The notes under the pieces are model-generated. The model saw only the letters and a program-made list of their open reading frames with translations. It was not told the origin of the DNA and did no database searches. From assembly GCA_017539165.1 (NCBI GenBank), contig JAFYHN010000083.1, positions 1 through 36,007 on the forward strand: DNA of 36,007 bases, given 5' to 3'. Source of the stretch: Eubacterium sp. (GTDB lineage Bacteria; Bacillota; Clostridia; Lachnospirales; Lachnospiraceae). Below are positions 1 to 36,007 of this stretch, piece by piece. The position numbers and the translations under genes were made by a program. The stretch's first letter is position 1. Every line of letters starts with the position of its first letter.

Positions 1-144
1 ACAACCATAATCCCAATCATTACTTCTATCTGTACCAAAACCACCATCTATATTATTTATACTTATACCACTTTTAGCATAATCACTTGTGCCACCATGA
101 TTATGATATTTATTTTGATTTGACTGTTTACTTAAACCGTTCGT
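1..144 (-). other. Open frame at left edge without a start codon
   Basis: Read leftward, this stretch has 48 codons without a stop and runs off the window. The translation is rich in Gly, Asn, Asp and Ser (for example NNIDGGFGTDRSNDWDYGC near the edge), a composition seen in fibre proteins. An in-frame TAA lies just upstream and no ATG, GTG or TTG occurs in the frame. It may be a decayed or displaced piece of a fibre gene, or chance. The rest of positions 1-160 shows nothing else recognisable. Confidence 0.25.
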
Positions 145-160
145 TTAGATTATAAAAATA

Positions 161-195
161 AAAAAAACCACCTGCATTGGAACTACAGGTGGTTC
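161..195 (-). terminator. Rho-independent terminator after the repeat fibre gene
   Basis: Arms AACCACCTG (166-174) and CAGGTGGTT (186-194) form a perfect 9-bp stem with an 11-nt loop. Read leftward it is followed by a run of T (161-167 on the plus strand is all A). It ends the leftward transcript of the gene at 243-2036. Confidence 0.85.
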
Positions 196-242
196 AATCC
201 AAATTAGAGGTGTGAAAAAACACATCTATAAGAATATATAAA

Positions 243-2036
243 TTAAGTCCAAGCAATATCACCATCAGGGTATCTTTCAAACAAGTCTGTATTATAAGGT
301 GGTACAAACCATCTTTCTCCATTAAACTCAATGGTCTTTCTCACAAGCGGACCATTCTTGTTATTCTGTCCGTTCTGAAAAGCTGTTCCTGTAGATGAGG
401 CTGCATCAGGGAATGTAGTATAACCCATATGATTGTTGTTAGGATTAGTCCAACAATAAAGTCTTGGTGGAAGTGTAAGGGTTATGGTTGTCTTTTCCAT
501 ACCATCATTGCCTGTTGTTGGAGTAATTTCAACAGGTGCTGTATAATCTTGAACAACAATAGTCTGTTCTTTATTAGCCTCAAGCGGAACATCTACAGTA
601 ACTTCAACTTCATCAATGGCAACATTGCCTGTACTTGGTGAGATTGTATAAGTTCCATTATGTTCATATGTTTCAGTTCTTTCAGTTTCAATCGGAACGG
701 CTACAGTAACCTCCACATCTTCCATTGCCACATTACCTGTGCTTGGAGAAATTGTAGTTGTTCCATTCTCAGTTATAGTTTCTGTTCTACCTGTTTCAAT
801 AGGTACTGCAACAGTAAGTTCTACATCTTCCATAGCAAGTTTTCCACTTGCAGGACTTATTGTAGTAGTTCCGTTTTCTGTTATGGTTTCAGTTCTTCCT
901 GTTTCAATCGGAAGTGCTGTTTCAATTTCAACTGATGTTAAAACCTTACCCTCATCAGGCTCAACCGTGGTTGTTCCGTTTTCAACTATGGTAACTGATT
1001 TTGTCTGTTCAGGTTTAGGACCGGGAACGGCAACAGTAACTTCCACATCTTCCATAGCAGCATAGCCACTTGCCGGGGAAATTGTTGTGATTCCATTCTC
1101 AGTAATGGTTTCAGCTCTGCCGGTTTCAATTGGTACATCAACGGTAACTTTTGAAAGTCCATCATAACCCGTATCAGCAACAACTTCACCATTTTCAGTA
1201 ACAGTCTTTTCCTGAAGATTAGGCTGCACATCAACCCTCACAATAAGTTCTGCAACACCATCATAAGCCGGGTCAGGAAGAATTTGATGAGTACCATTTG
1301 TATTCAAATCAACTGTCTTGCTATCTTCAATGACAAGCTCATGTGGTGCATCTTTACTCTGAGTTGCAAAAGCACATTCAAAATCATTCTCCATCACATA
1401 ATGGTTGATTGTTGAAACAAGTCCTGCAATCTTCAATGTGTAAGAAGTCTGATATTCAAGCCAGTACTCTGTAGATACTGTAAGCAATGCCCCGGTAGAA
1501 TCTACCATTATCGTACAATCCTTTATCTCACCACTCTGAGTAATAATCTGAGCAACAGCATTTTCAACATCTACCGGAAGATTTGTCTTAATCAGGAATA
1601 CCGGCTGTAAAGGAACAGATGTAAGTGTTCCAATCTGCATATTAACCTGATTTATCTTTACATAAACAGTAGGTTCAGGCTGTGGTTCCGGTGGATTTGG
1701 AACATAAGGTTTTGGTGCAATATCAAATCTGATTTCATCAACAAATGAGTTGTACTCATTATCAACAAAAGCATCCCAGTAAACCATAATCTTACGCTGC
1801 AAAGTTGTTCCCTCAACAGTCTTTACATTCGGAATTGTAAGAACTACTGAACTTGCAGGTGTAAGAGGAAAAAGATAAATCCCATCAACTACCGACCAGC
1901 TCTCCTTATCATTATTGAGTGCGAGTAGGGTATACTGAATTTTTGTTGGAATGTAATACTGTCCGGCTGAATCTCTGAAACCGAGATTTACTTTTACGGT
2001 AGAACCTTCATTTGGTGTATTATTAAGTCTAATCAT
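243..2036 (-). CDS. Repeat-containing virion fibre/decoration-type protein
   Basis: A 597-residue protein, probably on the virion surface. Residues 1-108 form an N-terminal domain of unknown type. A Pro-rich hinge follows (111-122, PEPQPEP), then an Ig-like domain resembling bacterial SbsA/Big families (about 123-226). Eight tandem units of 30-35 residues with the pattern ETITENGTTTISPASG then VEVTVAVPI span about 236-522. A unique C-terminal cap follows (525-597). Such 'ENGT..I.P..G...M..V.VTV.VP' repeats are common in appendage and cell-surface proteins of gut phages and bacteria; the exact role here is inferred. The start has a good ribosome site (AGGAGATATAA before ATG) and lies 9 bases after the stop of the upstream gene, so the two are probably co-transcribed. 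A strong terminator follows. Confidence 0.8.
   Translation of the reverse strand: MIRLNNTPNEGSTVKVNLGFRDSAGQYYIPTKIQYTLLALNNDKESWSVVDGIYLFPLTPASSVVLTIPNVKTVEGTTLQRKIMVYWDAFVDNEYNSFVDEIRFDIAPKPYVPNPPEPQPEPTVYVKINQVNMQIGTLTSVPLQPVFLIKTNLPVDVENAVAQIITQSGEIKDCTIMVDSTGALLTVSTEYWLEYQTSYTLKIAGLVSTINHYVMENDFECAFATQSKDAPHELVIEDSKTVDLNTNGTHQILPDPAYDGVAELIVRVDVQPNLQEKTVTENGEVVADTGYDGLSKVTVDVPIETGRAETITENGITTISPASGYAAMEDVEVTVAVPGPKPEQTKSVTIVENGTTTVEPDEGKVLTSVEIETALPIETGRTETITENGTTTISPASGKLAMEDVELTVAVPIETGRTETITENGTTTISPSTGNVAMEDVEVTVAVPIETERTETYEHNGTYTISPSTGNVAIDEVEVTVDVPLEANKEQTIVVQDYTAPVEITPTTGNDGMEKTTITLTLPPRLYCWTNPNNNHMGYTTFPDAASSTGTAFQNGQNNKNGPLVRKTIEFNGERWFVPPYNTDLFERYPDGDIAWT
471..1331 (-). repeat. 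Eight tandem ~100-bp coding repeats
   Basis: The repeats of the 243-2036 protein are visible in the DNA, most clearly in the units around 670-940, where the ITENGTTTISP and AMEDVE segments recur at about 102-bp spacing with few changes. Outer units are more diverged. Close similarity of the central units suggests recent unit duplication, so copy number may vary between related phages. Confidence 0.8.
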
Positions 2037-2045
2037 TTATATCTC

Positions 2046-3650
2046 CTATTTTAATACGAAATATCTGCAATTTGGAATTTCAAATACATCAGGATTATCA
2101 TTGTAATAATGGAATGAGAAGTATCCTATATCATTCCAACTCTGGCCATTGAACAACCCTGTACCTTTTTCAAGTTTCTCATATTTTCCTTTAGAACCAA
2201 AAATTACTGCTGGTCTAGCTGCACTAGCACCTTCCACTTCACCAACAATAGCAATTGTATCATCCCAATTCCAACTTCCATCTTCAAAGAAAGACATAAC
2301 TTCTCTTTTATTTACAGGAAGAACCGAGGTATTATATTTCCAATTATTATGTGAAGTATAGTATTTAGATGATTTAATAGGTCTGCGAGAATTCCATAAA
2401 TCTGTTTCAATTTCAGTAACACGTTTCCATTCAGGAGGCTCTTCACCATATTTTTCAATATATTCTTCACGAGTATACATATTAATACCTCGCTGGTCAT
2501 GTTCGTCACCCCAATATAAAGGTTCTTGAGCTGATTCGATTGGTCTGCGAGATGATACGACATTATTCGGTTTTTCTCCGATATATCTCTTATCAAGTTT
2601 CTTTGCACTATCCCAATCAAACTCTTTCCAATGATAAATGTAATCTTCATCAACAACCATTCCGTTAGATTCAATAAAAGAGTGAATGTCATCAAAATCA
2701 CCAACCAATATCATGCCGGTTCTTCCGTTATAATCATAACAGCCATAGTTAGTAACAGAATTTTTAATAGCACTAAGTGCCATTTGCTTAGTCCAATGTT
2801 GAGGCCAGATACCACTTACATATACACAATGGAGAGTATCAGCTGCTGATTTAATAGGTCTGCGAGAATTACATAACCAAGCAGAACCATAATCTTTATC
2901 ATACCATTCGACAATTTCTTCAGGTGTAAGATAACCCATAAATACTGCACCATCTTCTCCGTGCCATTTACCATCTTCTTCTTTTGTAACAGTTATAGTT
3001 CCGTCATAACCACACTCTCCTAAAGATACATAAAATTCTGTTACTTCAGAATCATCTTCATCTTCATATTCAGATTTGATTGGTCTGCGAGATGATTTAA
3101 TTTGTTTTCCGAATTTATCATATACCTTGGCAGAAAGACCTTGTATATTATTTTTCTTATTTGCAAAATCTATGGCATCTTCTTTAGTATAGAAATACTC
3201 TTGTTTAAGTTTGCCATAATCATCAGAAATATCTACATAATATTCCATATCCTTGATATTAGCTGAGAATAAAGCCTCTACAGACTGTTTGTTTCTTTCA
3301 AATCCATTCATTATATTCTCCTCTTCAAACCATCTTTCAGGTATTCTTATATCAAACTTTACAAACCTATAAAGGTTCTGAACTTTACATTTTCTGACAG
3401 CAACATCACTATCACAGATATATTCCACTACATCAGGTTCTTTTGTTCTGAAAAAATTATTGATAGGTTTATAACCTCTTATTGTTCTTATACTAGGAAC
3501 ACCACCCGATACTTCTGGGTCATCCCAATATTCCTTATAGAGATTTATAACATCTTCGGAAGTTTTACAAGTTTTTAATTTCCCATTATAGTATTGCATA
3601 AGTTCAGCAGCCTTTTGTAAAGCCTCATCATATGTTTCACCAATTCTCAT
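2046..3650 (-). CDS. Modular protein with four SRRPIKS-type linkers
   Basis: I recognise no family. The 534 residues divide into five blocks joined by near-identical linkers: SSRRPIKS (186-193), NSRRPIKS (261-268), SSRRPIES (366-373) and NSRRPIKS (420-427). Blocks are acidic and aromatic-rich, and do not resemble each other closely. A different linker-like segment, RNKQSVEALFSA (about 119-130), matches the ALFS segments in the 30368-32284 protein. The DNA encoding linkers 2 and 4 shares an identical 23-nt word (2371-2393 and 2848-2870). The start overlaps the stop of the preceding gene (ATGA) and has TTTGGAGATTAT upstream. I infer a late structural or packaged polyprotein cut at the linkers by a prohead protease. 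The linkers might instead be packaging signals or plain flexible joints. Confidence 0.8.
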   Translation of the reverse strand: MRIGETYDEALQKAAELMQYYNGKLKTCKTSEDVINLYKEYWDDPEVSGGVPSIRTIRGYKPINNFFRTKEPDVVEYICDSDVAVRKCKVQNLYRFVKFDIRIPERWFEEENIMNGFERNKQSVEALFSANIKDMEYYVDISDDYGKLKQEYFYTKEDAIDFANKKNNIQGLSAKVYDKFGKQIKSSRRPIKSEYEDEDDSEVTEFYVSLGECGYDGTITVTKEEDGKWHGEDGAVFMGYLTPEEIVEWYDKDYGSAWLCNSRRPIKSAADTLHCVYVSGIWPQHWTKQMALSAIKNSVTNYGCYDYNGRTGMILVGDFDDIHSFIESNGMVVDEDYIYHWKEFDWDSAKKLDKRYIGEKPNNVVSSRRPIESAQEPLYWGDEHDQRGINMYTREEYIEKYGEEPPEWKRVTEIETDLWNSRRPIKSSKYYTSHNNWKYNTSVLPVNKREVMSFFEDGSWNWDDTIAIVGEVEGASAARPAVIFGSKGKYEKLEKGTGLFNGQSWNDIGYFSFHYYNDNPDVFEIPNCRYFVLK

Positions 3651-3787
3651 ATAATCTCCAAATATTCAAATTCTTCTGCTAGAACAGTCAGGGAAGAATC
3701 ATAAACATCTTCCTCAACTTCTTCAACATCTAATAGCGTAGTATTATTTTTAACAACATTGAAATCGTTTTCAACTATATCTAACAT
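3647..3787 (-). CDS. Small acidic protein, apparently leaderless
   Basis: Of the possible starts I choose the ATG at 3787, giving 46 residues beginning MLDIVENDFNVV. The frame extends upstream to 3829, but that part encodes a Phe/Tyr/Ile string from the AT-rich promoter. The protein is acidic (DVEEVEEDVYDSS) and its function is unknown. The ATG sits directly after the late-type element TTATATATTT with no room for a ribosome site. The stop overlaps the next gene's start (ATGA), so it may also couple translation into the modular gene downstream. Confidence 0.5.
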   Translation of the reverse strand: MLDIVENDFNVVKNNTTLLDVEEVEEDVYDSSLTVLAEEFEYLEII

Positions 3788-3806
3788 ATAAAAATATATA
3801 AAATAC
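3788..3806 (-). promoter_or_regulatory. Late-type promoter element abutting a start codon
   Basis: Core TTATATATTT in the sense direction (3792-3801), 4 bases before ATG 3787. It is one of about ten copies of this element in front of leftward genes and resembles the T4 late -10 box in composition. The role is inferred from position and recurrence. Confidence 0.55.
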
Positions 3807-3942
3807 CTGAATATAAACCGGCAATACACTCAATTCTGTAATACTGATGTTTTGAGAAGACTTTTCAATTAATTTGAGTAATTATACCATTTTGGTCAAA
3901 TACCCCTTAAATTTTCAATCCTAGGTGGGTTACAGGGGATTT

Positions 3943-4422
3943 TTAGAAGCTTAATTCACTATGTAAATCAGCATTACTGATTGGCTTTAGAAAATACGTA
4001 CGTTTAAGAACCTGACCTATGCCATCATCTTTTATAGCAGCTATTATAAATATCATATCACCCCAGATACTTGTAGCACCGGGAATAGCTGTCCTTATAT
4101 AATCATTTTCTTTAATAGGACTGTCTGAATTTATGTAAGCTGTGCAGAGTTCTTCAGAATCCTCTGGAAACCAGTTGAAATGGTAATATACTGATTTACT
4201 TACTGTAAAATTAATCCATATACGACAAGGAGCCGGATGATATTTATTTCCGAGAACTTTATCAGAATCAATCTTTTTTATTTCATCATAACCTACATCT
4301 TCATAACCAAGGGCAATTTTTCTTTCCGGAGAATATACTGTTGCGGGCTGTCCCCAGATTTCAAGCTGCTTGTCCATGAATTGGATATAACCTTCATACC
4401 CGATAAAATTCTCTATACTCAT
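3943..4422 (-). CDS. Unknown protein, possible head/neck component
   Basis: A soluble 159-residue protein of no recognised family. It has several aromatic-rich segments (YHFNWFPED, SIWGDMIFIIAAIKDD) suggesting a beta-rich fold, and no signal or membrane segment. Its start overlaps the previous gene's stop (ATGA), so it forms an operon with 4419-5219 and 5219-5464. An imperfect hairpin between about 3895 and 3935 (AAATCCCCT paired with AGGGGTATTT in the sense direction) could weakly end this transcript. A size and position like those of head-completion or neck proteins make that role conceivable, but nothing in the sequence proves it. Confidence 0.7.
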   Translation of the reverse strand: MSIENFIGYEGYIQFMDKQLEIWGQPATVYSPERKIALGYEDVGYDEIKKIDSDKVLGNKYHPAPCRIWINFTVSKSVYYHFNWFPEDSEELCTAYINSDSPIKENDYIRTAIPGATSIWGDMIFIIAAIKDDGIGQVLKRTYFLKPISNADLHSELSF

Positions 4423-5219
4423 AAGTCTTCTACCTCATCTGGATTTTCCCACAATTCATCAGGAGTTGCAATATGGTCATCATCTCCAATTACATTATCT
4501 TCTTCCTGTTCTTCCATATCATGAAGTTCATCAAGTGTATCAAGTTCTTCAAAGTCTTCATCAAGCTCCTGTTCTTCTTCCTGAATCCTTTCAAAGAACA
4601 CATCGCCCTCATCATTCTTCTTGCCGATAGTGATTGTTGTACCCTGTGGATTTACAGCATATATTGACTGTCCGTCATTAAGCCGGTCATAGTAAGCTGC
4701 AAACATCTTGGCAATAAGTTCTTTGTTACGGAGAATGAATTGAAGTACAGCATCTTCATGTTTACAGATAGTTCCTTTAAGGTTAGGATTACGGACTTTA
4801 GGAAAACGACCTTCCCGTGGAATTCCATAAAGATATTTCATTTGCGTTCCAAGGTATCGGTAACCCCAATACAGTTCTGCAGGACAATTACAGCGAATGT
4901 GAATATCACCAAAACCAATCGCATAATCTATTGCATCTTCAAAATCAATATCTTTATCTTTACCTAAACAATAAAAATCTTCAAACAGAACATACACATT
5001 ATACCAAGTCTGATTAGTTCCGGTTCTTCCATCTTTGAACTTTACTTTCTCACCAAAACGAGAAGACTTTATCTTGAACTTCAAAGTGTTGGCATAGGCA
5101 TACTCAAGAACAGGAGATTCAAGTTCCTTGGTATGCTGGTCATGGTGAATGAAATTTCCATCTCTGTTATCAATGAGTTCCTGAATTGTAAATGAATATA
5201 TAGGCTTTCTGGTTTTCAT
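4419..5219 (-). CDS. Protein with SWIM-like zinc site and acidic tail
   Basis: 266 residues. The middle holds Cys110-X-Cys112 and, about 40 residues later, Cys152-Lys-His154, in the context IRCNCPAELYWGY and RNPNLKGTICKH. This CXC...CXH spacing fits SWIM-type zinc-binding domains, and phage proteins with the pattern 'CNCPDF...NP...CKH' are known, mostly with no assigned role. Residues about 215-266 are almost wholly Asp/Glu-rich. The start has CAGGAGATTTTA before ATG and shares one base with the stop of the preceding gene (TAATG), indicating translational coupling. Residues 49-54 (KIKSSR) resemble the protease-site motif found elsewhere, possibly by chance. Confidence 0.75.
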   Translation of the reverse strand: MKTRKPIYSFTIQELIDNRDGNFIHHDQHTKELESPVLEYAYANTLKFKIKSSRFGEKVKFKDGRTGTNQTWYNVYVLFEDFYCLGKDKDIDFEDAIDYAIGFGDIHIRCNCPAELYWGYRYLGTQMKYLYGIPREGRFPKVRNPNLKGTICKHEDAVLQFILRNKELIAKMFAAYYDRLNDGQSIYAVNPQGTTITIGKKNDEGDVFFERIQEEEQELDEDFEELDTLDELHDMEEQEEDNVIGDDDHIATPDELWENPDEVEDL

Positions 5220-5464
5220 TAAAATCTCCTGTTGCCATCAAGTTCCTGCATGATGAAAGGAACTACCAGAGTATTGATTATCTCAGGGTCTGTATCTTCA
5301 AAAGAAATGGTTCTGCCATTCACTACATAAGAGGTATCATTGCTGATTACCTTTATGGTATTCTCACCATCAGTAACTTCACATTCATCTTCTGAGAGTT
5401 CATTAAGTTCTATTCCACCCGGCAGAATTGATGCTAATAATGTCCATTTGTTTTCTTCTTCCAT
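5219..5464 (-). CDS. Small unknown protein, first gene of a leftward operon
   Basis: 81 residues if translation starts at ATG 5464 (MEEENKWTLLASILPGG). An earlier in-frame ATG at 5488 would add MILIIYLC, encoded by the AT-rich promoter, and is less likely. No family is recognised; the C-terminal part looks like a small alpha/beta fold. The ATG is 4 bases from the late-type element and has no ribosome site, as with the gene at 3647-3787. It shares a base with the following gene (TAATG) and probably couples to it. Confidence 0.6.
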   Translation of the reverse strand: MEEENKWTLLASILPGGIELNELSEDECEVTDGENTIKVISNDTSYVVNGRTISFEDTDPEIINTLVVPFIMQELDGNRRF

Positions 5465-5481
5465 ACATAAATATATAATTA
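5465..5481 (-). promoter_or_regulatory. Late-type promoter element abutting a start codon
   Basis: TTATATATTT in the sense direction at 5469-5478, followed by ATGT and the ATG at 5464. It lies back to back with the rightward sigma70-type promoter at 5510-5538, making this a divergent control region. Confidence 0.55.
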
Positions 5482-5509
5482 AAATCATTAAAAATTTTAT
5501 AAAATTTAT

Positions 5510-5538
5510 TTGACAAGTGTTTTACTATCTGTTATAAT
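5510..5538 (+). promoter_or_regulatory. Consensus sigma70 promoter (TTGACA-17-TATAAT)
   Basis: TTGACA at 5510-5515 and TATAAT at 5533-5538 with an exact 17-bp spacer: a perfect match to the vegetative bacterial consensus. It drives the only rightward genes in the window and would be read by host polymerase at once, implying early expression. Confidence 0.9.
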
Positions 5539-5547
5539 CAATTACAG

Positions 5548-5567
5548 AAAGGTTGAAAGAAACCTTT
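5548..5567 (+). promoter_or_regulatory. Leader hairpin touching the ribosome binding site
   Basis: Arms AAAGGTT (5548-5554) and AACCTTT (5561-5567) with loop GAAAGA form a 7-bp stem at the 5' end of the predicted transcript. The Shine-Dalgarno sequence AAGGAG starts at the next base (5568). It may protect the mRNA 5' end or tune initiation. Confidence 0.6.
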
Positions 5568-5578
5568 AAGGAGCAATT

Positions 5579-5842
5579 ATGAAGAGAATGGTATGGGATA
5601 TTCCTTTGGCAACACTTGGTTCTTATATGAACAGACAGCCTGTGAAAGTAGGTTACTGGAATCTTATGGGCAGCAAGTTTTATGATGACCTTCCTGTGTA
5701 TGAGGGTTCTATGGGTGGTCTTATGTATGACAGAGCTAATGAAAAACTCTGGCAGGACATGAAGATGAAAAAGGTTATAAGCCTTGCAGCTGAAGACGGT
5801 TGTGTTGTAATCGGCATTGACAGATTCGACAACAATTTCTAA
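5579..5842 (+). CDS. Small rightward early protein, unknown function
   Basis: 87 residues, beginning MKRMVWDIPLATLG. No family recognised, no membrane segment or zinc site. It has the best expression signals in the window: consensus sigma70 promoter, leader hairpin, and AAGGAG 5 bases before ATG. Immediate early phage genes of this size often act on host functions; that is only context here. It lies opposite in direction to every neighbouring gene, which suggests an independently acquired or independently controlled unit with the gene that follows. Confidence 0.8.
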   Translation: MKRMVWDIPLATLGSYMNRQPVKVGYWNLMGSKFYDDLPVYEGSMGGLMYDRANEKLWQDMKMKKVISLAAEDGCVVIGIDRFDNNF

Positions 5843-5888
5843 CAATATGGTTTGCCGGTTTCTCCTTAAAACCGGAAGTGAGATAGGT

Positions 5889-6446
5889 ATGATAAGCAAC
5901 TGTTTATTTGAAGCAATTAAGGCAAAACTCAAGGACCCCAGAAATGTAAGGATTATCAGACTTCCTAAAGAGATAAGCAACACCGCACATTTTATGTGGA
6001 TTAATAAAAACAATGTTTATCATGCTTATGATTATAAACATTCTAAAAATCATTTCCTTTTTGACTGTAAAATAAAATCAATTCCCGATTATGTGTTTGA
6101 ATCTTTTATTCTAAATGAAATTGAGTTCAATGATAATAAGATTAATCTTGCAGAAAAATGTGGTCTTAAAATTACTGACTATAAATCTGAATGGAACTGG
6201 TCGTTCAAAGACCTTGATTATAAGAATCTGCCAACACAACTAGATATTGACTTTTTTGAAAAAGTTCTTAAATGTCAGGCAAAATTCAAACTCTGTATTG
6301 ATGGAAATATTAAAACAGTTAATCTTGATGAATTGAAATCTCAAAACTGTGATTTTGAATGGAAAATGATAGACCTCTATGACCCTGATTTTGAAAGGGT
6401 CTATAGAGGTCATAAATTAAGCAAATTATCAGATATTACTAATTAG
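5889..6446 (+). CDS. Rightward protein of unknown function
   Basis: I choose ATG 5889 (MISNCLFEAIKAKLKDP; 185 residues), which follows GAGATAGG. ATG 5847 and 5817 are in frame, but 5817 overlaps the previous gene and the stretch between is occupied by a CCGGTTT/AAACCGG hairpin (about 5853-5876). The protein mixes basic and acidic segments and has paired Trp (SEWNWSFKDLD); no family is recognised. Its stop overlaps the stop of the convergent gene at 6443 by 4 bases, so there is no intergenic space for a terminator; an inverted repeat inside the last codons may serve. Confidence 0.7.
   Translation: MISNCLFEAIKAKLKDPRNVRIIRLPKEISNTAHFMWINKNNVYHAYDYKHSKNHFLFDCKIKSIPDYVFESFILNEIEFNDNKINLAEKCGLKITDYKSEWNWSFKDLDYKNLPTQLDIDFFEKVLKCQAKFKLCIDGNIKTVNLDELKSQNCDFEWKMIDLYDPDFERVYRGHKLSKLSDITN
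6372..6411. repeat. Long inverted repeat at a convergent gene boundary
   Basis: Arms GACCTCTATGACCC (6372-6385) and GGGTCTATAGAGGTC (6397-6411) pair over 14 bp with a single bulge and an 11-nt loop. It lies inside the coding end of the rightward gene, 32 bases before its stop. It may work as a bidirectional terminator or RNase-processed stem, although no clear T-run follows. Confidence 0.6.
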
Positions 6447-9337
6447 TTCTGTTTCACAAGTCTGACATTTTCAGGACCATACATCTGCACAGCTTTTTGA
6501 TATACTTTCTTTGAATTAGCATCTTTCTGATTCTTAAATTCTGCTGGTGAACCATTACCTACACCATCTTCCCCAAGAATTACCCATTCGTCACCATCTT
6601 TCACTTCAGCATAATATCTTCCTACTGAAATTACTCCTGATACAACGGGTTTTTTCAAACTACTTGCAAGGAATGTACGTTCATCAACTTCATTTCCATT
6701 GTGGTCATAAAGCGTATATCCTATAAGTTCATCAGGTTCAAAATCATAGAAGTCAAATGTATCACCTTCATCACAATATGGGTCTACAGGAGTTACTTTA
6801 GTAATCTGCCAAGATGTATATTCTCCTGTATCATCATCAAAGTCATCTCCGGCATATTCATAGATAAATCCATCTGCTTCAAAAGAACCGAATTCTTCAG
6901 TACGGTCGATTTCATCAACATATTCATCATCTTCATAAATTCTGTCACCTTCAGAATATGTTATATGATATGGGTCAAGTTCAATTCCTGTACAATACCA
7001 TCTGTCTCCACTATCAAGCTGGAACCAGTACTGATTACCCTGTCCATCATCAAGATAACATTCATCAAGACCATAGTTCAAGTCTTCATCTTCTTTCCAG
7101 TCCCAGTAATCATCTTTGTTTGGTTTCTGGAACAGTTCAGGATTCTCCCGGAGAATCTGTTCAATCTCAGTTGTAAATGTTTCAATGAAGCTGTCATAGT
7201 CATTGTCATCAGCACGTTCTTCATGGTCAAGCCATTTCTGAATCTGTTCATTTACACCCATTTCAGCTTTTTCGGTAATGTATCTTGCTGCCGGGTTTAC
7301 GGATTCGTTTCCATAACCACGACCAATCATATCTCCATCATTGTTATAACGGTAGATAATCTGATTTGCAGCTCTTACCATTTCACCACCAACTGTGTTT
7401 GATTTACCACTATCATTTGTGTACTGTTCACCCCAAGATTCAAGGTCTCCGTCAATATCAAACTCTGTATTGATGTCTTCTGCAATATCAAGAATACCTG
7501 ACTTAATCAGTTTAGGTTTATACTGTTCAACCCAAGATGAAAGAATCTGACGGGCATAGCCGGTGTTTACATCCTGTTTATCAACAATATTCTGTACAGC
7601 CTGTTCTTCTGACCATCTTCCTGAAAGAATGTTTTTTACGGTTTTAACAGGGAATGAACGAGTATTTGCAAAAGATGATTTCACAGGTTGAATTGTAGAT
7701 ACATCGATACCGTTTTCATCTAAGATTTTATTCACGATTTTTGCGGCAAGTTCTTTATTATCAAAACAAGGGTCATCTTCTTCAGTATATTCTCCGCCTT
7801 CAGATTCATATTGAACAAAAATATCATTGAAAGCATTACCACTATCATAAATAGCATCTTCAATAGGTTGAGCAATATCTTTACCATATGTATCATAAAG
7901 GAAGTCGAACAGACAATAATCTTGTTTGTCTTCATCAATCTCAGTAGGGTCATACTCATCTTCTTCATCGTCGTCATATCCGCTTACTTCATCCCATTCA
8001 CGGAAATCATTCATACGGAAAATGAAAGCCATATCAGCTGCAAGTTCATCATATCCGATAGCCTGTGAAAGATTGTTAAGAAGTTCAGTTGTTCCCATAA
8101 GTTCTTTACAGGTTTCATACTGGTCCCAAACATCATCAAGGTTTTCAATCTCTTCCCAGAATCCCCACTGGGTTGCAACCCATTCAAGATTTTCTTTAAG
8201 GTCATCTGTAGAGAGAGCCCTTGCAAGACTTTCAAGTGCTTCTTCTTCACCGGCATATTCGATAAACAAATCGAGTGCTTTCATTGCATCAGATGTTCTT
8301 ACTTCCCAGCCACCATCAACAGCAGATTTAATTTCTCTTGATTGGAATACTCCATTCATATCTTCCTGACCTCCCATTTCCTGAGATTCTGAATCAACTA
8401 TTATTGCACCACCAAGACTTTCAGCCTCTTCATAAGTATCAGCTTCACCGATGACTTCACCATTTTCATCTTCCACAAGGAAACGAGCAGATGTTATTTC
8501 ATTGTCAGACCAGTCTTCCAAATCAAACATTACAGCAAGTTCAGCCATTTCATCGAATTTATCCTGTACATCTTCCCAATCAGAATTAAGGAATTTTTTT
8601 GCTTCTCCCTTATAATCTTCATAACCATACTGTTCAAATACAGAATAAACATCTTCAAAAGAAATCATTTTTTCATCTGCAATATCTGAAACTTTAGAAG
8701 ATTTAATAGCCTTACGAGAATTACGAACATAAGAACCACCCTTAACTTCAGTAACCCAAACATCAGTAATTGCAGCACCTTTTGTTCCGCTATTATGAGA
8801 GAACTCATCAACACCATTTACAGCGTCTTTATATTCTTTCCAATCTTTAGCATTGAACTGAGTATGAGAAACCCTACCGTCTGAAGTCTGAACTGTAAGA
8901 ACAGCCTGATTACCTCTACCCTCAATTTCATTTATAATATGTTCTACATCAAGTATTCCCTGACCTGTAGTATCAATGTGGTAATCGTCATACTGAGTTC
9001 CCTCAGCAACGTTTTCAAATCCTTTTTGAGAACTGTTTATCTTTCTATGAGAAGATTGAATATCATCAGGATAAGTACAATATGTTTTTCCTTTAGCATC
9101 CCTTACCTGAATAAACATATCTTCAGGAAGTTGTGGAATAATTGATGCAAGTGCTTTTTTAAGATTTTCTTTATTGAACATTCTTGCATACAATAGTCTG
9201 TCTACCTGACCCCAATCATCTCCGATAGGGAAATATCTTTTATCTTTAGCACGTAAATCTTTACTATAAAGAAATAAATTTATCCCATCTGGAATTTTAT
9301 CTATCCAATTAAAATCTATTGATGAAATTACTTTCAT
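6443..9337 (-). CDS. Large modular protein with protease-site-like linkers
   Basis: 964 residues, strongly acidic, no family recognised. Blocks are separated by linkers of the shared type: HRKINSS (97-103), NSRKAIKSS (206-214), QSREIKSA (332-339), QPVKSS (550-555), KLIKSG (609-614) and SSLKKPVVSG (892-901). The block at 340-450 is helical, 450-545 is very acidic, and the last 60 residues look like a small separate domain. AAAGGAGAATGAT before ATG is a strong ribosome site. It lies just after the portal and the 9371-10195 gene in transcription order. I infer a virion or packaged polyprotein. Linker spacing predicts fragments of roughly 55-280 residues, if all sites are cut. Confidence 0.8.
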   Translation of the reverse strand: MKVISSIDFNWIDKIPDGINLFLYSKDLRAKDKRYFPIGDDWGQVDRLLYARMFNKENLKKALASIIPQLPEDMFIQVRDAKGKTYCTYPDDIQSSHRKINSSQKGFENVAEGTQYDDYHIDTTGQGILDVEHIINEIEGRGNQAVLTVQTSDGRVSHTQFNAKDWKEYKDAVNGVDEFSHNSGTKGAAITDVWVTEVKGGSYVRNSRKAIKSSKVSDIADEKMISFEDVYSVFEQYGYEDYKGEAKKFLNSDWEDVQDKFDEMAELAVMFDLEDWSDNEITSARFLVEDENGEVIGEADTYEEAESLGGAIIVDSESQEMGGQEDMNGVFQSREIKSAVDGGWEVRTSDAMKALDLFIEYAGEEEALESLARALSTDDLKENLEWVATQWGFWEEIENLDDVWDQYETCKELMGTTELLNNLSQAIGYDELAADMAFIFRMNDFREWDEVSGYDDDEEDEYDPTEIDEDKQDYCLFDFLYDTYGKDIAQPIEDAIYDSGNAFNDIFVQYESEGGEYTEEDDPCFDNKELAAKIVNKILDENGIDVSTIQPVKSSFANTRSFPVKTVKNILSGRWSEEQAVQNIVDKQDVNTGYARQILSSWVEQYKPKLIKSGILDIAEDINTEFDIDGDLESWGEQYTNDSGKSNTVGGEMVRAANQIIYRYNNDGDMIGRGYGNESVNPAARYITEKAEMGVNEQIQKWLDHEERADDNDYDSFIETFTTEIEQILRENPELFQKPNKDDYWDWKEDEDLNYGLDECYLDDGQGNQYWFQLDSGDRWYCTGIELDPYHITYSEGDRIYEDDEYVDEIDRTEEFGSFEADGFIYEYAGDDFDDDTGEYTSWQITKVTPVDPYCDEGDTFDFYDFEPDELIGYTLYDHNGNEVDERTFLASSLKKPVVSGVISVGRYYAEVKDGDEWVILGEDGVGNGSPAEFKNQKDANSKKVYQKAVQMYGPENVRLVKQN

Positions 9338-9370
9338 ATCATTCTCCTTTAATATAAAATATTTAAGTTT

Positions 9371-10195
9371 TTATTCAATCAAATCATCCATAGTGATTAC
9401 AGCACCCTGAGGTTCAGTAAAGTCCTCATTTTCTACAGTCTCAACAGGTTCCGGTTCTTCACCCATTCCAGATTCCTCACCACCCATATCCATGTCCATA
9501 TCAATATCCATGTCCATATCTCCACCACCCGGTCCTCCGGCTGGTCCACCCATCTCATCTTCCATCTCACCTTCCATAACATTTTCAGGTTCTTCATCAA
9601 TTACGAAAATGTTATCAGCAACATCAAGAATATTTGCTACATACTCAACGCATTTGAACATGGCTTCAACCACAGTTGTATACTCATGGTCTTCAAGTTT
9701 AATCTCAACATCATTAATTGTAATCAGATTGATAAAACCACTGAAATGAAGTTTCATACCTTCAATAATTACACAATCTTCTACATCAGGACCTTCCTGA
9801 ATATCACACATCATTCCGATATTTTCACACAATGAGAAGACAAGAGATTTCCAGTCAGTTATATCATCAAGCAGAACTACTGACAGAAGGTCGTTGAAAG
9901 TGAGTGTAGTTACTTCCAGAACAGTCTTATAAAAGAATACAGACAGATAATATATCAGACTGACCGGGGTTATGAACTGAATCGCAATGTATTCATCACT
10001 ATCATAATCATTATTGTAAATTACTTTTATGGAACCATTTCCAATCGAAAGTGAACAGCCTACAGCACCATCTACATTAATCAGCAGCTCTACCGTTTCT
10101 GCATTACTGGTAACTACAAAATCATATCTGCTTTCAGGCAGCTGTAATCTTTTTGTGAACTCTTCAACTACATTCTGTATAATTTCAATATCCAT
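9371..10195 (-). CDS. Unknown protein with acidic Met/Asp/Gly-rich tail
   Basis: 274 residues in two parts. Residues 1-205 are an ordered, hydrophobic alpha/beta sequence. From about 207 the chain is low-complexity, with EMEDEMGGPAGGPGGG followed by alternating Met-Asp (MDMDIDMDMDM) and then Glu. No linker motif is present. The start lies 2 bases from the portal stop and has CTGGAGAAAATAAAA upstream, so it is co-transcribed with the portal. A head-assembly role (core, chaperone or completion) is plausible from context and the acidic tail but not shown. Confidence 0.75.
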   Translation of the reverse strand: MDIEIIQNVVEEFTKRLQLPESRYDFVVTSNAETVELLINVDGAVGCSLSIGNGSIKVIYNNDYDSDEYIAIQFITPVSLIYYLSVFFYKTVLEVTTLTFNDLLSVVLLDDITDWKSLVFSLCENIGMMCDIQEGPDVEDCVIIEGMKLHFSGFINLITINDVEIKLEDHEYTTVVEAMFKCVEYVANILDVADNIFVIDEEPENVMEGEMEDEMGGPAGGPGGGDMDMDIDMDMDMGGEESGMGEEPEPVETVENEDFTEPQGAVITMDDLIE

Positions 10196-10197
10196 TT

Positions 10198-12165
10198 TTA
10201 TTTTCTCCAGACATTAGCAACATAGTTATCCATTGCACCATTCATGTAATTATAAAGATATGTACAAACATCAGCTTTACTTGTAAGATGATGATTTCCA
10301 CATTCATCAATATAAAGATTATTTACATAACTGATTGAAGCCAAATCCAAATCTCCTGCTGTAATCTTCATACCCTTAGTACAGTAAATAGGGAACTTGA
10401 AGTTTACACCTTCTCCATCAACATGCTTGGAATTATCAATGTAATCCTTATGCAGATTCTTTTTATCTTCCATGATTACAAATCCTGACAAATCCATAGG
10501 AGCATCACGCTTTACAGCAAATGATGAATAAACCTGTTTAAGTGTTACAGGATTACTTACTTCCCGGATTATTGATTCATTATCATCTGTATTTGTAAGT
10601 GCAGATACGATTTCTTTAGCTTCTTTCTTTTCAATAAGTCCATTAAGAACCATAACTCTGGCATCTTCATTGAGAATCTCTTTCCGGAATGAATTAAACT
10701 TACCTTTACGGAAAGATGTGCCAATCATCATGCTGCCATCTTCAGGAACACCAAGGTCTTTATCAGCTTCCATAAGTTTCTCTGAATCTACCCCATAGTT
10801 AGCAAGGGCATCACCAAGAAGAGCCTTTACAAGGTATTTCTTATTATAATCAGTCTGCATACCATTCAAAGAATCTGTAATTTCTTTAAGATTCTCTACA
10901 GCAAGTTTAAGGGTTTCTCCCTTATCCATATCTTCAAGCATTGTCTGGCTTACCGTGAGATAAGACCAGTCATCTTTAGTTACATTATAGCCGAGTGAAC
11001 GCAGATGGAGATAATCAATGTTTTTAAGTGCATTAAAAGCTGAGAATGATACAGCCTTACATACTTTAGCAAACCGTTTATCCCAAGTAACAGCTGCACT
11101 ATCACCTAATGAACTTGGAGTATCTGAACTGAAACCAATCATAGATGGCTGAATCTGAAGTGCTGAGAAGAGTTTCTGATATTGAACATCAAGGTCTTTT
11201 ACAGCTTTCAAATCCATATTACCAGCAACTTCCTTTACATCAACTCCCTGATTTGTAGTCTGTGGAATAATGACTTCAAAGTTCTGACCACTTCCCCGGC
11301 TTGACATTCCATCAGATGTATAATCAACCCGTCTTACTTTCTTGAAGAGATTCCTGTAATAATTCAGAACCTGAATGGCTGATTTACTGTAAACCTGACC
11401 ACCAACATTTACGCAGATAAGTCTGTAATAATTTGACTGGTCCATACGATTAAGAAGTAAGGCATCTTCAATTATGTTTACGTTTCTCCAAGGTTTACTT
11501 GCAGCACCAAGATAACTGTTGGCATATGTGAACTCATTCTGAAATTCATTTGAACCATCGTTATTTGCACCACCAATGGTCATAGATGTGTTCTGAGTAT
11601 TACCACCAAGATTCTTATAATATTCAAGCTGACTGTAAGTATATTCATAAGATGGAACGAAATCATTCTTTTCATTCATAAATCCGATTGTCTTACCGGA
11701 AATAATTACAGGGGTTATTGATGTAAAATCAGGAATCGGAACAACTCTTTCAAGTACCCCATCATCATTATAAATATGTTTCCAAGGGAGCTGACCCCAT
11801 AAAAGATTATTATAACCATCAGTAAGAATAAAATTATCAGCGTCAATCTGTTCATGAAAAGCATCTAATTCCTGCTGTATTACTTCATATGGTGTATTAA
11901 GTTCAAAAAGTTTATTCTGAGAATTCGATTGAAAAGCTGTCTGCATAACACACTTTACGGCAGCTGAACAGATAGGGTCATCATTCATTGCCTGTACATC
12001 TTTAAGCGAATTGAGAATGGATTTCGTCATCGCATTATTTACAGAGTAATTCGGGTAGTTATTGAATTCTTCTACCTTATTAAAAAGTTCTTCTTCCTGT
12101 TCAGGAAAAATAAAATGTTTTACTCTTGCAGGTAATGTCTGTTTTGTACTTCTATTATTAGCCAT
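10198..12165 (-). CDS. Portal protein, T4 gp20-like
   Basis: 655 residues, close to T4-type portals (about 520-560) with extra N- and C-terminal sequence. The central part carries the expected portal pattern: RLICVNVGGQVYSKSAIQVL leading into a YYRNLFKKVR helix, then a Gly/Ser loop and NFEVIIPQ, then DLDVQYQKLFSALQIQPSMIGF, matching 'lP..eGg...L..l.d..yf.kkLy.aL.vP.s.l' of the gp20 family. The portal forms the dodecameric ring for DNA packaging and tail attachment. It has its own late-type promoter and AGAGGAG 13 bases before ATG, and it heads a unit with 9371-10195 and 6443-9337. Recognition is by pattern, not alignment. Confidence 0.75.
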   Translation of the reverse strand: MANNRSTKQTLPARVKHFIFPEQEEELFNKVEEFNNYPNYSVNNAMTKSILNSLKDVQAMNDDPICSAAVKCVMQTAFQSNSQNKLFELNTPYEVIQQELDAFHEQIDADNFILTDGYNNLLWGQLPWKHIYNDDGVLERVVPIPDFTSITPVIISGKTIGFMNEKNDFVPSYEYTYSQLEYYKNLGGNTQNTSMTIGGANNDGSNEFQNEFTYANSYLGAASKPWRNVNIIEDALLLNRMDQSNYYRLICVNVGGQVYSKSAIQVLNYYRNLFKKVRRVDYTSDGMSSRGSGQNFEVIIPQTTNQGVDVKEVAGNMDLKAVKDLDVQYQKLFSALQIQPSMIGFSSDTPSSLGDSAAVTWDKRFAKVCKAVSFSAFNALKNIDYLHLRSLGYNVTKDDWSYLTVSQTMLEDMDKGETLKLAVENLKEITDSLNGMQTDYNKKYLVKALLGDALANYGVDSEKLMEADKDLGVPEDGSMMIGTSFRKGKFNSFRKEILNEDARVMVLNGLIEKKEAKEIVSALTNTDDNESIIREVSNPVTLKQVYSSFAVKRDAPMDLSGFVIMEDKKNLHKDYIDNSKHVDGEGVNFKFPIYCTKGMKITAGDLDLASISYVNNLYIDECGNHHLTSKADVCTYLYNYMNGAMDNYVANVWRK

Positions 12166-12195
12166 AAAAAGATTATACTCCTCTTAGTACATAAT

Positions 12196-12213
12196 ATAAA
12201 ATATATAAATAAA
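12196..12213 (-). promoter_or_regulatory. Late-type promoter of the portal unit
   Basis: TTATATATTT core in the sense direction at 12199-12208, 34 bases before the portal ATG and immediately after the terminator of the preceding gene. The gap leaves normal room for a leader and the AGAGGAG ribosome site. Confidence 0.6.
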
Positions 12214-12244
12214 AAGAACCCCACTAGCATAGTAGCAGGGTTCT
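12211..12244 (-). terminator. Rho-independent terminator
   Basis: Arms AGAACCC (12215-12221) and GGGTTCT (12238-12244) with partial inner pairing, followed in the leftward direction by TTTTT. It ends the 12284-13576 transcript and adjoins the next promoter. Confidence 0.85.
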
Positions 12245-12283
12245 GATAGTACAAAATATTATAATCAGAGGATTAAAATATAT

Positions 12284-13576
12284 TTAGTTTACGATAACCT
12301 GTGTAATTGAACTGAATACACCTTTCTGGTCGTTGATTCCATAATCAGCAAGAACTTTCTTGCAGGCAGAACCGATAACCTTTGTGATTTTATTAGTCTT
12401 GTTCACAGGGTCTTCAGCAACAGGAACATATTCCTTACAGTTGCTTACGATACAATTTACAGCCGGGTCTTCAATATGGAATTCAAGACCACTTTCCAGT
12501 TCACTGAGCATGTATCCTTCTTTCTTCAGAGAGTTTCTGATTTCAGAAAGTTCAGGAATGGCTCTGAACTTGGCAACACTCTTTCCTTCATTGCGGGCAC
12601 AAACAAGGAGAGATTTGTTTGAATCAAGTCTGAACTGAATGCTTGTAGCAGATTTAAGATACTGTCCGAAAAGGTTCTTATATTCAAGTCTTTCAGTAAT
12701 CTTTCCGGCAGAAAGGATTGCTGAAGTTTCATATGCAAGAACCTGTTCCATTGCAGACAAGCACAATCCATCAGAATATTTAGTGTCTACATAATTAGAA
12801 AGAGCTTTTCTTGACATTGGTGAACTTAAAATCTGCTGTGCCTTAATTGTATAAGGATTCTTGCTTCGCATTGTTCCTGAAGAAATGTTTCTCTTTGCAG
12901 GACTGTTGAAAGCAAAAATCTTATTGCTGTCTTCTTCAAAAACCATCATGTTTACTTTATCAGCTGATGAACAGCAGAAGTTACCTACAATTGTCTGACC
13001 TACATCATTGATATATTCAGAACGAGGTGCTACAGCATAATCATCAATATTTGCTGCTGATTTAAAAAGTGCAAGACTTACTTCATTTTCAACACATGAT
13101 TTAACAGGTTCTCTGTCATGAATAGAATAAGCAGAGAATCCGCTGAGAAGAACCATTACATCATCAGCATTTACTGTACGGGCTTCTTCATAATATGAAA
13201 GAACAGCTTTTGGAGTTGAATCCTTTACTGTCCACTTTCTTCCACAAGGGTCCTCAAGAATAATAGAATTTCCGATAACCTTTGTTGGAACAAAGAAAGC
13301 ATTGTCGTACTTCTTATCTTTAATGCCTGTCTTAGACTGAACACCAAACAATGACTGAATGATATATCTGTGGAGAACTTCATCAAGACGACCTGACTGA
13401 ATCTCCATTATAGTGTTTTTCTTCTGATTATAAATCAGGGCACCACCTTTTTCATTCAATCTTACAGAAACAATGTTTCCTTTGTACTGAATGTCATAAC
13501 CATTGTCGAGTGTTATAGCATCATCTACCAGACCAGTGTCTGCTAGAGTTTTAATATAATTATCTGTACGAATCAT
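12284..13576 (-). CDS. Unknown protein, probable virion component
   Basis: 430 residues, soluble, no family recognised. It contains one core-like element, REPVKSC (about 155-161), that could be the shared cleavage motif. Other Ser-rich segments (FCCSSADK, SSPMSRKALS) are present. Strong ribosome site: AAGGAGAAAAGAA before ATG. It sits between the core/scaffold candidate and the portal, each separated by terminators, a position consistent with a capsid-associated or head-assembly protein. No enzyme motif was seen. Confidence 0.75.
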   Translation of the reverse strand: MIRTDNYIKTLADTGLVDDAITLDNGYDIQYKGNIVSVRLNEKGGALIYNQKKNTIMEIQSGRLDEVLHRYIIQSLFGVQSKTGIKDKKYDNAFFVPTKVIGNSIILEDPCGRKWTVKDSTPKAVLSYYEEARTVNADDVMVLLSGFSAYSIHDREPVKSCVENEVSLALFKSAANIDDYAVAPRSEYINDVGQTIVGNFCCSSADKVNMMVFEEDSNKIFAFNSPAKRNISSGTMRSKNPYTIKAQQILSSPMSRKALSNYVDTKYSDGLCLSAMEQVLAYETSAILSAGKITERLEYKNLFGQYLKSATSIQFRLDSNKSLLVCARNEGKSVAKFRAIPELSEIRNSLKKEGYMLSELESGLEFHIEDPAVNCIVSNCKEYVPVAEDPVNKTNKITKVIGSACKKVLADYGINDQKGVFSSITQVIVN

Positions 13577-13607
13577 TTCTTTTCTCCTTCGTAATTAAGA
13601 TACTCTG

Positions 13608-13642
13608 AAAAATTAGGGGAAATTTCCCTTATTTTCCCCTAA
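13608..13642 (-). terminator. Rho-independent terminator with repeated AGGGGAAA arms
   Basis: TTAGGGGAAA (13613-13622) pairs with TTTCCCCTAA (13633-13642), followed leftward by TTTTT. A third AATTTCCCCT copy (13641-13650) could compete for pairing. It ends the 13653-15437 gene. Confidence 0.75.
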
Positions 13643-13652
13643 TTTCCCCTGA

Positions 13653-15437
13653 TTAACCAAAGATACCTTTGTACATCTTGGCGAGTGTCTCAGCATTACG
13701 AGTATTGTTTGACTTGATTTCCAGTTTTTCTTCAGACATCTGACGCTGAGAATTCTGGAACAGTCTCTGTCTTTCTTCAGCTTCGTGCATATTGCGAAGT
13801 TTGATTTCATTCTGCTTAGCTGCATTTGCAGACATTACAGCCTGTCTTGTTTTAGCTCTTTCAGAAAGAATTTCTCTACGGGCTGCTGACATAACCGGCT
13901 TTCTTGCAGAAGTTACCGGTCTGCGTGTTGCAGCAGAAGTTACCGGTCTGCGTGGGTTATTAAGAACTTCCTGACGGATTGCACTTGAACGAACAGGTTT
14001 CTTTGCAACAGGTTTTCTTGCAGAAGTTACCGGCTTACGAGCAGCTGTTCTTGTTCCTCTTGCAGAACGGATGAGTTCCTGCTTAGCCTTTGCCATACCT
14101 TCCTTACGACCGGCAAAATGAGCACTTGCAATGCGTTTTGCAATGATTACTCTTTCTGCTGACTGGAATACATTGGCTTCAGTTCCTCTTGAAATAACAA
14201 CTTTGTTGTTCTTGAGAAGAACAGGCTTATATGTTCCCTTACCATTGTTTACATAACGGGCAACACATGCGAAAAGACCCTGAGATGTTGATTTGAAAGC
14301 ATAGGCAATCTTACCACATTTGATTACTTTTCCATTGAGAGTTCCAACTTCTCTTGAAGAATTAACTACACGATAGATATTATAACCTTTGTTAAGACGG
14401 CTTGAAATCTTTTCCATCTTTATCTTTTTCTTGCTGTTGGTAAGCGGCACTTCAACCACAACAATGTCCTCATCAGGAACATCAACACCATCAGCATCAA
14501 GTGTTTCTGTTGTATCACCAGAATTATTTGTTACATCTTCCGGTTCAATCTGTTCAGGAGATACAGCATTTTCAGGATTTCCTTCTTCATGGTAATCTGT
14601 ATTTCCCTCACCATTCATGTCAGTAGGCTTGTTTTCCGGGTCTGTTGCTCCACCATTTGGTTCAAACTCTTCACTTGATTTAAGGAGTTTAGAACAGAAC
14701 TTAGCCTTGGCATCTTTATTTGAACGGATAGTCTTAATCAATTTGCACTCAATCTTTTTCTTGAGTTTATCCTTTTCTTCCTCTTTCTTAGCAAGAGCAG
14801 AAACGATTACCCAGTGAACAGCCTTGAGTTTAGATGAACCAATCATCTTCTTAACTTTCTTGTAAGCTGCAGACCAAGCTTTCTTATTTGTACTTGATTT
14901 AAGAACTACATAACCTTTCTTGTATTTCTTTGAAGCACTGTTTCCGATAACAAGAACATCATCTTCTGTATCTTCAGGTACGGCTGTATCTTCAACATCA
15001 AGTGGAATATCTTCACAAGTATCAAATACTGTACACTCAAGACCATCAACATTGTCTTCATAAACCTCATCTGGTGTCTGTTCAACTTCAATAGCACCAT
15101 CTTCTGATACCATTACACGAACAGCAGAGTTGGTGAGTTCTTCAGGAAGTTCTTCTTCCTCCGGGAACTCTTCTTCGGCAGGTTCTTCATCATGGGTTTC
15201 ATCAATTAAATCACGAATCTCATCAAGAAGTTCATCAGCGTCGATTTCTTTCTCTTCAACGTTTGCCTCTTCAATTACAGCATCAGCAAGTGCTTCAATT
15301 GCCTGTACTGCATCCACGATGTCTTCTTCTGTAATTTCGACATCAGCAAATTCCTCTGCATTTGAAACCTCGTCGATAATTGTTTCATCAACTTCAAACT
15401 GGTCTTCTTCTGCGGACTTAATAAATTTCTTTTTCAT
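13653..15437 (-). CDS. Charge-polarised head core/scaffold candidate
   Basis: I choose ATG 15437 (MKKKFIKSAEED; 594 residues), 8 bases after a perfect GGAGG; the longer frame to 15494 encodes promoter sequence. The N-terminal ~180 residues are very acidic (EEPAEEEFPEEEELPEEL), followed by a Lys-rich block, a second acidic block, a globular segment, and a basic C-terminus. That C-terminus has tandem copies of the linker motif (RKPVTSARKPV, RRPVTSA, RKPVMSA; about 475-535). FIKSA at residues 5-9 is the same motif at the extreme N-terminus. Heavily charged, multiply cleaved core proteins are typical of T4-type proheads, so a scaffold/core role is inferred. Own late-type promoter upstream and a terminator on each side. 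Confidence 0.75.
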   Translation of the reverse strand: MKKKFIKSAEEDQFEVDETIIDEVSNAEEFADVEITEEDIVDAVQAIEALADAVIEEANVEEKEIDADELLDEIRDLIDETHDEEPAEEEFPEEEELPEELTNSAVRVMVSEDGAIEVEQTPDEVYEDNVDGLECTVFDTCEDIPLDVEDTAVPEDTEDDVLVIGNSASKKYKKGYVVLKSSTNKKAWSAAYKKVKKMIGSSKLKAVHWVIVSALAKKEEEKDKLKKKIECKLIKTIRSNKDAKAKFCSKLLKSSEEFEPNGGATDPENKPTDMNGEGNTDYHEEGNPENAVSPEQIEPEDVTNNSGDTTETLDADGVDVPDEDIVVVEVPLTNSKKKIKMEKISSRLNKGYNIYRVVNSSREVGTLNGKVIKCGKIAYAFKSTSQGLFACVARYVNNGKGTYKPVLLKNNKVVISRGTEANVFQSAERVIIAKRIASAHFAGRKEGMAKAKQELIRSARGTRTAARKPVTSARKPVAKKPVRSSAIRQEVLNNPRRPVTSAATRRPVTSARKPVMSAARREILSERAKTRQAVMSANAAKQNEIKLRNMHEAEERQRLFQNSQRQMSEEKLEIKSNNTRNAETLAKMYKGIFG

Positions 15438-15475
15438 GTTTATCTCCTCCATTTTAGGATATGAAAAATGATATA

Positions 15476-15492
15476 TAATAAATATATAAAAC
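15476..15492 (-). promoter_or_regulatory. Late-type promoter of the core/scaffold candidate
   Basis: TTATATATTT core in the sense direction at 15480-15489, followed by ATTATATATC; 43 bases before ATG 15437 with GGAGG between. It directly follows a terminator. Confidence 0.6.
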
Positions 15493-15525
15493 AAAACCTT
15501 ACAAACTTATTATCTGTAAGGTTTT
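15493..15525 (-). terminator. Rho-independent terminator
   Basis: AAAACCTTACA (15493-15503) and TGTAAGGTTTT (15515-15525) form a perfect 11-bp stem with T-rich flanks. It ends the 15557-16639 unit and may act in both directions. Confidence 0.85.
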
Positions 15526-15556
15526 ATTGTGAGAAATTGTAATATTCGGAAATATA

Positions 15557-15895
15557 TTAAAGACCGTAGTTTACTACTACATATGAATCTTCTCCATCAG
15601 GGTCAGGAATAATTCTATATCCATTTTCATCAGCCCATTCTTCAACAGAAAGACCTCCAAGGTCATATTCTGATTCTATTTCTGAAACAGGCTTAATTTC
15701 ACCATTGACAGCAAGATTATCAACAATGTATGAAGGATAGTTATATTCCGGTTTGAGCCAACCCCATTCTTCAAGGTCATCAAACAAACCTTCCCACACC
15801 CAGTCAGGATAACAATTCTGAGCCGGATAGAAGTTGTTTATCCTTTCCCAGAGCATATCTCTAAATGTACCATCATCAAGTTTAATTGTAACCAT
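15557..15895 (-). CDS. Small acidic protein, unknown
   Basis: 112 residues, acidic and Trp/Tyr-rich (CYPDWVWEGLFDDLEEWGWLKPEYNYP near residues 28-54, described by its Trp cluster at 32-46). No known family and no linker motif. AAAGGAGATATAAAATT before ATG is a strong ribosome site. It follows the 15911-16639 gene by 15 bases, so the two are probably co-transcribed. Confidence 0.7.
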   Translation of the reverse strand: MVTIKLDDGTFRDMLWERINNFYPAQNCYPDWVWEGLFDDLEEWGWLKPEYNYPSYIVDNLAVNGEIKPVSEIESEYDLGGLSVEEWADENGYRIIPDPDGEDSYVVVNYGL

Positions 15896-15910
15896 AATTT
15901 TATATCTCCT

Positions 15911-16639
15911 TTATGCTATATATGTTACCAAAGATTTGTTATGGAACTCTTCTTTGTCTTTATTTAATTTTTCCTGCCAGTACTGTGCAACAGCCTGTGA
16001 TTCTTTTCCTACCCCAAGAGCCTGTGCTGACATCTGCATTTCTGCATTAAACAGGTTGCACATGTCAAACAGAATGTCTTTAAGTGCAGCATATTCATAG
16101 TCATACAGATACCAGAACTCATCATCACGGTCTATGCTTGGCAGGAACTCTATCCTGAGTTTTCCCTTGGTCTTCACCTGAAGAAGCTGTCTGCCATCTT
16201 CATCACGAGGCCAGAGTTCATAATCCCCGTCCATTTCCATCTGACGGTTTATCATGTTCAGGTTGCTTTTCAAACTGATGTAATCAGCAACAGTAGAAAG
16301 AGAAGTAATACCGCCACTATTGGAAATAAATGGCAGCATACCAAGTTCCGGGAACAGGACATTCACCTGTTCTCCGAAAGTATCTTCATAATAAACATTG
16401 TTGATTACATCTATCTTCTGATTAGTTACATCTACAAAGAAACCACCTTTATAGCCTATAATCTGGTCAGAATCTATGAACATTTCTCTTGGAGTAAAGA
16501 CAGCTTCATCAAGCCAAGATAAAGCCTGCTGAAGCATGTCTTCAAGGTCTTCCCGGTCGAGCATACTGGCAATCTTCTTAAAACGGTTATTACCTTCCGT
16601 GAGAATCTGTTCTTTTGTGTACTTCTTCAATGATACCAT
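15911..16639 (-). CDS. Unknown protein, possible neck/connector component
   Basis: 242 residues. The N-terminal part is helical (DREDLEDMLQQALSWLDEAV). The middle is beta-like and ends in RIEFLPSIDRDDEFWYLYDY. The C-terminal third is a long helical region (NAEMQMSAQALGVGKESQAV, then YWQEKLNKDKEEF). No family can be named. Its size, lack of membrane segments and place between the core/scaffold and modular genes suggest a head-tail connector or other virion part, by context only. The start is 10 bases after the preceding stop with TAGGAAGTAG upstream. Confidence 0.7.
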   Translation of the reverse strand: MVSLKKYTKEQILTEGNNRFKKIASMLDREDLEDMLQQALSWLDEAVFTPREMFIDSDQIIGYKGGFFVDVTNQKIDVINNVYYEDTFGEQVNVLFPELGMLPFISNSGGITSLSTVADYISLKSNLNMINRQMEMDGDYELWPRDEDGRQLLQVKTKGKLRIEFLPSIDRDDEFWYLYDYEYAALKDILFDMCNLFNAEMQMSAQALGVGKESQAVAQYWQEKLNKDKEEFHNKSLVTYIA

Positions 16640-16649
16640 TATCTACTTC

Positions 16650-18179
16650 CTAATCATCATACTCATCAAGAACCTGAATGAATCCTGATTTAGAACGCTT
16701 TGCAATCTTTTCAGCATCATCTTTGTTGTTGAAAACTTTGATGGAAGGTCTGCCATAATCTTCTTCTGCATAAAATTTACCATCTTCACAGTAGAATGAC
16801 TTATTGCCATTTTCAGATTTACCGGCAACCCAAGTAGTAGATGATTTTACAGGTTTACGAGAATTGCTAAGATAACCAACTTCATAAAGTTCACGAATTT
16901 CATCAGGGTCATCTTCAGTATAAGGTCCACCAACACGAGGTCCGGGTTCGCTATTTATCTTCTGAACCATTTCAGCAACTTTATCATAATCAGTACTGTA
17001 ATACATTTTAGCACCCTGTACCACCATATAATAAACTTCTTTCGGAAGATTGTCGGCAGATGATTTAACAGGTCTGCGAGATGATTTTATTGCTATACGA
17101 ATATACTTCTCTGCAACATCTCCCATACCTTTCCAAGATTTAGCCTTATCTATTTCCTCACAGAAATCATGATATTTCTCAGACATTCCATGTGTATTGA
17201 GAATGTTCTGTACCAAGCCAACCAATTCAAAATCACTTTCTGCATCACCAAGGTCAGCAAGAGCTTGTTCAAGTTCTTCAGACATAGAAGATTTTACAAC
17301 CTTTCTGCTGTTCTGAATCTCCATTCCAACCCATTTAACACCAAGTTCATAATACTTACGGAAAGTTCCTTCTGTAATAGGAACAAGTTCATCCACACCG
17401 AGTACCATTACGATTTTCTTCCAGAGCTTGTGAGGGTTAGTAATTCCGGTTGAACTTTCATATTCATCAATGTATTTACCCTTAACTATAAAGCCATTAG
17501 ACATTCTGGTGAAGAACATTGCATCTCGGTCGCCATTCATTTCAGCAATTGCCCTATTACAAAGTTCATCTACAAGTTCCCATTTATCATCAGAAACAGC
17601 AGACTTTATAGGTTTACAAGAAGATTCTATATCCTGAACTTTTTCAAGTCTTCCAATTGGTTTTCCTGTATCTTTTTCTGTAAGTTCGATGTAATAATCA
17701 TCAAGAAATTCAACATCAATATCATTTATGTACTGACGGTTAATAATACCCTCAGCACAGAGTACTTTAAGAACTTCCAAGCCGGTTAAGTCATCATGAA
17801 TAACTACTCTCTTATCAGAGAAACGAGAAGTGTCATTTACTTCCCAGCCATCTTCTTCATTTCCCCAGACATCATAAGATACCCATTCATAGTAATCACT
17901 TCCTTCAGGAAGACTATTGGCAGCAGACTTTACAACTTTTTTTGAAGATGTCAGCCAGTTTACAGAATTGATATAATCACAGATACTCGGATTATAATTC
18001 TGTCTGTTGATGTAATCACACAAAGCTCTCTTTACATCTTCTTCCTCACCATAATCCATAGCCTTTGATATGGTTGGTTCAAACTTAAAAACATCTTCAT
18101 AGGCAAGTACATTTGTATAAAAATCTTTAGGATTATATGGTTCCCCATCTTTTCTATCAAGTATCAAATCAATAATCAT
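16650..18179 (-). CDS. Modular protein with five SR(R/K)P(V/I)KS-type linkers
   Basis: I choose ATG 18179 (MIIDLILDRKDGEP; 509 residues), preceded by GAGGAAACTGAT; the longer frame to 18266 reads through the promoter and the previous gene. Linkers, numbered from this start: SSKKVVKSA (78-86), SSCKPIKSA (186-194), NSRKVVKSS (290-298), a double IKSSRRPVKSS (364-374) and NSRKPVKSS (439-447). They separate six blocks of about 60-105 residues. I recognise no enzyme. Blocks 2 and 5 both start right after the linker with a similar 'LP-E/K-...YY' run, suggesting related modules. Inferred to be a late polyprotein, with each block a mature peptide. Confidence 0.8.
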   Translation of the reverse strand: MIIDLILDRKDGEPYNPKDFYTNVLAYEDVFKFEPTISKAMDYGEEEDVKRALCDYINRQNYNPSICDYINSVNWLTSSKKVVKSAANSLPEGSDYYEWVSYDVWGNEEDGWEVNDTSRFSDKRVVIHDDLTGLEVLKVLCAEGIINRQYINDIDVEFLDDYYIELTEKDTGKPIGRLEKVQDIESSCKPIKSAVSDDKWELVDELCNRAIAEMNGDRDAMFFTRMSNGFIVKGKYIDEYESSTGITNPHKLWKKIVMVLGVDELVPITEGTFRKYYELGVKWVGMEIQNSRKVVKSSMSEELEQALADLGDAESDFELVGLVQNILNTHGMSEKYHDFCEEIDKAKSWKGMGDVAEKYIRIAIKSSRRPVKSSADNLPKEVYYMVVQGAKMYYSTDYDKVAEMVQKINSEPGPRVGGPYTEDDPDEIRELYEVGYLSNSRKPVKSSTTWVAGKSENGNKSFYCEDGKFYAEEDYGRPSIKVFNNKDDAEKIAKRSKSGFIQVLDEYDD

Positions 18180-18203
18180 ATCAGTTTCCTCTTTTTCAGT
18201 TGA

Positions 18204-18220
18204 TAATAAATATATAAAAT
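18204..18220 (-). promoter_or_regulatory. Late-type promoter inside the early operon's end
   Basis: TTATATATTT core in the sense direction at 18208-18217, 29 bases before ATG 18179. It begins at the stop codon of the preceding small-gene operon, with no terminator between, so the modular gene can be switched on separately. Confidence 0.6.
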
Positions 18221-18726
18221 TACTTCCTATTCTGCTTATGCAATTCCTTTCGTTTTGCATTGGCAATTTCCCGGCGGTCGATATTCTTTCTTTTCATCGG
18301 ACCTACTCCACTATGGTCAGGAAAACGGTCAGAATCAAGTTCAAGAATTATGTTCGCAAGTTCTGCCGGATATGGAATCAGGAATATCTTTATGTTCTTG
18401 CTGTACTTCTTACCCCGGTTCTTTTCAAAATCATAATAATCCAGTTGATTCTTATAAAGCTCATAAGTCTTTTCATCAAAAGAAATAATCTGAATCAGAC
18501 CAAGTTCCTGAAGTTCAATAAGCTGCTTACGATAAATCATTCCCACAGGAGCTGAATAATCACAATGCAGACCGAAGTCATCTATTGTTCCAACATATGA
18601 ACAACTTCTGAGAACAGCTTTCTGAAATGTAGAAAACTTACTCCATCTTTCTGCAAACTCATAAACATCAACAAAAGTTCCGGTCATCAGAACTTCACCG
18701 GTAGTTTCCTTTACTTCAAAACTCAT
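18220..18726 (-). CDS. Small protein, possible winged-helix fold
   Basis: 168 residues, last gene of the small-gene operon. The run WSKFSTFQKAVLRSC, then PVGMIYRKQLIELQELGLI, then a short beta-like stretch (IQIISFDEKTYELY) has the rhythm of a winged helix-turn-helix, and the C-terminus is very basic (MKRKNIDRREIANAKRKE). A DNA-binding or regulatory role is therefore possible but unproven. Start overlaps the previous stop (ATGA), with GAGGATTTGAAGAT before it. Confidence 0.7.
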   Translation of the reverse strand: MSFEVKETTGEVLMTGTFVDVYEFAERWSKFSTFQKAVLRSCSYVGTIDDFGLHCDYSAPVGMIYRKQLIELQELGLIQIISFDEKTYELYKNQLDYYDFEKNRGKKYSKNIKIFLIPYPAELANIILELDSDRFPDHSGVGPMKRKNIDRREIANAKRKELHKQNRK

Positions 18727-18899
18727 ATCTTCAAATCCTCATCAATGAAATCAGAACTCAGAAGAATATCTCTATCTTCATCATCTGCATAATAAAGTTC
18801 CACAGTAGTTCTCTGATATGAATGAGAACCATCTATCCCAACAACATTCTCTTTACTGATTTTTATTTTCAGTTTTTTCAGGAAGTCTAACTCTTGCAT
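18723..18899 (-). CDS. Very small protein, unknown
   Basis: 58 residues from ATG 18899 (MQELDFLKKLKIKIS), which has a perfect GGAGG 6 bases upstream. A longer in-frame reading to 19034 would overlap the previous gene by 180 bases and begins with an artificial hydrophobic stretch, so I reject it. The start lies within the end of the 18853-19149 gene, a 47-base overlap. The protein is amphipathic with an acidic C-terminus (DEDRDILLSSDFIDEDL). Function unknown. Confidence 0.65.
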   Translation of the reverse strand: MQELDFLKKLKIKISKENVVGIDGSHSYQRTTVELYYADDEDRDILLSSDFIDEDLKI

Positions 18900-19149
18900 C
18901 GTGTTCCTCCAAAAACTTTTCTGCTTTCCATACCACGATATTACTGTAGAAAGGCATAGAAGTATTATACTGATGAATGAACTCGGCAAGTATCTCCATA
19001 GCCCTATCAATTTCAGGTTGTCTGCTTTCTGCACCTGCGATGTGTGCCTTTACCAAATCATCATGTGACCAATATTCTTCATCACAAATACAAATATCAT
19101 TTTCATCTGCATATTTTTCAGCATTCTGCTTAATCTGTTCTTTAGTCAT
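18853..19149 (-). CDS. Small operon protein, unknown
   Basis: 98 residues, predicted mostly helical (EIDRAMEILAEFIHQYN), with Cys16/Cys-rich ICICDEEYW near residues 20-28 and a charged C-terminus. No family is recognised. Its ATG overlaps the preceding stop (ATGA), with AGAGGTTTAGA as ribosome site. Context suggests an accessory early gene. Confidence 0.65.
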   Translation of the reverse strand: MTKEQIKQNAEKYADENDICICDEEYWSHDDLVKAHIAGAESRQPEIDRAMEILAEFIHQYNTSMPFYSNIVVWKAEKFLEEHDARVRLPEKTENKNQ

Positions 19150-19403
19150 TCTAAACCTCTTGTATAGTAAAGGATAAATTCATCAATCGGAAAATTATCT
19201 GGGGCTATAGCTATGCCACCCCAAGTAGTAGTACTTGGAACAGCCACAACCAGACCATCTGACATCTGATACAGGACTTCAAGAATCTCCTTGTCCGAAT
19301 GTCTGCTTAATATGGTTTCAATTTCCTGACAGGTATTCTGATAATCCAGAAACTGTTTACTAGCCTTGCATTTAAGTTCATTTATCTTTTCTAAATCAGT
19401 CAT
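19146..19403 (-). CDS. Small operon protein, unknown
   Basis: 85 residues: helical first half (ELKCKASKQFLDYQNTCQEIE) and a second half with VVAVPSTTTWGGIAIAPDN. No known family. Overlaps the preceding gene's stop by ATGA, with AAGGGAAGTGAT upstream. Soluble. Confidence 0.65.
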   Translation of the reverse strand: MTDLEKINELKCKASKQFLDYQNTCQEIETILSRHSDKEILEVLYQMSDGLVVAVPSTTTWGGIAIAPDNFPIDEFILYYTRGLE

Positions 19404-19663
19404 ATCACTTCCCTTTCTTTATGTTCTTTATCAAGCCATTCTTCTATTGCTAAATCAACAAACAGATATTCAAACATACAAAGAGGAATTGCCAGAAGAC
19501 CTATTATAGGGTCTATAAATGCAGCACCAATAAGTATCATTCCAATAACTATACCGAGTATGCCGATAGGACACCAAAGATTATTGAGAATCCAATCTAT
19601 AGCATCATTCGTCTTTTCATTTATTTTGTCTTTCTTCTGTTCAAGCCATTCCCGGTTTGTCAT
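19400..19663 (-). CDS. Small two-helix membrane protein
   Basis: 87 residues with charged ends and a hydrophobic centre. Segments about 31-48 (PIGILGIVIGMILIGAAF) and about 52-68 (IIGLLAIPLCMFEYLFV) would span the membrane, with both termini probably on the same side. It is the only clear membrane protein in the window. Small phage membrane proteins of early operons can alter the host envelope or act in lysis or superinfection control; nothing here decides. Start overlaps the preceding stop (ATGA). Confidence 0.7.
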   Translation of the reverse strand: MTNREWLEQKKDKINEKTNDAIDWILNNLWCPIGILGIVIGMILIGAAFIDPIIGLLAIPLCMFEYLFVDLAIEEWLDKEHKEREVI

Positions 19664-19851
19664 AAGCCTTTCCTCACTTCAGATTTCATATCTGACAACC
19701 TTTCGGTTAAGCACTTGTTAAGTTCCTTAGCACAGGTTTTGCATAAAGCAAATCTTGTTACAGAATCAACCTGTACTTCCATTTTAGAATGTCTTGCGTT
19801 ACACAAATTGCAAAGATATACACTGCGTTCTATAACTGTTATATTTTTCAT
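19660..19851 (-). CDS. Small four-cysteine zinc-ribbon-like protein
   Basis: 63 residues from ATG 19851 (MKNITVIERSVYLCNLC), chosen because TAGGAGTTAGGCTT precedes it; an upstream in-frame ATG at 19884 overlaps the previous gene. Cys-X2-Cys (YLCNLCNA) and Cys-X2-Cys (ALCKTCAK) are about 23 residues apart, the spacing of a treble-clef or zinc-ribbon fold. Such small phage proteins often bind nucleic acid or host polymerase; here that is inference. Part of the chain of overlapping operon genes. Confidence 0.7.
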   Translation of the reverse strand: MKNITVIERSVYLCNLCNARHSKMEVQVDSVTRFALCKTCAKELNKCLTERLSDMKSEVRKGL

Positions 19852-19862
19852 AAGCCTAACTC

Positions 19863-20111
19863 CTATAAAATCTTTGTCATACATTTATTCCAATCTTCTT
19901 CTGAATAAAGAAATGTAAACCAACCACGATGTTTGTTTCTCTCACCAAACTTAGTTCCGTCTTTAAGAAACCTAGTTCCATCTTCAACAGTAATTTGGGT
20001 CTTAGTTACTTTCTTAACAGTTGTGCGTTCAATCATTTCCTGACCGGCAGCACCACAATGTCTTACCACAACTTCATCACCAACCTGTAATCCTTCTAAT
20101 AATTCTTCCAC
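19863..20111 (-). CDS. Small beta-barrel-like protein, GTG start
   Basis: 82 residues. The pattern LQVGDEVVVRH followed by TTVKKVTKTQITVEDGTRF and a charged tail is that of small SH3-like or OB-like phage proteins of unknown role that occur in many early regions. The start is GTG at 20111 with CAAGGAGAACTGATT in front. It follows 20114-20914 by 2 bases. Confidence 0.7.
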   Translation of the reverse strand: MEELLEGLQVGDEVVVRHCGAAGQEMIERTTVKKVTKTQITVEDGTRFLKDGTKFGERNKHRGWFTFLYSEEDWNKCMTKIL

Positions 20112-20113
20112 AA

Positions 20114-20914
20114 TCAGTTCTCCTTGTTTAATACTGTCTTTGCTCTACCCTTTACCATAGTAGATTCTATAAATCTAACCTGACCCTTACAGTTTACAAA
20201 ATAGTCAGAATTAAGATGTCGGAAATAACCACTTCTGAAGTGAGGTCGTACAAACCCATGTTCAACATCTTTGTGTGAAACAACCTTATCACTTACAGAA
20301 ATTACCTTGGCATTAGGATTTCTCTTTACTGAATTTGGAACTCCATCAATCACACACTCAGGAAAAGCATTGATGTAGAACAGGAAGTTCATAGCCATAT
20401 TGAATACCCAAGAGTTTCCGGTCTTGCTGTCAAACTGTTCAGCACAGAACGTGTAGTTCATGTCATCAGTAAATACAGTTACATAATGATTTTCTTTCAG
20501 GTCAGAAAGCACATAGATTGTGAAGGAATATGTCTGACCGATAACTCCGAAAACAGTACCATTGGCAAAAACATTTGAACTGAAAATCGACTGGACATCT
20601 TTTGCCTTGATTTCAGTCTGCTTGAAGAAATCAAACAGGCTGTCATCTTTAAGGTAATAACGTGGGATTCCCTGTTCCACTTCACCCTGAACAAGAACGA
20701 TTTCCTGTGAGTACTGGAACTTCAAACAGTCAGCAACCGGATTTATCATTATCATCAGTGCGTCTTCATCTGAAATCTCACGCATTCTTTTCATTGTGGC
20801 AAAGCATACGTTCTGCTTTTCCTTAATGGACAAAGATGGTTGCAGCTTGCAGACTTTCTTATAATAACCATTGTACTCAGTAATCTGTTTGTTCAAAATG
20901 TTTTTGTATGACAT
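20114..20914 (-). CDS. Conserved-type phage protein with RPHFRSGYFRHL motif
   Basis: 266 residues, the largest gene of the operon. The C-terminus has VRPHFRSGYFRHL, then GQVRFIESTMVKGRAKTV. This resembles a 'RpHwRrGHfR..' plus 'v.g...' ending found in many uncharacterised phage and mobile-element proteins; no biochemical role is firmly attached to it as far as I know. The central part is beta-rich with aromatic residues. TAAGGAGTAGAC before ATG is a strong ribosome site. Expected to be expressed early from the promoter at 21489-21517. Confidence 0.75.
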   Translation of the reverse strand: MSYKNILNKQITEYNGYYKKVCKLQPSLSIKEKQNVCFATMKRMREISDEDALMIMINPVADCLKFQYSQEIVLVQGEVEQGIPRYYLKDDSLFDFFKQTEIKAKDVQSIFSSNVFANGTVFGVIGQTYSFTIYVLSDLKENHYVTVFTDDMNYTFCAEQFDSKTGNSWVFNMAMNFLFYINAFPECVIDGVPNSVKRNPNAKVISVSDKVVSHKDVEHGFVRPHFRSGYFRHLNSDYFVNCKGQVRFIESTMVKGRAKTVLNKEN

Positions 20915-20923
20915 GTCTACTCC

Positions 20924-21106
20924 TTATTCACAGCATGTGATTGAAATGATGTTTCCATTATCCAGATTTGAATGTTTGTTGAACAGTTTTTCAATTGCTT
21001 TCTGTTCATTTTCTGCCTTGCAATGGAAACGAATCTGTCTTGGTTCAAGTCCACAGGATGCCCCTGAAGCACCTATTGTCCAATACACAATGTAATAATC
21101 TTTCAT
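20924..21106 (-). CDS. Small operon protein, unknown
   Basis: 60 residues. KDYYIVYWTIGASGASCGLE forms a likely beta hairpin and AENEQKAIEKLFNKHS a helix, ending in CCE. The shape (strand, helix, strand) is common among small phage proteins of unknown role. AAGGAGTGGTTT before ATG gives strong initiation. Confidence 0.7.
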   Translation of the reverse strand: MKDYYIVYWTIGASGASCGLEPRQIRFHCKAENEQKAIEKLFNKHSNLDNGNIISITCCE

Positions 21107-21116
21107 AAACCACTCC

Positions 21117-21449
21117 TTATGCTACAACTTCAGAATCCTTGATGTGATAATCAATATCAAGATTTTCTGCAAGTCCATTCATCCAAGACCAGTGTGCATT
21201 GCAACTAAAGGTGTGTTCATCACTTGCAAGAAGATTGTATTTCTTGTTCAGTGGGAACAAAGCCTTTGCAATCTCAACATTTGTTGCAGTGTCTGGAATC
21301 TCAACTTCTTCAAAAACTTCCTGCACAATTTCATCTGTTGGCTCAAAGAAAAGCTGACCAATGAAAAGTTTTCCATTCTTTTCAGCAACCGGTTCAACCT
21401 TACTTTCTTTAAGAATCTGACTGTAAACATTAGCGATTTGAATCTTCAT
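21117..21449 (-). CDS. First gene of the small-gene operon, unknown
   Basis: 110 residues, acidic, no family recognised. It directly follows the sigma70-type promoter, and its leader ends in TAAGGAGCAAATT before ATG. The rightward gene at 5579 has a near-identical ending (TAAGGAGCAATT), so both units may share early control. The protein has an alternating helix/strand look and a His/Trp-containing segment (CNAHWSWMNG). Confidence 0.75.
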   Translation of the reverse strand: MKIQIANVYSQILKESKVEPVAEKNGKLFIGQLFFEPTDEIVQEVFEEVEIPDTATNVEIAKALFPLNKKYNLLASDEHTFSCNAHWSWMNGLAENLDIDYHIKDSEVVA

Positions 21450-21488
21450 AATTTGCTCCTTAGTTATTTAGTTTTACTATCTATAATA

Positions 21489-21517
21489 AATATACACTCT
21501 TGTATAAACCTTGTCAA
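21489..21517 (-). promoter_or_regulatory. Sigma70-type early promoter (TTGACA-17-TATATT)
   Basis: In the sense direction TTGACA (21517-21512), 17-bp spacer, TATATT (21494-21489). It is positioned about 40 bases before ATG 21449 and just downstream of a terminator, so it should drive the whole 18220-21449 operon with host polymerase. Confidence 0.85.
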
Positions 21518-21528
21518 GCAAAAAAGTA

Positions 21529-21566
21529 AAAAAAAAATAAAAAAAACACCACTTTCGGTGGTGTTT
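21529..21566 (-). terminator. Strong Rho-independent terminator
   Basis: AAACACCAC (21544-21552) and GTGGTGTTT (21558-21566) form a 9-bp stem closed by a short loop, followed leftward by a long T-run interrupted by one A. It ends the 21593-22538 unit and insulates the early promoter. Confidence 0.9.
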
Positions 21567-21592
21567 ATCAGAAAATAACCGGAAAAAACAGA

Positions 21593-22054
21593 TTATTTGT
21601 CTGCTTTCTTCATGAGCTTAGCCATATCTTTCTGCATCTGTTCAAAACCTTTCTGCATAGTCTCAAGCTGCTTTGACTGTGTTTCAATGAGTTTTGCCTG
21701 TGTTTCAACAAGTTTCTCAAGTGCAGGACTGTTTCCTGTAGGTGCAGATTCAGTTGCCGGGTGAAGTGTATTCTGGGTGAAAGTCTTCAGGTTGTTCTGT
21801 TTCTTTTCATTGATGAGTGCCCAGTCTTCATCAGTAAGCTGCTTGATGAACTTACCATCTTTACCCTTAATCTGTGCTTCACAAATCATAGGGTGGCGGA
21901 GAGAAAGAAGTTCAATGGCATCTTCATAAGATACTTCAGTTCCCTGCTGATTGGTGTCGGGGTCTACAAGCCAGATACGGATTGTATTTCCATGACTTGT
22001 TACCGAACAGAATTTACCGCTTATAGGCTGTACTCTGATTGTTTTGTTAGCCAT
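21593..22054 (-). CDS. Small protein with C-terminal coiled coil
   Basis: 153 residues. Residues 1-90 form a compact domain (IRVQPISGKFCSVTSHGNTI at the start, then a helical part). A Pro/Thr/Ser linker follows, then residues about 110-153 are a regular coiled coil with heptad-like LVETQAKLIETQSKQLETMQ. Such a layout suits oligomerising virion or assembly factors. The ribosome site is AAAGGAGG 10 bases upstream. A terminator follows. Function unknown. Confidence 0.7.
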   Translation of the reverse strand: MANKTIRVQPISGKFCSVTSHGNTIRIWLVDPDTNQQGTEVSYEDAIELLSLRHPMICEAQIKGKDGKFIKQLTDEDWALINEKKQNNLKTFTQNTLHPATESAPTGNSPALEKLVETQAKLIETQSKQLETMQKGFEQMQKDMAKLMKKADK

Positions 22055-22098
22055 ATTTCATGGTCCTCCTTTACTTCTTTATAATTAAAGATAATAAA

Positions 22099-22269
22099 TT
22101 ATTCCCGGAAAATCAAAGAAATTTTATCATCTTCAATATCAAATTCAATCTTGAAATCAGTTATCTCTTTATGGGTTGTTTCATCTTTCAGGACTACCGA
22201 AACCTTATGTTTACCGAATCCCTGATGTGCTTTGTCCTGAAAGACAGCTACAAATTCCGTCAGTTCCAT
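22099..22269 (-). CDS. Very small protein, unknown
   Basis: A 56-residue frame beginning MELTEFVAVFQDKAHQG and ending ISLIFRE. The alternating pattern (KHKVSVVLKDETTHKEITDFK described by its strands) suggests a small beta sheet. The ATG lies 10 bases inside the end of the 22260-22538 gene, consistent with coupled translation. It fills an otherwise empty 200-base gap. Confidence 0.6.
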   Translation of the reverse strand: MELTEFVAVFQDKAHQGFGKHKVSVVLKDETTHKEITDFKIEFDIEDDKISLIFRE

Positions 22270-22538
22270 TCAAGTCTCCGGTCGGCAGGAATTACCTGTT
22301 CATAAACTTTTCTGAGTTCTGAGATAAGTTCATCACCATAATGAACGATACATTTTGTAAGATACAGAGAGAACTCATTGATGTCCGGCTGTTCCTTACT
22401 TTCAGCTCTTGTCGCAACAGTAACCATAAACTCAAACTGAAATTTATCTTCAGGATTGTTTTCAAACTTCTCATAAAAAGACAGAATGAAGTTCTTAAAT
22501 GATTCTGTACAATATGCAAATGTTTCAGATTTGGTCAT
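22260..22538 (-). CDS. Small helical protein, unknown
   Basis: 92 residues, mostly helical, charged, with FILSFYEKFENNPEDKFQFE and ELISELRKVYEQV. No family is recognised. AAAGGAGTATATATTC before ATG. It lies between the homing endonuclease and the coiled-coil gene and probably belongs to the unit ending at 21593, since no terminator separates them. Confidence 0.7.
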   Translation of the reverse strand: MTKSETFAYCTESFKNFILSFYEKFENNPEDKFQFEFMVTVATRAESKEQPDINEFSLYLTKCIVHYGDELISELRKVYEQVIPADRRLEWN

Positions 22539-22572
22539 GAATATATACTCCTTTATATTTTAATTATAGAAA

Positions 22573-23961
22573 TCATTTAGATTTCATTCCTTTGGAAATA
22601 CTGGCTTTGGCTTTCGGACATCTGCCCGGAACAAAGCCTTCAGGACACTCAAACTGCATAACTTCAATCTCACCATTATTATAATACTTTCTGCCTTTAT
22701 TGGCTTTACTGATACTAGATTTCTTGTCAGCAGAACAGACAATTCCCCGGTGACCATCGGCAAGTTTCTTAGTATGTACCTGTCTTTCTTCATCAGTCAG
22801 ACTGTTCCACCAATCCTTACGGCTCTGACTTCTTTTTTCAGAACCGGTAGCTGTATGAGTTCTCCCCGGTCGAAAACCAGCTGGACAGGAATCAGCAACA
22901 GTATCAATGATTCCATTGGTATACCATTTCTTACCTTTGGTCTGTTTAAGGGATTTGTTTCGTTCTGAATTGATTCTTCTCTGTTCCTGACCCTTTTCAG
23001 ATTGCCAGTAAGTCCTTAAAGATTCCTTACGTCTTTGTTTTGATTCTTCAGAGAATACCTGAGATTTACGGGCTGCTGAAATTTTGGATTTAGTTTCATC
23101 TGATACTACATGTCCTTTTTGTATTTCAGAAAGTTTTTGTCTCGTTTCTTCTGAAACAGCATGTCCTTTTAGAGATTTAGACATCTTATATCTCGTTTCT
23201 TCTGTAATTATTTGAAGTTTTCTTTTTTCACGAAGATTCTTTTTCAACTCCTCACCTTTTGGAGAATTATACATCTTATGCATCGATTCTGATAACTTTT
23301 TATTATGTTCTTTTGGATATTTCCATCCTTTTGTTGGAGATGGTCTACCCAATCCTGCTTTGGATAATTTTTCTTTAAATTCCTGACTGTGTACAGCCTT
23401 TTGAAATTTTTCAGAATTTTTAATGGATTTAGAAATCTTTTTATTTAATTCGATTTTTTGTTCTTCTGTCAAACTATCTCTATAGTGAGTAGTTCTACGT
23501 TTTTGAGCATCTGACATTCTTTTTCTAGTTTCTTCGCTAGGATTTTTATGAGATTCTGAAAGTTTTCTTTTTGTCTCATCTGAAAGTTTTTTACCAATAT
23601 TTTTTAATCTTATTTTTTCAATAGATTCTTTTGTTAATTTCCCATGTCCACCTTCACCACCATCAGCATGATTATATTCGGCTTTACCTACAGAACGATA
23701 TAATGAAATATATTCCCTTTCAAGAATGTTTACTATGTCTTCGGAATAACATATTGCTAACACTTCTTTTGAGAAATTTTTAATTCCCCATTTCTTTTCG
23801 GAATATTGTATATGTTTTCCTTTTCCCATATAACTTCTACTTTCTGGTTTTTCATTTTTGCGAAGTTTATGTTTTCCAACATAATTACGACCATCAAGAT
23901 TGTTTGTAATAAGATAAATAATGTAAACATTTAGTCTATTATTGTTATTAGACATAGACAA
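22573..23961 (-). CDS. Free-standing GIY-YIG homing endonuclease
   Basis: 462 residues. The N-terminal ~95 residues are a GIY-YIG nuclease: VYIIYLIT (12-19) and NYVGKH (26-31) give the two signature strands, with Arg25 and the Glu81 region (LEREY) as likely catalytic residues. Many NUMOD3-type repeats follow (S-E-E-T-R-x-K-L-S and variants). The C-terminus has two copies of a 'KG(K/R)K(W/Y)Y(T/N)NG ... CP(A/E)GF(R/V)PGR' DNA-binding module. This architecture is standard for mobile phage endonucleases. It has its own sigma70-type promoter, a leader hairpin and AAGGAGG 8 bases before ATG. It lies just after the capsid gene, an often-invaded site. Confidence 0.92.
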   Translation of the reverse strand: MSMSNNNNRLNVYIIYLITNNLDGRNYVGKHKLRKNEKPESRSYMGKGKHIQYSEKKWGIKNFSKEVLAICYSEDIVNILEREYISLYRSVGKAEYNHADGGEGGHGKLTKESIEKIRLKNIGKKLSDETKRKLSESHKNPSEETRKRMSDAQKRRTTHYRDSLTEEQKIELNKKISKSIKNSEKFQKAVHSQEFKEKLSKAGLGRPSPTKGWKYPKEHNKKLSESMHKMYNSPKGEELKKNLREKRKLQIITEETRYKMSKSLKGHAVSEETRQKLSEIQKGHVVSDETKSKISAARKSQVFSEESKQRRKESLRTYWQSEKGQEQRRINSERNKSLKQTKGKKWYTNGIIDTVADSCPAGFRPGRTHTATGSEKRSQSRKDWWNSLTDEERQVHTKKLADGHRGIVCSADKKSSISKANKGRKYYNNGEIEVMQFECPEGFVPGRCPKAKASISKGMKSK

Positions 23962-23989
23962 TTCCTCCTTTGAATTGTTTGTGTTGTTC

Positions 23990-24018
23990 GACTATGGATA
24001 TTAACGCTATCCATAGTC
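23990..24018 (-). promoter_or_regulatory. 11-bp leader hairpin of the homing endonuclease
   Basis: GACTATGGATA (23990-24000) and TATCCATAGTC (24008-24018) pair perfectly around a 7-nt loop, between the promoter and the ribosome site. No T-run follows, so it is not a terminator. It may protect or regulate the message. Confidence 0.7.
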
Positions 24019-24031
24019 TTTAGATGAATAT

Positions 24032-24060
24032 AATATAATACAAAGTATTGGTTAAGTCAA
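24032..24060 (-). promoter_or_regulatory. Sigma70-type promoter (TTGACT-17-TATATT)
   Basis: TTGACT (24060-24055), 17-bp spacer, TATATT (24037-24032), directly after the capsid terminator. It gives the mobile gene transcription independent of the late capsid unit. Confidence 0.8.
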
Positions 24061-24077
24061 ACTTTTTATAAATAAAA

Positions 24078-24104
24078 AAAGACCACCTCGAAAGGTGGTC
24101 TTTT
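24078..24104 (-). terminator. Terminator after the major capsid gene
   Basis: AAAGACCACC and GGTGGTCTTT form a 10-bp stem with a short CGAAA-type loop, followed leftward by seven T. It lies 20 bases after the capsid stop. Confidence 0.9.
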
Positions 24105-24123
24105 GTATTACGCAGCTTTAAGA

Positions 24124-25581
24124 CTACTCGATAACGAACTTGAGCATAGAGTTCTCAAATGCACGGGTTCCACCGAGCTGGCATCCCATACCCTGAATAG
24201 AGTGGAGGTCATCCATAGCAAGAGGATTTGTAGCGTAGAGAGAGATGAACGAACCTGTAAGGTAAGAAGCATCCATTTCATCACGCTTGTAACCGAGCAA
24301 TGCAGTATCTTCATCGAAGTCCTGATTCTTGAGAACCTTGAATCTGTTGAACAATGTACCGGCAACATATGGACCGATTGGTTCAGCAGAGTAGCTGTTA
24401 GCAGACCAGATTTCCTTGCTGTTATAGAAGTTAGCAGAGAGAGATTCAATGATGTTCATCATCTTAGAACCTGCAACAATCCAGTTTGCACCAGAACGTG
24501 CAATGTTCTTACGAATTTCATTGCTTGCTTCAATGATAGCCTGAAGGATTGACATGTTGTGTTCAATCTGTGAAACACCGGCTGGAAGGATTGAGTTCCA
24601 TGTAGCAGAACCATCTGCACGAGCCAACATTTCATCAAACATGTTACAGCTGATTTCCTTGTTAATCAAACCACCGAGGCTTGTTGAGAGAACTTGGTCA
24701 ATATCATATCCATTGAGGACCTGCTTTGCAGCATAGAAGTCATCAAGTGAGTATGTTGAGCGAAGTCTGTAAGGATTTGCTGTGATTGTCTTTGACTTCC
24801 ATTCAAGAACAATCTGTGCTGGTTTCTGTCCTGTGATATAGCTGTCAGGTGTTGCACCCCAGTCATAGCGGTATTTGATAGAAACTTCAGCGTCAGTTGC
24901 GGCAGCATCAAGAGTGATAGAAACTTCACCAGTTGCATAATCAACAGTACCAGAAGTGATAACGTTGAGAACAGGATTGATGTTTCCTTTTCCATCATCA
25001 AGAGTAAATGCGTTAGCTGCACCTGAGATTGTAATTTCAAGTGTATTTGGAAGCATTGAACCTTCAGGAGCTGTGAATGTTACATCTGTTCCTGAAACTT
25101 CAGCGTCAGCAGCAACCTTGTTGGTTGTGTATGTGTTTTCCTTAGCCCAGTTTGTAGAACCAAGCAATGCAGTACCCTTTGTGATACCGTTGCGGTCTTC
25201 ATTAGCAGTAATCTGTGGATAGAAGATTGGTGATTCTTTTGTTGGCATTGGCTGAACACCACAAACTTCTGTATAAGCGAAGTTTGGAATCAGGATTGAG
25301 TAAAGGTTGTAAAGAATAGCAATTGGGTTGTCTACCTTTGAAATATCAGAGATAGCAGACTTGATTGCTTCCTTTGATTTACCTTTACTAACCATTACGT
25401 TAGTAACCTGCTGAAGAGAGTTCTTGAGAACAGCTTCCTTTTCCTTAGACATCTTTGTTCCCCAGCGTTTTGCATATGCATCTCTTGACTGAGCAATGAG
25501 ATTATTGTGCAAAGGGTCAACTGAAGAATTAATCTGTGTCATTGTCGAGTTGAGTTTAGCCTGTGCTTCTTCTCGTGTCAT
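24124..25581 (-). CDS. Major capsid protein, T4 gp23-like (HK97 fold)
   Basis: 485 residues, close to T4 gp23 (521). Residues 1-75 are a charged, helical N-terminal part like the removable delta domain, ending in EAIKS-A (71-76), the motif shared with the modular proteins. IAILYNLYSILIPNFAYTEV and VQPM (about 87-112) match the gp23 'q.. GVQPM' start of the mature fold. Residues about 150-245 are an Ig-like insertion (TLEITISGAANAF ... GTVDYATGEVSITL). The C-terminal half has GANWIVAGSKMMNII and FISLYATNPLAMDD, as in gp23. It forms the capsid lattice. Strong AAGGAG site and a long structured leader with tandem late-type promoters; it is separately terminated, as suits a very abundant protein. 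Confidence 0.87.
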   Translation of the reverse strand: MTREEAQAKLNSTMTQINSSVDPLHNNLIAQSRDAYAKRWGTKMSKEKEAVLKNSLQQVTNVMVSKGKSKEAIKSAISDISKVDNPIAILYNLYSILIPNFAYTEVCGVQPMPTKESPIFYPQITANEDRNGITKGTALLGSTNWAKENTYTTNKVAADAEVSGTDVTFTAPEGSMLPNTLEITISGAANAFTLDDGKGNINPVLNVITSGTVDYATGEVSITLDAAATDAEVSIKYRYDWGATPDSYITGQKPAQIVLEWKSKTITANPYRLRSTYSLDDFYAAKQVLNGYDIDQVLSTSLGGLINKEISCNMFDEMLARADGSATWNSILPAGVSQIEHNMSILQAIIEASNEIRKNIARSGANWIVAGSKMMNIIESLSANFYNSKEIWSANSYSAEPIGPYVAGTLFNRFKVLKNQDFDEDTALLGYKRDEMDASYLTGSFISLYATNPLAMDDLHSIQGMGCQLGGTRAFENSMLKFVIE

Positions 25582-25622
25582 AATTTTATTCTCCTTATAG
25601 CAAAGAGTGATAATTTGTTTCC

Positions 25623-25705
25623 TACCACCCTTGCCCTAACAATTCGGAACTTAGTGGTATTTTATAAAGTGCAGAAAGATTAACAATCTCCCGGTAATGC
25701 ACTTT
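25623..25705 (-). promoter_or_regulatory. Structured 5' leader of the capsid mRNA
   Basis: Two hairpins lie between the late-type promoters and the capsid ATG: AAAGTGCA (25666-25673) with TGCACTTT (25698-25705), enclosing an inner AGATT/AATCT pair, and TACCAC (25623-25628) with GTGGTA (25654-25659). The stretch 25582-25764 holds no gene. The first hairpin could partly terminate the transcript from 25765-26847, or stabilise the capsid message. Confidence 0.55.
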
Positions 25706-25716
25706 TTCTTTTATAC

Positions 25717-25757
25717 AGAAATATATAAAGTTTCTGCATCAATTACTAAATATATAA
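25717..25757 (-). promoter_or_regulatory. Tandem late-type promoters of the capsid gene
   Basis: Two TTATATATTT cores in the sense direction, at 25719-25728 and 25748-25757, 29 bases apart. The nearer one has a TATAAAAG run after it. It is the only place in the window with two copies. Confidence 0.6.
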
Positions 25758-25764
25758 ATATTGA

Positions 25765-26847
25765 TTACATCATTCTGTCATCTTCAAGATAATCAATCAA
25801 AGCCTGACCACCATCAAGAAGAAGTTCAAACTTAATTGTGCCAAGAAGCTGTTCATCACCATTTTCAGATTCCCAGTTAGCAAAATCAACAACATACTCT
25901 GCTGGTTGATAACTATTATCATGGCTTATCATATAATCACCATTTGATGTTTCAGCAAAATCTTTACACATCTGCTTAAATTCATTCAGTGAGATAGGGG
26001 TGTCATCACCTTCATAATCACGGAAATAATCACAATCAATATATACAAGTCTTACATAAATATTTGGTGTATTGTTATGAATTTCAGCAATCTGCATTTC
26101 TGACTTAATAGCCTTTCTTCCTGACTTCACGGATTTACGGGCAGCTGTAATATCAGCACCTTCATCTTTGGCTCTTTCATCTGCTGTCTTCTTCTTGCGT
26201 TTACCATGACAGCCTGATTCAATAGGACCGGTAAGACCAACATAATCCCGGATTGTTTCCTCATCAAACCATATAAGGTCATTCAGTTCAGTCATTGTAG
26301 GAACAGTCTCACCTGTGTCATTAAGCAGCATTTCACACACATTGAGAATCTGGTCAGGGTCTGCACCATCTTCAACCATTCTCTTGAAATTACTCAGACC
26401 ACCAGACCACAGAAGGTCGTAGAGTTCTTCACCACTTATATCATCCTGAATGAGCATTGATTGAATTGGTTTTCTCTTATTGACTTTACGAGATGATGTA
26501 ACCAGCTTGCCATTTTCAACTTCTTTGATAATTTGTGGGGCTTCTTTATTAAACCAATCAGCGTCAGATTCACTTGGATTTGAAACTTCAGTATCCCACA
26601 CATCTCCTGTTTCAGGATTATATGGCATGATGAAATCCCAAGCATATTCACTCATAGCAGAGTTGCCTGCAAGTACACCGAGTTTTGCACAAACAGTATC
26701 TTCATCAAAACCTTCTCCCATGCCGATTGCAAGGCAAAGTTCATCACCATTATCAAAAGTATATACTGATTTATGCCAAGTAGATTCCGGACTTGCAGAA
26801 ACAACTTCTACACCTTTCCTAATATCCTGTGGGGTTATCTTATTCAT
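25765..26847 (-). CDS. Modular protein with SRK/PIQS-type linkers
   Basis: 360 residues from ATG 26847 (MNKITPQDIRKG), 7 bases after TTTGGAG; an ATG 12 bases earlier contains that ribosome site and is unlikely. Linkers: SSRKVNKRKPIQSM (118-131) and a double ARKSVKSGRKAIKSE (236-250), with a weaker PIESG (208-212) before a Lys-rich stretch. Three blocks result: 1-117, about 132-207 (helical, 'ISGEELYDLLWSGGLSNFKR'-type ankyrin-like rhythm), and 251-360 (alpha/beta). No enzyme motif recognised. It is transcribed just before the capsid gene from its own late-type promoter, supporting a role in the head. Confidence 0.78.
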   Translation of the reverse strand: MNKITPQDIRKGVEVVSASPESTWHKSVYTFDNGDELCLAIGMGEGFDEDTVCAKLGVLAGNSAMSEYAWDFIMPYNPETGDVWDTEVSNPSESDADWFNKEAPQIIKEVENGKLVTSSRKVNKRKPIQSMLIQDDISGEELYDLLWSGGLSNFKRMVEDGADPDQILNVCEMLLNDTGETVPTMTELNDLIWFDEETIRDYVGLTGPIESGCHGKRKKKTADERAKDEGADITAARKSVKSGRKAIKSEMQIAEIHNNTPNIYVRLVYIDCDYFRDYEGDDTPISLNEFKQMCKDFAETSNGDYMISHDNSYQPAEYVVDFANWESENGDEQLLGTIKFELLLDGGQALIDYLEDDRMM

Positions 26848-26875
26848 AATGTTCTCCAAATAAAAATAGATTTAT

Positions 26876-26892
26876 AATAAATATATAAAGAA
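26876..26892 (-). promoter_or_regulatory. Late-type promoter
   Basis: TTATATATTT core in the sense direction (26879-26888) followed by ATTATAAA; 31 bases before ATG 26847, directly after a terminator. Confidence 0.6.
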
Positions 26893-26904
26893 CATTATGT
26901 TAAA

Positions 26905-26934
26905 TAAAAAACCCACAGCCTTTCAGCTGCGGGT
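26905..26934 (-). terminator. Rho-independent terminator
   Basis: ACCCACAGC (26911-26919) and GCTGCGGGT (26926-26934) pair with one G-T wobble around TTTCA-type loop; a T-rich run follows leftward. It ends the gene at 26945-27664, 11 bases after the stop. Confidence 0.85.
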
Positions 26935-26944
26935 CCTTAAAATC

Positions 26945-27664
26945 TTAAACAAAAACTTCTCCATAACTCCATCGTCTGTGCCTTTCACCATAACTCATTG
27001 GTCTACATCTCAGGTAGTCATAGCCTGACAGAATCCCGGCAAGTGAAGAAGTAAGGCTGTCGTCACTATCAGGGAAACCGATGTCGTAGGTAAATCTATG
27101 CCGTTTATTCTTCAGTTCAGTAAAGTATGGTTCACTCCTGTCATTTACCTTTACATTGCTTGATGAATGTTCAGGGTCAGATACAATATTTCCTGTCCGG
27201 TCATAATAGGTAGGAACTCCATTAGGTTCACATACAAGAACTGAATCCTGATTGTACTTGCCGCACATACTGATTGCAAATGATTTCAATTCTTCAAAAT
27301 CACCACTGTTTCCATGATTATCATAATTGAAGATTACAAAACTTGCCTCAAGAACTTCACCATTGTCATCTTCAACATAACCACCATAAACAGGCATATA
27401 TGAATAACCAGCAGACTTGATGTCCAAAGCGAGCTGCTTTGTCCTTGCATTATTCTCAGCATGAGTTTTATCTCCACGACAAGCAGAAACAATGCAATAA
27501 CCTTTCTCAGCATGTTTACCTTTAATGAGGTCATACATACGGATATTTGACTGTATCATTTTTCCGATAGAAATATATCTGTCATTTACAATACATTTGG
27601 AAATGTCTGGTTTATCATTAAGAATCTGATTTATGCTTCTGTCATTTCTTTCATTATGATTCAT
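26945..27664 (-). CDS. Unknown protein with a conserved-looking core
   Basis: 239 residues, soluble. The middle, KGYCIVSACRGDKTHAENNA, then LALDIKSAGYSYMPVYGGYVE and SFVIFNYD, reads as an alpha/beta domain; the arrangement is reminiscent of DUF3293-type proteins, a weak resemblance only. The C-terminus is Arg/Tyr-rich (RPMSYGERHRRWSYGE). ATG 27664 is 2 bases after the truncated Dam-like gene, and the ribosome site (AGAGAGGTG) lies in that gene's last codons. Co-transcription with, or a promoter inside, the methylase gene is likely. Confidence 0.7.
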   Translation of the reverse strand: MNHNERNDRSINQILNDKPDISKCIVNDRYISIGKMIQSNIRMYDLIKGKHAEKGYCIVSACRGDKTHAENNARTKQLALDIKSAGYSYMPVYGGYVEDDNGEVLEASFVIFNYDNHGNSGDFEELKSFAISMCGKYNQDSVLVCEPNGVPTYYDRTGNIVSDPEHSSSNVKVNDRSEPYFTELKNKRHRFTYDIGFPDSDDSLTSSLAGILSGYDYLRCRPMSYGERHRRWSYGEVFV

Positions 27665-27666
27665 AA

Positions 27667-28269
27667 TTACACCTCTCTAAATATATAATAAGGAATGTCC
27701 ATATAAACAAAACTGTTGTCATCAAATTCGGTAAAATAATCATAAGACTTATTAAATATATTTACTCTCTCTCCACCAAAGAACTCACACATATCTTTTA
27801 TAGGCTTTTCACATTCTTTCTTAAAATAGCCATTACCGGCAGGCATATTAAATTTGCCATTATTAAACCTGAACTGATTACAGAATGAATAAAATGTAAG
27901 AAAATAATAACCCAAAGGTGAAGGGTTGCTGTTCATATAATCCCGGCATTTGTTATATGGTTCTTTGTTCTTTTCTACAAAAACAGAACGTCTGGTTTCA
28001 TCACAGGTAAAACCGAATTTCTGCTGATTCTCCCAGCAATATGAAATAATCTCATCTGCTGATTTATTCTTGAACATATCGTAAAGACTATAAAGATGTC
28101 CGCTAAGGTCGTTGATTACATATTTATCAGCCTTTACATTAAGTGAAACCACAGCACTGCCACCAAACAGTTCATAGAAAGTTCCTATATTTCTTGGAAA
28201 ATATGGTTTTATTTGAGACAAAAGAAGATATTTACTTCCCATATAATGTATGGCTGATTTCTTGTACAT
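27667..28269 (-). CDS. Dam-like N6-adenine methylase, truncated after motif IV
   Basis: 200 residues, shorter than Dam/D12-class enzymes (about 270). Motif X (SAIHYMGSKYLLLSQIKPYF, 5-24), motif I (FYELFGGSAVVSLNV, 31-45) and an acidic ND (53-54) are intact, so cofactor binding is plausible. The catalytic DPPY is replaced by DIPYY at 191-195, and the chain stops five residues later (IFREV), so the final part of the fold is missing. It may be inactive, a remnant, or a cofactor-binding regulator. The cut coincides with a TTATATATTT element and the next gene's ribosome site. No ribosome site precedes ATG 28269. Confidence 0.8.
   Translation of the reverse strand: MYKKSAIHYMGSKYLLLSQIKPYFPRNIGTFYELFGGSAVVSLNVKADKYVINDLSGHLYSLYDMFKNKSADEIISYCWENQQKFGFTCDETRRSVFVEKNKEPYNKCRDYMNSNPSPLGYYFLTFYSFCNQFRFNNGKFNMPAGNGYFKKECEKPIKDMCEFFGGERVNIFNKSYDYFTEFDDNSFVYMDIPYYIFREV
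27679..27688 (-). promoter_or_regulatory. Late-type element inside the methylase end
   Basis: TTATATATTT in the sense direction, encoding the YIF of the methylase tail and lying 15 bases before the next ATG (27664), with AGAGAGGTG between. Confidence 0.45.
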
Positions 28270-28286
28270 ATTTTAATAATAGAAAA

Positions 28287-28310
28287 AGCCGGGATTTCAT
28301 TCTCCCGGCT
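28287..28310 (-). terminator. Rho-independent terminator
   Basis: AGCCGGGA (28287-28294) and TCCCGGCT (28303-28310) form an 8-bp GC-rich stem followed leftward by TTTTT. It ends the 28332-30356 gene. Confidence 0.88.
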
Positions 28311-28331
28311 TCATAAAAGTTTCATCAGATT

Positions 28332-30356
28332 CTAGCAGCAAAAGAACAGGTTAGAATTTCTTGCTGTAATTACATAAAGATTTCCATTGTCATCTTTGAG
28401 CAAAGCACCATTCATTCCATAAGTACCTTTAGATACAGCAATTTTAGTCAATGGTTTAATCTCCATAATCTGTTCCTGTGACCAGTTTGTAATATCTGTA
28501 GCAATACCATCTCTTGCCATATCTTTAAGCTGTTTCTGTGAATAACCTGACTTGATTGGTTTACGACTACTTTGAATATTATACATTCTTTCAATTTCAG
28601 CCTTACTTCCAGCTTCAAAACCATGTTGTTTAAGCCATTCTCTTACATGGCGAATAGTTGTCTGGGAATAAGACCAGTCAGGATAAAGCACCGGTTCACC
28701 ATTTATAATCTCTGCAACTAATGTACCATATGAATAAAGTTTATCATCTTCAGTTTCAGCTTTATTATAAAAACTTGCACGTGAATCATATTCAGGTTTC
28801 AAATAACCACGAGCCATTGATTGAATTGGTTTTCTGCTGTTATCAATTCTCTTATACCAAGTTTCACCATTACTGAATCTTGCTGATACTCCAAGTTTCA
28901 TCCAGCCATATTCTGAACAAAGTTTGTTCAGGAAGTCATTTATTTTACCTACCCATTCATTCTGTACTCTTTCTTCAACTTCCTTAACAACCCGGTCATA
29001 ATCAGCTTGGTCTTCAGCATATTCAAAGTCATCAAGCAGACCCTCATCATTTGCAATTTCTTCAGGGTCGAAGTAAAGATTATCATCGGTAAATATCTGC
29101 ATACCATCATAATAACCACCGCCTATTCCTACAAAGAATGGCTGGTCATAACCAGCATCTCGACTATCATATCTCATACGGTGAATATCAAAATCAGAAA
29201 GTTCTATTCCCATTTCATCGGCGAGACTTTTAGCTTCATCATAAGCATCTTCATAATACCAAGATTCAGCATCATAATCCCGTTCATCTGTTTCTTCACC
29301 AGTTTCTTCATCAACAACATATGCTGTTCCATCAAAAACTACTAATGGGAAATCTGCACTTGCTCGGTTATCTGCAAAATTAGATGTTCCTGACTTAATG
29401 TATTTTCCTGATTTTATAGGTCTCATAATTTTCATGTTTGTTCTCCTGTTTGAATTAATATTAAAACCAATATATTTATAAATATCATCAAAAACAATAT
29501 CATAAAGATATGACCAGCAGCGTTTGTCTGAAAAATAATTTTCAGGAACAAGTTTCTTAATATAAGATTTAAGTTCCTGTGGTTCAAGGTTAAAGTCAAA
29601 AGGAAGGTCTATCAATTTTACTGTAATATTATCCAACTCATCATTGAGTTTTATATTACCAGCATTATCATAAATTTCTTCTTCATTTGCTTTCTTGACA
29701 AGTTCAGCAGCTTTCAGAATAGCCTTATCAAACATATCCTGTGTCTTACTTGATTTAATAACCTTACTTTTCTTAGATGAATTTATATTCTCACTTCCAT
29801 TCCAAAGATAATCAGGATTAACTATAACATCGAACCTGTTTCCAATAGATGGATTTATTCCCCAGATGAAACTGTCTGAATTAAGCGGCATGTCATCTAC
29901 CCAGTAAGAATTAAAGCCGCTTGGTTCCTCTTCTTCAGGATAAAGGTCGAAAGCAAATCCGTTTGGAATAGGATATGCCGGTGTGTTTGACGGAATTTCT
30001 TTACTGATGTCTTCTGCCAGTTCACTCAGACCTCTCTTATAAAGAGAAAGTGTATAGCCAAAATCATGCTGGAAAGTATCATCTGAACAGGTTGCTATGA
30101 ATTCTTCATCAGTATCACAATGATAGGTATCATAAACATCATACCCGTTATCAGGATATTCTTTCTCAAGATATTTAAGCCAGTTATTAAATCCGGCACG
30201 GGTATAAACAGTTCCATCTTCATCAGCGATAAGCAGAGGTTCTGTGAAACTTATGCCTGTGTCTGTCATCTGGCTTTCAACATCATCCATATCTTTATCA
30301 TGATATTCCCAGCTGCCATGTGCTGATTTAATAAACTTTGATGATTTAATTTTCAT
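28332..30356 (-). CDS. Modular protein, apparent fusion of two genes
   Basis: 674 residues. It begins MKIKSSKFIKSAHGS, with the shared cleavage motif right at the N-terminus. Further motifs: SKVIKSS (197-203), MRPIKSGKYIKSG (311-323), NSRKPIQSM (506-514) and SSRKPIKSG (596-604). At residue 308 an internal Met is preceded by a perfect ribosome site encoded in NRRTN, and the sequence after it looks like a second gene's N-terminus, so two proteins may have been joined. Blocks are acidic and aromatic, and no enzyme is recognised. AAAGGAGAACAAC before the first ATG. Inferred late polyprotein; it is followed by a terminator. Confidence 0.8.
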   Translation of the reverse strand: MKIKSSKFIKSAHGSWEYHDKDMDDVESQMTDTGISFTEPLLIADEDGTVYTRAGFNNWLKYLEKEYPDNGYDVYDTYHCDTDEEFIATCSDDTFQHDFGYTLSLYKRGLSELAEDISKEIPSNTPAYPIPNGFAFDLYPEEEEPSGFNSYWVDDMPLNSDSFIWGINPSIGNRFDVIVNPDYLWNGSENINSSKKSKVIKSSKTQDMFDKAILKAAELVKKANEEEIYDNAGNIKLNDELDNITVKLIDLPFDFNLEPQELKSYIKKLVPENYFSDKRCWSYLYDIVFDDIYKYIGFNINSNRRTNMKIMRPIKSGKYIKSGTSNFADNRASADFPLVVFDGTAYVVDEETGEETDERDYDAESWYYEDAYDEAKSLADEMGIELSDFDIHRMRYDSRDAGYDQPFFVGIGGGYYDGMQIFTDDNLYFDPEEIANDEGLLDDFEYAEDQADYDRVVKEVEERVQNEWVGKINDFLNKLCSEYGWMKLGVSARFSNGETWYKRIDNSRKPIQSMARGYLKPEYDSRASFYNKAETEDDKLYSYGTLVAEIINGEPVLYPDWSYSQTTIRHVREWLKQHGFEAGSKAEIERMYNIQSSRKPIKSGYSQKQLKDMARDGIATDITNWSQEQIMEIKPLTKIAVSKGTYGMNGALLKDDNGNLYVITARNSNLFFCC
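29433..29447 (-). promoter_or_regulatory. Internal ribosome binding site and start codon
   Basis: AGGAGAA (29447-29441) lies 5 bases before an in-frame ATG at 29435, inside the 28332-30356 gene. Nearly the same sequence (AAAGGAGAACAACATG) starts the whole gene. It could give a 367-residue second product beginning MKIMRPIKSGKYIKSG. Confidence 0.7.
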
Positions 30357-30367
30357 GTTGTTCTCCT

Positions 30368-32284
30368 TTATGGTTTCATATCCATTTCAGCTTCCTGCCA
30401 GCCATCTACCCAGCTGTCAAAATCTTCAGTTCCCTGTTTGTAAGGACAGTTCCTGTCGTTTCTCATATAGGCATTGTAGCCTTCTGAGAATGGGTCATGG
30501 TTATCATCAGGAATATTTATGGATTGAGAATTATTATAATCAGAAAGAGCTTTAGAAATAAAATTTTTATCAACACCTATTTTCACAAAATTATAATAAG
30601 TTGAATCTAATTCAAAAGCATATGGTGGCATAAAATATAAAGAAAAATAAAGTGTATTATGTTCTTTACTGAATCCACAAGGAGTAAGATGTGGTTTTTC
30701 ATCAAAAGTACGTTTATATAATCTGTTACATACAGTTTCTATATTAACAGGAACTTCATCATACTTCAAATCAGCAACAACACGCCGAAGTTCATACCAT
30801 AAATCTGTTTTGTAATATGAAAGATTAGTTAAGGCACTCTGCTGTTTAGGATACTCTGATTTATGTTTACATAGCCAGTCATAAAAATCAGAAAAGTCAT
30901 TTAACCAAGTGAAAGTATCATAATCAATATTTTCAAACCAGTCATCAGGATTTCCTATTTCATCTACTTCAGAAAAAAGAGCTTTCAATGTTCTTTCATT
31001 ACGGGAAGATGTTATTCCATGCTGTTCATTATATTCATTCCATTGTTCTTCAGTACCTTCCACTTCACTCATAGCACCATTGGAAGATATATCCCAGAAG
31101 TCTTTGTAAATCTTATAGTACTTTGGTGTCTTGTGGTCTTTCTCAAAATATTCATAATAAGTTTTCTCATCGAGACCACCATCACCATATTCAAACATTT
31201 CCAGAAAACTGCTGTCTTTTACCCACTTATCAATATCATTTTTGATTTCTGACCAAGTGTAAAAACTTCCGCTGTCATCTTCATAAAGGGTTTCTTTTGA
31301 TGATTTAATTGTTCTTGAACTCTCTACAAAAGATTTTATTTTTGGATAATCAACACCTTCAGGCAAACCATTTGGATACATGTGCTTATTTACATATCTA
31401 TCATACTCGTGATTCTTCATCTGACTTATAGCCGTTTCAAGTTTACCTTTAAGAGAATTCATATCATTCTCTTTTCGCATAGAACCACGGTAAGGGTCTT
31501 CCCATTTTTCAAATCTGAAATCAATTTCTTTTTGAGCAACCATCCAGTTCTTATAATAAACATCTACTCCACTTAAAGTACCATAACATCCACACAAAAT
31601 TACCAGTATTTTCCAGCCATTATTGAAAGTAATGGTAACACGAGTATATTTTGGGTTTCCTGACGGTCCATCAACATAAATCTTACAGTCATATGGTTTC
31701 AACACATTTCTAATCACATCAACCATTTCTAACTGTGCATTTTTTGTCTGTTCATTAAATTTTCTATCTTTCTCTTCAATTTCTCGTTTCATACGGGCAT
31801 AATAATCTTCATCAGAGAATAAAGCTCTTGTAGTCTTTTCATTTCTATCATAGCCACTTATAATCATATCTGATTCTCCCATATTCATATAAGGTGAAGA
31901 AGTTATATCACTTTCATCATCAGCATAACCATCATAATTTTCTCCAACACCCGGTCTTTTATCAGAATTTGGTTGAGGCTGATTATTTTTATTTCCTTTT
32001 TTACCAGACTGTTGTTTATCTTTATCATCAGGTCTTGGTGGGTCTTTTTTAACAGGATTTACAGGATGTGTAGGTTCTATGGGTTGTACCCCATTATTAT
32101 ATCTTTTTTCATATTCAACCCAAGCATCACCTAGACCATCTATAGCATTTATATTATTTCCCAAATCCCATTCTTCTCTATAACAGAATTCATGGGCAGA
32201 ATTATAATCTCTTTCAGTAAATTCACCGAATTTTTTGAGCAATTTATTCAGGTAATAGTCTTTATATTCTTTTCGTGTTTTCAT
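30368..32284 (-). CDS. Modular protein with two linker types and RMF/CrpP-like end
   Basis: 638 residues. Residues 66-112 are Pro/Lys/Asn-rich and disordered. Two linkers of a second type, DRNEKTTRALFS (146-157) and SSRNERTLKALFS (426-438), and one of the common type, SSRTIKSS (322-329), separate the blocks. The last 40 residues (about 597-634) have the spacing G-x2-A, then N-C-P-Y, then W-x2-G-W, typical of the ribosome modulation factor/CrpP superfamily. It is transcribed before 28332-30356 (11 bases apart) as one late unit. The late-type element abuts ATG 32284 and there is no ribosome site. Inferred polyprotein. Confidence 0.78.
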   Translation of the reverse strand: MKTRKEYKDYYLNKLLKKFGEFTERDYNSAHEFCYREEWDLGNNINAIDGLGDAWVEYEKRYNNGVQPIEPTHPVNPVKKDPPRPDDKDKQQSGKKGNKNNQPQPNSDKRPGVGENYDGYADDESDITSSPYMNMGESDMIISGYDRNEKTTRALFSDEDYYARMKREIEEKDRKFNEQTKNAQLEMVDVIRNVLKPYDCKIYVDGPSGNPKYTRVTITFNNGWKILVILCGCYGTLSGVDVYYKNWMVAQKEIDFRFEKWEDPYRGSMRKENDMNSLKGKLETAISQMKNHEYDRYVNKHMYPNGLPEGVDYPKIKSFVESSRTIKSSKETLYEDDSGSFYTWSEIKNDIDKWVKDSSFLEMFEYGDGGLDEKTYYEYFEKDHKTPKYYKIYKDFWDISSNGAMSEVEGTEEQWNEYNEQHGITSSRNERTLKALFSEVDEIGNPDDWFENIDYDTFTWLNDFSDFYDWLCKHKSEYPKQQSALTNLSYYKTDLWYELRRVVADLKYDEVPVNIETVCNRLYKRTFDEKPHLTPCGFSKEHNTLYFSLYFMPPYAFELDSTYYNFVKIGVDKNFISKALSDYNNSQSINIPDDNHDPFSEGYNAYMRNDRNCPYKQGTEDFDSWVDGWQEAEMDMKP

Positions 32285-32300
32285 AAATAAATATATAAAG
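32285..32300 (-). promoter_or_regulatory. Late-type promoter element abutting a start codon
   Basis: TTATATATTT in the sense direction at 32289-32298, then ATTT and ATG 32284. It starts the 30368-28332 unit; no terminator separates it from the methylase gene upstream. Confidence 0.55.
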
Positions 32301-32301
32301 A

Positions 32302-33120
32302 TTAAAACAACTGACTTGGATTCTTCAAATCTTCAATACCATTCTTTCTGAGTTCATCTAAAATCACATACTGTTTAAGCCTCTTTGTTGCAATATTCAG
32401 TGTCAAGCTGTTCCAGTTGGTATTGTTGAATATCTCTATAATTTTATCTTTCTGTGGATGCCGGTCATCTATAACTATCTTGAATTCGCCACTATATCTT
32501 TTATCCGTTCCGGTCAATATCTTTCCACATGTTCCTGCACCAAAACAGCACATTCTCACATCATATTCAGTTATACTTTCATAAATGCTGCTGTCGTTCC
32601 TGTAAATCCTGATACCCTTGATTTCTTCTTTCTTATGTTCATTTATGCCATCTGGTCGTTCATAGATATTAAAACAGCAATGGAGATTCCTCTCAGAATA
32701 TTTATCAAATCCCAAATCTTCAGAATAAATAAGGTCAAACCTGTATAACGATGATGTGTTGTTCAGCTGCGTAATAGGAAGTATGAAAGCAATATAATCT
32801 GCAATGGTACAGCTTTTATTGAAAAAGTCCTGAGCAAGTTTAAGTCTTTCTCCATAGGGTGGGTTTCCTATAACAAGGCTGCCTTTTCTATATGGCAGCT
32901 TATAAGTGAGAAAATCATCTTTAATTGCATTTTCTACTTCAGGTTCAATGTCAATAAGAAGGTCAGGCTTTCTTTCGTAATAACAGAAAGAACCATTGCC
33001 GCAGCTTGGTTCTATTATGAAACTGACATTATCAAGTCCTATGATTTCATCAGCCTTTTCCCAGCAATGATTGGCTACATCAACCGGAGTATAATATTTA
33101 TCAAGTTCAATCTTTGCCAT
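32302..33120 (-). CDS. N6-adenine DNA methyltransferase
   Basis: 272 residues. YYTPVDVA (9-16) is a cofactor-pocket motif X, IEPSCGNGSF (36-45) is motif I, and NPPYG (86-90) is the catalytic motif IV of N6-adenine methylases in the class with N-terminal motif X and no separate recognition domain. It would transfer a methyl group from S-adenosylmethionine to adenine, probably to protect phage DNA from host restriction. All key residues are present. Its ATG shares a base with the stop of the C5 methylase gene (TGATG), so it is the end of the modification operon. Confidence 0.88.
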   Translation of the reverse strand: MAKIELDKYYTPVDVANHCWEKADEIIGLDNVSFIIEPSCGNGSFCYYERKPDLLIDIEPEVENAIKDDFLTYKLPYRKGSLVIGNPPYGERLKLAQDFFNKSCTIADYIAFILPITQLNNTSSLYRFDLIYSEDLGFDKYSERNLHCCFNIYERPDGINEHKKEEIKGIRIYRNDSSIYESITEYDVRMCCFGAGTCGKILTGTDKRYSGEFKIVIDDRHPQKDKIIEIFNNTNWNSLTLNIATKRLKQYVILDELRKNGIEDLKNPSQLF

Positions 33121-34064
33121 CAGATAAAATCAATACTGTCATTCACAAGATTTTGTCTTTCTTCTACAGACATTTCATTCCATTTCTTTTTACCCTGAAT
33201 ACCCATCTGTAAAAAGATTGCCATAAGAACCTGTTTGACTATTGAATTCCCAGCCTGTCGGTAAAGCTGTGTAGCACTGTTCTGACCAGCAGCTTTATTG
33301 AAATCTTTATCTGTGAATCCCATCAATCTCCAACACTCCCGTTCAGTAAGTTTTCTGATAGCATACCCAGATTTCTTAGACTTTTGTTCACTCATTGCGT
33401 TATCCTCCACGACCGGGAGTATGGCTGTCTTCTTACCTTCCGGTCTTGTTGTTATTGTAGGGCTTACCCCTGATTTATTTATTCTGCCATTAAAGGCATC
33501 AATCACATCTCCAACTTCAGCATTTCCGTTTTCAGCGGTTTCTATAGCCTGACGGAAGAATCCGTTTTCTAAAACCAGATTATCTTTCTGAACTGTAGTA
33601 AGTGTGTTGGTTAGTCCATCTTCTCTCGGCACAATCTGTTTCATAGCAGCTCTCTTTTCAGATATTTTATGTTTTTCATAGGACTTTCTTATCTCCTTAC
33701 CATATTCATTCCTTTCAGATTTAAGAATGGCAGGAAGTTCATAAATCTTACCAAGACCATTAGTAAGAATAGTATCAGCAATATTATCAGGATTCTGAAA
33801 CTGTGATTCTGATATTGGGGTTCCTTTCTTTGAATCATAAAACCTTATACTTCTATCAGGTGTAACCCTTGCAACTATTCTATCCTGTCTGTCAGATTCC
33901 ATTTCATTCTCCTTTATCAGATATAAAGAACTATACCCACCATGATTTCCCAAAGGTTCTGCTGTTAATGTTGCAGCAAGACCTTCAGAATTATAAACTC
34001 TATTTCCCTGTCTATATGTGTTTCCCCACTTCTCACCAAGACCACCAAGTATCTTAATCTCCAT
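33120..34064 (-). CDS. C-terminal part of a C5-cytosine methyltransferase
   Basis: 314 residues with no catalytic motifs (no Pro-Cys motif IV, no ENV). It has three or four recognition-like modules: 1-51 (GNRVYNSEGLAATLTAEPLG), 53-115 (ARVTPDRSIRFYDSKKG ... IADTIL), 140-166 (GLTNTLTTVQKDNLVLE) and 190-220 (NKSGVSPTITTRPEG). Motifs IX and X follow: YAIRKLTERECWRLMGF (234-250) and TQLYRQAGNSIVKQVLMAIF (265-284). These belong to phage C5 methylases of the Dcm type; the catalytic half is not in this frame and is presumably upstream beyond 36007. The ATG is provided by GATG in the tail of the preceding minigene. It may assemble in trans with the catalytic half, or the enzyme may be broken. Confidence 0.85.
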   Translation of the reverse strand: MEIKILGGLGEKWGNTYRQGNRVYNSEGLAATLTAEPLGNHGGYSSLYLIKENEMESDRQDRIVARVTPDRSIRFYDSKKGTPISESQFQNPDNIADTILTNGLGKIYELPAILKSERNEYGKEIRKSYEKHKISEKRAAMKQIVPREDGLTNTLTTVQKDNLVLENGFFRQAIETAENGNAEVGDVIDAFNGRINKSGVSPTITTRPEGKKTAILPVVEDNAMSEQKSKKSGYAIRKLTERECWRLMGFTDKDFNKAAGQNSATQLYRQAGNSIVKQVLMAIFLQMGIQGKKKWNEMSVEERQNLVNDSIDFI

Positions 34065-34239
34065 CTTCTTTTATGTACTTCTCCAAAACAAGAGTATCTT
34101 TCTGAACAGTAGTTAAAGTATTACAAAGACCATCAGGATTTATTTCAAGTCTCTGTTCAAGATGAATACCCGGCTTTCTGCTTGTAGGATTAGTGGGATT
34201 TCTGCCTCTCATTGCTACCGGATATTTCTTCACTTTCAT
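34054..34239 (-). CDS. Methylase recognition-module minigene (LTTVQKD type)
   Basis: 61 residues: VAMRGRNPTNPTSRKPG, then QRLEINPDGLCNTLTTVQKD and TLVLE. This is the 'AMRGR...QRLE..dG..NTLTTVQKDnLvlE' segment found inside phage C5 methylases, standing alone. It has CTGGAGAAAAGAA before ATG, inside the end of the previous module, and it overlaps the next gene by 11 bases. A single module has no enzyme activity; it could serve only by joining other parts. Confidence 0.75.
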   Translation of the reverse strand: MKVKKYPVAMRGRNPTNPTSRKPGIHLEQRLEINPDGLCNTLTTVQKDTLVLEKYIKEDGD

Positions 34240-34402
34240 TTCTTTTCTCCAGAATCATAGGCTGAAGACCACCACCTCCACAGGTATTGAGAGTTGGAGA
34301 AATACCCGTTACATCATATACTCTGTTTGCAAGTTCAAAAGTATGGTCCATAGTATTATCCATTCTGCCTATTATCTTCAGTTTAGCCTCAGCCATCATC
34401 AT
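34190..34402 (-). CDS. Methylase recognition-module minigene (GISPTLNT type)
   Basis: 70 residues, the clearest single module: KLKIIGRMD at the start, then NRVYDVTGISPTLNTCGGGG and LQPMILEK. Three ATGs in a row follow AAGGACC. The charged tail (NESEEISGSNERQKSH) overlaps the next gene by 50 bases and contains that gene's ribosome site. The same pattern occurs in tandem inside single multispecific methylases of other phages. Confidence 0.75.
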   Translation of the reverse strand: MMMAEAKLKIIGRMDNTMDHTFELANRVYDVTGISPTLNTCGGGGLQPMILEKRNESEEISGSNERQKSH

Positions 34403-34574
34403 GGTCCTTATTTAATGATAGATTATCATCTGTTTTCAAATCATCTTCTTTCTCAACAACTAAAGGTGTGTTTCCACCACCTGTTCCACAACCGGCTACA
34501 ATGGTTGAACATATCCCGTCAGTTCTTCTTATCTGATGTTCCTGTAATCCGCCTATCACTACATTTGTCATCAT
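34389..34574 (-). CDS. Methylase recognition-module minigene
   Basis: 61 residues: MTNVVIGGLQEHQIRRTDGI, then CSTIVAGCGTGGGNTPLVVEKEDD. The P-T-L core is changed to CSTIVA but the Gly-rich loop and the 'P-x-V-V-E-K' end are kept. AAGGAG lies 9 bases before ATG 34574. The acidic tail (KDHDDG) supplies the next ATG through GATGATGG. Confidence 0.68.
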   Translation of the reverse strand: MMTNVVIGGLQEHQIRRTDGICSTIVAGCGTGGGNTPLVVEKEDDLKTDDNLSLNKDHDDG

Positions 34575-34719
34575 CTGTCATTTCTCCTTTTTTCTCAATA
34601 ATCCAAAACAGACCACAAGAACGACCATCATTATTACCACATTTAAGGGTCAGTGTTCCTATAACATTTTCCGTACTCTTTATACTCTTATTCCAAGTAT
34701 CAAACAGCATGGACTTCAT
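34519..34719 (-). CDS. Methylase recognition-module minigene (diverged)
   Basis: 66 residues: FDTWNKSIKSTENVIGTLTL, then KCGNNDGRSCGLFWIIEKKGE. 'IGTLTLKCGNNDGR' matches 'SPTLxTxxGGGR' loosely, and the IIEK end fits. The residues after about 48 are a tail overlapping the next gene. Its ATG overlaps the HNH stop (ATGA), with AAGGAAATTAA before it. Confidence 0.6.
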   Translation of the reverse strand: MKSMLFDTWNKSIKSTENVIGTLTLKCGNNDGRSCGLFWIIEKKGEMTDDDKCSDRRITGTSDKKN

Positions 34720-35048
34720 TTAATTTCCTTTCTCATCTTTACTGCATGTGCCTGATTCTCATCATTTGTACACCATTCAAGATTATCTGCCCGGTTATTT
34801 TCCTTATTGAAATCGATATGATTAACCTGTGGTTTGTTCTCAGGATTAGGAATGAAAGCCAGTGCAACAAGTCTGTGAACAGGAACATGTTTTCTCTTCC
34901 CGTTTCTCCACAGATTTACTCTCAGATAACCCTTATGTTCCCTTTCAGTATGAATCACCCTTTTTCTGAGAATACTGAAAACCTTGCCTGTATTACTTAC
35001 CTGATACTTCCCTTCGTACCCCAGAACATCTTTGAACACTTCTTCCAT
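34716..35048 (-). CDS. HNH homing endonuclease with NUMOD4 domain
   Basis: 110 residues. NUMOD4 at 2-25 (EEVFKDVLGYEGKYQVSNTG), a middle strand region, then an HNH_3-type nuclease: HRLVALAFIPNP (58-69) and VNHIDFNKENNRADNLEWCT, with His77 and Asn85/89 as likely active residues. It is a mobile gene nested in the module array. It has GAGGGGGATAAAG before ATG 35048, overlaps the previous module's tail, and ends by ATGA on the next. It makes a nick or break that promotes spread of the invaded site. Confidence 0.92.
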   Translation of the reverse strand: MEEVFKDVLGYEGKYQVSNTGKVFSILRKRVIHTEREHKGYLRVNLWRNGKRKHVPVHRLVALAFIPNPENKPQVNHIDFNKENNRADNLEWCTNDENQAHAVKMRKEIK

Positions 35049-35235
35049 CTTTATCCCCCTCTATAATAAATGGCTGTCTGCCTCCACCACTCATTGCATT
35101 AAGTGTAGGACACAAACCGTTCTTATCAAACACGGTGTATTCTCTTGCAGAGCTTAAAGGAAAATCAGATTCATACAGACACCCTATCGGTTTCACTTTT
35201 ATCATCATCAAGTTCAACAAGAATCTTCCTCTCAT
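34993..35235 (-). CDS. Methylase recognition-module minigene (CPTLNAMSGGGR type)
   Basis: The likely start is ATG 35208 (MMIKVKPIGCLYESD), giving about 71 residues; the longest frame starts at 35235. EYTVFDKNGLCPTLNAMSGG and GRQPFIIEG form a typical module. The last ~20 residues, after FIIEGDKDG, are encoded by the HNH start region and are probably not part of the original module. A GATGATG in the previous gene's Asp-rich tail supplies the start. Confidence 0.72.
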   Translation of the reverse strand: MRGRFLLNLMMIKVKPIGCLYESDFPLSSAREYTVFDKNGLCPTLNAMSGGGRQPFIIEGDKDGRSVQRCSGVRREVSGK

Positions 35236-35341
35236 AATTAGATGTCTTTAATGTAGGACACAGACCTGAAGTATCAAATACACTTCTGTCTTCCCGGAAT
35301 ATGTAATCCATTTCACCTACTATCTTTATCTCTGTTTCCAT
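35171..35341 (-). CDS. Methylase recognition-module minigene, 56 residues
   Basis: Reads METEIKIVGEMDYIFRED, then RSVFDTSGLCPTLKTSNYER and KILVELDDDKSETDRVSV. The module is complete but has a shortened Gly loop (NYER). Its ATG is formed by AAAGAAGATGGA, which is K-E-D-G in the preceding frame, and its D-D-D tail supplies the next start. It fills a gap that would otherwise look empty. Confidence 0.72.
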   Translation of the reverse strand: METEIKIVGEMDYIFREDRSVFDTSGLCPTLKTSNYERKILVELDDDKSETDRVSV

Positions 35342-35510
35342 CTTCTTTCACCATATACCAAGGCTGAAAAGACATAATGGTTGATATAGCAACAGCAATT
35401 GAGAGAGAGTTATACACTCTATCCTGATTATAATATTGCGTTCCACCATTACTTACTTTTTCACCCAAACCTCCGAGAAGTTCAGGTTCTAAATCATTCA
35501 GCTCTTTCAT
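35313..35510 (-). CDS. Methylase recognition-module minigene
   Basis: 65 residues: LLGGLGEKVSNGGTQYYNQ, then DRVYNSLSIAVAISTIMSFQ and PWYMVKEDG. It closely parallels the first module of the C-terminal gene (ILGGLGEKWGNTYRQGNRVY), so these two are probably duplicates. The tail after KEDG is shadow coding for the next gene. Weak ribosome site (GTGAAG). Confidence 0.7.
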   Translation of the reverse strand: MKELNDLEPELLGGLGEKVSNGGTQYYNQDRVYNSLSIAVAISTIMSFQPWYMVKEDGNRDKDSR

Positions 35511-35694
35511 ACTTCACTATAACACAATTACTGCTCTCAGCTTCAAGTCCTTTATAATAACGTGCAAGAATTGCATTGGCTATATCTTTACCTAAATCCT
35601 CAATGAACATATCCTTTACACTCAGGAACTTACCGTCTTTACTTCTTCTGATTGTTGCCGGGTAATTATGGCATTTGATTTGTTCTAACATCAT
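35494..35694 (-). CDS. Methylase module-like minigene (second module type)
   Basis: 66 residues: HNYPATIRRSKDGKFLSV, then GKDIANAILARYYKGLEAE and CVIVKYE. It lacks the P-T-L-x-T loop and matches the second module of the C-terminal gene ('...D-N-I-A-D-T-I-L...') in order of features. The ATG overlaps the previous stop (ATGA), with GGAAGATGA upstream. Confidence 0.62.
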   Translation of the reverse strand: MMLEQIKCHNYPATIRRSKDGKFLSVKDMFIEDLGKDIANAILARYYKGLEAESSNCVIVKYERAE

Positions 35695-36007
35695 TCATCT
35701 TCCATTTCCATTACTATATGTGGTTCTCTACCACCGCCACCACAGGTAGTTATGGTAGGACATAAATAGTTCTTATCAAATACAGCACCGGCAAACCCCG
35801 GTCCTTGATTAAGCAGACTTCCAAGAAATCTTGCTGAATGAACATTCCCGTTTAATCCTTTGACACCCGAACTATCACAGCGTTTGAACAGTATGTTCCC
35901 ATTCCTTTCCAATCCCTTGCCAGAAGGGTCATTGCTATATCCGTTTGTTTCAGAAACTTCGTTCCTACTTCGGAAAGATAACAAGTCATTACTATGTTCT
36001 GTTCTGT
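35691..36007 (-). CDS. Methylase module gene, cut by the window edge
   Basis: The frame is open to the right edge and ends at 35691; a TTG at 35984 is a weak possible start but the gene probably begins outside. KGLNGNVHSARFLGSLLNQG and GAVFDKNYLCPTITTCGGGG plus REPHIV form a typical module, preceded by an Arg/Asn/Gly-rich region. It may be the tail of the methylase gene that carries the catalytic half, which would lie just beyond 36007. Confidence 0.7.
   Translation of the reverse strand, partial: RTEHSNDLLSFRSRNEVSETNGYSNDPSGKGLERNGNILFKRCDSSGVKGLNGNVHSARFLGSLLNQGPGFAGAVFDKNYLCPTITTCGGGGREPHIVMEMEDE

Follow-up and report, generated by a model that had tools for sequence, protein, structure and literature searches.

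Many RNA viruses characteristically make their proteins as polyproteins. Among tailed phages, the gp21 system of T4 brings together an S77 protease, a gp23-type capsid protein with an N-terminal propeptide and a gp20-type portal, a combination that recurs in the phage described here. The head proteases of T4, phiKZ and SPN3US are described, in the parts of the literature drawn on here, as cutting after Glu (PMC9026906, PMC10052503). Among the papers that searches of open-licence PubMed Central brought up, judged by title and opening abstract lines, we found neither a tailed-phage polyprotein with consensus linkers nor a prohead protease with Ser at P1. Here we analyse a 36,007-nucleotide stretch of DNA (the window), in which an original prediction had read a linker recurring in seven long proteins as the target of a prohead protease.

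Results

A T4-like head gene set, which includes a Gp23 capsid and a T4 portal (Table 1), places the window in a T4-like myophage. A contractile tail marker, the tail sheath family phrog_23, was found in the relative G001 (E 6.8e-8) and was not seen within the window itself. No relatives emerged among 391 candidate genome stretches, a set that possibly does not include the window's own genome. Of 392 genomes of the host's order, one gave a match, namely the window's own. Taken together, these results make it improbable that the contig is a prophage widespread in the order. Seven plasmid records gave a weak capsid match, with 21-24% identity in the five listed, and a portal-protein scan added one relative (L055). 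The site motif is present across about ten related contigs.

Table 1. Features of the window in order of position. Bars mark candidate cut positions; "polyprotein" denotes a predicted role.
Feature	Positions	Strand	Details
Polyprotein 1, 534 aa	2046..3650	-	four linkers, P1 residues 186, 268, 373, 427
Linker NSRRPIKS|SKY, polyprotein 1	2367..2393	-	
Linker SSRRPIES|AQE, polyprotein 1	2529..2555	-	
Linker NSRRPIKS|AAD, polyprotein 1	2844..2870	-	
Linker KFGKQIKS|SRR, polyprotein 1	3090..3116	-	first half of double site IKS|SRRPIKS|E
Polyprotein 2, 964 aa	6443..9337	-	site P1 residues 95, 102, 213, 283, 338, 554, 613
Linker NSRKAIKS|SKV, polyprotein 2	8696..8722	-	
Portal protein, T4 gp20 type	10198..12165	-	Pfam Portal_T4 E 1.1e-16; without a common-form site
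Conserved head-cluster protein	12284..13576	-	I[QE]S|[GA]RL near residue 61
Scaffold-like protein	13653..15437	-	coordinates from likely start codon
Six-site run, chiefly (R/K)PVTS|A or close variants, scaffold-like protein	13905..14147	-	
Polyprotein 3, 509 aa from likely start	16650..18179	-	seven sites
Major capsid protein, T4 gp23 type	24124..25581	-	Pfam Gp23 E 4.1e-21
Capsid propeptide site KSKEAIKS|AIS	25354..25380	-	P1 = S75
Polyprotein 4, 360 aa	25765..26847	-	sites VTS|S, IQS|M, IES|G, VKS|G
Polyprotein 5, 674 aa	28332..30356	-	N-terminal propeptide-like MKIKSSKFIKS|A
Polyprotein 5 cargo block (residues 514-596), as queried alone (residues 511-596)	28569..28826	-	111 phage records with a match
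Start of a fused gene within polyprotein 5, (AGGAG) MKIMRPIKS|GKYIKS|G	29388..29432	-	
Polyprotein 6, 638 aa	30368..32284	-	double site VES|SRTIKS|S; RMF-like C-terminal stretch

Motif counts in the 36 non-overlapping window reading frames of at least 80 residues (10,890 residues) were compared with shuffles of each protein. SR[RK]P[IV] occurred 8 times against 0.01 expected, [NS]SR[RK]x[IV]xS 10 times against 0.00, and [IV]KS[SAG] 25 times against 1.46 (maximum 6 in 300 shuffles), with four control motifs in the window at or below chance; in G001 the control [IV]KE[SAG] reached 11 against 6.1 expected. The linker was confirmed in all seven proteins in which it had been reported, at its reported places and far above shuffles. 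Counted strictly as [IV]KS[SAG] and broadly as wider site forms, there were 3 and 4 sites in the reading frame at 2046, 4 and 6-7 at 6443, 1 and 7-8 at 13653 (mostly PVTS|A or similar), 6 and 7 at 16650, 1 and 3-4 at 25765, 6 and 7-9 at 28332, and 1 and 4 at 30368. At the DNA level the linker pattern matched seven times in the 3.2-Mb assembly, six in the window and one on contig C93, and its reversed control matched six times, so that clustering is the only notable feature there.

Sites 6-7 residues apart occurred 32 times against 4.9 expected, and N-terminal propeptide-like copies, scored by motif only, stood in 18 of 361 proteins against 3.4 expected, some of the 18 being mutually homologous. 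P1 Ser was kept in 217/290 cases compared with 893/1669 for other Ser, residues P4-P6 less often than P1 Ser (140-159/290), and P3 I/V hardly more (214/290) than other I/V (2093/2970). Near-duplicates L033, L034 and L035 were dropped from the N-terminal, spacing, conservation and block-boundary counts. Beyond the linkers reported earlier, the analysis brought out the site in the capsid protein, the pairing of sites and the related contigs.

The N-terminal copies reported earlier were confirmed as MKKKFIKS|A in the protein at 13653 and at the start of polyprotein 5. The protein at 13653, which also carries tandem RKPVTS|A sites towards its C-terminal end, is called scaffold-like from position and composition only, without a family match; its listed start, like that of 16650, lies upstream of a likelier start codon. 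The head-cluster protein shows I[QE]S|[GA]RL in 4/4 homologues listed (window, G001, L024, L032). In 6/6 window polyproteins no Pfam family exceeded its cut-off, the RMF-like stretch falling below it. A structure model of polyprotein 5 was poor overall (pLDDT 49). One block, at about 201-290, scored 62-89, compared with about 24-32 for the linkers near 195, 315 and 513, but residues 121-190, away from linkers, were as low as the linkers.

A Peptidase_S77 gene, of the kind that the original prediction expected, lies on contig C27 of the same assembly (40.3 bits against a curated cut-off of 27) and on the capsid contig of G001 (36.9 bits; Pfam scan 4.8e-9). The protease profile matched the solved T4 gp21 structure 5jbl (E 7e-4), with GED[QC]HR aligned to GEADHP and GELNHP and GTSSRG to G[IV]SSR. 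These conserved His and Ser motifs we take to be the catalytic core; an AlphaFold2 model from a four-sequence alignment was poor (pLDDT 34). LIKS|G stands near the protease N-terminus in 4/5 sequences and AIKS|S near its C-terminus in 3/5; L025 has LIKN|G, and L024 and L025 lack AIKS|S, ending in IASA or IASS. Synteny with G001 suggests that the C27 protease belongs to the window's phage; the 300-base ends of C74 and C27 share no exact words of at least 15 bases.

At the capsid propeptide junction, I[KM]S|A was present in 9/9 sequences read, which include two near-duplicate pairs and leave out L011 and L035 as partial capsid matches. The window's site lies 23 residues before the conserved PNF; in the capsid proteins of LIS04, SP-15 and GXN1, LLE|T, MFE|T and LLE|S each lie 22 residues before PNL, these Glu sites having been picked by position among several formal matches. 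The window's capsid protein holds two more formal matches, with P1 at 19 and 210, at least one of which should escape cutting.

By motif counts only, five stretches of this lineage showed an excess of the Ser form (z 10-17), as did the head part of C27 (z 6.1); the Glu form in the same six stretches gave z -1.2 to 1.8. In SP-15, GXN1, T4, L042, L048 and L050 it was the Glu form that was enriched (z 3.5-6.1), the Ser form lying at z -1.9 to 0.8. LIS04 was weak (Glu z 1.9) and L045 mixed (Glu 2.2, Ser 2.1); outside the enriched stretch, G001 showed a slight excess of the Ser form (z 3.3), and some stretches had a Lys form at up to z 3.2. The ten S77 loci at greater distance, L042-L051, include SP-15 as L044; the counts took L042, L045, L048 and L050, and not L043, L049 and L051, which look like copies of counted loci, nor L047 and L046, the latter like a copy of the former. 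By these counts, the head proteins of this lineage do not show the Glu-at-P1 specificity of the T4/phiKZ type. The predicted site form (I/V)-x-S|(S/A/G) is largely supported at the sequence level, the protease (in most sequences), capsid and scaffold-like protein all carrying the motif.

Homology blocks shared between polyproteins had 61 of 175 boundaries at sites on both sides, against 4.2 expected and a maximum of 20 in 500 shifts; the other 114 lacked a nearby site on at least one side, and the boundaries depend on one another. Queries were 54 proteins with at least two sites, capsid proteins excluded, with HSPs of at least 40 residues, and this count took one direction per pair and different contigs only. 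Both directions together gave 105/289 against 7.3 expected; omission of L010, which is near L009, left 52/154. A strong SD preceded an internal Met with a site in 10/62 cases compared with 23/1792, examples being the start-like M114 of polyprotein 1 and M308 of polyprotein 5. Such internal starts with ribosome-binding sites in some polyproteins look as if neighbouring genes had been fused by stop loss. Linker codons were identical in 137/297 comparisons in the window (106.8 expected) and 21/37 in G001 (12.1 expected), and the rare Arg codon CGC recurs; other linkers encode the same peptide with different codons.

Three small terminal-repeat genes of Bacillus phage P59, each 80-90 aa long, are matched over nearly their full length by blocks of the family, two of which lie in the window and the third in relatives. 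One of these gene matches is between a block of polyprotein 3 and P59_016. The L010 polyprotein, searched at whole length, had P59 as its sole match at E 1e-3, and direct comparison gave 1e-12 in a small database. The 6443 blocks had one match, in an uncultured 595-kb phage (E 3e-5), and no phage matches were found for blocks of 2046, 30368 or L025_13579. The homologues, in P59 terminal repeats and in other phages, are annotated as hypothetical where inspected. By their position, the P59 genes may be takeover genes, of the kind that phages express early in infection. The blocks had been predicted to be structural, which they probably are not; the three P59 matches make internal, injected cargo likelier.

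Discussion

Considered as a whole, the site distribution, the protease, the Glu-to-Ser difference, the block boundaries, the fused starts and the block homology argue that the linkers are likely prohead-protease sites and the long proteins polyproteins of small internal, probably injected proteins, perhaps for host takeover. The phage's own S77 prohead protease, a T4 gp21 relative, would cut the linkers with a lineage specificity of (I/V)-x-Ser|(Ser/Ala/Gly), replacing (L/I)-x-Glu|. Polyproteins of small internal head proteins would enter the prohead, probably aided by short N-terminal propeptides, and be cut there, as would the propeptide of the capsid protein, the scaffold and also the protease; once released, the small proteins would remain in the head and be injected with the DNA, perhaps for host takeover. 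Many linkers carry a pair of sites at a spacing of 6-7 residues, and cutting at both would release a small peptide that is often basic, SRRPIKS being an example. Polyproteins would form by stop-codon loss between neighbouring genes, which would cost little because such genes start with their own propeptide and cut site, and this low cost would explain how polyproteins can arise. It is tempting to extend this to a large-myophage lineage that carries tens of takeover proteins as linker-joined, capsid-borne strings, injected ready-made and grown by stop loss, with a P1 switch from Glu to Ser made together with the substrates and with basic linker peptides that may condense DNA; we hold this wider picture tentatively, at somewhat less than an even chance.

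The motif could instead be a tag for capsid targeting or scaffold binding, present in several copies on multidomain proteins that stay intact in the head, which we consider unlikely. Its N-terminal copies would suit a targeting propeptide, and T4 targeting sequences are described as short and N-terminal in the part of the source used (PMC9026906); however, the same residues mark the junction of the capsid propeptide and the vicinity of the protease C-terminus, positions at which relatives of the Glu type carry sites, and P1 Ser is kept more than P4-P6, the residues on which one might expect a basic tag to rely. Both the excess of identical linker codons and the shuffling of blocks at linkers are what one would expect of recombination joints, short DNA repeats that spread by copying and favour domain shuffling, with no role at the protein level. 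Yet other linkers spell the same peptide differently, and the capsid protein and the protease carry sites too, although no block shuffling was seen in them, which leaves this account very improbable. The packaging tag and the recombination joint, both foreseen in the original prediction, look more like additional properties than like rivals; the joint property probably adds to cleavage rather than replacing it.

Phages and plasmids are known to encode polyvalent proteins with 2 to 15 domains, as far as the consulted part of that work goes (PMC5512222), and the long proteins might likewise be uncut multidomain effectors with plain hinges for linkers; the modelling of one block as a separate fold between poorly modelled linkers, at low confidence, fits this. 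A hinge, however, has no need of a fixed (I/V)-x-S|(S/A/G) core with sites spaced by 6-7 residues, or of that core's recurrence in the capsid protein and protease, and we regard this reading as highly unlikely. Somewhat less remote, if still quite improbable, is cutting by another protease in the infected cell, with nothing packaged: the three matches to Bacillus phage terminal-repeat genes would suit it. The SPO1 takeover gene cluster presumably lies in the terminal repeat. That cluster acts in the cell, according to the portion of the report drawn on (PMC6873191). Against this, the polyprotein genes sit among head genes in the window and G001, and the sites in their products agree with the ones in the capsid protein and prohead protease.

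If cleavage in the prohead is correct, protease and many substrates would have moved together to Ser, a natural experiment in how a protease and its substrates coevolve; sequence would offer a simple route to the proteins that uncultured phages package in their heads; and a tailed phage that makes its internal proteins in this way, with fused gene starts still visible, would show how polyproteins can begin. Should the blocks be takeover proteins, they would form a catalogue of small proteins acting on bacterial cells.

Herpesvirus assemblin sites, with a small residue at P1 and Ser at P1', resemble the linker site, but assemblin belongs to another peptidase family and works without a polyprotein of internal proteins. 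A further likeness is to T4, whose internal proteins IPI-III and Alt have short N-terminal propeptides and sites of the form (hydrophobic)-x-P1|small; unlike in T4, P1 is Ser rather than Glu, and the putative internal proteins stand in tandem polyproteins, whereas those of T4 are named as single proteins in the source text available. Extensive head-protein processing with multiple propeptide cuts is likewise described for phiKZ gp175 and SPN3US gp245, although those cut after Glu (S/A-x-E, A-x-E) and, in the sections consulted, remove propeptide rather than a string of separate proteins (PMC10052503, PMC9026906). Polyvalent proteins share the many domains per invading polypeptide and a proposed separation into units; the proposal, in the part consulted, gives them an internal peptidase domain (PMC5512222), whereas Pfam finds none here and cleavage would take place in trans, within the prohead, at a consensus linker that recurs along the protein. 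With SPO1-type phages the link is the three blocks that match small terminal-repeat genes of P59, a herellevirus; what are separate small genes there are blocks of head-region proteins here.

Linker sites and the phage that carries them

The original prediction described one linker, (N/S)SR(R/K)P(I/V)KS(S/A), in seven proteins of the window, and read it as a motif of type (I/V)-x-S|(S/A/G). We confirmed this observation, both by its presence in 7/7 of these proteins and by its enrichment over shuffles of each window protein, in which SR[RK]P[IV] occurs 8 times against 0.01 expected and [IV]KS[SAG] 25 times against 1.46. None of the control motifs in the window (Thr or Glu for Ser, Phe/Met for Ile/Val, or the motif reversed) rose above chance; in G001, a long related viral contig, the Glu control was found 11 times against 6.1 expected.

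Across the family, with P3 Ile/Val and P1 Ser fixed by definition, P2 is Lys more often than any other residue (44%), P1' is Ser, Ala or Gly, and Arg, Lys and Pro are common upstream. The P1 Ser is kept at 217/290 aligned sites compared with 893/1669 for other Ser, while P3 conservation (214/290) is little above background (2093/2970). Sites lie 6 or 7 residues apart in 32 cases, against 4.9 by random placement (for example IES|SRRPVKS|G), and a hexa- or heptapeptide would therefore be clipped out. Linker codons are identical in 137/297 comparisons in the window and 21/37 in G001, where codon usage predicts 106.8 and 12.1; thus, copying or gene conversion has probably multiplied some of the linkers. 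Elsewhere the same linker peptide is kept with different codons.

Within a 3.2-Mb assembly of 112 contigs, the window corresponds to contig C74; it encodes the T4-type capsid and portal proteins listed in the table. About ten related contigs were recovered when viral contigs were scanned for the capsid protein and for the protease; their long proteins contain the motif throughout. The capsid protein of the longest, G001 (142,789 bases), shares 92% identity with that of the window. Apart from the window's first gene, the window and G001 are syntenic, over kb 47.8-76.9 of G001, and a tail sheath match assigns G001 to a myophage. The genes that come next in G001 stand at the beginning of C27, which is from the same assembly as the window; C74 and C27 are, therefore, very probably one phage. 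Among 392 genomes searched of the host's order, the capsid gene was present in one, the window's own.

Coordinates of features in the window and related contigs
Feature	Location	Remarks
Capsid protein, T4 type	window 24124-25581	Gp23, E 4.1e-21
Portal, T4 type	window 10198-12165	E 1.1e-16
NUMOD3 / GIY-YIG homing-endonuclease-like gene	window 22573-23961	adjoins capsid gene
D12-class adenine methyltransferase and C-5 cytosine methyltransferase genes	window 27667-28269 and 33120-34064	near head genes
DNA-methylase-like protein	C27 714-2543	609 residues; intein-like insert, judged by eye
Homologue of C27 DNA-methylase-like protein	G001 78065-78799	244 residues, without the insert
Scaffold-like protein	window 13653-15437	tandem basic repeats RKPVTS|A towards C-terminal end
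Ribosome modulation factor-like stretch	window 30368-32284, residues 595-635	E 2.9e-5, below Pfam cut-off
Second recurring peptide	window 2046-3650, residue 116	
Second recurring peptide	window 30368-32284, residue 144	
Second recurring peptide	C27 6679-8034, residue 69	
Second recurring peptide	G001 72073	
Second recurring peptide	L008, L023, L032 (viral contigs)	

Cutting at each repeat of the scaffold-like protein would free several short basic peptides. The second recurring peptide of the table has the form G[YFHC]xRNxxSxxx[IL]F[SN], or nearly so; it was found 7 times against 0.46 in shuffles and may serve in capsid targeting. In five proteins, internal starts that have a strong ribosome-binding site read MNGFERN or, as a variant, MSGYEKN.

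Protease and capsid sites with serine in place of glutamate

A search of the whole assembly with Pfam Peptidase_S77, the T4 gp21 type, found a single gene, at C27 5754-6626 (40.3 bits; cut-off 27); G001 also has one, and this contig encodes the capsid protein as well. When five homologues were combined in a profile, it matched the solved T4 gp21 (5jbl) with E 7e-4. Near the protease N-terminus, 4/5 sequences have LIKS|G and one has LIKN; near the C-terminus, 3/5 have AIKS|S, as does a sixth, partial sequence (L009). T4 gp21 possesses Glu-type sites near both ends. C-terminal self-cleavage of gp21 and relatives is described in PMC5694885 and PMC9026906.

At the propeptide position, I-[KM]-S|A was read in 9/9 capsid sequences, which include near-duplicates (L010 near L009, L034 near L032). 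In the window's capsid protein, 23 residues separate the putative cut, just before A76, from a conserved PNF. The more distant S77 phages LIS04, SP-15 and GXN1 have LLE|T, MFE|T and LLE|S, respectively, 22 residues before PNL, these Glu sites having been picked by position from several formal matches; in T4 gp23 the distance after LTE|A is 38 residues. Automatic alignment did not place the Ser- and Glu-site columns exactly together.

We counted five P1 residues as [IVL]-x-P1|small over whole stretches, in comparison with shuffles. The Ser form was strongly raised in the window (z 10.8), the head parts of C27 (6.1) and G001 (10.3), and the related L024 (17.2), L025 (10.3) and L032 (10.8), in all of which the Glu form gave z of -1.2 to 1.8. 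Conversely, the Glu form was raised in SP-15 (3.5), GXN1 (6.1), T4 (5.4), L042 (4.1), L048 (4.4) and L050 (4.8); there, the Ser form scored -1.9 to 0.8. LIS04 (Glu 1.9) and L045 (Glu 2.2, Ser 2.1) were weak or mixed, G001 outside its head part had a mild Ser-form excess (z 3.3), and the Lys form reached z 3.2 in some stretches. In GXN1, SP-15, L042 and L050 the protein richest in Glu sites is the long protease (12 to 21 sites against 3.4 to 4.5), with some excess also in the capsid and a few other proteins; an unsystematic look at these four stretches noticed no linker polyproteins. The cleavage motifs of T4, phiKZ and SPN3US, as given in PMC9026906 and PMC10052503, end in Glu.

Shared blocks and their homologues

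Block boundaries were taken from local alignments between different contigs, each pair counted once, with sites shifted round each protein as control. A site lay within 8 residues on both sides at 61/175 internal boundaries against 4.2 (maximum 20 of 500 shifts), although boundaries of related proteins are not independent and 114/175 fail this test; with both directions counted, the figure was 105/289 against 7.3. Blocks also change company. The first block of polyprotein 6443 (window polyproteins are named by start) lies within the 63632 protein of G001 and the cargo block of 28332 within its 70315 protein; one G001 protein combines parts of 30368 and 28332, and a 16650 block stands as a small separate gene in L025.

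A strong ribosome-binding site precedes, by 4-10 bases, 10/62 internal Met residues followed by a site but 23/1792 other internal Met (Fisher 4e-8); some of the ten are homologous, and one of them, like several of the 23, is probably a genuine start within an over-long ORF call. Polyprotein 28332 has such a start at M308. A 949-residue G001 protein has such starts at M410, M526 and M720, and one with a weaker ribosome-binding site at M236. Fused starts of this kind are the trace expected if stop codons between neighbouring genes had been lost, and internal initiation at them may still take place.

When residues 511-596 of 28332, the cargo block, were used as query, 111 phage records matched, 105 of them with at least 80% of the query covered; two records were examined, and in each a gene of its own, 82 or 87 residues long, gives the match. 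We also compared the blocks with 31 plus-strand genes of the Bacillus phage P59 terminal repeat, and for three of these the match covers most of the gene: P59_031 (residues 6-81 of 82, 50%) a block of 28332, P59_016 (11-90 of 90, 40%) a block of 16650, and P59_007 (2-74 of 80, 35-41%) blocks in L008, L010, L023 and L025, with none in the window. Two more gave weak matches to proteins lacking sites. In most P59-block alignments, at least one side of the block has a site 4-5 residues away; where only one side does, the other has its site 9-16 residues off. L025 (13 and 31) and L009 (no site to the right) deviate. A takeover role for these P59 genes is suggested by their position; in SPO1, the host takeover module presumably sits in the terminal repeat. 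The ribosome modulation factor-like stretch of 30368 is possibly a block acting on ribosomes. The SPO1 module for host takeover comprises 26 genes (PMC6873191).

Discussion

Since protease, capsid, scaffold-like N-terminal and polyprotein sites share one form, a single prohead enzyme is the simplest account. The original prediction, that the linkers are prohead-protease sites in tandem polyproteins, is well supported by sequence, and we consider it quite likely that the linkers serve as such sites. From the observed sequence, site distribution, Glu-Ser difference, block boundaries, fused starts and block homology, we infer a course in which polyproteins would enter the prohead, where the protease would cut them at the linkers; the freed blocks would be retained in the head, injected and then act on the host. 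It is tempting to guess that clipped basic peptides might help DNA condensation. That the blocks are host-takeover cargo is plausible, with about even chances.

The system of the window's lineage belongs with the known T4-type head maturation and internal proteins. It differs in that the residue after which cleavage is predicted has changed and in that the putative substrates are polyproteins.
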